36,426 nucleotides of DNA, taken from contig NZ_WJSP02000011.1 of NCBI RefSeq assembly GCF_009720255.1, positions 1 to 36,426 of the forward strand, in the 5' to 3' direction. Shown here one piece after another: positions 1-36,426 of this stretch. Made by a program: the position numbers and the translations under genes. Origin of the DNA: Agromyces humi (GTDB taxonomy: Bacteria > Actinomycetota > Actinomycetes > Actinomycetales > Microbacteriaceae). Every line of letters starts with the position of its first letter. Position 1 is the stretch's first letter. The notes under the pieces were generated by a model that was not told where the DNA came from, made no database searches, and worked only from the letters and a program-made list of their open reading frames with translations.

Positions 1-439
1 CCTCAACTCCAAATGGTTCCGCGAGATCGTGACACTATCCGCTCACAACCAGGTGCGCGACGGTGCCAACGCCGCCAGAGCTGACGTCGACGCCGCTCGC
101 GCTGACGCCAACGCCGCCAGAGCTGATGCGGCCGCCGCGCGCAGGGAAGCCCGCGAAGCGCGGGACGATCTGGAGATTGTGAACCTGATCACCGAGCGGT
201 TCAAAGTCGGGGACCGCGTCGTGTACGCCGGCGAGGTCGTGGACGAAAGCTGGGGCGAGATCGCCCGAGCGGGAACCATCATCGCGGAGCGCAAGCAGCA
301 GCTGATCGACATCCGCTGGGACGGTGCCGGCCTGACCCTCGGGCAGGACGCTTCCGGGTTCAACCCCGGCCCGGCAGAAAGCGCCCGGTCATCATCGGAC
401 GGGTCCGGCGAAGGCTGCTGCCACTCCTGCCACTGCTGA
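1..439 (+). CDS. Coiled-coil protein with Cys-rich tail, 5' truncated
   Basis: The frame is open from the first bases of the window and the visible GTG at 29 has no ribosome site, so the true start is probably upstream. The N-terminal part is an Ala/Arg/Asp/Glu-rich coiled coil with a repeated 14-residue unit, encoded by an exact 20-base repeat at 65-84 and 107-126. A globular part follows (KVGDRVVYAGEVVDESWG), and the protein ends in a Cys/His cluster (GCCHSCHC) that could bind metal. The function is not recognised. The next gene has its own CATG box at 446, so this gene ends a transcription unit. Confidence 0.8.
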   Translation, partial: LNSKWFREIVTLSAHNQVRDGANAARADVDAARADANAARADAAAARREAREARDDLEIVNLITERFKVGDRVVYAGEVVDESWGEIARAGTIIAERKQQLIDIRWDGAGLTLGQDASGFNPGPAESARSSSDGSGEGCCHSCHC

Positions 440-445
440 CCTGCC

Positions 446-454
446 CCGCGCATG
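446..454 (+). promoter_or_regulatory. CATG-box promoter
   Basis: Exact CCGCGCATG. The standard offset puts +1 at C463, one of only three copies without a purine there (A462 is adjacent). It leads into a short leader with GAGGAGG before the gene at 492. Confidence 0.7.
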
Positions 455-491
455 GGTGTCTACTGACCGACCCCAACCCGAGGAGGACCAC

Positions 492-707
492 ATGGCCACT
501 GGAATCGAGAACATCCCCGTCGGAGGGCACACCATCCCGCTCGGCACCCCCGTCACCGTGACCAAGCAGGGGGTCCTGCAGCCGTGGGAGGGTGTGACGG
601 TGTTCCGGCACGACCGGAACCGCACCTACCGGCTCCACTTCCCGAACGACACCTATGTAACCGCACACGAAAACGAGCTCACCGTGATCGCCCCGGAGCC
701 CGCGTGA
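492..707 (+). CDS. Small protein, unknown function (71 aa)
   Basis: The ATG at 492 lies 5-6 bases after GAGGAGG. The GTG at 456 in the same frame lies upstream of the predicted transcript start and was not used. The product looks like a compact beta-rich domain (GGHTIPLGTPVTVTKQGV, RLHFPNDTYVTAHENELTV), similar to small SH3-like barrels, but I cannot name a family. Its stop overlaps the next start (GTGA at 704-707), so the two genes should be translated together from the box at 446. Confidence 0.85.
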   Translation: MATGIENIPVGGHTIPLGTPVTVTKQGVLQPWEGVTVFRHDRNRTYRLHFPNDTYVTAHENELTVIAPEPA

Positions 708-1066
708 CCGCGTCGACGCCCAAGGCTCGCGCGATCGAGCTTGGCTACAACGCCGGGTGGCGGTGCTCCGAGCGCGGCGGGTACAGCCTGTCGAACGCCT
801 GGACGAGCAACGGGCCCGAGGAGAACCGCGACATCTACCACCGCAAGGGTGGCAAAGGCAGCGGGGACGCATTCCTCGACGGCTACCTCGACCACGCTGC
901 CGAGCATGAGCGCGGCCAATCACTCCCGCGGCTCCTCGCGACGGTGACCGCGCGGGTGCACTCAGCGGGCGCAGCCGACGCCGTCTACACGTCATGGCCG
1001 ATGCCATACCCGGACGCCATGGCCGCCGCCGCGAAGATCCCCTGCTCGTGGATCGAAGAGGTCTGA
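704..1066 (+). CDS. Unknown protein (120 aa)
   Basis: The GTG start overlaps the stop of the preceding gene by four bases and has GGAG five bases upstream. The sequence has an aromatic N-terminal part (GYNAGWRCSERGGYSLSNAW) and an Ala-rich helical C-terminal part. No family is recognised. It is the last gene of a two-gene unit and is followed by a strong hairpin at 1083-1116, where transcription meets the convergent gene 1134-1889. Confidence 0.85.
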   Translation: MTASTPKARAIELGYNAGWRCSERGGYSLSNAWTSNGPEENRDIYHRKGGKGSGDAFLDGYLDHAAEHERGQSLPRLLATVTARVHSAGAADAVYTSWPMPYPDAMAAAAKIPCSWIEEV

Positions 1067-1082
1067 GGCCGACTTCACAGAC

Positions 1083-1116
1083 AAGCGGCGCCGGGGATCG
1101 TTCCCAGGCGCCGCTT
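1083..1116. terminator. Bidirectional terminator hairpin
   Basis: A perfect 10-bp inverted repeat (AAGCGGCGCC at 1083-1092, GGCGCCGCTT at 1107-1116) with a 14-base loop lies between the convergent genes ending at 1066 and 1134. It ends in TT on one side and, read from the other strand, also in TT. Confidence 0.8.
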
Positions 1117-1133
1117 CGATGTTGTCTCGGACG

Positions 1134-1889
1134 CTACTCGCGCGGCGCACCATTCGAGCAGCCGGCGCTGACGGTGAGCCCGGTGTCGACCGCGGCGGCA
1201 GCAGCTCGCTTCGCCGCCACCCGCTCCGCGAACGCAGCCTTCAACCGCAGGTACTCGTCGCTGTGCGTGTCACCCGACGAGACCGTCCCGCTGCTGGCGT
1301 AGGAGACCTCAGCGGCGTACCACCCGTCGTCGTCGGAGTCGTCGTAACCCCAATCGGCTTCCTGGGCTGCAGCCTCGGCCGCAGCGGCCGCCGCAGCTGC
1401 GGCAGCCGCCTCGGCTGCAGCTTGCTCAGCGGCGATCCGCTCCGCTTCCTTCCGGTCCCACTCGGCGATCTCGGCGCGAGCCTGGTCGACGGATGCTTGG
1501 AACCGGGCGACCGCTGCGGTAACCGCTGTGCCGACCTCGGCGCCGGCGGAGTCACGGGCGAGGGTCTCGTAGTCACCGAGGAGCGCATCGGCGCGAGCAT
1601 CACCGAGCTTCCCGCGGAGCTCAGCGGCGACGCCGTGAGCGGCTGCCGTGACCTCACCGACGTTCGTCCTCGCTGACACCAGTTGCGCGGCGGGCAGGTC
1701 GAACGACACCGACCCGAGACCCACATGTCCTCGGTTCGCGGCGATCGCGGCGACCCGCTCATTCGCGACGCGTTCCGTGTCCCAGTACGCGCCGGTGCTG
1801 AACAGCAGCCCGGTGAGGACGGCAGCGCCGGTCATCACCGTGGCCGCGCGGCGGGCGCGGAATCCGTTGGGTCTCACCAGGGCATCCAT
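1134..1889 (-). CDS. Membrane-anchored Ala-rich surface protein
   Basis: The product is 251 aa from the ATG at 1889, which follows GGAGG by eight bases; an in-frame ATG at 1904 overlaps that ribosome site. An Arg-rich start (FRARRAATV) and one hydrophobic segment at about residues 15-34 predict a type II signal anchor with the rest outside the cell. The exterior part is helical with a long Ala/Glu tract, then an acidic Asp/Ser/Tyr/Trp-rich stretch, and ends near a lone Cys (SAGCSNGAPRE). No exact CATG box precedes it; only a degenerate GCCGCATG lies on the minus strand near 1950-1957. It is probably regulated separately from its forward neighbours. Function unknown. Confidence 0.8.
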   Translation of the reverse strand: MDALVRPNGFRARRAATVMTGAAVLTGLLFSTGAYWDTERVANERVAAIAANRGHVGLGSVSFDLPAAQLVSARTNVGEVTAAAHGVAAELRGKLGDARADALLGDYETLARDSAGAEVGTAVTAAVARFQASVDQARAEIAEWDRKEAERIAAEQAAAEAAAAAAAAAAAEAAAQEADWGYDDSDDDGWYAAEVSYASSGTVSSGDTHSDEYLRLKAAFAERVAAKRAAAAAVDTGLTVSAGCSNGAPRE

Positions 1890-1966
1890 CGATCGAGCCT
1901 CCATGAAGTCTGCGGCCGCACCCGGAAGGGAGGCGGTCCGAAGGGGAGACATGCGGCAGCCAGGCC

Positions 1967-1975
1967 CCGCGCATG
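1967..1975 (+). promoter_or_regulatory. CATG-box promoter
   Basis: Exact CCGCGCATG. Predicted +1 is G1984, giving a 16-base leader with AGGAG before the TTG start at 2000. Confidence 0.8.
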
Positions 1976-1999
1976 ACCTGATCGACGACAGGAGACCCG

Positions 2000-2464
2000 T
2001 TGACCGACACCGAGACCGGGCCGACCATGCGGTCTAGCGCCAGACACTTCGACCGCCGCCCCACCGCGCAGTGGAAGCCCGCACGCGCCGACCATGGCAT
2101 CCGCCGCTGGGGTGTCCAGAAGGACCACCCGTCGGGTGAGCCGCTTCTCGACCTCACCGACGCGGGCATGCCGCGCCGGTACGAGACCGAGCTCGGCGCC
2201 GCCCGCCGCGCCGTCACGCTGAACGACGAGGAAGCCGTCCCGCTCACCAACGAACCGAACCGGCTCCTGAGCCTCCTCCGATCCGTCGCGGAGGACGAGC
2301 GTTCGGTCGACCTGGCGTTCTGGGTGACGGAGATCGACAACGGCGGCGTCTGGGACGCGTTCACCGACGCGGACGTGCGGCACGCCCGGAAGGTGATCGT
2401 CCGCCTGCAGAACGTGCTCCGCACCACCAACCTCACCCTCGACCGGCGACACCGCCGGCTGTGA
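2000..2464 (+). CDS. Unknown protein (154 aa)
   Basis: The TTG start at 2000 is preceded by AGGAG with five bases between. The ATG at 2027 is an alternative without a ribosome site. The chain is hydrophilic, with a basic N-terminus (RSSARHFDRRPTAQW) and a helical C-terminal half (DVRHARKVIVRLQNVLRTTNLTL). No family is recognised. The last codons form a 6-bp hairpin (CCGGCG/CGCCGG, 2443-2458) that may act as a terminator before the box at 2473. Confidence 0.85.
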   Translation: MTDTETGPTMRSSARHFDRRPTAQWKPARADHGIRRWGVQKDHPSGEPLLDLTDAGMPRRYETELGAARRAVTLNDEEAVPLTNEPNRLLSLLRSVAEDERSVDLAFWVTEIDNGGVWDAFTDADVRHARKVIVRLQNVLRTTNLTLDRRHRRL

Positions 2465-2472
2465 TCGTCAGG

Positions 2473-2481
2473 CCGCGCATG
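2473..2481 (+). promoter_or_regulatory. CATG-box promoter, leaderless
   Basis: Exact CCGCGCATG. Predicted +1 is A2490, the first base of the start codon of the next gene. No ribosome site lies between box and ATG. Confidence 0.85.
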
Positions 2482-2489
2482 AACGTCGT

Positions 2490-2786
2490 ATGACGACGAC
2501 CGATGCCGCGCGCGACGAAGCCTGGGCGGCCTACGCCCGCGAGGATGAGGAGTTCACCGGCGGCAACCCCAAGGGGCGCGCCTACCGAGCCTTCCAGACG
2601 GCATTCACACAGGGTGTCACCGCCGGGCGCACCGCCCAGTTGGCCGACGTCCGCGCGGAGGTCCAACGGATGCTCAACGTCTACGTCGACCCGGACACCG
2701 GCAGCTTCGACGAGGACGCCTGGCGGTTCGTGAGCGAACTCCGCGAACTGGTCGGCACGACCGTCGACGAGCTGAGCGCCTCATGA
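2490..2786 (+). CDS. Unknown acidic protein (98 aa), leaderless
   Basis: The ATG is exactly 12 bases after the C of CATG and there is no Shine-Dalgarno sequence, so the mRNA is inferred to be leaderless. The product is acidic and mostly helical (DEAWAAYAREDEEFTGGNPKGRAYRAFQTAF; QLADVRAEVQRMLNVYV). No family is recognised. Its stop overlaps the next ATG (ATGA at 2783), so translation of the two is coupled. Confidence 0.85.
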   Translation: MTTTDAARDEAWAAYAREDEEFTGGNPKGRAYRAFQTAFTQGVTAGRTAQLADVRAEVQRMLNVYVDPDTGSFDEDAWRFVSELRELVGTTVDELSAS

Positions 2787-3100
2787 ACGGTCACGCGCAG
2801 GCGGCGCTCGAGAACGCCGAAGGCGCCGAACAAGCCCGGAAGGACTTCGCCGCAGGCGTCACCGTGAACCCGTTCACCAACGCCGGCGGGTGGCGCCGAC
2901 TGGCCTGGCAACGCCAGACCGAACTGCTCACCTGCCGGCGCGACCACGACCGGGCGAAATGCTGCTGGGAACACCAGGTTCACCTGCGCCCGTGGAACAG
3001 GTCGTTTCTGGGGATCACCTCCTGCCCCGTATGCAACGACGAAGCGAACGCAGCCCGCCGTGAACTGGCGTCGACCTCGGAAGAGGCGCGCCGGATCTGA
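2783..3100 (+). CDS. Small putative zinc-binding protein (105 aa)
   Basis: It starts within the ATGA overlap at 2783. It has a helical N-terminus and a Cys/His cluster: C51, C60, C61, H64 and a CPVC knuckle at C81/C84, which could hold one zinc ion. The C-terminus is a charged helix. Function unknown; nucleic-acid or protein binding is typical of such folds. It forms a unit with 2490-2786 under the box at 2473. Confidence 0.8.
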   Translation: MNGHAQAALENAEGAEQARKDFAAGVTVNPFTNAGGWRRLAWQRQTELLTCRRDHDRAKCCWEHQVHLRPWNRSFLGITSCPVCNDEANAARRELASTSEEARRI

Positions 3101-3112
3101 GCCCGCACGGCT

Positions 3113-3121
3113 CCGCGCATG
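3113..3121 (+). promoter_or_regulatory. CATG-box promoter, leaderless
   Basis: Exact CCGCGCATG. Predicted +1 is A3130, the first base of the next ATG. Confidence 0.85.
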
Positions 3122-3129
3122 ATCGGGGC

Positions 3130-3444
3130 ATGACGCACACGACCCCGCTCACCGCATCGCAGCAGGCCGCCCTCGACGGTGAAGGCGGCCAGTTCACCGC
3201 CAAGATCGCCGCCGACGGGCACGTCGAGTTCGTCACCGCCGAAGGCGAGCTCCTCCCGTTCACCATCTGGGCAGGCTGGTCCAGCCTCCGCGGCGGCATC
3301 CCCGTCATCGCCGTCAACACCGGCCGCGAAGTTCGCGAAGCGGCGTGGATCGCCGCGGGCACCTGGGGTGATGAGATCGACCCGGTGATCCTCGTCGACG
3401 AGGACGACGTCGTGTACGACCCGGCGCGCGTCTACACGGGTTGA
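3130..3444 (+). CDS. Unknown protein (104 aa), leaderless
   Basis: The ATG is at the predicted transcript start and no ribosome site is present. The sequence alternates beta-type segments (GQFTAKIAADGHVEFVTAEGELLPF) with a short helix and ends in an acidic strand pair (VILVDEDDVVYDPARVY). No family is recognised. It is the only gene of its unit, as the next box follows at 3469. Confidence 0.8.
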   Translation: MTHTTPLTASQQAALDGEGGQFTAKIAADGHVEFVTAEGELLPFTIWAGWSSLRGGIPVIAVNTGREVREAAWIAAGTWGDEIDPVILVDEDDVVYDPARVYTG

Positions 3445-3468
3445 TCGCAGGTTGGAGTGGCCACCCCG

Positions 3469-3477
3469 CCGCGCATG
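3469..3477 (+). promoter_or_regulatory. CATG-box promoter of the tdk unit
   Basis: Exact CCGCGCATG. Predicted +1 is G3486. The 35-base leader carries a 5-bp hairpin (CGCCG/CGGCG, 3489-3504) followed by GAGAAAGG and the tdk start. Confidence 0.8.
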
Positions 3478-3520
3478 TTGGACTCGGCCGCCGCAACACC
3501 GGCGCCGAGAAAGGTCCACG

Positions 3521-4135
3521 ATGGCGAAGCTGTATTTCCGGTACGGGGCGATGAACTCCGGCAAGACCACCGCGCTGCTCCAGGCTGCGTACAACTACGA
3601 GGAGCGCGGCCAGCGGGTGCTGGTCGCGAAGCCCGCCGTGGACACCAAGGGTGACCGCCACATCGTCTCCCGCCTCGGCGTGTCCCGCGAGGTCGACTTC
3701 ACCGTGACCGCCGACGACTCCTTCCGCGACCGGTTCATCGAGCACAGCCACCTCGCCTCCGCGAACACCGGCCAGGACGTGAGCTGCCTCATCGTCGACG
3801 AGGCGCAGTTCCTCACCGCCGCCCAGATCGACGACCTCCTTCGCATCGCCCTTCTCGACGGCATCCCCGTCCTCGCCTACGGCATCCGCACCGACTTCCA
3901 GACCGCCGCGTTCCCTGGCAGCCGACGCCTGCTCGAGGTGGCGCACAGCCTCGAAGAGTTGAAGACCATCTGCCGTTGCGGATCCAAGGCGATGTTCAAC
4001 GGCCGGAAGGTCGACGGCCGGTACGTGTTCGACGGCGACCAGGTCGCGATCGACGGCGTCCGGGTCGAATACGAGTCCCTGTGCGGCAAATGCTACCTCC
4101 GCGAAAGCGGCGGGGTGCTCACCCCGGCAGCCTGA
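3521..4135 (+). CDS. tdk: Thymidine kinase (type II)
   Basis: The product is 204 aa, the usual size of bacterial and phage type II thymidine kinases, which phosphorylate thymidine with ATP in the salvage route to dTTP. The P-loop is GAMNSGKTT at residues 9-17. The Walker B/catalytic motif DEAQF is at 93-97, with E95 the expected general base. GIRTDF at 121-126 matches the family YGLRTDF motif. The zinc-binding lasso has C188/C191 (CGKC) and a slightly odd first pair, C151-R-C153 (CxC rather than CxxC). It leads a unit with the gene at 4182. Supplying dTTP for rapid DNA synthesis fits a large phage, though such genes also occur on chromosomes. Confidence 0.96.
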   Translation: MAKLYFRYGAMNSGKTTALLQAAYNYEERGQRVLVAKPAVDTKGDRHIVSRLGVSREVDFTVTADDSFRDRFIEHSHLASANTGQDVSCLIVDEAQFLTAAQIDDLLRIALLDGIPVLAYGIRTDFQTAAFPGSRRLLEVAHSLEELKTICRCGSKAMFNGRKVDGRYVFDGDQVAIDGVRVEYESLCGKCYLRESGGVLTPAA

Positions 4136-4181
4136 CCGTCGCCGCATTCCTCAAAACCGTCACCAGCCCCCAAGGAGCCCA

Positions 4182-4493
4182 ATGTTCATCGTCCTCGCCG
4201 TGCAGTCCGACCGGCTGACCTTCGACAAGCTCGAGGCAGCCCTTCCGAAGGACATCCGCAACTTCGCCGCCAAGGCGTCATGGGAGGCCGGCCGAGGCGA
4301 AAACGGCGGGCCCCGGGAGGTTCGGATCCTCGGCAACGCCGTCCCCGTCGTCGTCGAGAAGATCGAGGCGGCCGCAGCCGCGATCTCCAAGCGCCCCGAC
4401 GTCGACCGTGTCGTCGTCCGCGCCGCCAGGCCGAAGGAGGACGACTGGTCGTCCGTGAAGGAGTGGGGCGCCGGCGAGGCGCTGGCGGCCTGA
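4182..4493 (+). CDS. Unknown protein (103 aa), tdk operon
   Basis: AAGGAG lies five bases before the ATG, 46 bases after tdk with no box between, so it is probably cotranscribed with tdk. The sequence suggests a small alpha/beta domain (FIVLAVQSDRLTFDKLEAAL; VPVVVEKIEAAAAAISKRPDVDRVVVRAARP). No family is recognised. Its final codons and following bases can form a 6-bp hairpin (CTGGCG/CGCCAG). Confidence 0.85.
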   Translation: MFIVLAVQSDRLTFDKLEAALPKDIRNFAAKASWEAGRGENGGPREVRILGNAVPVVVEKIEAAAAAISKRPDVDRVVVRAARPKEDDWSSVKEWGAGEALAA

Positions 4494-4592
4494 CGCTTCG
4501 CCAGGCGCTGTCCGCGTGGAAGACGTTCGATCTTGACGCGGGGCGGGCACTGGAGGACTCTTTCCCTGAACACTCATGATCTCGGGGGAATC

Positions 4593-5210
4593 ATGGACCA
4601 TCGCGGACGCCGTCTTCTTCTCACCGCCGGCATGGCATGTGTTTGCGCAACTGCCCTGGCCGGGTGCGTTGAGCCCACCTGGTTCGCCGGAACATCGTCC
4701 CCTGCCCCGGCCGGGAACAAACCCCGTGCGTATCTTCAGATCACGTTCTGCACGCCAGAGGGCGAAGGCCAGGACGACAAGCGACCTGACACCAACGTGG
4801 TCGTCTCGCTGAATGCGTCCCCTGTCAGCGCCATCACCCTCGGACGGTTGCTCGCCGGGGCGCAATTCGGTGTCGGAGAAACATGGGATGAAGGCACCTG
4901 GAACCCAGACCCGGACTCCGACGCTTCCCACATCGCCATTGCCGCCGATGCCAAGAGTCAAGAACTGGACAACGCAACGCTCACCCTCTCCTATGAGGTT
5001 GACGCAGCCCAGGACGCCATCGCCGGCGAAGAATGGCTGCACGGGTTCCAGGCTCGCATCGTGGACCCGTCCGGCAAGCTCCGCCAGTGGGGAATGAGCC
5101 GAAGGCCGGTGAAGCTCAACGAAGACTGGGACGGCAAGTCGCAGACGTTCAAACTGGCGGAGGAGTCCAGCCGAAGCGACCAATGGCTTTATCCATGCCC
5201 TGGCGCGTAA
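4593..5210 (+). CDS. Putative lipoprotein (205 aa)
   Basis: The ATG at 4593 follows GGGGGAATC. An Arg-containing N-terminus, a hydrophobic core and a lipobox (L22-A23-G24-C25) predict export and lipid attachment at C25. The mature part starts with a Pro/Ala/Ser linker, followed by a beta-rich domain (VVVSLNASPVSAITLGRLL; LTLSYEV) and a second Cys pair candidate (FCTPEGEG; YPCPGA). No CATG box precedes it; a TTGACG sequence lies about 60 bases upstream without a convincing -10. It may be a surface protein of the lysogen or plasmid-bearing cell; function unknown. Confidence 0.85.
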   Translation: MDHRGRRLLLTAGMACVCATALAGCVEPTWFAGTSSPAPAGNKPRAYLQITFCTPEGEGQDDKRPDTNVVVSLNASPVSAITLGRLLAGAQFGVGETWDEGTWNPDPDSDASHIAIAADAKSQELDNATLTLSYEVDAAQDAIAGEEWLHGFQARIVDPSGKLRQWGMSRRPVKLNEDWDGKSQTFKLAEESSRSDQWLYPCPGA

Positions 5211-5212
5211 CT

Positions 5213-5221
5213 CCGCGCATG
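5213..5221 (+). promoter_or_regulatory. CATG-box promoter, leaderless
   Basis: Exact CCGCGCATG two bases after the TAA of the preceding gene. Predicted +1 is A5230, the first base of the next ATG. Confidence 0.85.
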
Positions 5222-5229
5222 GACGGGCC

Positions 5230-5469
5230 ATGACCCAGACCCTCACGGCGGACACCGCAGCACCCACAGCAGACCGCGACGTCACCTTCATCGTCCGGCT
5301 CGACAACCACGACCGTGAGTCCTGCCCGGACAGTCCGTGGATCGCCGCGCTCGTCGGTTCGGGCGTGCCCGCGGGTGTCGGCACCACCCCTGAGGCGGCG
5401 TTGGCGGAGCTGCTCGCCGGTGTCAGCTGGTCGCAGGAGGTCGCGGAGCGTTCCGGCACGAGTGGCTGA
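5230..5469 (+). CDS. Small protein with HicB-like pattern (79 aa), leaderless
   Basis: The ATG is at the predicted +1. After a low-complexity Thr/Ala start, the core (TFIVRLDNHDRESCPDSPW ... GVPAGVGTTPEAALAELLAGV) follows the strand-strand-helix pattern of the HicB antitoxin partial RNase H fold, including the T-PEAALAE helix start. There is no HicA-like toxin beside it and no DNA-binding tail, so an antitoxin role is only a possibility. Confidence 0.8.
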   Translation: MTQTLTADTAAPTADRDVTFIVRLDNHDRESCPDSPWIAALVGSGVPAGVGTTPEAALAELLAGVSWSQEVAERSGTSG

Positions 5470-5567
5470 TCGGCTAACCAGATGCAGCCGGTTTGGTGAA
5501 TCGCGCCCGACCCCCGATGATGTCCTGAGTGTTGACCCCACTTCGGGGGTAGTGGGGTAGGTGTGTT

Positions 5568-6539
5568 GTGCAGCCGGAAGCTGTCGTCGAACGGCTGCAG
5601 GTCCTCGACCGCCTCGGAAACTGGGCAGCCGACCAGATCCGCTACGGACTCACCCCACCCACCATGCTGAGCTACCGGCTCGGCCGACACACCACCCCGC
5701 ACGACTGGGTGTGCAACGGATTCCCGCCCGAAATCTCCGCGACCATCCGCGACCACTGGGACTTCCCCGACTACAACACCTGGTCCGGATTCGACTCGCT
5801 CGTCTCCACGCCATGCGAAGTCTGGATGGGGATCGCCGACACCGCCATCGGAGTGGACGCCCGCGTCTACCCGGTCTCACAGTTCGACCGGACCGTGCAC
5901 GCGCTCAGCCCGCAATTCCAACAACTCGAGCGTCTCGGCGCCGCTGTTGACATGACCATCCTCGACCAGCTCCGCGACCTCCCCAGGCCCGAACCGATCG
6001 ACCGGACACTCATGATCCAGACGATCTCCGCTTCCGCAGCCGCGCTCGACGGTTCGATCACCCGCAGCGTCTCCCGCGCCGGACGCCGAGGGATCCGCAC
6101 CCACGTCATCGCCCCCATCCCCGAAGCTCACGCCGTCTACAAAGCCCGGGACGGCTACCACCTCGGATGGAAGCTCGAGGCGAGCGGCGTCACAGGCCGC
6201 GCCATCGTCGCCGAACACCTCCGCGCCTGGGCCCAGACCAGCTTCCCCGTCTACCTCCAACACCGGTGGGAGCACGACCTCAACGACATCCGCACCAGGT
6301 ACGCGCGACTCGTCGAGAAAAGCCACGGCAACCCGCCGACGTACAACCGGGCCGCCCAGGCGTTCCGAGACATCGCCGGACACTGGTTCGGCGGGGACGT
6401 TCTCGCCGCATCCGCCGCGATCGACCTCCCAGTCCGAGACATCCCGCACCACGTCACCGCATGGTCGGCAAGCCGCCGATCTGCCGCACGCGCTCACAGC
6501 CCGCGGACCGGGAGCCACAGCACGGTGCCGCGCGGCTAG
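5568..6539 (+). CDS. Unknown protein (323 aa)
   Basis: The GTG start at 5568 is best supported by AGGTG a few bases upstream, though this site is weak. No CATG box precedes it. The chain is soluble, Trp- and His-rich (TPHDWVCNGFPPEI, DHWDFPDYNTWSGFDSL, WAQTSFPVYLQHRWEHDL) and ends in a basic Ser/Arg tail. I recognise no domain. The 98-base upstream gap holds a 7-bp hairpin (ACCCCAC/GTGGGGT). It is one of the larger genes in the window, so it may be a core function of the element. Confidence 0.8.
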   Translation: MQPEAVVERLQVLDRLGNWAADQIRYGLTPPTMLSYRLGRHTTPHDWVCNGFPPEISATIRDHWDFPDYNTWSGFDSLVSTPCEVWMGIADTAIGVDARVYPVSQFDRTVHALSPQFQQLERLGAAVDMTILDQLRDLPRPEPIDRTLMIQTISASAAALDGSITRSVSRAGRRGIRTHVIAPIPEAHAVYKARDGYHLGWKLEASGVTGRAIVAEHLRAWAQTSFPVYLQHRWEHDLNDIRTRYARLVEKSHGNPPTYNRAAQAFRDIAGHWFGGDVLAASAAIDLPVRDIPHHVTAWSASRRSAARAHSPRTGSHSTVPRG

Positions 6540-6548
6540 TCTGCAGGC

Positions 6549-6992
6549 ATGGACGACCTCACCAGCCCAGACGCTGGAACCACCCCGGAGGCCGACGGGC
6601 GCAGGTACAGCTCGTTGAACGAGGCGCTGCAGGCGCACGGGATCCCGGTCGAGAACCACCGGTTCATCCAGGCCATCACCGAACAGGTCGGGATCGCTGA
6701 GTACTTCGGCACCTCGAGTTACATCAAGGCGGTCCGCCAGGGCGCTGGCCCAGCACTCAACATCTCCTACGGGTGGACGAACGGGTTCCGCTCCGAGGAA
6801 GAAGCCCGACGGGCCGCCGGCGAGGGCGCCAACATCTGGCCCAGCCAACGCGGGAAAGGGCAATGGGGCGTCGGGCACCCCGAACACGGCAGTGGGAGCG
6901 GCGGCGGAGCCCCGGCGAAGGTGAAACGCGACTACGGCGTATGCGAGGTGTGCTTCACCGCGTACTCCGCGAACGGCAGCTGCCTCTGCTGA
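6549..6992 (+). CDS. Unknown protein with C-terminal Cys knuckles (147 aa)
   Basis: The ATG at 6549 has only a weak ribosome site. TAGTCT, a plausible host-type -10, is placed so that +1 would be the A of the ATG, so this too may be leaderless but without a CATG box. The N-terminal half is hydrophilic; a Gly/Ser linker (GSGSGGG) leads to four Cys at C132, C135, C145 and C147, a likely zinc site. Function unknown. Confidence 0.8.
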   Translation: MDDLTSPDAGTTPEADGRRYSSLNEALQAHGIPVENHRFIQAITEQVGIAEYFGTSSYIKAVRQGAGPALNISYGWTNGFRSEEEARRAAGEGANIWPSQRGKGQWGVGHPEHGSGSGGGAPAKVKRDYGVCEVCFTAYSANGSCLC

Positions 6993-7012
6993 CTGCGCAG
7001 CATGCAGGCTGG

Positions 7013-7021
7013 CCGCGCATG
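7013..7021 (+). promoter_or_regulatory. CATG-box promoter, long leader
   Basis: Exact CCGCGCATG. Predicted +1 is G7030. The 77-base leader before the gene at 7107 is the longest in the set and has short GC-rich inverted repeats. Confidence 0.75.
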
Positions 7022-7106
7022 ACGTGATCGACAGAGACGGCCTCGCCACGGCGGAGGTCCACCATCACGAAGCAGGCCGGATGACGGCCGTTAGGAAGGG
7101 GCAAAC

Positions 7107-7361
7107 ATGCCTCCGTACTGCGAGATCCACGGCCGGCACCACAGCTCACGCGAGTGCGAATACGAGATCGCTCTCGACCAGGCAGCCGCGCGCGCGGCGC
7201 GCGAGAAGGTGGACCGTGATGCCCGCATTGCCCGAGCCACCAAGCTCGGTCTCGCCGCCTACGCGACGGCGCACGGCGTCCCAGTCGACGACGTGAACCC
7301 GACCGACCTCGGCCTCCAGGAGACCATCGACCTCATGGTCGCAGAACTCGCGACCGCCTGA
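7107..7361 (+). CDS. Small putative metal-binding protein (84 aa)
   Basis: The ATG follows AGGAAGGGG. Residues 5-17 hold C5, H8, H11, H12 and C17 in a His/Cys-rich turn (YCEIHGRHHSSRECEYE), followed by an Ala/Arg-rich helix and a C-terminal helix (GLQETIDLMVAELATA). No family is recognised. It stands alone between the box at 7013 and the terminator at 7374. Confidence 0.8.
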   Translation: MPPYCEIHGRHHSSRECEYEIALDQAAARAAREKVDRDARIARATKLGLAAYATAHGVPVDDVNPTDLGLQETIDLMVAELATA

Positions 7362-7373
7362 AGTGCAGCACCC

Positions 7374-7407
7374 GACGCCGGCCGCAACCACCTGTGCGGC
7401 CGGCGTC
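7374..7407 (+). terminator. Terminator hairpin
   Basis: A perfect 13-bp stem (7374-7386 with 7395-7407, GACGCCGGCCGCA and its complement) and an 8-base loop. It ends one base before the CATG box at 7409. Confidence 0.85.
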
Positions 7408-7408
7408 G

Positions 7409-7417
7409 CCGCGCATG
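7409..7417 (+). promoter_or_regulatory. CATG-box promoter, leaderless
   Basis: Exact CCGCGCATG directly after a terminator. Predicted +1 is A7426, the first base of the next ATG. Confidence 0.85.
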
Positions 7418-7425
7418 GACGTGTC

Positions 7426-7809
7426 ATGAAGAACACCACCCTCCTCATCGGCGCCGGCAACACCATCAGTTACGACACCGTCACCACCAGCCACTACGAC
7501 CGGCTGGTCGACGCGGACCTCGGCGAGATCGTCGAGGTGATCGTCCGCGACACCCCGAAAGGCCCCCGCCGGTACGAGCAGGTGCACAAGGACAACATCT
7601 TCGCCGTCAACGGCAAGGACCTCCCGGCGCCGTCCTGGGAGCTCGTCGAGGTCGAGGAGTTCTACCTCTACAGCGTGTTCACCGGGAAGCCGGTCGCCGG
7701 CCGTGCCTGGGAGAGCTGCGAGGACGCCGAGAAGTTCCTCAACACCAGCGACGGGAAGTACGCGTTCGACATCCGCTCCGAGTTCCGATCCAACCTCATC
7801 GAGCTGTAG
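7426..7809 (+). CDS. Unknown protein (127 aa), leaderless
   Basis: The ATG is exactly at the predicted +1. The N-terminal half is beta-rich with a small barrel look (VDADLGEIVEVIVRDTPKGPRRYEQVHKDNIFAV), and the C-terminal half is aromatic and acidic (EEFYLYSVFTGKPVAGRAWESCEDAEKFL). No family is recognised. It is followed 12 bases later by the gene at 7822, probably in one transcript. Confidence 0.85.
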   Translation: MKNTTLLIGAGNTISYDTVTTSHYDRLVDADLGEIVEVIVRDTPKGPRRYEQVHKDNIFAVNGKDLPAPSWELVEVEEFYLYSVFTGKPVAGRAWESCEDAEKFLNTSDGKYAFDIRSEFRSNLIEL

Positions 7810-7821
7810 GAAAGGCACCCA

Positions 7822-8235
7822 ATGCGAGACCACCACCTCCTGATCACCGCGCCCGACATCGCAGCAGCCACGCTCTCGGCGGTGCTCCAGACCACCACCG
7901 ATGCGAACAACATCGACGTCTTCGACCAGACCGACGGCGTCGTGGAAGCGCAGTTCACCGAGTGGACCGACCGCGACCAGTTCGACGAACTCCTGATCTG
8001 GTGGAGCACCACCGGTCGAGTCGAACACGACATCGACGATCCTGAAACCGGGAAGCGCCGCCACATCTATGAGGCCGGCGCCCGCGTTGCGACTCTGGTT
8101 GAAGGGTTCGTTCCAGAACGCCTCCCCGAGCTCATCCAGGCAACGCTCGCGGCCGCCAACAGCGCGGACCTCGCCCTGCTGCAGTCCGCCGCGACCGAGC
8201 TCACCCGCGAACTCCTCACCGGCCTCGACGACTGA
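7822..8235 (+). CDS. Unknown protein (137 aa)
   Basis: GAAAGG lies seven bases before the ATG. The product is acidic, with a ferredoxin-like alternation in the first half (LLITAPDIAAATLSAVLQTTT; VEAQFTEWTDRDQFDELLIWW) and long Ala/Leu helices in the second half. No family is recognised. It ends at the CCGG palindrome at 8236-8255. Confidence 0.85.
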   Translation: MRDHHLLITAPDIAAATLSAVLQTTTDANNIDVFDQTDGVVEAQFTEWTDRDQFDELLIWWSTTGRVEHDIDDPETGKRRHIYEAGARVATLVEGFVPERLPELIQATLAAANSADLALLQSAATELTRELLTGLDD

Positions 8236-8255
8236 CCGGCCGGCCGGCCGGCCGG
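8236..8255. terminator. Self-complementary CCGG repeat, probable terminator
   Basis: Five tandem CCGG units directly after the TGA of the preceding gene form a fully self-complementary 20-mer. In RNA it would fold as a GC-only hairpin just before the CATG box at 8258. Confidence 0.6.
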
Positions 8256-8257
8256 AA

Positions 8258-8266
8258 CCGCGCATG
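8258..8266 (+). promoter_or_regulatory. CATG-box promoter
   Basis: Exact CCGCGCATG. Standard +1 would be C8275; the usual leader start AGAAG begins one base later at 8276, as if the spacer were one base longer. Confidence 0.7.
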
Positions 8267-8306
8267 CATGTTGCCAGAAGCAACCCAACGCCCTCGGAGG
8301 ACGATG

Positions 8307-8702
8307 ATGCCCAGATTCAGCAGCAGCAAGCACACCACGCGGACCGCCGACCCCGCCCCGTGGCTCGCCTACGACGGCACCCGCACCGCCGAGAAGGTGT
8401 GGACCCAGCAGGCGGACGACCAGACGCTATGGGCGCCGTCCGTGTTCGCGCCGCGGCGCAAGTTCGAGGTGCCTCTGAACGACCCGGCGAACGAGGTGAT
8501 CGGCGGCTTCCGCGTCTTCCGTGAGGACGTCGCGGCCGCTCACCCGCACCTCGACCCGGTGGAGGTGCTCGCCGGCGCGGCCGCGGAGTTCCTCTTCTAC
8601 TCGGACGAGCCGGACTACACCGGCGACCCGGTGGAGCTCGAGCACGCCAAGTCGGTGCTCCGCCGGATCATCTCTGCGAAGGAAGCGGGCGTGTTCGCCT
8701 GA
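8307..8702 (+). CDS. Unknown protein (131 aa)
   Basis: Two ATGs are adjacent (8304, 8307); the second has ideal six-base spacing from CGGAGG. The N-terminus is basic (PRFSSSKHTTRTADP), followed by a mixed domain (KFEVPLNDPANEVIGGFRVF) and a helical acidic end (PVELEHAKSVLRRIISAKEAG). No family is recognised. Single-gene unit between boxes at 8258 and 8707. Confidence 0.85.
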   Translation: MPRFSSSKHTTRTADPAPWLAYDGTRTAEKVWTQQADDQTLWAPSVFAPRRKFEVPLNDPANEVIGGFRVFREDVAAAHPHLDPVEVLAGAAAEFLFYSDEPDYTGDPVELEHAKSVLRRIISAKEAGVFA

Positions 8703-8706
8703 CCCG

Positions 8707-8715
8707 CCGCGCATG
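8707..8715 (+). promoter_or_regulatory. CATG-box promoter
   Basis: Exact CCGCGCATG. Predicted +1 is G8724; a 32-base leader of the ACGAAAGG type precedes the gene at 8756. Confidence 0.8.
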
Positions 8716-8755
8716 AGGGTGTCGACGAAGGATACGACTACGAAAGGGCACACTC

Positions 8756-9040
8756 ATGGGTTTCGCAGACGATATGCGACGCATCGCCGAGACGACCGGC
8801 CGCACCTACCGGACGCCGCTCCGGGTCATCGTGCAGCAACCCGATCACCCGTACACGAACATGAAGTACATCGGGAAGAACGCCCTTGAGAACGCCGGGA
8901 AGCTCGTCGACAGCTTCGCCGAGAACGTGAATTGGAAGGCGTTCGAAGGCGACGGCCACGGAGGGATCATCCCGATCGCCGACCGTGACTGGCTGGCCGA
9001 ACGGAACGCAGCCGACGCACGCGAGGCACAGCTGCGCTGA
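8756..9040 (+). CDS. Unknown protein (94 aa)
   Basis: The ATG is preceded by GAAAGGG. The chain is mixed (FADDMRRIAETTGRTYRTPLRVIVQQPDHPYTNMKYIGKNALENAG), with a Gly/His turn (FEGDGHGGIIPIADRDWL). No family is recognised. Single-gene unit. Confidence 0.8.
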   Translation: MGFADDMRRIAETTGRTYRTPLRVIVQQPDHPYTNMKYIGKNALENAGKLVDSFAENVNWKAFEGDGHGGIIPIADRDWLAERNAADAREAQLR

Positions 9041-9077
9041 GATCCCCTGGCGGATCGGCCGGCCGCCTGCCCGGCGC

Positions 9078-9086
9078 CCGCGCATG
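9078..9086 (+). promoter_or_regulatory. CATG-box promoter with hairpin leader
   Basis: Exact CCGCGCATG. Predicted +1 is G9095; the leader has a CCGGC/GCCGG stem (9107-9111 with 9117-9121) followed by CGACCAGGAAG. Confidence 0.85.
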
Positions 9087-9142
9087 ATCGTGTCGAAGAC
9101 GACGTACCGGCGAAGAGCCGGCCGACCAGGAAGCAGGACCGC

Positions 9143-9241
9143 ATGGGATTCTCGCTCGCCGACTTCGCCGAACCAGGCGACAAGTTCACGGACTTCGTCA
9201 CGGGAGAGTCCCGCATCGTCCCCGAACCCGACGAGGCCTGA
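9143..9241 (+). CDS. Micro-protein (32 aa)
   Basis: ATG at 9143 follows CAGGAAGCAGGA at normal distance and a complete box plus hairpin leader. The 32-residue product (starting MGFSLADFAEPGDKF, ending PEPDEA) is acidic and ends at TGA 9239-9241. Its start resembles the MGFADDM start of the gene at 8756. Having its own promoter cassette argues that this very short gene is real. Function unknown. Confidence 0.65.
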   Translation: MGFSLADFAEPGDKFTDFVTGESRIVPEPDEA

Positions 9242-9262
9242 CCGGCGCTGGAAGCACGAACC

Positions 9263-9837
9263 ATGCCCCCGAACCGGTACCGCACCAAGCCCGGCACTAC
9301 CCGACTGAACGGGTCGGCGCCGAAGCCGCACACCATGGCGGACGCATCCCTCGAGGCACGGCATGATGGTCCGGTGGAGGACCACCTCATCCCGCCCAAC
9401 GAGCTCGCCGACAACCCTGGCCCGGGTGTCCCCGACGATAGCGGGGGAGCGAAGCCACGGCGGACGCCTTGCTCGTCGTGCCCTTACAGACGTGGTGCTC
9501 CGTCAGGCGTTTGGCATCCCGAAGAGTACGAAAAACTCCCCAGGTACGACGCGGAAACCTTCGACCAGCCCGTGCAGGCCTTTTCTGCCACCACGCCGAC
9601 GAGACCGTCTGCGCCGGTTGGCTCGGCCACACCGAGCCGTCGCAACTGCTCGCCGTGCGGATCGGGATCATGCGAGGCGACCTGCACCAGGAATGCGTCG
9701 ACTATACGACCGACGTGCCACTGTTCGAATCGGGAGCGGCCGCCGCAGAGCACGGCGTCGCAGAGCTGTTCGAGCCTGGAGAGCGGGCCCAGAACACCAT
9801 CGAGAAGCTGATCCGGCTCAGGCAACTGGACCGATAA
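9263..9837 (+). pseudogene. DUF6283-like CxxC protein, frameshifted
   Basis: Frame 2 from the ATG at 9263 encodes a Pro-rich start and the motif PCSSCPYRRGAPSGVWHPEEYEKLPRYD (C70, C73). The match is then lost at a TTTT run (9581-9584). The rest continues in frame 1 as FCHHADETVCAGW ... DLHQECVDY and runs to TAA-type stop at 9835-9837. The PC-x2-CPYR, CHQ and CAGW elements together fit, from memory, the actinobacterial/phage DUF6283 family. One inserted T would restore a 191-aa protein. It could be a mutation, a sequencing error or a -1 programmed shift. The start may also be the ATG at 9335. Confidence 0.7.
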
Positions 9838-9891
9838 CCTTCACGCACCACCCCGAACCGCGCCACATCCACCCTCCAGAGCTTGGACGCC

Positions 9892-10587
9892 ATGACCGCC
9901 GCCCCGCCTCCCGCCAACGACCGCCCACCCCTCCTGCGCCAACCGCTGTTCTGGATCCTCGCCGGGGTCGGGGTGCTGCTCGTCGCGGCCGGCGTCACGG
10001 TCGCACTCGGCGTCGGGGCGAGCCCGTCTGGCGGACGGGCCCCTACGGGAGCCGCGCCCGCAACAACGACCGCAACTCCCGCGGCAGTCGAGGCAACCGA
10101 GGCGCCGGTGCAGGTACCTCCGGTGTCCGTTTTTGCGATCCCACCTGACTGCGCCGGCATGTACACCAAGGACTGGTCCGCGGACATGAACGGGTTCGTC
10201 CTGAACCCGGCGTGGGCGGCCGACCCGAGCAACCTGCAGTACGGTTCCCGCGATGACGGTCTCGTCACCGTGCTCGAGGCGACGAAGTTGCTGACGTGCA
10301 AGTGGGCATCGCCGAACGGTGGCACTGACCGGGGGATCACCACGAACGTGGCATCTTTGACACCTGAGCAGCAGGCGAGCACGATCGCTCACGCGCAGGC
10401 GAGCGGGTTCGACTGCTACCAGGAGTTGGGCGGCACTCGGTGCGTCACTGAGACCGCACCGAGCGCGGACGGGCAGTCCGGGGAGTCGCACTTCCTCCGC
10501 GATGGAGTCTGGATTGCCACCGTCTGGATCAACCTGCAGCCAGACGGGTACACGCATGACATGGTCGCGGCGATCTTTGGATCCTAA
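9892..10587 (+). CDS. Membrane-anchored extracytoplasmic protein (231 aa)
   Basis: ATG at 9892 (TTG at 9883 in the same frame is possible) after a weak GGAC site. A Pro-rich cytoplasmic start, one membrane segment at about residues 19-42, a Thr/Ala/Pro linker and a C-terminal domain with several Cys (PDCAGMY, LLTCKW, FDCYQEL, TRCVTE) predict a type II protein with disulfides outside the cell. This plan is common in actinobacterial surface proteins. No CATG box precedes it. Function unknown. Confidence 0.85.
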   Translation: MTAAPPPANDRPPLLRQPLFWILAGVGVLLVAAGVTVALGVGASPSGGRAPTGAAPATTTATPAAVEATEAPVQVPPVSVFAIPPDCAGMYTKDWSADMNGFVLNPAWAADPSNLQYGSRDDGLVTVLEATKLLTCKWASPNGGTDRGITTNVASLTPEQQASTIAHAQASGFDCYQELGGTRCVTETAPSADGQSGESHFLRDGVWIATVWINLQPDGYTHDMVAAIFGS

Positions 10588-10609
10588 GAATGCTGGGAAG
10601 ATTCCTCCA

Positions 10610-10638
10610 TTGACTTCCGAGGATTTCTAATCTATCGT
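10610..10638 (+). promoter_or_regulatory. Sigma-70-type promoter with repeated flanks
   Basis: TTGACT (10610-10615), a 17-base spacer and TATCGT (10633-10638) match a primary-sigma promoter. The region is distinctly AT-richer than its surroundings. Near-repeats GATTCCTCCA (10600-10609) and GAATCCTCCA (10664-10673) flank it and could be operator sites. Confidence 0.75.
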
Positions 10639-10673
10639 GGTGGAATAGCGAGATCCAAGGAAGGAATCCTCCA

Positions 10674-11153
10674 ATGAACGATCTGCCCACCTCCGACTCC
10701 GCCGGCTTCCAGTACGTCCCCGTCCCCAACGAGCACGTGCCAGCCGTCTACCGCTACCTCGCAGAACTCACGGTGCCAGCTGCCCAGCCAGCGGCTACCG
10801 CCGCAGAGTCCAGGAACGAGCTGCCTTGGAGCGACGAAGACCTCGCCCGGCTCAAGGCCCGCTCCTACGAGACGACCGTCATCGTCAGCGACATCATGGA
10901 CATCCTGGCCGCGCACCCCGGCGACTGGTTCACGAACGCGGAGCTCGCCGAAGCCCTCAACCGTCAGCCGTCCCAGATCGTCAGCCTCTGGTCGTCACTG
11001 TCCCGGCACCTGAACAAGCACTACGGCCGTTCGCAGTTCCCGATGGAGACCAAGTCCGGGAAGCGGTTCAACCCGCGGAAGCCGGAAGGGGTGTACTACC
11101 GGCTCACTGACGACCAGGCCGAACAGTGGAATCGGACCGCCCCTCAGGCATGA
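10674..11153 (+). CDS. Putative winged-helix DNA-binding protein (159 aa)
   Basis: AAGGAAGGA lies eight bases before the ATG. After a flexible N-terminus, residues about 50-145 form a helical domain with an HTH-like stretch (DWFTNAELAEALNRQPSQIVSLWSSLSRHL) and a basic wing (SGKRFNPRKPEGVYYRLT). This suggests a DNA-binding regulator, but I cannot assign a family. It is driven by a host-type promoter rather than a CATG box and followed by a strong terminator, so it is a free-standing, separately controlled gene, a good candidate for an immunity or early regulator. Confidence 0.85.
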   Translation: MNDLPTSDSAGFQYVPVPNEHVPAVYRYLAELTVPAAQPAATAAESRNELPWSDEDLARLKARSYETTVIVSDIMDILAAHPGDWFTNAELAEALNRQPSQIVSLWSSLSRHLNKHYGRSQFPMETKSGKRFNPRKPEGVYYRLTDDQAEQWNRTAPQA

Positions 11154-11160
11154 GCTCGCT

Positions 11161-11190
11161 GCGACCGCGGGTATGCGTTCCCGCGGTCGC
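11161..11190 (+). terminator. Terminator hairpin
   Basis: A perfect 11-bp stem (GCGACCGCGGG 11161-11171 with 11180-11190) and an 8-base loop, seven bases after the preceding stop codon. Confidence 0.85.
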
Positions 11191-11339
11191 GGTCCAGTGC
11201 GGCGGCCGGCAACACCAAGCGGCGGCCTAGCTCCCAACCCGCCGGCGACATCATCGCCGCGAAGACCGGGGTGCCCCACCTCTATCGCTTGGTATGTCGC
11301 CGCAACACCGCGACGGCACCGCACGTCAGGAGAAACCGC

Positions 11340-11639
11340 ATGAGCCACCCCGTCACCGCCCTGAGCATCGCCTCGATCCTCGGACCGGACCGCGAACCGG
11401 ACAACAACCGCATCCGCCTCACTGCGGCACCTGAGAGCACCCCGAACCGGTTCCACCGGCCGACCGACGTGATGATCAACATCCGGCCCGCGGAACGACG
11501 TGCACGCGCCTGGTACCGGGTGTTCGAAGACAACGAGGGCGACCACGTCATCATCCTCGCCGGATCACCCATGCCCCTCGACACGTACCTCGTCGAACAC
11601 CTGCAGCCGTGGCTGAACGGGGAACGCGCCGCCAGCTGA
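11340..11639 (+). CDS. Unknown protein (99 aa)
   Basis: CAGGAG lies seven bases before the ATG. The 186-base upstream gap holds the terminator at 11161-11190, a CGGCGA/TCGCCG hairpin, and possible -10 sequences (TATCGC, TATGTC near 11283-11298), but no CATG box. The product has a disordered start and a compact end (RAWYRVFEDNEGDHVIILAGSPMPLDTYLVEHLQPWL). No family is recognised. Confidence 0.8.
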   Translation: MSHPVTALSIASILGPDREPDNNRIRLTAAPESTPNRFHRPTDVMINIRPAERRARAWYRVFEDNEGDHVIILAGSPMPLDTYLVEHLQPWLNGERAAS

Positions 11640-11694
11640 TCAGGGGCTACGGCACCGGCGACGACCAGAAATCGTGCGCCGGCGTCGCCCGCCC

Positions 11695-11703
11695 CCGCGC
11701 ATG
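11695..11703 (+). promoter_or_regulatory. CATG-box promoter with hairpin leader
   Basis: Exact CCGCGCATG. Predicted +1 is G11712; the RNA starts GAGAAGAAGCAGCGCCGG, with a GCCGG/CCGGC stem (11725-11729 with 11739-11743), then GAGGAG. Confidence 0.88.
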
Positions 11704-11763
11704 AATGTCTCGAGAAGAAGCAGCGCCGGCCCACGGGCCCGGCCGACATGAGGAGACACATTC

Positions 11764-12315
11764 ATGGGATCGACCGGCATTCACCGCCGCAAGGGTCAGA
11801 CCAACCGCGAGTTCTTCGCCGCACAGGTGCTTTCCCCGGAGCACCACGAGGTCCTCGCCGACATCACCCGCCGGGAACCCGCCGGCTCCGAATGGTCCAA
11901 CGTCTACTACGCCGCGGTCCGCGACAACCGCACCGGCAGCGTCTTCGCGCTCGTCATCCCGTTCACCCGCGTCCCCAACCCGAACGCGTACACGAACTTC
12001 TACTACAAGACCATGGACGAGACCGTCCACCCTCTCTACTACGACGCCACCGCGGCGATCCTCGACGCGCTGACCGACACGACCTACGAGGGCGCGAAAG
12101 AGTGGCGCGACAAGGCCCGCGAGGCAGTGAACGCTGCTGCCGCCACCCCAAAGGTGAAGCGCGGCGACACCGTGAAGTTCGCCCGGGCGCTCACGTTCAC
12201 ATCAGGCCTCGCCGCTGACACCCTCACGTTCGTCGAACGGTCCACGTTCCGGCTCCCAACCGGGCAGCTGGCCCGCATCCCGAACTGGAAGCGTCTCAGC
12301 TTCAACGTCGCCTGA
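11764..12315 (+). CDS. Conserved phage-type protein, possibly DUF6927-like (183 aa)
   Basis: GAGGAG precedes the ATG by about eight bases. The N-terminus (MGSTGIHRRKGQTNREFFAAQVL) and the following YYAAVRD, FALVIPF, YTNFYYKTMDE and YYDATAAILDAL elements resemble a family of actinobacterial and phage proteins that I recall as DUF6927; this is from memory. The C-terminus adds a beta-rich part (VKRGDTVKFARALTFTSG). Molecular role unknown. It has the fullest version of the box-hairpin leader. Confidence 0.85.
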   Translation: MGSTGIHRRKGQTNREFFAAQVLSPEHHEVLADITRREPAGSEWSNVYYAAVRDNRTGSVFALVIPFTRVPNPNAYTNFYYKTMDETVHPLYYDATAAILDALTDTTYEGAKEWRDKAREAVNAAAATPKVKRGDTVKFARALTFTSGLAADTLTFVERSTFRLPTGQLARIPNWKRLSFNVA

Positions 12316-12323
12316 CCGCTTCC

Positions 12324-12352
12324 GCGCGGCCGCGACCGAACCGCGGCCGCGC
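12324..12352 (+). terminator. Terminator hairpin fused to promoter
   Basis: A perfect 11-bp stem (GCGCGGCCGCG 12324-12334 with 12342-12352). Its 3' arm supplies the CCGCGC of the CATG box at 12347-12355. Confidence 0.85.
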
Positions 12353-12355
12353 ATG
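12347..12355 (+). promoter_or_regulatory. CATG-box promoter, leaderless
   Basis: Exact CCGCGCATG sharing six bases with the terminator stem. Predicted +1 is A12364, the first base of the next ATG. Confidence 0.87.
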
Positions 12356-12363
12356 GAAGTGAC

Positions 12364-12612
12364 ATGACTCAGAACCCCACCGACAAGACCGGCTTGAACG
12401 TGCACCTCACCGGGAACGCCTGGCACATCGTGACCGAGTACGTCCGCGAGAACTACGACGCACCCGAAGACGAGGCCGACACCGTCACGAACCGGCTCGA
12501 GCAGACCATCGAGAACCTGAACGGCGAGGAGATCGCCGCGATGCTCCTCAGCGTCGCCAAGCGCGCGTTCAAGGCCGGCTTCGAGCAGACCGGCGCGAAC
12601 CTCATCGACTGA
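12364..12612 (+). CDS. Unknown helical protein (82 aa), leaderless
   Basis: The ATG is exactly at the predicted +1 and lacks a ribosome site. The product is acidic and helical (AWHIVTEYVRENYDAPEDEADTVTNRLEQTIENLNGEEIAAMLLSVAKRAFKAGFEQ). No family is recognised. Single-gene unit closed by the hairpin at 12613-12632. Confidence 0.85.
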   Translation: MTQNPTDKTGLNVHLTGNAWHIVTEYVRENYDAPEDEADTVTNRLEQTIENLNGEEIAAMLLSVAKRAFKAGFEQTGANLID

Positions 12613-12632
12613 GCGGGGCCGGCAGGCCCCGC
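12613..12632 (+). terminator. Terminator hairpin fused to promoter
   Basis: A perfect 8-bp stem (GCGGGGCC with GGCCCCGC, loop GGCA) directly after the stop. The 3' arm contributes to the box at 12629-12637. Confidence 0.8.
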
Positions 12633-12637
12633 GCATG
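12629..12637 (+). promoter_or_regulatory. CATG-box promoter
   Basis: Exact CCGCGCATG overlapping a terminator arm. Standard +1 is C12646, one of three copies without a purine there. Confidence 0.7.
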
Positions 12638-12691
12638 AATGAACCCCACCCAAACCGGTGGGACCACATCGACAGCGAAGGAGACCCGGCC

Positions 12692-13048
12692 ATGCTCACC
12701 ACCCTGGACACACCATCAGTCCTGTACGGCATCCTCGACCCGGAACGCGAGTTCACCCGGCCGCGCCCGTCGCAAAAGAAGCCGAAGGTCACCTGCGACT
12801 GCACCGACCGGCACGGAGGGCAGAAGAAGGCGTACCCCAACCTCGAGGAAGCACGATCCTCAGCGATGCGCCGCGACTACGGCGTGTTCCGCACCTACAA
12901 GTGCCCCCAGATCCACGGGTATTTCCACCTCACCGGCGCGGAATGGCCGCCCACCAGGGAGGGCGACTCCCGCACCCAGCTGCAGGAAGCCCGCCGTGCA
13001 CACCGCCGCGCCCGTCGCACCGCCAACACCCAGGAGGCGCGAGCATGA
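12692..13048 (+). CDS. Small putative zinc-binding protein (118 aa)
   Basis: AAGGAG precedes the ATG at 12692. Residues 35-79 contain C35-D-C37 and C71-x3-H75-x3-H79 (KCPQIHGYFHLT), an arrangement seen in many small actinophage proteins with a C-x-C and CP-x2-HGxxHLT zinc site. The C-terminus is a basic helix (RRAHRRARRTANTQEARA). Its stop overlaps the next ATG (ATGA at 13045). Confidence 0.85.
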   Translation: MLTTLDTPSVLYGILDPEREFTRPRPSQKKPKVTCDCTDRHGGQKKAYPNLEEARSSAMRRDYGVFRTYKCPQIHGYFHLTGAEWPPTREGDSRTQLQEARRAHRRARRTANTQEARA

Positions 13049-13170
13049 CCGAGCAGAAGCCCGCCGACCGACGGCTCCGCATCAGCATCGAGTTCGGCGG
13101 TCATGTCGTCCTGGTCGTCCTGATCATCGCCGTGGCCGCAATCGCCATCGCGGACACCCTGAGCCGCTGA
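13045..13170 (+). CDS. Single-pass membrane micro-protein (41 aa)
   Basis: It starts in the ATGA overlap with the previous gene, with AGGAGG upstream. A charged N-terminus (MTEQKPADRRLRISIEF) precedes one membrane helix at about residues 20-37 (HVVLVVLIIAVAAIAIA). Its role is unknown; short membrane proteins of phages often modulate host envelope functions. A broken relative may follow at 13216. Confidence 0.8.
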   Translation: MTEQKPADRRLRISIEFGGHVVLVVLIIAVAAIAIADTLSR

Positions 13171-13215
13171 ACAGTCGCACCCGCACGAGACCCGGACGCC
13201 GGCTCGCACGCAACC

Positions 13216-13377
13216 ATGCTGCACAAAGGCGCCGGGTGATCCGACGCGCCGCAGACCTCGTCACGCCGCCGCGAGACCCGCCCCGGCGAGCCGCAGATCA
13301 AGGCGATCGTCGCCATCGCCGTGTTTGGCGGGCCAGCCGCCATCGCCGCCACCATCTGGGCGACCCTTCACCGCTGA
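13216..13377 (+). pseudogene. Possible broken single-pass membrane protein
   Basis: In one frame an ATG at 13216 gives seven codons, a TGA at 13237-13239, then an open stretch ending PQIKAIVAIAVFGGPAAIAATIWATLHR with high GC at third positions and an obvious membrane helix. No start codon lies between the TGA and the helix, and no ribosome site precedes 13216. It may be a nonsense-broken relative of the gene at 13045. A GTG at 13236 opens another, Arg-rich frame that looks non-coding. The rest of the 13171-13378 gap shows nothing else. Confidence 0.35.
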
Positions 13378-13378
13378 A

Positions 13379-13387
13379 CCGCGCATG
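13379..13387 (+). promoter_or_regulatory. CATG-box promoter with hairpin leader
   Basis: Exact CCGCGCATG. Predicted +1 is G13396; the leader has a CCCGGC/GCCGGG stem (13408-13413 with 13419-13424) before GGAAGG. Confidence 0.85.
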
Positions 13388-13442
13388 AACGCCTCGAAGA
13401 CGAGACACCCGGCCGGGCGCCGGGACGACCTGGAAGGCGATC

Positions 13443-14090
13443 ATGCAGCCGATGTACGACAACCCCGAGACCCACGCGGCGAACCCGCCGGAGACGTGGA
13501 AGGTGGAGAAGGACACCGGTGGCCGCTCAGGCTGGTGGGACCTGTACGTCAGCGACATCTCGAACCGGCCGATCATGGGCTTCCGCACCAAGCGTGAAGC
13601 AGTCGCCGCGACGACCGAGGGGAAGTACTTCGACGCGTGGCACACCGACGCCCGCTGGTTCGCCGGGGAAGCCGTCCACGGTCGGAAGCTGTACCGCGAG
13701 GTGCTCGACCAGCGCGCCGCCGCCGAGCGTGCCGCCGCGCGCAAGGCCGCCCGCTCCGGGACCACCGTCGAGGAACTCGCGAAGTGGAAGTCAGCGCTGG
13801 GTGCCGCGGACCCCGTCCTCGCCGACGTCCTCGACGCCGCACGTGACATGTTCCGGCTCATCGACGACGGCCACCTCATCGACATTGACGCCCTCGACCG
13901 TGACGAGGCGCTCGCCCTGCACCGCGATCTCGCCGAGACGTGGGGTGTCAGCTCCGACATCGAGATCGAACTGCACCGCACGAAGTACCTCGGGATCGGC
14001 GCTGACCGCACCGCCGTCGAGGTGCTCGAAGACCTCGCCGAAATCGAACGGGAGCAGTCCGCTTTCGCACTGTCGCTGCCCACGCGGTAG
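13443..14090 (+). CDS. Unknown protein (215 aa)
   Basis: TGGAAGG lies a few bases before the ATG. An aromatic N-terminal domain (ETWKVEKDTGGRSGWWDLYVSDISNRPIMGF; KYFDAWHTDARWFAGEAVHG) is followed by an Arg/Ala-rich coiled coil (about residues 80-105) and an acidic helical C-terminal part. No family is recognised. Single-gene unit. Confidence 0.85.
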   Translation: MQPMYDNPETHAANPPETWKVEKDTGGRSGWWDLYVSDISNRPIMGFRTKREAVAATTEGKYFDAWHTDARWFAGEAVHGRKLYREVLDQRAAAERAAARKAARSGTTVEELAKWKSALGAADPVLADVLDAARDMFRLIDDGHLIDIDALDRDEALALHRDLAETWGVSSDIEIELHRTKYLGIGADRTAVEVLEDLAEIEREQSAFALSLPTR

Positions 14091-14109
14091 CCGTCACACG
14101 GCCCGGCGG

Positions 14110-14118
14110 CCGCGCATG
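14110..14118 (+). promoter_or_regulatory. CATG-box promoter with hairpin leader
   Basis: Exact CCGCGCATG. Predicted +1 is G14127; the leader has a GGCCG/CGGCC stem (14141-14145 with 14149-14153) and GAGGAG before a TTG start. Confidence 0.85.
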
Positions 14119-14174
14119 AACGTCATGAAGACGACATGCCGGCCGCCACGGCCGCGGAACCTGAGGAGCCACCC

Positions 14175-14534
14175 TTGAGCATCATCACCGCCGACCAGCT
14201 GGACCGGATCGTCACCATCCTCGACGACGTCCGACATGACACCGACCCGAAGGACACCGTCGAGTACGCCGACCGCATCCTCGCCGCCGCCGGCATCACG
14301 GTCGCCGACGAACCGCCCGCCGGCTCCCGGACCGCCACGGTGACCACCACGGTCGTCGGGACGTTCAAGGAAACCTGGCGGGTCGTCCTCACCGACGACA
14401 TCGACGAGTACGACCGTGACGCGCTCATCGGCCACGCGTACGACGTCATCGGTTCCGGTGCCGCGATCTGGCTCGGCGACTCCGAGGGTGACTCCGAGGA
14501 CCGGCTCGTCTCGAGCGTCGAAATCGACGACTGA
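14175..14534 (+). CDS. Unknown protein (119 aa)
   Basis: TTG at 14175 is chosen because GAGGAG sits eight bases upstream and the leader is organised like those of neighbouring genes. The in-frame ATG at 14136 lies just before the leader hairpin and has no ribosome site. The product has a helical N-terminus (QLDRIVTILDDVRHD) and a beta domain (ATVTTTVVGTFKETWRVVLTDDIDEYD ... VSSVEID). No family is recognised. Confidence 0.82.
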   Translation: MSIITADQLDRIVTILDDVRHDTDPKDTVEYADRILAAAGITVADEPPAGSRTATVTTTVVGTFKETWRVVLTDDIDEYDRDALIGHAYDVIGSGAAIWLGDSEGDSEDRLVSSVEIDD

Positions 14535-14546
14535 CCGGTGCCGGCC

Positions 14547-14570
14547 GGGGTCGGCGCGAGCGCCGGCCCC
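14547..14570 (+). terminator. Terminator hairpin fused to promoter
   Basis: GGGGTCGGCG (14547-14556) pairs over 10 bp with CGCCGGCCCC (14561-14570), with one U-G pair and loop CGAG. Its end overlaps the box at 14569. Confidence 0.8.
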
Positions 14571-14577
14571 GCGCATG
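14569..14577 (+). promoter_or_regulatory. CATG-box promoter with hairpin leader
   Basis: Exact CCGCGCATG. Predicted +1 is G14586; the leader starts GAAGAGACC and has a CGGCG/CGCCG stem (14598-14602 with 14606-14610), then GGGAGG. Confidence 0.85.
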
Positions 14578-14632
14578 GAAGTCGTGAAGAGACCGACCGG
14601 CGCACCGCCGCCACCACCACCCGGGAGGCAGA

Positions 14633-15076
14633 ATGCCCCAGCACACGATCAACGTCATCCTGGACGTCACCGACGACCAGCCGTTCAAGCTTCACGAGGT
14701 CACCGAAGCGGTCGCCCGCACCATCTGTGAGGACTACGCCGCCGACGAGATCAGCGACGAAGCCTTCGACAACGGCGAGACCAAGCCCGACATCCGAGCA
14801 GACGGGTTCCACGAGACCAGCGCCCTCGTCACCGGCGTCACGGTGAACGGGAGGCTCTACAACCCGGCCACCGGTGCGTTCACTAGCGGCGACCACACCA
14901 CCGACCTGCAGGCGGACATCGCCGCCCGCGACGCGGTGCTCGAGGACGTGTCCGTCTGGATGCAGACGCAGCTCGGAACCGTCGAGGACCGGAACGAGCT
15001 GGCCCGCATCCTCGCCCCCGCCAACCGCGCCCGCCACCGGCAGGCGTTCGTCGATCAGCGCGACGCGCAGAACTGA
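14633..15076 (+). CDS. Unknown protein (147 aa)
   Basis: GGGAGG lies five bases before the ATG. The N-terminal part (HTINVILDVTDDQPFKLHEVTEAVARTICEDYAADEI) and the strand TSALVTGVTVNGRLYNP suggest an alpha/beta fold; the C-terminus is helical and basic (ILAPANRARHRQAFVDQRDAQN). No family is recognised. It begins a three-gene unit with 15085 and 15447. Confidence 0.85.
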   Translation: MPQHTINVILDVTDDQPFKLHEVTEAVARTICEDYAADEISDEAFDNGETKPDIRADGFHETSALVTGVTVNGRLYNPATGAFTSGDHTTDLQADIAARDAVLEDVSVWMQTQLGTVEDRNELARILAPANRARHRQAFVDQRDAQN

Positions 15077-15084
15077 GACCAGCC

Positions 15085-15450
15085 ATGCCCGACTACACGA
15101 TCGAGTACTCGAACACCGAGGACGAAGCCGCAACGCCGCTCAAGGCGGTGCGGGCGCACGTCCGCTACCTCGCGACCGGCGGCGCCGAAGGCTCCTCATA
15201 CACCGTCACCGACGACGCCACAGGGGAGCGCTGGGAGGTGGATGCGCTCACCGGTGAGGTGGACGAACTGCCCCCGCTCCCGAAGCAGGAAACCCCGGAA
15301 CAGGTCGTCGCCCGGGTCATCGACACCCTCACCCTCCTCCATGCCGACTCGACTCCTGCAGAGGTGCTGCAGGCAGCACTGACCACCGACGTGTTGATCC
15401 GCGCCCTCAACACCACGCCCGGCGGCTCAACCGTGAAGGAACCCAGATGA
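15085..15450 (+). CDS. Unknown protein (121 aa)
   Basis: ATG eight bases after the preceding stop, with a weak GAGACC site, so probably cotranscribed from the box at 14569. It looks like a small beta domain (YTIEYSNTEDEAATPLKAVRAHVRYLA; SYTVTDDATGERWEVDALTGEV), followed by an acidic helical tail. No family is recognised. Its stop overlaps the next ATG (ATGA). Confidence 0.82.
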   Translation: MPDYTIEYSNTEDEAATPLKAVRAHVRYLATGGAEGSSYTVTDDATGERWEVDALTGEVDELPPLPKQETPEQVVARVIDTLTLLHADSTPAEVLQAALTTDVLIRALNTTPGGSTVKEPR

Positions 15451-15947
15451 CCACCACCGGCAAGCGCGTCTACGCAGACGGCGTGAAAGGCACCCCGGCG
15501 ACCGTCGGAGACATGGTCTGCGCCGAGCATCCCGACAGCCTGAACCAGATCGTCGGGCTGCTGATCGGGATCACCGCGGACACCCGCGGCACCACCTACA
15601 ACCTCCGACTCGACGGCGGCGCGGAACTGACCATCTGGGACCCACAGCCGCGGGGCGCGTTCTCCTGGCGGGTCAAGGCGATCCGCGACGACCAGGCCTG
15701 GCACCCCCGGCACTCCACAGCCATCGAGCTGCGGCAACGGCACTTCGCGGTCCAGAACGAACTGCTCGACATCGTCCAAGACCTCGACTTCCCGCTGAAC
15801 TTCCCGTACATCGACCCGGCTGACTGGCAGACCCTCGCGGGCACCACCCATCGCCGCCTCCGAGACGTCATGGATGGGATGTCGGAGGACTGGCCGGAGG
15901 AATGGCGGAAGCGGTTCTGCGAAGCGGTCACCGCCGGCTGGGAGTAG
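15447..15947 (+). CDS. Unknown protein (166 aa)
   Basis: Starts in an ATGA overlap at 15447. The N-terminal part looks like a small barrel (GTPATVGDMVCAEHPDSLNQIVGLLIGITADTRGTTYNLRL), and the C-terminal half is helical and Trp-rich (DWPEEWRKRFCEAVTAGWE). No family is recognised. Confidence 0.82.
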   Translation: MTTTGKRVYADGVKGTPATVGDMVCAEHPDSLNQIVGLLIGITADTRGTTYNLRLDGGAELTIWDPQPRGAFSWRVKAIRDDQAWHPRHSTAIELRQRHFAVQNELLDIVQDLDFPLNFPYIDPADWQTLAGTTHRRLRDVMDGMSEDWPEEWRKRFCEAVTAGWE

Positions 15948-15994
15948 CACCCAGCCTCCGACCCAACCCACCCAATCGAAGATCAGGAGACCCC

Positions 15995-16423
15995 GTGGGA
16001 TACATGAGCATCATCGCCGCACCAGCACCGCGGTACGCGACCAAGTCGTTCATCCAACCACCGGCCGCCGAGGTTGAGGAGCGGCTCCGCTCCATCACCG
16101 GCCGGGTGTTCGACGACCACACCATCGAGGACTTCCCATTCGTGCCGCTCGAGGACCAGTTCGGATGGGACGTGTCCGCGTGGACCGCCGGGCAGCGCCT
16201 CCACGCATCCGAGCAGGTCATCGACGCGATCATCGAATGGTGCCGCATCGACGCTGGCCGGTGGCGGGACGTCGCCACACTGCAGATCGACGACAAGCCG
16301 TACTACGTCACCGGTGGGATGAGCGGCGGCGAGTACCCGACCGAGTCGTTCGCGTACGTCGAAGCGCTCTCCACGCTCGAAGCGTTCGACGAGCCGTTCA
16401 CGAAGCCCGACGGCATCCTGTAA
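15995..16423 (+). CDS. Unknown protein (142 aa)
   Basis: The GTG at 15995 has AGGAGA at ideal spacing; the ATG at 16004 is too far from it. No CATG box precedes it, and the 47-base gap suggests transcription from the unit upstream. Features include FVPLEDQFGWDVSAWTAGQRLHASEQVIDAIIEWCRI and a paired-strand region (TLQIDDKPYYVTGGMSGGEYPTESF). No family is recognised. Confidence 0.82.
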   Translation: MGYMSIIAAPAPRYATKSFIQPPAAEVEERLRSITGRVFDDHTIEDFPFVPLEDQFGWDVSAWTAGQRLHASEQVIDAIIEWCRIDAGRWRDVATLQIDDKPYYVTGGMSGGEYPTESFAYVEALSTLEAFDEPFTKPDGIL

Positions 16424-16437
16424 CCGGGGTCACCCGG
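16424..16437. terminator. Short convergent hairpin
   Basis: A 5-bp stem (CCGGG/CCCGG, loop GTCA) just after the forward stop and covering the reverse stop codon at 16430-16432. It is weak but well placed for both strands. Confidence 0.4.
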
Positions 16438-17056
16438 CCGGTGTGGGCGTCGGCGTCAGCTCCGGGGGTGGGAACTCTCCACTATTGACTTCGATCCCCA
16501 ACCAGACCCAACCGGCGACGGTCCCTGCCAGGAACAGCAATCTGATGACCTGCATTGGGCGGCGGCCGAGCCACCACGGTTTCCCGCTGCGCTCCTTCAG
16601 CTCCGTACGGAGCTTGGTGTCGGCTGTCGCGCCGAGCACCAGTCGTTCGATCGCTCGGACGATGTCGTACGACCTCGACGCCCACACCTGATGGACGGAT
16701 GCGATGAGGAGCCACAGCGAGACGAGCGCGACCGACGTCGTACCGAAGATGATGACTACCTCCAGCGTCAGCCGTTGATTGAACGCCACCGCTGCAGGGA
16801 ACAGCGTCCATGCCAGCGCGACCAGCCACGTGGCTGTGGTCCACGTCCGGTCGATATCCGTCTGATATCTGGAGACGTATGACGAGTGCAACGTGGTCAG
16901 CCACGTGCCGTTGACGACACCGTTATTGGTGAGGCCTTCCTTGATCGACTCGACCACGACGGCTCTTATGTCAGCGTCGGGTTCGCCACCTGTCGCAACC
17001 GACTCGACGACTATCTCGACCGCCTCCCCGCCCTGCGCTGCCTTCTCCTCGCTCAT
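16430..17056 (-). CDS. Three-helix membrane protein (208 aa)
   Basis: GGAGGGG lies five bases before the ATG at 17056. An acidic cytoplasmic N-terminus is followed by membrane segments at about residues 71-92, 99-121 and 169-189, and a Pro/Thr-rich tail. A loop at about 122-168 is amphipathic and basic. No family is recognised. It is a lone reverse gene without a CATG box. A candidate -10 (CATACT) reads in its direction near 17150, overlapping the divergent box at 17155. A 15-codon frame (MLGGNYRRIEAEGSK) ends in an ATGA overlap with its start and could be a small upstream gene. A role in the host envelope is possible but not shown. Confidence 0.85.
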   Translation of the reverse strand: MSEEKAAQGGEAVEIVVESVATGGEPDADIRAVVVESIKEGLTNNGVVNGTWLTTLHSSYVSRYQTDIDRTWTTATWLVALAWTLFPAAVAFNQRLTLEVVIIFGTTSVALVSLWLLIASVHQVWASRSYDIVRAIERLVLGATADTKLRTELKERSGKPWWLGRRPMQVIRLLFLAGTVAGWVWLGIEVNSGEFPPPELTPTPTPAG

Positions 17057-17154
17057 TTCGACCCCTCCGCTTCGATGCGCCGGTAGTTGCCGCCAAGCAT
17101 CCTCCTGACCGCGTGCGATGTCACGAAGCGATGGGGCGCCCGGTCCGTAGTATG

Positions 17155-17163
17155 CCGCGCATG
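17155..17163 (+). promoter_or_regulatory. CATG-box promoter with hairpin leader
   Basis: Exact CCGCGCATG. Predicted +1 is G17172; the RNA starts GAGAAGCAGTGCCGGA and has a GCCGGA/TCCGGC stem (17182-17187 with 17191-17196), then GGAAGG. Confidence 0.88.
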
Positions 17164-17212
17164 TGAGTGCTGAGAAGCAGTGCCGGACAGTCCGGCCGAC
17201 GGAAGGACCAAC

Positions 17213-17485
17213 ATGTCGTCACGCACCAATGTCCCGGCGGAGCGGTTCCCGCAGCAGAGCGGACACAGCTGCAGCGGGAACAGCATCAGCGGGACCCGCG
17301 GTGCCGGCGAAACCATCGGCTGGATTCGCACCTACGGCCGCACCAGCAAGCGGAGCCGCCAGGAGGTCGCCGACCGGATGGCCTTGATCACCGAGACCGC
17401 CACGGTCGTCGAGGTCGAGCCTGGCACGTACGGTGTCTGGCGCGTCGATTTCGTCGTCACCCACCGCATCGTCCCCATCGACTGA
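17213..17485 (+). CDS. Unknown protein (90 aa)
   Basis: GGAAGGACC precedes the ATG at 17213 with the standard leader. The N-terminus is Ser/Gly-rich (SGHSCSGNSISGTRGAG), followed by a basic helix (RTSKRSRQEVADRMALI) and a beta end (TATVVEVEPGTYGVWRVDFVVTHRIV). No family is recognised. The gene at 17497 follows closely in the same transcript. Confidence 0.83.
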   Translation: MSSRTNVPAERFPQQSGHSCSGNSISGTRGAGETIGWIRTYGRTSKRSRQEVADRMALITETATVVEVEPGTYGVWRVDFVVTHRIVPID

Positions 17486-17496
17486 AGGCAGGCACC

Positions 17497-17757
17497 ATGG
17501 CGCTCCACAGCTACGGCACGTTCGCGAACCCGCGCCACGCCGCCCTCATCGGAACCGACGTCGTCGTCACCTTCACGCTCGAGCAGCCCGGCGTCCCGGG
17601 AGTCGTTCACAGCGCCCGCGCCGGCATCCTCACCGGCGTGCACGAAACGCAGCGCGGCTCCAAGGTGACCTCCGCCCGCATCGACTTCCTCGACCAGGAC
17701 CCACTCGAGCTTGTCGCGGCGGAGCTCACCAGTTTCGCCATCACACCGCGCCGCTGA
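17497..17757 (+). CDS. Unknown small beta protein (86 aa)
   Basis: GAAGGCAGG precedes the ATG, 11 bases after the previous stop. It is almost all beta-type (DVVVTFTLEQPGVPGVVHSARAGILTGVHE; KVTSARIDFLD), compatible with a small barrel. No family is recognised. Second gene of the unit from the box at 17155. Confidence 0.83.
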   Translation: MALHSYGTFANPRHAALIGTDVVVTFTLEQPGVPGVVHSARAGILTGVHETQRGSKVTSARIDFLDQDPLELVAAELTSFAITPRR

Positions 17758-17772
17758 CCGGCCCCGGTCGCC

Positions 17773-17781
17773 CCGCGCATG
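17773..17781 (+). promoter_or_regulatory. CATG-box promoter with hairpin leader
   Basis: Exact CCGCGCATG. Predicted +1 is G17790; the RNA starts GAGAAGAAGCAGCGCCGG, with a GCCGG/CCGGC stem (17803-17807 with 17813-17817), then GGAAGG. Confidence 0.9.
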
Positions 17782-17834
17782 TGAGTGCCGAGAAGAAGCA
17801 GCGCCGGTCCCGCCGGCCGACCGGAAGGACCAGC

Positions 17835-18761
17835 ATGGACGCCCGCAACGCCCTCGCTCTCAAGCACCAGCTCCGCACCTGGCAGATCGCCGCGTACCCG
17901 TCACTGGACGAGTCCACCGTCGAGTCGTTGAAGCCGCTCGCGCACCAGATCGCTGCCGCGCTCGACGAGCTCGCCGAGAAGAGCCCCGAGCCGCTCCTCG
18001 CACCGGAGCGGGTCATCATCCAGGTCCAGAACGCCGAAGCCGACGAGCACCCGCTCCGCCCGTGGCGCGCAACTCGCACGATCAATGGCATCCACGACGG
18101 CGACGCCTTCGGTGCGTCACCGGAGGAGGCGATGGAGAACCTGCTCATGGAGTTCGGTCGCGGCAGCACCGCACCGATCTTCGCGTCACGTCGCGCCGAC
18201 GCGATCCTCGACGTCACCACCCTCGCCGTCGGCGCGGTCGTCACCGATGTCGAGACCGGCGAGCGGTACACCGTCGTCGAGGACGTCTACCGGGACGAGA
18301 CCCCGTTCGCCGACAAGGTGGGGGAGCGGTTCTCCCTGAACGGGGTGACCGTGAAGACGGTCCACCTGCACAACCCGATCATCGACGACTTCCGTGAGGT
18401 GTGGAACACCAACAAGGACAGCACCGCGCGACTCATCGCACAGGACTGGCTCGACACCGAGTTCGCCTCATACGAGCCGACCCGGCCTGAACCGATCACC
18501 TCCGACATGGTGAAGCACGCCGCGGCGGTCATCCGCCGGTTCCTCCGGTTCGACCGCTGGGAGGAGATGGACCCAGAGTCGGAGCAGTACCTCGAGCTCG
18601 TCGCGGCATCCGCGGCTCTCTGGGCCGCCGGGAAGCCAGCAGCCGACAGCCCGGTCCTCCGAGCCCAGGTCGCGGTGATCCTCGTCGCACACGGGGACAC
18701 GCACACCGCAGAGCAGGTCCAGCAGGACATCCTCGCGAAGGCAGACAACCTCACCGCGTGA
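17835..18761 (+). CDS. Unknown protein (308 aa)
   Basis: GGAAGGACC precedes the ATG at 17835. The product appears to have three parts: a helical N-terminus (ALKHQLRTWQIAAYPSLDES; HQIAAALDELAE), a central beta region (AVVTDVETGERYTVVEDVYRDE; VKTVHLHNPIIDDFREVW) and a helical C-terminus (HAAAVIRRFLRFDRWEEMDPESEQYLELV). No family is recognised. It is one of the largest boxed genes, ended by a strong terminator. Confidence 0.87.
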   Translation: MDARNALALKHQLRTWQIAAYPSLDESTVESLKPLAHQIAAALDELAEKSPEPLLAPERVIIQVQNAEADEHPLRPWRATRTINGIHDGDAFGASPEEAMENLLMEFGRGSTAPIFASRRADAILDVTTLAVGAVVTDVETGERYTVVEDVYRDETPFADKVGERFSLNGVTVKTVHLHNPIIDDFREVWNTNKDSTARLIAQDWLDTEFASYEPTRPEPITSDMVKHAAAVIRRFLRFDRWEEMDPESEQYLELVAASAALWAAGKPAADSPVLRAQVAVILVAHGDTHTAEQVQQDILAKADNLTA

Positions 18762-18767
18762 CCCCAG

Positions 18768-18806
18768 GAACCGCCCGGCGCTGAACCTTCGGACGCCGGG
18801 CGGTTC
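18768..18806 (+). terminator. Terminator hairpin
   Basis: A perfect 13-bp stem (GAACCGCCCGGCG 18768-18780 with 18794-18806) and a 13-base loop, seven bases after the stop codon. Confidence 0.87.
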
Positions 18807-18817
18807 CCGCGCCCCCT

Positions 18818-18826
18818 CCGCGCATG
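18818..18826 (+). promoter_or_regulatory. CATG-box promoter with hairpin leader
   Basis: Exact CCGCGCATG. Predicted +1 is G18835; the RNA starts GAGAAGCAGCGCCGG with a GCCGG/CCGGC stem (18845-18849 with 18857-18861), then GGAGG and a TTG start. Confidence 0.9.
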
Positions 18827-18881
18827 GACGTGTCGAGAAGCAGCGCCGGGCGAGGTCCGGCCGACACCGGAGGACCACCCC

Positions 18882-19274
18882 TTGAACACCCGCAGCCCCG
18901 AACAGATCGCCGCCGACGTCATCGGCGACACCGACACCACAACCATGTACGTGAACGGAAGATGGGTTCGGATCGTCGACGTCATCACCGACGCGATCAT
19001 CGCCGCGCTAAACGAGCAGTCCGCGCAGCAGCGCGACGCGGAAACGCTGCTGCTCGCCCAGCACCGCTCCAGCCTGGACACCGGAGAGTGGGCGTGCACC
19101 TGCGGTCACCCGCTCGAGGCGAACGCCGGCGAATGGGTGAAGCCCGCCCGGGTCACCGCGAACGGCACCCCCATCCCCGACGGTGTCACCGTCATCGGCT
19201 TCCGCCAGGCGGAACACCAAGCGGAGATGCTCGCGGAAGCCCGTGCAGCGCAGGCCGTCACGTCTGCCGGATAG
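18882..19274 (+). CDS. Unknown protein (130 aa)
   Basis: TTG start at 18882, eight bases after GGAGG, placed as in the neighbouring cassettes. N-terminal region NTRSPEQIAADVIGDTDTTTMYVNGRWVRIVDVITDAIIAAL, a possible CTCGH metal turn (GEWACTCGHPLEA), and a C-terminal helix (QAEHQAEMLAEARAAQAV). No family is recognised. Single-gene unit. Confidence 0.83.
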   Translation: MNTRSPEQIAADVIGDTDTTTMYVNGRWVRIVDVITDAIIAALNEQSAQQRDAETLLLAQHRSSLDTGEWACTCGHPLEANAGEWVKPARVTANGTPIPDGVTVIGFRQAEHQAEMLAEARAAQAVTSAG

Positions 19275-19281
19275 CCGCTCA

Positions 19282-19295
19282 CGGCCCGCAGGCCG
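19282..19295 (+). terminator. Short hairpin before promoter
   Basis: CGGCC/GGCCG 5-bp stem with loop CGCA, its 3' arm running into the CATG box at 19293. Confidence 0.5.
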
Positions 19296-19301
19296 CGCAT
19301 G
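19293..19301 (+). promoter_or_regulatory. CATG-box promoter with hairpin leader
   Basis: Exact CCGCGCATG. Predicted +1 is G19310; the RNA starts GAGAAGAAACAGC and has a GCCGGC/GCCGGC stem with loop CAT (19323-19337), then AAGGAG. Confidence 0.9.
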
Positions 19302-19354
19302 AACGTGCTGAGAAGAAACAGCGCCGGCCATGCCGGCCGACCAAGGAGACCCAC

Positions 19355-19660
19355 ATGACCCGCTACCGCATCACCGACGATGAAGTCGACGGCGAGCTCA
19401 TCATCGACATCGACGAGAACCTCGAACAGCTCACCTCCGCGCAGGAGCAGTTGATCCTCCAGTTCTGGGCGTCCTCCGAGCATGTCGGCGGACGCGAGTG
19501 GCGCAGGTGGGATGAAGACCTCGTCGCCCTCGCCGAAGTGAACCGCACCGGAGACGACATCGACCTGCAGCTGTGGCGCACCGGCTGGGACGGCGACCTC
19601 GACATCACGCTCGACAGCTTCCCGTTCGATTCGCTTCACATCGACGCCATCGACGAGTAG
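19355..19660 (+). CDS. Unknown acidic protein (101 aa)
   Basis: AAGGAGACC precedes the ATG. The protein is strongly acidic (ITDDEVDGELIIDIDENLEQL; DDIDLQLWRTGWDGDLDITLDSFPFDSLHIDAIDE) and Trp-containing. Such acidic small proteins can be DNA mimics or inhibitors, but nothing here shows this. Single-gene unit. Confidence 0.83.
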   Translation: MTRYRITDDEVDGELIIDIDENLEQLTSAQEQLILQFWASSEHVGGREWRRWDEDLVALAEVNRTGDDIDLQLWRTGWDGDLDITLDSFPFDSLHIDAIDE

Positions 19661-19675
19661 CCACCGCCGGGCCGG

Positions 19676-19684
19676 CCGCGCATG
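19676..19684 (+). promoter_or_regulatory. CATG-box promoter with hairpin leader
   Basis: Exact CCGCGCATG. Predicted +1 is G19693; its leader is nearly identical to that at 19310, with stem 19706-19711 with 19715-19720. Confidence 0.9.
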
Positions 19685-19741
19685 AAGGTGCTGAGAAGAA
19701 GCAGCGCCGGCCATGCCGGCCGACCCGGAAGGACGCCCACC

Positions 19742-20392
19742 ATGGCTGACCGCATCGACCCGATCGTCGAATCCATCATGATCCGCACGAAGGACGCCAC
19801 GCGGACCGACCGCCCGGTCACCCTCACCGCGGACGAATACCGTCGCGCTCTCACCGAAGCGGTCCTCAGGGCTCGGCGGCCCTTCGTCAGGCTCCGCGCG
19901 GACGCTCGTGAAGCGTCGAACCTCGTCGAGCGATCCCAGGCGAACGACCGCCTCGACTTCGCCTTCGACGCACGCGATGCAGCCGATGAGGTGCTCACCG
20001 CACTGCTGCGAGCCATCGACTCGAAGGGCGACGAGAGCGAGCAGGCCGACTGCACAACATGCGGCGGTGCCGGCCTCACTGCCTTCGACGAGCCGGACCT
20101 GTACGACTGGATCGATTTCGAGGAGGACGAGGCCGACGGCATCGCCGGCAAGTACGTCCTTACGATCCGGAGGGACGAGGAGGAGTTCGCGGTCATCGTG
20201 CACCGCACCGTGGACGGGAAGTTCCCGCTCGACGGTGTCGTGGCGGACATGAAGCGGATGCACGCTGAGCTGATCGTCGACGAGCTGAACGCCGCCTACG
20301 AGCGAGACCGCCCCTCGCTGGGAGACCGCTACCCGGGTTCGGCGACCTGCCAGACGTGCGGCGGCACCGGCCACGTCGAGACCGGCGCGTAA
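19742..20392 (+). CDS. Protein with two DnaJ-type zinc knuckles (216 aa)
   Basis: GGAAGGACG precedes the ATG at 19742. Two CxxCGGxG motifs, CTTCGGAG (104-111) and CQTCGGTG (203-210), match the zinc repeat of DnaJ-type chaperones and could form one zinc site by folding together. Between them is an acidic beta region (DWIDFEEDEADGIAGKYVLTIRRDEEEF). The N-terminal 100 residues are helical and basic. There is no J domain, so a zinc-stabilised binding protein is more likely than a cochaperone. Confidence 0.86.
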   Translation: MADRIDPIVESIMIRTKDATRTDRPVTLTADEYRRALTEAVLRARRPFVRLRADAREASNLVERSQANDRLDFAFDARDAADEVLTALLRAIDSKGDESEQADCTTCGGAGLTAFDEPDLYDWIDFEEDEADGIAGKYVLTIRRDEEEFAVIVHRTVDGKFPLDGVVADMKRMHAELIVDELNAAYERDRPSLGDRYPGSATCQTCGGTGHVETGA

Positions 20393-20396
20393 AGGC

Positions 20397-20417
20397 GGCG
20401 GGCAGGGTCGCCCCGCC
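20397..20417 (+). terminator. Terminator hairpin touching promoter
   Basis: GGCGGG (20397-20402) pairs with CCCGCC (20412-20417); an alternative GCGGGC/GCCCGC register reaches 20420. The stem ends inside the box at 20417. Confidence 0.65.
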
Positions 20418-20425
20418 CGCGCATG
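20417..20425 (+). promoter_or_regulatory. CATG-box promoter with hairpin leader
   Basis: Exact CCGCGCATG. Predicted +1 is G20434. The leader stem is GCCAC/GTGGC (20444-20448 with 20454-20458), a compensated change from the usual GCCGG/CCGGC. Confidence 0.9.
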
Positions 20426-20474
20426 TCACCTCTGAGAAGCAGCGCCACGACCAGTGGCCGACGAAGGGGGACCT

Positions 20475-20927
20475 ATGACCACCGCAACGATCTACCACAA
20501 CCTCTCGATCGTGTCCGACACCCTCACCGAAGAGGAGTTCAAGGCAGGCCTCGCCGAGATCATCGACGACTACCTGTACGACGTCGAGGTGTACGAATGG
20601 GAGCACGACGGGCGCCGCGAGGTCTGCCTGAACGGCTACGGCAACGCCGCAGCAGAACTCGAGACCGCAGTCCGCACGCTCATCGGAGCCCGCGACGACG
20701 TCCGCACCGTTCGTCTCCGCACCGAGTCCGACGAGGGCAAGGACGTCGACGGGGTCATCATCACCGAAGGTGGAGACGACCAGCGGTTCCTCACCAGCAT
20801 CATCCCCGCCGGTGTGCAGAACGACGTCGACGAGGTGCGCGCGCTCCACACCGCCGGGAACATCGAAGCGATGGTCACCAAGACCCTCGAACTGCTCGAC
20901 CGGCTCGACGCAGCTGCCAGAATCTGA
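20475..20927 (+). CDS. Unknown acidic protein (150 aa)
   Basis: GAAGGGGGACC precedes the ATG at 20475. The product is acidic with alpha/beta alternation (LSIVSDTLTEEEFKAGLAEIIDDYLYDVEVYEWEHDGRREV ... VRTVRLRTESDEGKDVDGVIITEGG) and a helical end. No family is recognised. The gene at 20944 follows in the same transcript. Confidence 0.84.
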   Translation: MTTATIYHNLSIVSDTLTEEEFKAGLAEIIDDYLYDVEVYEWEHDGRREVCLNGYGNAAAELETAVRTLIGARDDVRTVRLRTESDEGKDVDGVIITEGGDDQRFLTSIIPAGVQNDVDEVRALHTAGNIEAMVTKTLELLDRLDAAARI

Positions 20928-20943
20928 GACTAAGGAGGCTCCC

Positions 20944-21279
20944 ATGCAGGCCATCGTCACCGTCAAAGCCAACGGCGTCCGACCCGTGAACCTTCGGACG
21001 TTCAACGGCGCCGACGCCGCCACGGACGCCGCGGAGCACGCCGCCGCGCTCCGCGCCCTCGGTTACGACGTCGACGTCGACGAGTACGACAACGACCAGA
21101 TCATCGAGAGTCAAGTCTGGCGGCGCCGGTCCGACGGCGTCGAAGTGTTCGTCGCCCGATATCTGCAGCGCGAAGACGACGTGCACTGGGAGACGGTCGC
21201 TGAGCCGAAACGGAAGGGCACCTGCTACGGGTGGCACCTCCGCGCGAAGTACGACCGGGTCACCGAGAGCGCTCAGTAG
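20944..21279 (+). CDS. Unknown protein (111 aa)
   Basis: AAGGAGG with ideal spacing precedes the ATG. The sequence (QAIVTVKANGVRPVNLRTFNGADAATDAAEHAAALRALGYDVDVDEYDNDQII) looks like a small alpha/beta domain with a two-strand end (VEVFVARYLQREDDVHWETV). No family is recognised. Its last seven bases overlap the end of the reverse gene at 21273, so the two transcripts collide without space for a separate terminator. Confidence 0.84.
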   Translation: MQAIVTVKANGVRPVNLRTFNGADAATDAAEHAAALRALGYDVDVDEYDNDQIIESQVWRRRSDGVEVFVARYLQREDDVHWETVAEPKRKGTCYGWHLRAKYDRVTESAQ

Positions 21280-21782
21280 TCAGAGCAGGTGTGGCTCCAC
21301 ATCGGGCCGAACTCGCTTCTCCCGTCGGTGTAGGAGTAGACGGCGCTGAGCGGGCCAGTGACCCCGGCCTGTCGCATGGCCGGGAACACCGTGGAATCGC
21401 AGACGCTGTCGAACGATGCGCGCTGACCATCCAGTGCGTCGATGGCAGTCGGCCAGTCGACAGCGCTGGCGTACGTGTAGTCGTAGAACACGACGGCATA
21501 AGTGCCTGCCGGAAGGCCACGATCGCCCGCCTGGTCCTTCATCGCACCGTCGATGGTCACTTCCGAGTACAGGTCCGGATACTGTCCCAGGATCTGGGGG
21601 ATGGTCGCCTGCTCAGCCTGAACGTAGACGGCCAAAGCTGCCGCGTTCGCGGCGTCGACGTCAGCAACAGCGTCGACTGACGACCCCGCGGTCGAACTGA
21701 TCGGGCTCGAGCACGCCGCAGTCGCCAGGAGAAGCAAAGACGAAATGGTGGCAGCGACAACGACTCTGGGCATACGCGACAT
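21273..21782 (-). CDS. Putative lipoprotein (169 aa)
   Basis: GAGAGG lies four bases before the ATG at 21782. A signal sequence (RVVVAATISSLLLLATAAC) with lipobox A22-A23-C24 predicts lipid attachment at C24. The mature part has a helical Ala-rich start and a C-terminal domain with two further Cys (FDSVCDSTVF; WSHTCSDY) that could pair. No family is recognised. There is no CATG box; a possible -10 (TACTCT) lies at 21811-21816 on the minus strand. It is one of the reverse envelope genes that seem to be regulated apart. Confidence 0.86.
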   Translation of the reverse strand: MSRMPRVVVAATISSLLLLATAACSSPISSTAGSSVDAVADVDAANAAALAVYVQAEQATIPQILGQYPDLYSEVTIDGAMKDQAGDRGLPAGTYAVVFYDYTYASAVDWPTAIDALDGQRASFDSVCDSTVFPAMRQAGVTGPLSAVYSYTDGRSEFGPMWSHTCSDY

Positions 21783-22026
21783 GGGGGCCTCTCGGGGATG
21801 GGGTCAGCACAGAGTAGCGGTCCGTCGACGGGCGTTGGGATTCAAGATCATCGAGGTCCCAGCAAGCACGATCCGACGTACGCGTGTCAGAAGTCGACGT
21901 CGACCCCCTCGGCTGCATTGCGCGCCGCCGGCATCATCGAGATGCGTTGCCGCCCATCGTCCCTCCAATACTTCCGGCCTAAGTGCCACCTAGCCCCTAT
22001 GTATTACCCACTTCCGCTGGCATGAA
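21783..22026. other. Gene-free spacer
   Basis: This spacer, together with the box and leader up to 22086, is the longest stretch without a gene. It holds the presumed promoter region of the reverse lipoprotein (TACTCT near 21811) and, towards the right end, an AT-richer patch (TATGTATTACCC near 22000). Short open frames on the plus strand lack ribosome sites. I see no clear repeat or RNA gene. Confidence 0.5.
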
Positions 22027-22035
22027 CCGCGCATG
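22027..22035 (+). promoter_or_regulatory. CATG-box promoter with hairpin leader
   Basis: Exact CCGCGCATG. Predicted +1 is A22044; the RNA starts AGAAGAAGCAGCGCCGG with a GCCGG/CCGGC stem (22056-22060 with 22066-22070). Confidence 0.88.
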
Positions 22036-22086
22036 TGATTCCCAGAAGAAGCAGCGCCGGGAGGACCGGCTGACGACAGGACGTGC

Positions 22087-22452
22087 ATGACGAACCCGAC
22101 CCCCACCATCGACGCGACCGCCATCGCCGACGAGGTCATCAACGCGAACTACGACGACGGCATCGTCGGGCTCCAGTCCGCGATCGACGGCCGTGACGTC
22201 TTCGCCGACGAAATCCACTCGATGCTCGAAGCAGCCACCGCTGCCGTCCTCCGGAAGCTCGAGGACATCTTCGGGGCGGACCTCGCCGCGCTCGACGAGG
22301 CGCTGAGCGCGTACGACGAGGACACCGACGGCGGCGACCACGAGACGGTCCGCGACTTCGAGGATCGTGAGGACGCCCAGGTGCTGTTCTGCGACAACGT
22401 CGCCCCGGAGCTCCGCGCGCTGTTCGCCCGGAAGGACCCGATCGGCGGGTAG
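22087..22452 (+). CDS. Unknown acidic helical protein (121 aa)
   Basis: ACAGGACG precedes the ATG at 22087. The chain is acidic and helical (DATAIADEVINANYDDGIVGLQSAID; IHSMLEAATAAVLRKLEDIFGADLAALDEAL). No family is recognised. Single-gene unit under the box at 22027; a GGGG/CCCC hairpin (22483-22494) follows before the next box. Confidence 0.84.
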   Translation: MTNPTPTIDATAIADEVINANYDDGIVGLQSAIDGRDVFADEIHSMLEAATAAVLRKLEDIFGADLAALDEALSAYDEDTDGGDHETVRDFEDREDAQVLFCDNVAPELRALFARKDPIGG

Positions 22453-22506
22453 TCGCCGACCCGATGGAGGGGTCCGCCCGGTGGGGTGGTCCCCTTCGGC
22501 GCTCCA

Positions 22507-22515
22507 CCGCGCATG
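22507..22515 (+). promoter_or_regulatory. CATG-box promoter with hairpin leader
   Basis: Exact CCGCGCATG. Predicted +1 is G22524; the RNA starts GAGAAGAACTTG with a TCCGGC/GCCGGA stem (22541-22546 with 22550-22555). Confidence 0.87.
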
Positions 22516-22577
22516 AACGTGTCGAGAAGAACTTGACCGGTCCGGCACTGCCGGAACCCCTGCGGAAGGCGCACACC

Positions 22578-23012
22578 ATGACCACCACGACCACCCCGCT
22601 GCCCACCTGGACCTGGACCGAGTCCCTGGAAGGCCTCCAGGAGTGGGACACCAACGTCGGGGGCGACATCCAGGTCGGCCCGAACTTCGACCGCCGGTAC
22701 ACCCGCCAGCTCGACGACGGCACCTGGACCGTCATCACGGATTCTTGGTACGCAGCGAACTTCGCCCGCGAGGGCGAGGAGCCGAACTACGACGTGATCA
22801 ACAGCACGGAGATCCTCCACTGCACGGACCCCGAGGACGCCGGCGGCACGGAAACCGGCAGCGAGATCCTCACGCCGCAGTACTGCGCGTACCTCACCCT
22901 TCACAGCGCAGAGGATGCGATCGCACTGGCGGGGAAGCTCGCGAAGATGGGCGGCCCGGAGGACTTCGAGCACTACAACGGCGTGCCCCGACTGGCGGGT
23001 GACCAGCAGTAG
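22578..23012 (+). CDS. Unknown Trp/Tyr-rich protein (144 aa)
   Basis: GCGGAAGG precedes the ATG at 22578. Features are PTWTWTESLEGLQEWDTNVGGDIQVG, then RRYTRQLDDGTWTVITDSWYAANFAREGEEPNYDVINSTEILHC and a helical end. No family is recognised. It is the last boxed gene before the unboxed stretch 23013-24177. Confidence 0.84.
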   Translation: MTTTTTPLPTWTWTESLEGLQEWDTNVGGDIQVGPNFDRRYTRQLDDGTWTVITDSWYAANFAREGEEPNYDVINSTEILHCTDPEDAGGTETGSEILTPQYCAYLTLHSAEDAIALAGKLAKMGGPEDFEHYNGVPRLAGDQQ

Positions 23013-23108
23013 CTAGAGCGCAAGAAAGTTGCGCAATAGGCAACGGCTGTAGCACAGAAGCGTCACGACACGCCAGCCTCACGTCAGGACCTCGCGCGAA
23101 GGGCGCTA

Positions 23109-23513
23109 ATGCCGGATGATGTGCTTGGGGTCGCCCTGGTCCCCCTAACGACGGACTTAAGCAGGAGCGGGAACCCTCGAGTGACGATCTTCGGAAGTTG
23201 CGATCACGCCACCCTCAAAAGCCCAACTGACCATGTGCACTCGTTCGTCGACAGGGTCTGCAAAGCCGTTCACTCCTGCCCAGTGTTGCAACCGATCCAT
23301 GAAGCAAACCCTGTGCTTGTGCGGCTCCGAGAAGCTTGGGAGCAGTTCCGCGCCGAGAGCATCCCTGTCAGCTGGGTGCTGGAAGACACAATCGCGCAAC
23401 TGGCCGAGGGCGTCGTCCCAATCGCCGAAGCAACAAGCGAGCACATCGAGCATGCTTTCGCGGTCGTCACACGGCTGAACGCGTACTTCGGTGAGGACGC
23501 CAAAGCCGCCTGA
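23109..23513 (+). CDS. Unknown protein (134 aa), atypical composition
   Basis: GAAGGG lies six bases before the ATG. No CATG box precedes it, and the upstream gap has a small hairpin (GTTGC/GCAAC) and visibly lower G+C. The sequence (VTIFGSCDHATLKSPTDHVHSFVDRVCKAVHSCPV; EAWEQFRAESIPVSWVLEDTIAQLAEG) is not recognised. The difference in composition and control suggests a more recently acquired gene. The reverse strand is also open here, but forward is better supported by the ribosome site. Confidence 0.6.
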   Translation: MPDDVLGVALVPLTTDLSRSGNPRVTIFGSCDHATLKSPTDHVHSFVDRVCKAVHSCPVLQPIHEANPVLVRLREAWEQFRAESIPVSWVLEDTIAQLAEGVVPIAEATSEHIEHAFAVVTRLNAYFGEDAKAA

Positions 23514-23580
23514 TTCGGTCCGCCTACCACCCTCGACATAGGCTCGGGAGGTTCGTCTGCGCGGCGGGCTGAAAGGGGCT

Positions 23581-23931
23581 GTGTTGGCTGGAACCGGCGA
23601 CTTGGTCGCAGACCTGCGGAGAGCGAGGCGGGTCGCCATCCGCAAACGGCTCCACGATGACGCGCACCTCTACGGTTTCACCGCCGACACGCTCGAAGCG
23701 CTGGCTGCGGGAGCCACCGTCGATGCACCCGGCCTTCAGACGACCTTGAGGCAAGAAGCCAAAGCCTCCCGGCGCCGCAAGCTCAAAGAACGTGCCCTCC
23801 TGCTTGAGCGCTCCGCGACCGCGGTTGCCACGACAAAGAAGCGCCCAGGCGGGAAACAACGCCCGGCCGCTGCGCCGGGCCGCGCCGTCAGTTGGAGATG
23901 GCCGATCCTCGGATCACGTCGGGGTCGATGA
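23581..23931 (+). CDS. Basic coiled-coil protein (116 aa), uncertain
   Basis: GTG at 23581 (or TTG at 23584) after GAAAGGGG. The product is basic and helical (LVADLRRARRVAIRKRLHDD; LRQEAKASRRRKLKERALLLERS) with a Lys/Arg/Pro-rich tail, which would suit nucleic-acid binding. Its last 44 bases overlap the end of the convergent gene 23888-24121 and pass through that gene's terminator hairpin, which lowers confidence in the 3' end. Confidence 0.5.
   Translation: MLAGTGDLVADLRRARRVAIRKRLHDDAHLYGFTADTLEALAAGATVDAPGLQTTLRQEAKASRRRKLKERALLLERSATAVATTKKRPGGKQRPAAAPGRAVSWRWPILGSRRGR
23861..23880 (-). terminator. Terminator hairpin of the reverse zinc-ribbon gene
   Basis: A perfect 7-bp stem (GCCCGGC 23861-23867 with GCCGGGC 23874-23880), seven bases beyond the stop of the reverse gene at 23888. 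Confidence 0.7.
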
Positions 23932-24121
23932 TCGGATCCCAGGTCCACGCCTCGCACTCCTCGTTCGGGCAGAACGCCTGGGGCGAGAACGTGCCGTGGG
24001 GCACCATGGGCTTGCTCATCGTGCCGCACTGCGGGCACTCGAGGGAGAGGAACTCCGAATCCGGCCACACGGTGCGCCAGAGGACCTCGTGGAACTGGTC
24101 GTCGAAGTGCGATGTCGACAT
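23888..24121 (-). CDS. Zinc-ribbon protein (77 aa)
   Basis: GGGAG lies five to six bases before the ATG at 24121. Two Cys pairs, C29-P-Q-C32-G and C51-PNEE-C56, form a classic zinc ribbon; the rest is acidic and Trp-rich (DQFHEVLWRTVWPDSEF; ECEAWTWDP). Such ribbons often bind RNA polymerase, ribosomes or nucleic acids. No CATG box; a possible -10 (TACGCT) lies near 24153 on the minus strand, back to back with the forward box at 24178. Confidence 0.87.
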   Translation of the reverse strand: MSTSHFDDQFHEVLWRTVWPDSEFLSLECPQCGTMSKPMVPHGTFSPQAFCPNEECEAWTWDPIIDPDVIRGSAISN

Positions 24122-24177
24122 CAGCTCTCCCTTCTTGGATGCAGTGCCTGAAGCGTAGTGGAGCGGACAGACACGGC

Positions 24178-24186
24178 CCGCGCATG
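24178..24186 (+). promoter_or_regulatory. CATG-box promoter, short leader
   Basis: Exact CCGCGCATG. Predicted +1 is G24195; the 16-base leader GAACGAAAGGACCATC contains the ribosome site and no hairpin. Confidence 0.85.
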
Positions 24187-24210
24187 GTGGTCCTGAACGA
24201 AAGGACCATC

Positions 24211-24717
24211 ATGTCGCTGACCGGCGTCGCGGAGCGCACCTACACGAAATGCTCCTCCTGCCACCTCTTCGTCGAAGAGAACCCGGACGCCGGGCCTGGC
24301 ACCGCACCCTTGGTGCACCTCTACGGCGAATGCGACATCTGCGAAGAGACGAACGACAACCATGGCGCGTCTCCCGGCCCTTCCGCCCCGATGGACTGGT
24401 GGCGCCAGTTCGGCCCCGACCTGATGCGCGCCCGGTTCACCGACCCGCCGGCCGAGCCGACCAGCGACGACCGCGACCCCAGGCTGAACGCAGCGTTGTG
24501 CGAGTTCATCGACGCGTTCCCGAACCTCGCCCCGGTCGACGTGCCGCACCACGTCCTCGCCTGGGCCGTCGACAACCTGCAACACGACTGGGCCGAGAAG
24601 CTCCCCTCCGGTGTCACCCAGGACGACGTCGACGGCGCCCGCCGCGCGATCGGACAGGTGTACCGCACCGGGCTCCGCCTCGAAGCCGAACGGGAGGAAC
24701 AGCGTGGCGAAGCCTGA
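24211..24717 (+). CDS. Protein with two Cys knuckles (168 aa)
   Basis: GAAAGGACC precedes the ATG at 24211. C14-SS-C17 and C41-DI-C44 form a likely zinc site near the N-terminus, followed by a Pro-rich linker and a helical acidic domain (NAALCEFIDAFPNLAPVDVPHHVLAWAVDNLQHDWAEKL; DDVDGARRAIGQVYRTGLRLEAEREE). No family is recognised. Its end overlaps the next gene by 14 bases. Confidence 0.86.
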   Translation: MSLTGVAERTYTKCSSCHLFVEENPDAGPGTAPLVHLYGECDICEETNDNHGASPGPSAPMDWWRQFGPDLMRARFTDPPAEPTSDDRDPRLNAALCEFIDAFPNLAPVDVPHHVLAWAVDNLQHDWAEKLPSGVTQDDVDGARRAIGQVYRTGLRLEAEREEQRGEA

Positions 24718-25177
24718 GGACCGGAAGTGGCCGGACGGGACCAAGGTACGGTTCACCGACCAGGCGATGGCCGTGACCAACTGGGCGGCGTCCAGCGGAT
24801 CGAACGCCTCCGTTGAGGAGCTCGCCCGCGGCCGACGCCGGATCGTCCGCAGCTACGCCGACAAGACGTTCACCGTCCGGAACACCGACGACAACCTCCA
24901 CGACGTCATCCTCGACAACGGCGAACGATGGGGGATGGGCTGGCTGGAAGAGATCAAAGAGGCTCGCACCTCGCTCGGGCTTGGCACCTCCATCCACTAC
25001 GACCCGAACGCGAACACCATCCGCACGCCACGCGGTGACGGGGCCTTCAACGTCGAGTACGACCTGTCCACGAACGTCCTCTGCGGTGGCGGGCTGATGG
25101 TCCCCGTGCTGGCATCCCAGTTTCCGGAAAATGTCGACTGCGGGCAGTGCCGGCGCCGGAAGGCGTTCCCCGGCTGA
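24704..25177 (+). CDS. Unknown protein with C-terminal CxxC (157 aa)
   Basis: GTG start at 24704, seven bases after GGAGG and inside the end of the previous gene. The beta-rich sequence (GTKVRFTDQAMAV; KTFTVRNTDDNLHDVILDNGERWGMGWLEEI) ends in C146-GQ-C149-RRRK. No family is recognised. It is translated with 24211-24717 from the box at 24178. Confidence 0.84.
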   Translation: MAKPEDRKWPDGTKVRFTDQAMAVTNWAASSGSNASVEELARGRRRIVRSYADKTFTVRNTDDNLHDVILDNGERWGMGWLEEIKEARTSLGLGTSIHYDPNANTIRTPRGDGAFNVEYDLSTNVLCGGGLMVPVLASQFPENVDCGQCRRRKAFPG

Positions 25178-25189
25178 GGTTACGATCGG

Positions 25190-25198
25190 CCGCGCATG
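25190..25198 (+). promoter_or_regulatory. CATG-box promoter, leaderless
   Basis: Exact CCGCGCATG. Predicted +1 is A25207, the first base of the next ATG. Confidence 0.86.
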
Positions 25199-25206
25199 TG
25201 AGTGGC

Positions 25207-25536
25207 ATGCAGACCCTGAACGACGTCGACGCCGGCGTGTACGCCGTGATCACCGCCTCGGGGAGCAGGTACGTTTTCGACCTGGACCGCCGAGAGGTGG
25301 TCAGAGCACCGCATGTCGCCCCGAACGTCGCGCCCGACATGGTCGACGCCGCGGATCTCCGCCGTGACGGCGAAGCCATGCCGCTGTACGAGCTCGTCGA
25401 CATCACCGTCGGGCAGTCACTCGTCGTCTGGATCGGCAAGGTCGACGACTACGCCGGCTACCTCGCGACCCGAAGGGTGAGCACCGACGTCCAGAGCATC
25501 GAACCGCTTACGAGCATCGAGCAGTCCGCCGCGTAG
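25207..25536 (+). CDS. Unknown protein (109 aa), leaderless
   Basis: The ATG is exactly at the predicted +1 without a ribosome site. The product is beta-rich (AGVYAVITASGSRYVFDLDRREVVRAPH) with two later strands (YELVDITVGQSLVVWIGKVDDYAGYLATRRVSTDV). No family is recognised. Single-gene unit. Confidence 0.85.
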   Translation: MQTLNDVDAGVYAVITASGSRYVFDLDRREVVRAPHVAPNVAPDMVDAADLRRDGEAMPLYELVDITVGQSLVVWIGKVDDYAGYLATRRVSTDVQSIEPLTSIEQSAA

Positions 25537-25580
25537 CCCACGCCGGCGTTCCTAGGACCGCACGTGCGACTCTCCGGGTT

Positions 25581-25589
25581 CCGCGCATG
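25581..25589 (+). promoter_or_regulatory. CATG-box promoter, short leader
   Basis: Exact CCGCGCATG. Predicted +1 is G25598; the leader GAGAAGAGACGAAGGAG keeps the usual 5' end but lacks the hairpin. Confidence 0.86.
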
Positions 25590-25620
25590 GACGCGGCGAG
25601 AAGAGACGAAGGAGCCCGAC

Positions 25621-26151
25621 ATGACCATGACCATCACCACCATCAACGCCGGCCAGTCGCGGCGTCGCATTCCAGTGGAGTTCGGTGACGGCGACGTCCT
25701 GGACTACGAGCCGGACAGGTTCCACTGCCGTGAGGGTATCGCCGTGATCGAGAACCTCCCCAGCCGGGAGGGCGTGGAGGGGCGGATGACGCGCGAGAAC
25801 TTCGTCGTCGACACGTTCTGGGGCTCGGGCGACGACCACATCCTTAGCGAGGACGAGCTCGCCACCGCGACCGTTCGGTTCAACATCCACGACTTCCGCA
25901 AGATCGAGCCGGACGAGCGGTTCGCCGACTTCAGCAAGGACGACCGTGCCACCCTGACCAGGCAACACGGGAACATCGTCAGCCGGTACATCCGGATCGG
26001 CGCCGTCCCGGACCTCGCCACGATGCTCGAGAACGCCCTCCGCGAGGTGGTGGAGCGGGAGGCCGACATGGAGCACGCGGCCAGCCGTCTCGAGTCGGCG
26101 CGACGCCAAGCCATCGACCTGCTCAAGCAGCAGAGGAAGCAGCACCCATGA
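25621..26151 (+). CDS. Unknown protein (176 aa)
   Basis: GAAGGAG precedes the ATG at 25621. The N-terminal half is mixed (RRRIPVEFGDGDVLDYEPDRFHCREGIAVIENL), and the C-terminal half is a long charged helix (LATMLENALREVVEREADMEHAASRLESARRQAIDLLKQQRKQ) likely to form a coiled coil. No family is recognised. First gene of a three-gene unit with 26148 and 26333, all joined by four-base overlaps. Confidence 0.86.
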   Translation: MTMTITTINAGQSRRRIPVEFGDGDVLDYEPDRFHCREGIAVIENLPSREGVEGRMTRENFVVDTFWGSGDDHILSEDELATATVRFNIHDFRKIEPDERFADFSKDDRATLTRQHGNIVSRYIRIGAVPDLATMLENALREVVEREADMEHAASRLESARRQAIDLLKQQRKQHP

Positions 26152-26336
26152 ACGACCTCGAACTTGTCACCGCCTACCGGCCGGGGAGCACCCACGTGAA
26201 CTCCGTGCACGCCCGCGGGCTCCGCGCCGTCCACGACGCCGTCGTCGAACGGATCGTCAAGATCGCCGAGGACGCCGACCGTGAAGCCGGAACGTACTGG
26301 ATCGCCGACCTGATCCGTGCGGAGGCGTCGCGTTGA
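26148..26336 (+). CDS. Small unknown protein (62 aa)
   Basis: Starts in an ATGA overlap at 26148 and ends in a TTGA overlap at 26333. The sequence (LVTAYRPGSTHVNSVHARGLRAVHDAVVERIVKIAEDADREAG) is helical. No family is recognised; the tight coupling suggests that it acts with its neighbours. Confidence 0.8.
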   Translation: MNDLELVTAYRPGSTHVNSVHARGLRAVHDAVVERIVKIAEDADREAGTYWIADLIRAEASR

Positions 26337-26485
26337 ACACCATCGAGGGCGGTTGGGAGCCGCTGAACCTGACCCGACCGCCGGCGCCAGGCTACCGGTG
26401 GGAGATGACCTTGATCAACGGTCTCGACCACGTCGACGGGGTGATCTACGCGCCAGTTCGCGAGGAGGAGACGGCGATGTCGTAG
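26333..26485 (+). CDS. Small unknown protein (50 aa)
   Basis: TTG at 26333 overlaps the preceding stop (TTGA) and has GGAGG seven bases upstream. The 50-residue product (LNTIEGGWEPLNLTRPPAPGYRWEMT ... PVREEETAMS) ends at TAG 26483-26485, just before the box at 26492. No family is recognised. The ribosome site, overlap and exact fit between genes support it. Confidence 0.7.
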   Translation: MNTIEGGWEPLNLTRPPAPGYRWEMTLINGLDHVDGVIYAPVREEETAMS

Positions 26486-26491
26486 CGACTC

Positions 26492-26500
26492 CCGCGCATG
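26492..26500 (+). promoter_or_regulatory. CATG-box promoter, short leader
   Basis: Exact CCGCGCATG. Predicted +1 is A26509; the leader AACGAAAGGACCCCACC contains only the ribosome site. Confidence 0.85.
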
Positions 26501-26525
26501 AGGTGGGCAACGAAAGGACCCCACC

Positions 26526-26786
26526 ATGTTCGAACAGATCGCGTCCTACTACGACGGCTCCGGCACGTACCTGGTCACCCGGGATCGGGACATCCTCAAC
26601 ACCCTGATCAACGACGCTGAGCTCATCGAGGAGCGCCTCACGCGGCTCCCGGAATGGGACGCCGTCGAACACGACGACTGGGTGCTCACCGACCGCTTCG
26701 CATGCACGCCGGACGGCCCCGGCGGCAAGACCGTCGTGTGGATCGACGGCGACGCATACCTCGCGGAGCTGCTCCCGAAGCGCTGA
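26526..26786 (+). CDS. Unknown protein (86 aa)
   Basis: GAAAGGACC precedes the ATG. The sequence (EQIASYYDGSGTYLVTRDRDILNTLINDAELIEERLTRLPEWDAVEHDDWVLTDRFAC) combines a helix with a C-terminal beta part (KTVVWIDGDAYLAEL). No family is recognised. Single-gene unit. Confidence 0.83.
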   Translation: MFEQIASYYDGSGTYLVTRDRDILNTLINDAELIEERLTRLPEWDAVEHDDWVLTDRFACTPDGPGGKTVVWIDGDAYLAELLPKR

Positions 26787-26790
26787 CCGA

Positions 26791-26799
26791 CCGCGCATG
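26791..26799 (+). promoter_or_regulatory. CATG-box promoter, short leader
   Basis: Exact CCGCGCATG. Predicted +1 is G26808; the 18-base leader GAGAAGAAGGAGCACCCC merges the usual 5' end with the ribosome site. Confidence 0.87.
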
Positions 26800-26825
26800 A
26801 ACGCTCCGAGAAGAAGGAGCACCCC

Positions 26826-27056
26826 ATGCTGATCTACGCGATCCACACCCCCGACCCGTCGGGCGCGCCGATGAACGAGACGGCCGCGTGCGAGGTGCAC
26901 CTGGTCGAGTACGACGCGGACGGGTACTCGATGGCCGCGGACGCGGACGACGCCCCGGAGAACCCGGAGTACACGGTCGTGGAGCGGCCCGAGGACAACG
27001 ACACCGTCTGCAACGTCTGCAAGGTCGAGGAGCTCGCCGGCAGCGGCCGACTGTGA
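26826..27056 (+). CDS. Small acidic protein with CxxC (76 aa)
   Basis: AAGGAGCACCCC precedes the ATG. The protein is very acidic (YDADGYSMAADADDAPENPEYTVVERPEDND) with C62-NV-C65 and C22 as possible metal ligands. No family is recognised. It ends four bases before the convergent stop of the membrane gene at 27061. Confidence 0.83.
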   Translation: MLIYAIHTPDPSGAPMNETAACEVHLVEYDADGYSMAADADDAPENPEYTVVERPEDNDTVCNVCKVEELAGSGRL

Positions 27057-27060
27057 CTGG

Positions 27061-27837
27061 TTAGCCGCGGGCTGGGCTCTGCCAGCCGAGTTCAGCGGTG
27101 ATGGTGCCCAGATCGGCTTGTTTCACGCTTTCAGCCACCTCAGTCTGGATCACCCGTTCCTTCTCGAGGAGGTCGACCGCCTCGTCGATGTCCTTGATGA
27201 TGCGGGCCCGCTCGGCGTCAGGAAGCCGCAACGCGAGAAGGGCGGTTTCTTCGCTTGGGAGGACCTCGACGTCCGCTCCCGCGGCGATGTGGTTCCGACG
27301 AACGATGGTGTGGAGCGCTCCGGCAATGCTGGCGACCGCCATTGCCCCGATGGTCGCGACCGCCCATGCCGTCTGTACGGTGGGTGCCCCACCTGTGATG
27401 TCGTATGCGATGAAGGCGGCCACGGTGCTGAATCCGGCGTTGGTGAACAGCTGGGCGGTGAGGCGTCCGCTCGGCAGTTGCTTCCGGTCGCGGATCAGTT
27501 CTGCGGTGACCGCTGCAATGTAGAGGATCGCGGCGACGGCGGCGATCGTGACGCAAACGACCGGATCCCAGCCGAAGCTCTGGGGGAGGGCGATGACAAT
27601 CGCCGCGGCGATCGGCACGACCGCTGCAATCCCTGCCAGCGCGCCGGTGAGCACCAGCCCCCAGACGCCGATCCGGTGAACGGGGTGGGCGTCGCCGCGC
27701 TCGGCCTGGGACCTCGGTGGCGGATCGAGCGCCTTGAGCACGTCCGGATGCTCGGCGAACGCGGCGCGTTCAAGCGCAGCCCAAGACAGGGGTTCGCCCG
27801 TTTTCACAATCGCGGCAGCGTACTCAGCGGCCGTCAC
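27061..27837 (-). CDS. Four-helix membrane protein (258 aa)
   Basis: The GTG at 27837 follows AGGAGGGGCGAA, a ribosome region much like that of the other reverse membrane gene at 17056; the in-frame ATG at 27867 lacks good spacing. The N-terminal 50 residues are soluble. Membrane segments lie at about 56-84, 92-115, 127-148 and 153-179, and the C-terminal 75 residues form a charged helix (DAERARIIKDIDEAVDLLEKERVIQTEVAESVKQ). No family is recognised. It is a lone reverse gene without a CATG box. A host-envelope or superinfection role is a guess. Confidence 0.86.
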   Translation of the reverse strand: MTAAEYAAAIVKTGEPLSWAALERAAFAEHPDVLKALDPPPRSQAERGDAHPVHRIGVWGLVLTGALAGIAAVVPIAAAIVIALPQSFGWDPVVCVTIAAVAAILYIAAVTAELIRDRKQLPSGRLTAQLFTNAGFSTVAAFIAYDITGGAPTVQTAWAVATIGAMAVASIAGALHTIVRRNHIAAGADVEVLPSEETALLALRLPDAERARIIKDIDEAVDLLEKERVIQTEVAESVKQADLGTITAELGWQSPARG

Positions 27838-27896
27838 TTCGCCCCTCCTCGTCCCCTCGCATCGCATGCTCCTCGGACCAGCGCGGGTCGGCAACC

Positions 27897-27905
27897 CCGC
27901 GCATG
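27897..27905 (+). promoter_or_regulatory. CATG-box promoter with hairpin leader
   Basis: Exact CCGCGCATG. Predicted +1 is G27914; the RNA starts GAGAAGAGCGAT with a CCGGCT/AGCCGG stem around TCG (27926-27940), another compensated stem variant. Confidence 0.89.
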
Positions 27906-27958
27906 GATGTCCTGAGAAGAGCGATCCGGCTTCGAGCCGGCCGACGAACGGAGATCCC

Positions 27959-28450
27959 ATGACGACGAACTTAACCGCGGTCCGGCGGCGAGCTGCCGAC
28001 CTGCTCCGCGACTACCACGAGATCGTCGACGAGTCGGCTGCGTCGCTGACGACGAACGATGAGGAGTTCATCCGCCTGGCCGCGCAGGCCGAGACCCGTC
28101 ACCTCGCACGACTCGCCGCGCAGTTCGCAGCCCTCGCCGCGGACATCACCGGCAACCCCACCGACCCTGTCGAGCTCGTCATGGGCGTCCCGGACCGCCT
28201 CGATGCGGATCTCGACGACATCCCCGGCACTGGTGTGCACAGCGAGCAGGCGGACTTCGTGTTCGCCGGCGACGAGGAGCCCCGCGCGTCGGTGACGACG
28301 TGGATGGCGCTCGACGGCGCGATGGTCGTGCAGATCGACACGAACCTCGACGGCCTCGGCCTCGATCGGGTCCGGGTGAACGTCAACGACGGCGTCGTGT
28401 TCGACCAGGGCATCGAAACCGGCCGCGACTACGCAGAGGAGGTCCGCTGA
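27959..28450 (+). CDS. Unknown protein (163 aa)
   Basis: ACGGAGATCC precedes the ATG at 27959. A helical N-terminal half (VRRRAADLLRDYHEIVDESAASLTTNDEEFIRLAAQAETRHLARLAAQFAAL) is followed by a beta C-terminal half (ASVTTWMALDGAMVVQIDTNLDGLGLDRVRVNVNDGVVF). No family is recognised. First of three joined genes (28453, 28803). Confidence 0.86.
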   Translation: MTTNLTAVRRRAADLLRDYHEIVDESAASLTTNDEEFIRLAAQAETRHLARLAAQFAALAADITGNPTDPVELVMGVPDRLDADLDDIPGTGVHSEQADFVFAGDEEPRASVTTWMALDGAMVVQIDTNLDGLGLDRVRVNVNDGVVFDQGIETGRDYAEEVR

Positions 28451-28452
28451 CC

Positions 28453-28803
28453 ATGAGACTCGAGCTTGAATTCGACCGCGACAAGATCGACATCCGCCGG
28501 TTCAGCCAGCTGTTCAACTCGATCATCTGCTCGGTGTACGCCGACGGTGACACCGCGGCCGGCCCGTACAAGGTCACCTCGGCGGAGGACATCATGGTCG
28601 GCACGGTCACCGTCCCGCTGGACGAGCAGCACACCGGCCCAGGGATCGAGCGGCTCGCCGCCAGCCTCCACGACCACGTGTACGGGGCAGGGGAGTGGGA
28701 GCACGCCGAACCGGAAGCCCGGGACAACTACCTCGCCGACGCCCGCGAGATCGCGCAGACCCACCCGCACCTCCTCAGCCTCCGTGAGCGCGGCATCGAC
28801 TGA
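28453..28803 (+). CDS. Unknown protein (116 aa)
   Basis: ATG two bases after the previous stop, with GGAGG inside the previous gene. The sequence (MRLELEFDRDKIDIRRFSQLFNSIICSVYADG; ERLAASLHDHVYGAGEWEHAEPEARDNYLADAREIAQ) suggests an alpha/beta fold. No family is recognised. Its stop overlaps the next ATG (TGATG). Confidence 0.84.
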   Translation: MRLELEFDRDKIDIRRFSQLFNSIICSVYADGDTAAGPYKVTSAEDIMVGTVTVPLDEQHTGPGIERLAASLHDHVYGAGEWEHAEPEARDNYLADAREIAQTHPHLLSLRERGID

Positions 28804-28961
28804 TGGACGGCGAGGAGCTCGAGGCGGCCTTCGAAGGGGTTTGGTACCGGTGGGAGTGCCCCGCGTGCGGTGAGATGATCGAGCAGGAGAACGACCCCCG
28901 CGGCGACGAGGTCGAATGCGACTCCTGTGACTGGGCTGGCCGCTGTGGTGGCGGCATCTGA
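28803..28961 (+). CDS. Zinc-ribbon micro-protein (52 aa)
   Basis: The ATG at 28803 shares an A with the previous stop. Two Cys pairs, C19-PA-C22-G and C39-DS-C42, with WYRWECPACGEMIEQE form a complete zinc ribbon in 52 residues; a Gly-rich tail (RCGGGI) follows. Coupled translation and the intact metal site support a real gene. It is probably a binding or adaptor protein; partner unknown. Confidence 0.8.
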   Translation: MDGEELEAAFEGVWYRWECPACGEMIEQENDPRGDEVECDSCDWAGRCGGGI

Positions 28962-29003
28962 ACAAGAGCCGGGACAGCGCCAAGATCCGCTCCGACGGTG
29001 ATT

Positions 29004-29012
29004 CCGCGCATG
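29004..29012 (+). promoter_or_regulatory. CATG-box promoter, short leader
   Basis: Exact CCGCGCATG. Predicted +1 is A29021; the 15-base leader AACGAAAGGCCCCGC contains the ribosome site. Confidence 0.85.
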
Positions 29013-29035
29013 TGGGTGGCAACGAAAGGCCCCGC

Positions 29036-29296
29036 ATGAACAGCAACGTCACCCACCTCCCCTCCGTCCCCGCCGAGATCAACCTCCCGGCAGCTCCGTG
29101 GGCGGGAGAGCTCACCGACAACACCCTCGAGCGGCACATCGCGCTCGCACACCAGCAGCACCGGCAGGCGGTCAACGCCGTGAGCGCGGCAGCCTACTCG
29201 CTGGCCGCCGCCGAGCGCAGCGAAGCGTTCTGGGTGGCTCAGGCGGACGCACTCGAAGCCGAGGTGGCGCGACGAGCGATGGTCGTCGCAGCCTGA
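29036..29296 (+). CDS. Unknown helical protein (86 aa)
   Basis: GAAAGGCC precedes the ATG at 29036. After a flexible start the chain is one long Ala-rich helical region (LERHIALAHQQHRQAVNAVSAAAYSLAAAERSEAFWVAQADALEAEVARRAMVV), likely a helical hairpin or coiled coil. No family is recognised. It is the last gene of the forward run. Confidence 0.84.
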   Translation: MNSNVTHLPSVPAEINLPAAPWAGELTDNTLERHIALAHQQHRQAVNAVSAAAYSLAAAERSEAFWVAQADALEAEVARRAMVVAA

Positions 29297-29299
29297 ACG

Positions 29300-29319
29300 G
29301 GCCGCGCGAACGCGCGGCC
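29300..29319 (+). terminator. Terminator hairpin
   Basis: A perfect 8-bp stem (GGCCGCGC with GCGCGGCC, loop GAAC) just after the last forward gene, followed by an A/T-richer stretch. Confidence 0.8.
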
Positions 29320-29396
29320 AGAAGAATTTCCCCACGGCCGCCGCGGGCGTCCTACATTCGGAACGTCCCGACCCCCGCATCCAACAACCGGGACAG

Positions 29397-29434
29397 CGAA
29401 CGCCGCCACCTCCCTCCGAGGGTGGCGGCGTTCG
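29397..29434. terminator. Bidirectional terminator hairpin
   Basis: A perfect 14-bp stem (CGAACGCCGCCACC 29397-29410 with 29421-29434) between the convergent forward run and the reverse FtsW unit. It is the longest stem in the window. The rest of 29297-29441 shows no gene. Confidence 0.87.
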
Positions 29435-29441
29435 TCATTGC

Positions 29442-29885
29442 TCAGGCCGTGGCGTGCTGCGGCAGCGCCGCCTGGAACCCGGCGACCACGCGGGCCGCCT
29501 CGAGGATCGTCAGGCGGCGGTGCTCGGCCGCTGCGACCGATTCCGGGTCGCCGTCGTACCGGTCGCCGGTCATGACAGCCCCGTCACCGTCCTGGTCGAC
29601 GGAGAGGATCCCGATCGCGTCGGCGATGTCCCAGTAGACGATGTCTGCTCCGGTGGCGGCGGCCTCGAGCATCGTCCTGGGCGCGACGCGGATGACGGTG
29701 TGGCGGTCGATTCTGCCGGGGAAGAGAATGCCGTCGCCGACGACCTTCCAGTCCTCCCAGTGGCGGGCGAGCTGGGTGAGCCAGTCGTCGGTGAACGCAT
29801 GCAGGTCGGTGACCTTCACATGGCCGACCTGCTGGTTGAAGAGGGCGGTGAGGGTGTTCGGTCTGGCGGTGGTGAGGGTGGGCAT
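29442..29885 (-). CDS. Unknown protein coupled to FtsW (147 aa)
   Basis: The ATG at 29885 overlaps the FtsW stop (ATGA), so it is translated with FtsW. The soluble sequence has a helical start (TALFNQQVGHVKVTDLHAFTDDWLTQLARHWEDWKVVGDG) and a mixed core (RHTVIRVAPRTMLEAAATGADIVYWDIADAIGIL). No family is recognised. The coupling invites the idea of a partner or modulator of the glycosyltransferase, but it lacks membrane or penicillin-binding features. Confidence 0.87.
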   Translation of the reverse strand: MPTLTTARPNTLTALFNQQVGHVKVTDLHAFTDDWLTQLARHWEDWKVVGDGILFPGRIDRHTVIRVAPRTMLEAAATGADIVYWDIADAIGILSVDQDGDGAVMTGDRYDGDPESVAAAEHRRLTILEAARVVAGFQAALPQHATA

Positions 29886-31234
29886 CAGCGGAGCTCCTGT
29901 TCAGGGGTGGCGGTGCGGGCGAAGGACATGGCGACACCGATGGCGAACATCGTGGTGAGCAGCGCGGTGCCGCCGGCGGAGATGAGTGGGAGAGGGACGC
30001 CGAGGATCGGCATCACGCCGAGGACGACGGCGATGTTCACCGCTGCCTGGCCGACCACCCAGACCAACACGACTGCTGACGCGGCTGTCCCGTACGGGGT
30101 GGTCGCGTTCGCCATCGCCCGGTACAGGAGGACGGCGAGGACGGCGAACAGGGCGAGGACGAGGGTGGCGCCGAGGATGCCGAGCTCCTCCCCGATGATC
30201 GCGAAGATGAAGTCGTTGTCGGCGGCCGGCAGCCATGACCATTTCGCGGTGGAGTTCCCGAGCCCGACACCGAAGATCCCGCCGTTCGCGAGAGCCCAGG
30301 TGCCGTGCTGGATCTGCCAGCAGTCGTCGGAGTTCGACTGGGTGCAGTCGGTGAGGAACGACGCGATGCGACGCATCCGGGATTCACTGGTCAGGGCGAA
30401 CACCGTGAACAGCAGCAGGCCGGCGGACACCGGGATGGCGAGGGTGCGGAGCCTGACACCGATGAGGAACAACGCCCCGAACAGCATCCCGGCCATCACC
30501 ATGACGGTGCCGAGGTCGCCGCCGAGGAGGACCAAGCCGATCGCGCCGCCGCCGGTGACGAGCACCGGGACGAGGCCTTGTTTCAGGTCGTTCAGCACAT
30601 GCTGTTTTCGGGAGACGATCAGGCCCAGCCAGAGGACCATCGACACCTTGATCGCTTCGGAAGGCTGGAACTGAACCGGGCCGAGGGCAAGCCAGTTCGT
30701 GTTCCCGCCGACCTCGATGCCGAGCGGGGTGAACACGACGAGCAGCTGCATGATGCAGGAGAGGATCATCGACGGCCACGCCGCTTTCATCCACAACCGC
30801 TCAGGGAGTCTCGAGGCGACGTACAGGACGGGAACGCCGATGAGGGCGAACACACCCTGGCGGAGGGACTGTTCGAAGAACCCGCCGTCCTCGATCTTCG
30901 ACTCCACCGACGAGCTCGACAGCACCATCACGAACCCGAACGCGACCATGAGGACGACCAGGCCGAGGAGCATGTAGTACGTCGAAGAGTCCGACAGGAA
31001 GAACCCGAGGGTCTTGTCACGGACGAGGAGGATGTGCCGGACCACCGGCGGCTGCCGGCGCTTTCTTGAAGCTGTGCGCGCGGGGCGGATGGGGCTGACC
31101 GTCGCCTGGCGCGGTGGTGCCGGCGGTGTGGTCCGGGCGGAGACGCCTCGTGCGGAGACGGTTCGAGGTGTGGTGGGACGCCGCCTGGTTGGAGTGGCCG
31201 CCGACGGTCGTCGCCGAGGGGTTGTCGAGGTCAC
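29885..31234 (-). CDS. ftsW: FtsW/RodA-family peptidoglycan glycosyltransferase
   Basis: The product is 449 aa from the GTG at 31234 and belongs to the SEDS family, integral membrane enzymes that polymerise lipid II into glycan strands with a class B penicillin-binding protein. After a basic Pro/Thr/Arg-rich cytoplasmic tail (about residues 1-75) come about ten hydrophobic segments. Family motifs are GNTNWL (177-182), FQPSEAIKVS (189-198), GLGNSTAKWSWLPAADNDFIFAIIGEELG (325-353; D341 aligns with the catalytic Asp region) and PLPLISAGGTALL (414-426). The WSWLPAADNDFIF block resembles Microbacteriaceae FtsW. The start was chosen because the predicted transcript begins at 31278, which excludes the ATG at 31309, and because GTG overlaps the stop of a short leader frame. 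No penicillin-binding partner is present in the window. Confidence 0.93.
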   Translation of the reverse strand: MTSTTPRRRPSAATPTRRRPTTPRTVSARGVSARTTPPAPPRQATVSPIRPARTASRKRRQPPVVRHILLVRDKTLGFFLSDSSTYYMLLGLVVLMVAFGFVMVLSSSSVESKIEDGGFFEQSLRQGVFALIGVPVLYVASRLPERLWMKAAWPSMILSCIMQLLVVFTPLGIEVGGNTNWLALGPVQFQPSEAIKVSMVLWLGLIVSRKQHVLNDLKQGLVPVLVTGGGAIGLVLLGGDLGTVMVMAGMLFGALFLIGVRLRTLAIPVSAGLLLFTVFALTSESRMRRIASFLTDCTQSNSDDCWQIQHGTWALANGGIFGVGLGNSTAKWSWLPAADNDFIFAIIGEELGILGATLVLALFAVLAVLLYRAMANATTPYGTAASAVVLVWVVGQAAVNIAVVLGVMPILGVPLPLISAGGTALLTTMFAIGVAMSFARTATPEQELR

Positions 31235-31278
31235 AGGGTTGGGTGATCCGATCGACGTTCGGCGCGGGTGCTCGTCAC
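31231..31278 (-). CDS. Possible leader peptide of ftsW (15 aa)
   Basis: The GTG at 31278 is the predicted first base of the minus-strand transcript from the box at 31287-31295. It encodes 15 residues (VTSTRAERRSDHPTL) and stops in a GTGA overlap with the ftsW GTG at 31234. Leaderless translation of this frame followed by re-initiation would explain how ftsW is translated without a ribosome site. Its first four residues equal those of FtsW from 31234. Confidence 0.45.
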   Translation of the reverse strand: MTSTRAERRSDHPTL

Positions 31279-31286
31279 GCCAGACA

Positions 31287-31295
31287 CATGCGCGG
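31287..31295 (-). promoter_or_regulatory. CATG-box promoter of the ftsW unit
   Basis: Exact CCGCGCATG on the minus strand. Predicted +1 is G31278, the first base of a GTG. With the forward box at 31302 it makes a perfect 10-base inverted repeat around ATGT. Confidence 0.83.
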
Positions 31296-31301
31296 GATGT
31301 C

Positions 31302-31310
31302 CCGCGCATG
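31302..31310 (+). promoter_or_regulatory. CATG-box promoter, divergent
   Basis: Exact CCGCGCATG on the plus strand, back to back with the ftsW box. Predicted +1 is G31319; the 23-base leader contains GAAGGAGG before the ATT start at 31342. Confidence 0.83.
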
Positions 31311-31341
31311 GTGTCGGTGTACCCACTGAAGGAGGTCGCCC

Positions 31342-31857
31342 ATTTCCGAACTCATCGCCGACTCGTTGCTCGCCGCGCAGGAGCAGCTGTTCAAGGATCT
31401 CGCCGAGCACCAGCGCGTCGCCGGGATCACCGACGAACACGTCGCCGAACAGCTCGGCGTCGACGTCGAAATGGTGCCGGACATCGTCAACGGCCGGCAG
31501 GACCTCACCATGTCAGAGCTCCGGTACCTCGGCATCGCGCTCGAGGTGGCGATCGACTACGGCGTCCAGCATTCCCGCTCGAACACGATCGTCCTCGGCC
31601 GTCTCGCCGGCACGGAGGAGCTCGCCCGTCAGGCGGTCGCCCACGGAGTCCAGGACCGTCTGGACGGGGCAGATGTTGCGATCCACGCCCGCCAGGTGTC
31701 GACGGTGACCGACGAGTTCACGAAGACGCTGCTCACCGAACTGGCACGCCGCGGAGCACGGAACGTCATCGTCCGCGGGGCGTCAGCCGAGTTCCTCGCC
31801 CAACTGGAACGTCACCGGCACCCGTCGGTGCACGTGACGGTGCTCAGCGGCGCCTGA
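31342..31857 (+). CDS. HTH (XRE-like) protein, apparent ATT start (171 aa)
   Basis: GGAGG at 31331-31335 is six bases before ATT 31342; an in-frame TGA at 31327 rules out an earlier start, and the first usual start (TTG 31366) has no ribosome site. The N-terminal part has a Cro/C1-type helix-turn-helix pattern (ITDEHVAEQLGVDVEMVPDIVNGRQDLTMSELRYLGIALEV). The C-terminal part is an unrelated alpha/beta domain (RNVIVRGASAEFLAQLERHRHPSVHVTVL). It is divergent from ftsW across a shared palindromic promoter pair, a typical place for an autoregulator; the target is inferred. Confidence 0.85.
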   Translation: MSELIADSLLAAQEQLFKDLAEHQRVAGITDEHVAEQLGVDVEMVPDIVNGRQDLTMSELRYLGIALEVAIDYGVQHSRSNTIVLGRLAGTEELARQAVAHGVQDRLDGADVAIHARQVSTVTDEFTKTLLTELARRGARNVIVRGASAEFLAQLERHRHPSVHVTVLSGA

Positions 31858-31871
31858 CGGCTGGTCAGGCG
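31851..31871. terminator. Shared hairpin over two stop codons
   Basis: A perfect 8-bp stem (CGCCTGAC 31851-31858 with GTCAGGCG 31864-31871, loop GGCTG). It contains the forward stop (31855-31857) and the reverse stop (31865-31867) in its arms. Confidence 0.75.
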
Positions 31872-32071
31872 GCGAGCACCCATTGGTGCGTCGCGCCCTC
31901 GATCCTCCGTTGAGCTCGGAACAGCGGGTTCGTCAGGTGCTGCGCACGCCATGCCGGATCGTTGCGAAGCTTCTTCGGGACCGGGCCGAGCTCATCCTCA
32001 CGCGGGAGATACCGCCAGGCGACGATCGCCGCTGCGATCGGCCGTGCACGGCGAGCCCTGCGCGCGCTCAA
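31865..32071 (-). CDS. Small basic protein (68 aa)
   Basis: TTG at 32071 in a TTGA overlap with the stop of the upstream gene. It is strongly basic at the N-terminus (SARRARRARPIAAAIVAWRYLPRE) and basic again later (VPKKLRNDPAWRAQHLTNPLFRAQRR). This suits nucleic-acid or phage-protein binding, but no family is recognised. Confidence 0.78.
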   Translation of the reverse strand: MSARRARRARPIAAAIVAWRYLPREDELGPVPKKLRNDPAWRAQHLTNPLFRAQRRIEGATHQWVLAA

Positions 32072-32376
32072 AGGTCGAACCAGCCGAACAGGCCGCCGCC
32101 GCTGCCGCCGCTAGGACCGGGCGGGTCGAAGTCCGCATTCGATCGGCCGCGCGGCCGGTCAGGCAGCGACCACAGCAACGCATCGGAGAGCACCCCGTCA
32201 GCCGGGACGGTGTCCCCAGGGGCCGGATGTGACGCGTACATGTGCCGGCGAAGATCCCGACGGGCCTGCCACCTCCAAGTTCGGCCAGCGGACTCCCACC
32301 GGCAACCCTTCACCGTGCAAGCGAGACGCAGGTCTGTGACCCACACGATCCGGCCGGCCATGTTCACGAGCGCCAT
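32068..32376 (-). CDS. C2H2 zinc-finger-like protein (102 aa)
   Basis: GGAGGAGACC precedes the ATG at 32376. Residues 20-50 read C20-x4-C25-x19-H45-x4-H50 (CTVKGCRWES ... RRDLRRHMYASHP), close to a C2H2 finger. The C-terminus is a Gly/Pro-rich linker ending GGGLFGWFDL, possibly a binding peptide. It is driven by the minus-strand box at 32412 and coupled to the gene at 31865. Confidence 0.85.
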   Translation of the reverse strand: MALVNMAGRIVWVTDLRLACTVKGCRWESAGRTWRWQARRDLRRHMYASHPAPGDTVPADGVLSDALLWSLPDRPRGRSNADFDPPGPSGGSGGGLFGWFDL

Positions 32377-32411
32377 CCGGCGGTCTCCTCCCTGAAGGTG
32401 GTCGTGCTGTA

Positions 32412-32420
32412 CATGCGCGG
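32412..32420 (-). promoter_or_regulatory. CATG-box promoter
   Basis: Exact CCGCGCATG on the minus strand. Predicted +1 is G32403; the leader GACCACCTTCAGGGAGGAG carries the ribosome site. Between this box and the gene ending at 32501 only a short CCCC/GGGG hairpin (32496-32509) is seen. Confidence 0.84.
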
Positions 32421-32500
32421 GTGCCGACTCGTCATTCCCATGTCCAGAGATGATCACTGGAACCGCTGGCCGAGGGTACCCCCGACAGCGCCCAGCCCCA

Positions 32501-32833
32501 TCATCGGGGTGTCTCCGTCCGGTAGGGCCCTTCGGGCGCGTAGTACTCGGGGCAGTATTTGTCGGTGCCTGACGCGGCGAGGAACTCGCAGTAGCCGGCC
32601 TTGTACTCCTTGGTCCCGGTCGGTGATGGGAGGTGCCCGCTGCGTGCGTCATCCCAGCCGCAGTCGAAGTCGGACGGGCCGGTTTCCTCAGCGATCGTCG
32701 CGGCGACTTCGCGGGCTTCCGCCTGCTTGACCGCCTTCTTCGCTTTCCGGTGGTCGGCTTTCGTGTTGCAGCATCCGTTCCCGCAGCCGCCTTCGAAGGG
32801 GCGGCGGGGGTCACGGCCGAGCATGCCGGTCAT
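32501..32833 (-). CDS. Cys-rich small protein (110 aa)
   Basis: AAAGGAAC is six bases before the ATG at 32833 (another ATG is at 32836). A Cys cluster near the N-terminus (GGCGNGCCNT), further Cys (FDCGWDDARSG, GYCEFLAAS, KYCPEYY) and a basic helix (HRKAKKAVKQAEAREVAATIAEE) suggest a metal-stabilised fold. No family is recognised. No box separates it from 32863-33243, so it is likely the third gene from the box at 33605. Confidence 0.82.
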   Translation of the reverse strand: MTGMLGRDPRRPFEGGCGNGCCNTKADHRKAKKAVKQAEAREVAATIAEETGPSDFDCGWDDARSGHLPSPTGTKEYKAGYCEFLAASGTDKYCPEYYAPEGPYRTETPR

Positions 32834-32862
32834 CATGTTCCTTTCGATGCGTCAGAGCGTTG

Positions 32863-33243
32863 TCAGATGCGATCGGGCAGTGCGGATTCCCGGAGCTCGA
32901 GGGTCGCAGCACGGGCAGCGTCCGCGCGTTCCGCGGCGATCTTGTCCGCCAGCCACGTGGAGTGCAGGACGAGGTGCGCGGCGGCTTCGTTCGTGCGGAT
33001 CCCGATGGACGGGTGCCCGTCTGAGGCGATGCTGGTGGTGCTGGCGAGCTCGAGCTTGATGAGCGCGTCCATGTCGGGGTCTGCGATCGCGGGAGCAAGT
33101 TCGTCGGGGCTGACCATCTCGGCGGGCCGGCCGTCATCGAAGCCGATGCGGACGTTTTCACGACGCCAGTCGGCCCAGTGGACCGTGACGTTCTCGCCGC
33201 GGTAGTTGACCCGGAGGCCCGGGTACAGGTCGTCGTAGTCCAT
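32863..33243 (-). CDS. Unknown protein (126 aa)
   Basis: AGGAGCAGCG precedes the ATG at 33243. The N-terminal part is beta-rich (LRVNYRGENVTVHWADWRRENVRIGFDDGRPAEMVS), resembling small barrel domains, and the C-terminal half is helical. No family is recognised. It follows 33252-33596 by eight bases. Confidence 0.85.
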   Translation of the reverse strand: MDYDDLYPGLRVNYRGENVTVHWADWRRENVRIGFDDGRPAEMVSPDELAPAIADPDMDALIKLELASTTSIASDGHPSIGIRTNEAAAHLVLHSTWLADKIAAERADAARAATLELRESALPDRI

Positions 33244-33251
33244 CGCTGCTC

Positions 33252-33596
33252 CTACAGTTCGAGAGGGCCGGTGGCGAGGGCGGTGTGGTAGTCCGCCCAA
33301 CGGCCGAACGGGCCGCCCCAGGACGGGTCATCGCGTTGGGCGATCAGCTCGATGTCCGGCCGTCCGCCCCACGACCAGCTGGACGGGTTCTTCTCCAGGA
33401 TCGCGACGACGGTGGCGGTGCCGTTCTCACCGGCCTCCCACCACTTCTCACCGATGTGGTGGACGCGCGCGCCGACCTTCAACCCGCGGTGCTCGTCGAT
33501 GTCGACGTATCCGCGGTCTGTGAGCTCCTTGCGGTGCTTGGCGAGGATGGCGTCCGTGTCGTCGGGCGTGGCGGTGACCTGGTCGGTGTGCTTCAT
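33252..33596 (-). CDS. Unknown protein (114 aa), leaderless
   Basis: The ATG at 33596 is exactly the +1 of the minus-strand box at 33605. The sequence has a helical start (DAILAKHRKELTDRGYVDIDEHRG) and a barrel-like region (LKVGARVHHIGEKWWEAGENGTATVVAILEKNPSSWSWGGRPDIELIAQ). This region recalls the KVGDRV-type segment of the first gene in the window. No family is recognised. Confidence 0.86.
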   Translation of the reverse strand: MKHTDQVTATPDDTDAILAKHRKELTDRGYVDIDEHRGLKVGARVHHIGEKWWEAGENGTATVVAILEKNPSSWSWGGRPDIELIAQRDDPSWGGPFGRWADYHTALATGPLEL

Positions 33597-33604
33597 GCTC
33601 ACGA

Positions 33605-33613
33605 CATGCGCGG
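33605..33613 (-). promoter_or_regulatory. CATG-box promoter, leaderless
   Basis: Exact CCGCGCATG on the minus strand. Predicted +1 is A33596, the first base of the ATG, with the same 12-base offset seen on the plus strand. Confidence 0.86.
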
Positions 33614-33616
33614 AGG

Positions 33617-34138
33617 TCATGCTGGGCGGATCGTCCACCCGTCGGCGAGTTTCGCGCGGATGTTCAGGCCGAGGACGTTCTCCTGCCCGCCTTCGCGGGA
33701 CATCGGGCCGCGGATCAGGTGGACACCGTTGGTGAGCTCGACCTCGTCGTAGTCGTCGATGTCGTCGAGGACGGCGTTGTCGCCGTCCTCTCGGGTGGCG
33801 TGCTTCTTCACCACCCAGCGGCCGGTGAGCAGCGACCCGGGCTCGTGCCGGCCGTCCAAGAAGGTCGGGACGATCGCACCGGTCTTGATGTACGCCTCGT
33901 CGGCGAAGTTCGAGAGGACCGCCTCGAGCCGCAGGTCCGGGTCCTTGTCCGACGGCGTGTAGATCGTGAAGACGACCGTGATGTGCAGCGCGTACACGTC
34001 GGGGGTGACGTGCGGGTATAGGATGCCGGCCGACTGCGCGCGGAGCGTGATCACCTTGTTCAGCCGTTGCGCGGCGGCGAGGACCTTGTCCTCGCGTGGC
34101 TCGTCCAGCTCGAGGATGGCGACGACTTCGCGGAGCAT
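33617..34138 (-). CDS. Unknown protein (173 aa)
   Basis: GGAAGGACCATC precedes the ATG at 34138. The sequence alternates helices and strands (REVVAILELDEPREDKVLAAAQRLNKVITL; VYALHITVVFTIYTPSDKDPDLRLEAVLSNF; SLLTGRWVVKKHATR). No family is recognised. Single-gene unit from the box at 34174. Confidence 0.86.
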   Translation of the reverse strand: MLREVVAILELDEPREDKVLAAAQRLNKVITLRAQSAGILYPHVTPDVYALHITVVFTIYTPSDKDPDLRLEAVLSNFADEAYIKTGAIVPTFLDGRHEPGSLLTGRWVVKKHATREDGDNAVLDDIDDYDEVELTNGVHLIRGPMSREGGQENVLGLNIRAKLADGWTIRPA

Positions 34139-34173
34139 GATGGTCCTTCCGGAGGTGGGCTGTACGGGTGCAC

Positions 34174-34182
34174 CATGCGCGG
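34174..34182 (-). promoter_or_regulatory. CATG-box promoter
   Basis: Exact CCGCGCATG on the minus strand. Predicted +1 is G34165, giving a 27-base leader with GGAAGG. Confidence 0.84.
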
Positions 34183-34196
34183 TGATCCGGGGTTCC

Positions 34197-34484
34197 TCAA
34201 GAGGGGACCGGCTGCCCGCCATACGTTGCCGGCGAGTGGTACAGCGCATCGTCGGGGTCCCACCCCGTCGGCTCATCCGGCTCGACGAGCGGCCACCCGT
34301 TCTCGATCGACTCGTCCACGTATCGGCGGATGTCCGCGAGGGTGTCGAAGTCGTCGTGGACCGTTCGCCCGTCCCGGGCGCGCCAGACAGCCCAGGTGTC
34401 GCCTGAGCCGTACGGGCCGCCTCGTGCGCACTGGTACGTTTCGCCGTCGACGGTGAACGTCCGGTCGCGGTGGATGACGGTCAT
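34197..34484 (-). CDS. Unknown protein (95 aa)
   Basis: GAGGAGACC lies eight bases before the ATG at 34484, which overlaps the upstream stop (ATGA). A beta-rich start (TVIHRDRTFTVDGETYQCARGGPYGSGDTWAVWRARDGRTVHDDFDTLADIRRYVD) resembles small single-sheet domains. No family is recognised. It is the last gene of the tightly overlapping reverse operon entering from the right edge. Confidence 0.85.
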   Translation of the reverse strand: MTVIHRDRTFTVDGETYQCARGGPYGSGDTWAVWRARDGRTVHDDFDTLADIRRYVDESIENGWPLVEPDEPTGWDPDDALYHSPATYGGQPVPS

Positions 34485-34972
34485 CGGTGGTCTCCTCGGT
34501 GCTCGGGTGGCGGCCCGATCCCGATCCAGCGGTCGGTGTCGTCGGGTGCCGTCGGGATACGCAATGCGGGTGCGGTGTGCGTGCAGGGCCATCCCGCCGC
34601 GCAGCCGTGCACAGCGCAATACCGCTCACCGGTGATGTATCCCCACTTCGGCGCGCACGCCAGATCCTCGGCGTAAACGCCTGGCGACCGCGGCAGGTCA
34701 GCGGCGGTCAGCCCCTGCGCCCGCCGTTCAGCCAGCAACTCAGCAGCGGTGGCCGTCCCAGCCGAGCGGGCCTGGCGCTCGGCCGAAAGCAGCTCACGGA
34801 CGGCACGGTGCGCTGCATTGTGAGGGTCGAGTGTTCCGACATGTGCGCGAACAGTGCTGCCGTCGCCGGTGTCGGTGACCTCGAAGCAGCGCATCCCGCA
34901 GACGCACTTGTCGAGCTCAGCGATCGCGAACCGCTCCGGCACGGCCGGTCGACTCTGGCTGGTGGGTCTCAT
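34481..34972 (-). CDS. Cys/His-rich protein (163 aa)
   Basis: The ATG at 34972 overlaps the upstream stop (ATGA). An N-terminal cluster C23-V-C25-x3-C29 and a C-terminal cluster C106, C119, H122, C124, C130, H132 (ERYCAVHGCAAGWPCTH) suggest one or two zinc sites; an Ala/Arg helical middle links them. No family is recognised, although the CAVHG-type end is common in small actinophage proteins. Confidence 0.85.
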   Translation of the reverse strand: MRPTSQSRPAVPERFAIAELDKCVCGMRCFEVTDTGDGSTVRAHVGTLDPHNAAHRAVRELLSAERQARSAGTATAAELLAERRAQGLTAADLPRSPGVYAEDLACAPKWGYITGERYCAVHGCAAGWPCTHTAPALRIPTAPDDTDRWIGIGPPPEHRGDHR

Positions 34973-35169
34973 CGCCCGGCCGCCTGACCTTCTGTTTCAT
35001 GGGCTGGCGTCTTCCACCAGTTGGGGTTCGACTGAGGCGGCTCGGCCAACGGCGCGGCCGCCGCTTCTGCCATCCGCCTGCGCTCAGCTCGCGAGATGAG
35101 CGAGCGTTGGAAGCCCACGATCACGCGTCCGTTCCGCCGAACCTTGAACTCGATCTCCCAATCAGCCAT
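34969..35169 (-). CDS. Small basic protein (66 aa)
   Basis: GGGGAGG lies about seven bases before the ATG at 35169; both ends overlap neighbouring genes. A beta start (WEIEFKVRRNGRVIVGFQRSLI) is followed by an Arg/Ala helix. No family is recognised. Confidence 0.8.
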   Translation of the reverse strand: MADWEIEFKVRRNGRVIVGFQRSLISRAERRRMAEAAAAPLAEPPQSNPNWWKTPAHETEGQAAGR

Positions 35170-35392
35170 GGCCGACCTCCCCTGCATCGGCGGGTCCGGG
35201 GAGACGGGCAGCCTCCCAGATCGCAGCCAGGGCAGCAGCGTGGGCCTCGGCGTCTGGGTCCAGTGAGGTGCTGTACCAGCGCACGTCGGGGTAGACGGCC
35301 CGGTAGAGGTGCCAGCGCACCTGATCGTCACGGTCGCCCCAGATGCCGCGGAGTCGCGCGACGTGCTGCTCGACCGTCTGCCGCTCAGCCAC
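35162..35392 (-). CDS. Unknown protein (76 aa)
   Basis: GTG at 35392 inside the end of the upstream gene, after GGGTCGAACC; ATGs at 35410 and 35407 are less well placed. The start VAERQTVEQHVARL parallels the VAEGPILEQM start of the upstream gene, and the same GTGGCTGAG bases begin both, suggesting a local duplication of the start region. The sequence is helical. No family is recognised. Confidence 0.75.
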   Translation of the reverse strand: MAERQTVEQHVARLRGIWGDRDDQVRWHLYRAVYPDVRWYSTSLDPDAEAHAAALAAIWEAARLPGPADAGEVGHG

Positions 35393-35648
35393 GGTTCGAC
35401 CCGGCATCATGCCCGTCCGATCCGGGACGGGGAGGAGGCTGAACGACTCCGCACCTATGGCACTCGTCGGCCGTGTTGGCGATCGCTTCGAGGGCGGCGC
35501 TGGCGTACCCCCTGGCCATTGAGAGGCATGTCTGGTTGACCTTCTCCCAGTGAGATGTGAGCGGGCCGTCGTCGGTGTCCTCGTTCCAACCGGGCATGGA
35601 GCGGGCGATAGCCGCCGCCATTTGTTCCAGAATCGGGCCCTCAGCCAC
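35385..35648 (-). CDS. Unknown protein with Cys/His cluster (87 aa)
   Basis: GTG at 35648 after AGGAGGTCGACC. A helical body (ILEQMAAAIARSMPGWNEDTDDG; MARGYASAALEAIANTA) is followed by C63, H64 and C66 (DECHRCGVV). No family is recognised. It overlaps both neighbours by eight bases. Confidence 0.82.
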   Translation of the reverse strand: MAEGPILEQMAAAIARSMPGWNEDTDDGPLTSHWEKVNQTCLSMARGYASAALEAIANTADECHRCGVVQPPPRPGSDGHDAGSNRG

Positions 35649-35967
35649 GGTCGACCTCCTCTGGCACATGCGTTTCGGGGAGGGTGCAGCAGGGCGGGTT
35701 CTCGACGACGCCGAACCGGCATTCTCCGCACCATTCGCCCGCCTGGTAGGCGCGTCGTCGCTCGGCCTCGTCGGCTCCCGGGTAGCCGTACTTTCGTGCC
35801 GTCTCCAGCAGGGCGGCGTTCTGCTCGCGGAGTCTGGACGCCTTGCGGCGCTTGTCGTCGGCAAGGGATTCGAGCGCCTCTGCGATCTCATCCTCGCGAA
35901 CAGCGAGTGCCTCGTACGCGGCCACTCGTGCGTCGATCTTGGCTGGGTCGACCCTGAAGTCCGTCAT
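35641..35967 (-). CDS. Coiled-coil protein with Cys knuckles (108 aa)
   Basis: GAGGACGAACG precedes the ATG at 35967. Residues about 15-58 form a charged coiled coil (EALAVREDEIAEALESLADDKRRKASRLREQNAALLETA). C80-GE-C83, C93, C94 and H100 could bind metal. No family is recognised; it overlaps the neighbouring genes at both ends. Confidence 0.84.
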   Translation of the reverse strand: MTDFRVDPAKIDARVAAYEALAVREDEIAEALESLADDKRRKASRLREQNAALLETARKYGYPGADEAERRRAYQAGEWCGECRFGVVENPPCCTLPETHVPEEVDRG

Positions 35968-36239
35968 CGTTCGTCCTCTCGTCCTGAAACTCCCGTTGCA
36001 GACCCCGCCAACGTCGCCGCCACTCGCGCCTGCACTGCCGAAGTATCGGCGTCGAGCCGTGCGTAGGCGGCGTCGAGGTCGGCGGCGGCCTGGTCTAGCC
36101 CGGTGCGCGCCTCGTCGAGGGTCTCGCGCGCTTCCAGTAGGTCTTCCCGGACCGCGTCGAGTTCCGCCCGGCGTTCGTCGAGTTCGGCGTAGGCGGTGTC
36201 CGCTTCTTCGATCGAGAGCTCGAGTTCGAGGTCATGCAT
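35964..36239 (-). CDS. Acidic coiled-coil protein (91 aa)
   Basis: The ATG at 36239 overlaps the upstream stop by eight bases; GTG at 36248 in the same frame is an alternative. Nearly the whole chain is a heptad coiled coil (ELDERRAELDAVREDLLEARETLDEARTGLDQAAADLDAAYARLDA). It recalls the coiled coil of the first gene in the window. Function unknown. Confidence 0.82.
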   Translation of the reverse strand: MHDLELELSIEEADTAYAELDERRAELDAVREDLLEARETLDEARTGLDQAAADLDAAYARLDADTSAVQARVAATLAGSATGVSGREDER

Positions 36240-36426
36240 CCGGAGCACCTGCCTTCAGCGATTCGGCGTGCCGGACGCCGGCAGCGAATCCGATCTCGCG
36301 GCCGCGCTGGTAGATCTCTTCGGAGCTCAGGAACTTCCACCAGGGGCGACCCTTCGCCTGCTGCCGCTCGAGCGTCCACTCGCGGAACTCGGCCAGCGCC
36401 TCTGCTGAGATTGCAGCTTCGTCCTC
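36232..36426 (-). CDS. Unknown protein, 5' part outside window
   Basis: The frame is open from the right edge to the TGA at 36232-36234. The visible 64 residues are helical and aromatic (EFREWTLERQQAKGRPWWKFLSSEEIYQRGREIGFAAGVRHAESLKAG). The start lies beyond the window. No family is recognised. It is the first visible gene of the reverse operon. Confidence 0.8.
   Translation of the reverse strand, partial: EDEAAISAEALAEFREWTLERQQAKGRPWWKFLSSEEIYQRGREIGFAAGVRHAESLKAGAPDA

Follow-up and report, generated by a model that had tools for sequence, protein, structure and literature searches.

The window analysed here, 36,426 nucleotides of Agromyces humi DNA, raises the question of why a single nine-base sequence, CCGCGCATG, stands ahead of gene after gene, and what reads it. 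The answer that we regard as probable is that the box forms the core (−17 to −9) of promoters specific to a giant plasmid, to which the host RNA polymerase would be directed by a plasmid-encoded, divergent protein of the sigma-70 family.

Copies of the box in the window

The window contains 37 exact copies, 33 on the plus strand and 4 on the minus strand, the same count as in the original prediction, and the chance expectation given there, about one copy, is borne out by 100 dinucleotide shuffles of the window (mean 1.14, largest 5). The reversed box, serving as control, occurs once. The further claim that each box lies ahead of a gene holds for 35 of the 37, which have a called start within 200 nt downstream on the same strand, with two exceptions: box 31295(−) is separated from the called start of its own gene by 250 nt, and box 32420(−) has no called start nearby. 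None of the 37 lies inside any of the 72 called genes. The boxes (window coordinates, from exact matching and gene calling) are:

446–454, +, box before gene 492–707
1967–1975, +, box before gene 2000–2464
2473–2481, +, box before leaderless gene 2490–2786, ATG at +1
3113–3121, +, box before leaderless gene 3130–3444, ATG at +1
3469–3477, +, box before thymidine kinase gene 3521–4135 (Pfam TK)
5213–5221, +, box before leaderless gene 5230–5469, ATG at +1
7013–7021, +, box before gene 7107–7361
7409–7417, +, box before leaderless gene 7426–7809, ATG at +1
8258–8266, +, box before gene 8304–8702
8707–8715, +, box before gene 8756–9040
9078–9086, +, box before gene 9143–9241
11695–11703, +, box before gene 11764–12315
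12347–12355, +, box before leaderless gene 12364–12612, ATG at +1
12629–12637, +, box before gene 12692–13048
13379–13387, +, box before gene 13443–14090
14110–14118, +, box before gene 14175–14534
14569–14577, +, box before gene 14633–15076
17155–17163, +, box before gene 17213–17485
17773–17781, +, box before gene 17835–18761
18818–18826, +, box before gene 18882–19274
19293–19301, +, box before gene 19355–19660
19676–19684, +, box before gene 19742–20392
20417–20425, +, box before gene 20475–20927
22027–22035, +, box before gene 22087–22452
22507–22515, +, box before gene 22578–23012
24178–24186, +, box before gene 24211–24717
25190–25198, +, box before leaderless gene 25207–25536, ATG at +1
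25581–25589, +, box before gene 25621–26151
26492–26500, +, box before gene 26526–26786
26791–26799, +, box before gene 26826–27056
27897–27905, +, box before gene 27959–28450
29004–29012, +, box before gene 29036–29296
31287–31295, −, box with GTG at +1; next called gene 29885–31045, 250 nt off
31302–31310, +, box before gene 31366–31857, back to back with box 31287–31295
32412–32420, −, box with no called gene start within 200 nt
33605–33613, −, box before leaderless gene 33252–33596, ATG at +1
34174–34182, −, box before gene 33617–34138

Twelve bases on from the C of CATG, 34 of the 37 copies have a purine, and 36 have a pyrimidine immediately upstream of that position, in agreement with the original counts; both are present together in 34. 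At this predicted +1, a start codon is found in 8 of the 37 (7 ATG and 1 GTG). The pattern fits the predicted role of the box as a putative promoter element covering −17 to −9, with roughly one copy for each gene or small operon.

A probable giant plasmid carries the boxes

Across the whole genome CCGCGCATG occurs 270 times, and 206 of these copies lie on a set of at least 15 contigs, chosen for carrying boxes, that together span 402 kb. The excess is confined to these contigs, and the rest of the genome, approximately 4.0 Mb, holds 64 boxes versus 83 copies of the reversed box, which rules out an equal density in the host. An equal density within genes is likewise ruled out, by the absence of intragenic boxes in the window and by the 23 of 206 found inside genes on the 15 contigs. 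The genome has 44 copies of the box followed by N7-CATG and none of the reversed control.

The window appears to be one of at least 15 contigs into which a giant plasmid is broken in the assembly, and we infer that they form a single molecule. The element looks like such a plasmid and not like a phage. A megablast search with 20 kb found no match among 50,697 phage records, and a scan of viral contigs with DnaE found no relative. DnaE has matches in 1384 phage and 2037 plasmid records, and in both sets the best came from giant plasmids carried by kin of Arthrobacter and Curtobacterium.

Promoter architecture

Judged on its sequence context, the identification of CCGCGCATG as a promoter is near certain. 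The +1 position is fixed by the coincidence there of start codons and a pyrimidine–purine (YR) step: 64 of the 206 boxes have a start codon exactly at +1 (47 ATG and 17 GTG), and 123 of the 142 others have YR at this position, compared with 44 or fewer at each of 15 other offsets. In the logo of all 206 boxes from the 15 contigs, a pyrimidine occupies −1 in 194 and a purine +1 in 195, no −35 signal is seen (no more than 0.06 bit between −77 and −19), and neither the TTGACA nor the TATAAT hexamer appears. The promoter is compact, spanning −18 to about +8. A called start follows within 200 nt for 183 of the boxes; the distance from box to called start is exactly 17 in 59 and otherwise variable, with the YR step held at the same distance in both groups. 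Many leadered genes have a Shine–Dalgarno-like sequence after the box (by eye).

The plasmid carries a second promoter class, CGCCGCATG, with +1 two bases further on. Either the plasmid sigma factor, in a shifted register, or a second factor may read it. The class has a counterpart in each of the four related replicons that were compared whole, those of Leifsonia, Curtobacterium, Paenarthrobacter and Arthrobacter (A. caoxuetaonis).

A divergent sigma factor as candidate reader

The candidate reader is a divergent sigma-70-type protein, first picked up through Sigma70_r3 and encoded on contig C118 (2437–3294, plus strand), which would be part of the plasmid, judging from gene order in Leifsonia. 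This genome has a single copy (E = 2e-86), and homologs occur in all four related replicons, in each case near the replication-primase gene, as well as within the 10-kb flanks of 6 of 15 named loci. Homologs are also found in Oerskovia (L149), where no family word stood out in 23 kb, and in Microbacterium (L157), where a different word accompanies the gene.

The C118 protein matches Pfam Sigma70_r3 at 25.9 bits, over the cut-off of 25.3. In nine other members this match is under the cut-off in seven, with the C-terminal part being what matches in two of these, and absent in two. Among the ten members, region 2 is matched in none and region 4 weakly in three; one member has no Pfam match at all and one has unrelated matches only. 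The best sequence match in the PDB is sigma-28 (1rp3, E = 0.0015), with the profile covering FliA residues 61–124. A structure model, made for the Leifsonia homolog and not for the C118 protein, is of moderate confidence (pLDDT 73.4, pTM 0.41). All 50 Foldseek matches listed, of 153, are titled sigma factors or sigma–RNA polymerase complexes; these 50 cover 251–354 columns, none has E below 0.001, and their query TM-scores are low (0.19–0.28). At such TM-scores, the Leifsonia model points to a predicted sigma fold for the family.

Among 199 genomes of the host's family, the sigma factor was found at E ≤ 1e-10 in two, and these are the two of the 199 that have the leaderless pattern most often (44 and 6). 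In the third-richest genome (4), 12 boxes lie within 60 kb, and YR occupies +1 in 11 of them; this genome also has a stretch resembling the C-terminal end of the sigma factor. The G089 sigma gene contains an in-frame stop, and that of G087 is a remnant. No host-type promoter was found ahead of the sigma operon in this genome or in pS16, and one was found ahead of the Leifsonia operon versus 0.4 expected by chance.

Most likely, on the strength of these sequence comparisons, the plasmid sigma factor directs the host enzyme to the boxes, the C118 protein recruiting host core RNA polymerase. Each of the four related replicons has its own box variants, in approximately 120–250 copies, and these variants, together with the unusual sigma factor, seem to constitute a private transcription programme inside the hosts. 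One reader may not serve all replicons, because some relatives also have sigma-A-like factors (the Paenarthrobacter, Pseudarthrobacter and A. caoxuetaonis plasmids and a Cryobacterium contig) and an upstream element, CGGKGAG, seen in the two Arthrobacter-type plasmids compared whole and not in the Agromyces plasmid.

Other possible readers

The plasmid's flagellar sigma-28 factor (FliA), co-opted plasmid-wide, is very unlikely to read the box. On the 15 box contigs Sigma70_r2 matches FliA alone, sigma-28 promoters share a GC-rich −10 region with the box, and their −10 element, GCCGATAA, is resembled by the Curtobacterium box. The flagellar region of contig C223 (13.7–40.3 kb) contains five boxes, one before a csrA-like gene and two located 168 and 206 nt ahead of a fliM-like operon (gene names by eye). 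However, TAAC-N15/16-GCCGA precedes five flagellar operons of this plasmid (a sixth match precedes the primase gene), whereas a −35 of the sigma-28 type, TAA(A/C) at fixed spacing before GCCGA, is absent from all 206 boxes; at least five flagellar operons would use sigma-28-type promoters in place of the box. Among the flagellar genes of pS16, neither a box (332,840 to 369,099) nor the TAAC pattern was found, and the Paenarthrobacter plasmid has boxes yet lacks a FliA-type gene.

No likelier is a plasmid DNA-binding activator, such as a WhiB-like protein, that brings the host sigma-A holoenzyme to the box. Curtobacterium plasmids have a WhiB gene near the primase gene, with its best match here on contig C68, but the box occupies the position read as a −10 or extended −10 element without containing TANNNT, and pS16 WhiB had no BLAST match at 1e-4 among the called proteins of the Leifsonia, Paenarthrobacter and A. 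caoxuetaonis replicons. Still less probable is reading by the plasmid's own or a phage-type RNA polymerase. Phage polymerase promoters are compact, lack a −35 and occur in many copies, as the box promoters do, but a T7-type polymerase gave no match in five genomes or records, a weak result since the controls were silent too; DFDGD occurs in none of 544 called proteins (one DFDGE lies in a 172-aa protein), and a sigma-like protein is present instead. That the box acts in translation or otherwise as an RNA element, in the manner of phage start-associated sequences, instead of as a promoter is scarcely credible. Genes do follow the boxes, but the YR step keeps its distance irrespective of that to the start codon, and the Shine–Dalgarno-like sequences come after the box.

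Comparison with known systems

A plasmid sigma factor with a regulon, as preferred here for the box, is already known from SigN of pBS32, a plasmid of 84 kb. Both cases would pair a divergent plasmid sigma factor with many plasmid promoters of one consensus, provided that C118 is plasmid-borne; pBS32 is smaller, and the present system is distinguished by its 206 copies, start codons at +1 and a replicon family with diverging boxes. SigN (ZpdN) of Bacillus subtilis is divergent and plasmid-encoded; it controls a regulon on the plasmid through promoters with a consensus of their own, which have −35 and −10 elements (PMC6751061), unlike the Agromyces plasmid promoters, which lack a −35. The Bifidobacterium megaplasmid pMP7017 offers another plasmid-specific repeated promoter motif in an actinobacterium, a 34-bp motif over the −10 element that is absent from bifidobacterial chromosomes (PMC10832533). 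It differs in sequence, has 19 motifs with a TATACT −10, and is regarded there as the site of a transcription factor at promoters of the ordinary type.

Late promoters of phage T4 with gp55 combine an element-encoded specificity factor with host RNA polymerase (PMC7892883, PMC2988020); the likeness is one of mechanism, and the T4 system belongs to a phage and requires the sliding clamp and gp33. The start-associated sequences of cluster K mycobacteriophages (PMC3203893) are short repeats ahead of many genes, typically 3–7 bp before start codons, with a Shine–Dalgarno core and a proposed translational role. The box, in contrast, contains no AGGAG, and 204 of 206 copies begin at least 17 nt ahead of the next called start (two are nearer).

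A plasmid family with approximately 120–250 private promoters per replicon was not found in the open-access literature, surveyed at listing level. We lean towards a broader proposal, that giant plasmids of Micrococcales (375–700 kb) are transcriptionally autonomous, with a dedicated divergent sigma factor near the replication genes and private two-class promoters, many of them leaderless, for most operons; sigma factor and promoters would co-diverge, leaving each lineage orthogonal to its host and relatives. If true, this would account for the ability of giant plasmids to inhabit different hosts with no reliance on host promoters. The box could serve as a signature for spotting contigs of such plasmids in draft genomes, the sigma–promoter pairs as a natural series for studying the evolution of promoter specificity, and the promoters as a possible source of orthogonal parts for high-GC actinobacteria.

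Rejected candidates

Searches for a hidden sigma factor among reciprocal best pairs returned only FliA, both for Curtobacterium (148 pairs, 290 comparisons scored) and for Leifsonia (244 tried, 231 scored); they missed the C118 candidate because this genome's copy sits on a box-free contig. The helicase–sigma fusion or free sigma-A-like factor of Arthrobacter-type plasmids was rejected as reader, being absent from the 15 contigs, pS16 and the Leifsonia contig; it is present on the Cryobacterium contig, with DNA-reading regions near those of host SigA (by eye). Also set aside were W01 557 (LuxR-type, by eye), C445_49 (matches in 1241 plasmid records, many from Klebsiella), C112_51 and C112_52 (relaxase-like and coupling-protein-like by eye, without a Pfam match), W02 273 (a protein with a sigma-70 domain, found in just a single plasmid) and Leifsonia 376 and 437 (an ECF and a small sigma factor, with no relative here at that place). 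A further 22 proteins were dropped by Pfam or PHROGs, and 8 more were also dropped. The 1023-aa protein beside dnaE proved unrelated to the Arthrobacter helicase–sigma fusion and was dropped in that role; it looks like a primase–helicase, with weak P-loop and DUF3854 matches and what we take to be a TOPRIM domain.

The box in the window and across the genome

The 9-mer CCGCGCATG (the box) occurs 37 times in the 36,426 bases of the window, 33 times on the plus strand and 4 times on the minus strand; 100 shuffles of the same sequence average 1.14 copies. None of these copies lies inside a gene called by script, and 35 of 37 are located within 200 nt upstream of one. At the predicted transcription start (+1), 12 bases after the C of CATG, the base is a purine in 34 copies and is preceded by a pyrimidine in 36; a start codon occupies this position in 8 of 37. 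The original prediction, of a promoter element lying ahead of genes with these copy numbers, strands and base preferences, was exact in its counts and is supported wherever the sequence allowed a test. Other features of the window are as follows.

31287–31310, both strands: a back-to-back pair of boxes separated by 6 bases
11695–22580 and 27897–27958: an extended 5′ leader, shared by many leadered genes downstream of the box (by eye), of the form GAGAAGAAGCAGCGCCGG ... GCCGGCCGAC ... GGAAGGA, apparently a repeated hairpin 5′ of the Shine–Dalgarno sequence
29885–31045, minus strand: an FtsW-like gene (by eye)

The window is an entire contig of the 4.39-Mb, 812-contig Agromyces genome. The genome-wide count suggested with the original prediction gave 270 boxes versus 103 reversed words. 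Fifteen contigs chosen from listings by box content, out of a putative plasmid set of at least 15, total 402,334 bases (GC 0.667–0.679) and hold 206 boxes versus 20 reversed words, the strongest departure of any 9-mer from second-order expectation in these contigs (206 versus 11.5). Subtracting them leaves 64 boxes versus 83 reversed words in approximately 4.0 Mb, and thus no excess in the rest of the genome. The extended pattern CCGCGCATG-N7-CATG occurs 44 times genome-wide, and its reversed control not at all.

Promoter anatomy

Across the 206 boxes, information content is at most 0.06 bit at every position from −77 to −19, and there is therefore no −35 signal. The base at −1 is C or T in 194 and that at +1 is A or G in 195, with ATG (47 boxes) or GTG (17 boxes) beginning exactly at +1. 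To avoid circularity, boxes with either start codon were removed before the pyrimidine–purine (YR) step was counted; of the 142 left, 123 have YR at +1, compared with at most 44 at 15 other offsets examined. A called start follows within 200 nt in 183 of 206 boxes, 59 of them at exactly 17 nt, and lies farther away in 23; 23 boxes overlap a called gene. Both the boxes at the fixed 17-nt distance and those at variable distances are explained if transcription begins at +1, whether or not the transcript has a leader, and the sequence evidence supports reading the box as a promoter.

The replicon and its relatives

A Pfam search of eight plasmid proteins identified DnaE with an intein, FtsZ, gyrase B and thymidine kinase; gyrase A, NAD ligase, a flagellar cluster and Cas genes were recognized by eye. 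The best plasmid relatives of DnaE reside on Paenarthrobacter, Curtobacterium and Pseudarthrobacter plasmids of 418–608 kb. Relatives of the primase-like protein C179_1 occur in 8 of 72,556 plasmid records, all from Curtobacterium, Arthrobacter, Pseudarthrobacter or Paenarthrobacter, and at 15 loci of named genomes (Leifsonia, Cryobacterium, Oerskovia, Curtobacterium, Rathayibacter, Arthrobacter, Sinomonas, Actinomyces, Microbacterium and Ornithinimicrobium). Reciprocal best matches with the plasmid’s called proteins number 255 for a Leifsonia contig, 148 for Curtobacterium pS16, 75 for the Arthrobacter caoxuetaonis plasmid and 70 for Paenarthrobacter pYJN5-1.

Contig C68: FtsZ (Pfam) and a penicillin-binding protein (by eye); cell-division gene at L029:8564–9970 (minus)
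DnaE: intein and LAGLIDADG domains; LAGLIDADG also in an FtsK-like protein (L033:5488–10857; L023:4272–10385 (minus))
Contig C778 (L014/L038): genes resembling a type I CRISPR–Cas set (by eye)

A diverging family of boxes

In full sequences, pS16 carries 121 copies of the variant CCGCGCATA (1.76 expected), A. caoxuetaonis 133 of CCGCACACAT (0.68 expected) and pYJN5-1 127 (0.78 expected). The 701-kb Leifsonia contig contains 128 copies of CCGCACATG and 118 of CGCCACATG, as well as 71 of CCGCGCATG, the last a count without a computed expectation; 360 kb of it, in a run that did not count CCGCACATG, gave 67 and 79 copies against 5.2 and 5.8 expected. ATG stands at one fixed distance from the box in 38 of 121 (pS16), 57 of 133 (A. 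caoxuetaonis) and 66 of 127 (pYJN5-1) copies. When the main type (class I) is aligned on the start at this distance, CCGC occupies −17 to −14 in each of the five replicons. Upstream, the two Arthrobacter-type plasmids add a CGGKGAG element, Leifsonia class I a CARWW element and Curtobacterium a weak C at −33; nothing extra was found upstream of the box in the Agromyces plasmid. Among the 23-kb pieces covering the 15 named loci, only some show a prominent family-like word, and no box-like word was found in a 43-kb piece of a Euzebya plasmid. Judged by sequence, the box appears to be a family trait that diverges between replicons. The stretch at 300–320 kb of the Leifsonia contig (L165), with an ECF sigma gene and no counted box words (CCGCACATG not among them), is perhaps a recent insertion.

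Each of the five replicons also has a form of a second class (class II). In the Agromyces plasmid this is CGCCGCATG, with +1 two bases further on; it occurs 48 times (a called start lies 19 nt away in 14 of 47), including one copy in the window, within a gene. The Leifsonia form, CGCCACATG, is at 19 nt in 35 of 118; Curtobacterium has 23 copies of CGCCGCATAG, 6 at 18 nt, and the Arthrobacter-type plasmids have 24 and 19 of CTACGCATGT. GCATG, ACATG or GCATAG is common to both classes in the Agromyces, Leifsonia and Curtobacterium replicons, as if a single −10 reader served both.

A candidate plasmid sigma factor

A Sigma70_r3 search gave weak matches on Agromyces contig C118 and, close to the primase, in Leifsonia and three Curtobacterium plasmids. 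These homologues, of 278–293 aa with 26–31% identity to the Leifsonia protein, also occur on the Paenarthrobacter and A. caoxuetaonis plasmids and, within 10-kb flanks, at 6 of the 15 named loci. The single Agromyces copy (C118, 2437–3294, plus strand; E = 2e-86) is carried by a contig of 6.5 kb (GC 0.672) that contains no box. Because the Agromyces primase contig ends inside the next gene, C179_0, we infer linkage of sigma gene and primase from the Leifsonia gene order.

The C118 protein exceeds the Sigma70_r3 cut-off (25.9 versus 25.3); of nine other members, seven fall below it, two of these through their C-terminal part, and two have no match. Against PDB sequences, a four-sequence profile matched sigma-28 first (1rp3, E = 0.0015), followed by an unrelated protein (E = 0.1) and SigA chains (E = 0.13–1.3). 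The Leifsonia protein, modelled from six sequences, is all-helical (pLDDT 73.4, pTM 0.41). The best 50 of its 153 Foldseek rows are sigma factors or sigma–RNAP complexes by title, none with E < 0.001; their TM-scores of 0.14–0.32 mean that the helices agree in order and not in domain arrangement. Homology, gene order, conservation and co-occurrence make this predicted plasmid sigma the best explanation for the reader of the box. A second lone sigma-70-domain protein on pYJN5-1 (L134:8175–9137, minus) has region 3, with regions 2 and 4 unmatched by Pfam.

The flagellar sigma FliA, the sole Sigma70_r2 match on the 15 contigs, is unlikely to read the box. Five boxes do lie inside its flagellar cluster (C223, 13.7–40.3 kb), of which two precede a fliM-like operon by 168 and 206 nt and one precedes a csrA-like gene; however, five flagellar operons have their own promoters, TAAC-N15/16-GCCGA (a sixth match precedes the primase gene), and the pS16 flagellar cluster contains no boxes. 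The TAAC-N15/16-GCCGA pattern was not found in pS16. The flagellar clusters of these replicons are as follows.

Contig C223 (L016–L018): large flagellar cluster with its own sigma-28
Curtobacterium plasmid and Leifsonia contig: homologous flagellar clusters

The sigma-A-like factors of Arthrobacter-type plasmids, with host-like DNA-reading residues (by eye), were rejected as readers, being found neither on the 15 contigs nor in pS16 or Leifsonia. In two such giant plasmids the factor is fused to an SF2 helicase and HA domain (L046:12199–15171, minus; L045:13143–16112, minus).

SigN of pBS32 is the nearest known case to a plasmid sigma with private promoters, and pMP7017 is already known to carry a promoter motif that is repeated and plasmid-specific. 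New against the literature searched are the scale, the lack of a −35, the leaderless use and the divergence across the plasmid family.

Co-occurrence of sigma and box

Among 199 genomes of the host family, taken to be Microbacteriaceae, the sigma is found at E ≤ 1e-10 in two, Agromyces and G089. CCGCGCATG-N7-CATG occurs in 16 of the 199: 44 times in Agromyces, 6 in G089, 4 in G087 and once or twice in the others. All six G089 matches fall within approximately 22 kb around its sigma gene; the 140 kb of this contig that was read contains 20 boxes, none in two far pieces, with YR in 16 of 20 and a start codon at +1 in 9 of 20. G089, which belongs to the same family as the host, shares sequence with the Cryobacterium locus among the 15 C179_1 loci, and this is the ground for the assignment to Microbacteriaceae. 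G089 is that Cryobacterium; it is thus no new family member, yet it was found blind by the pattern search. G087 was found by pattern alone, with 12 boxes in 60 kb (YR in 11 of 12, start codon at +1 in 9 of 12) and matches to five Agromyces plasmid proteins in the stretch. Both elements may be decaying, since the G089 sigma gene has an in-frame stop and G087 retains a remnant resembling the C-terminal end of the sigma.

G087 contig C2 (L201–L203): a further box-bearing element (same box), with a sigma remnant
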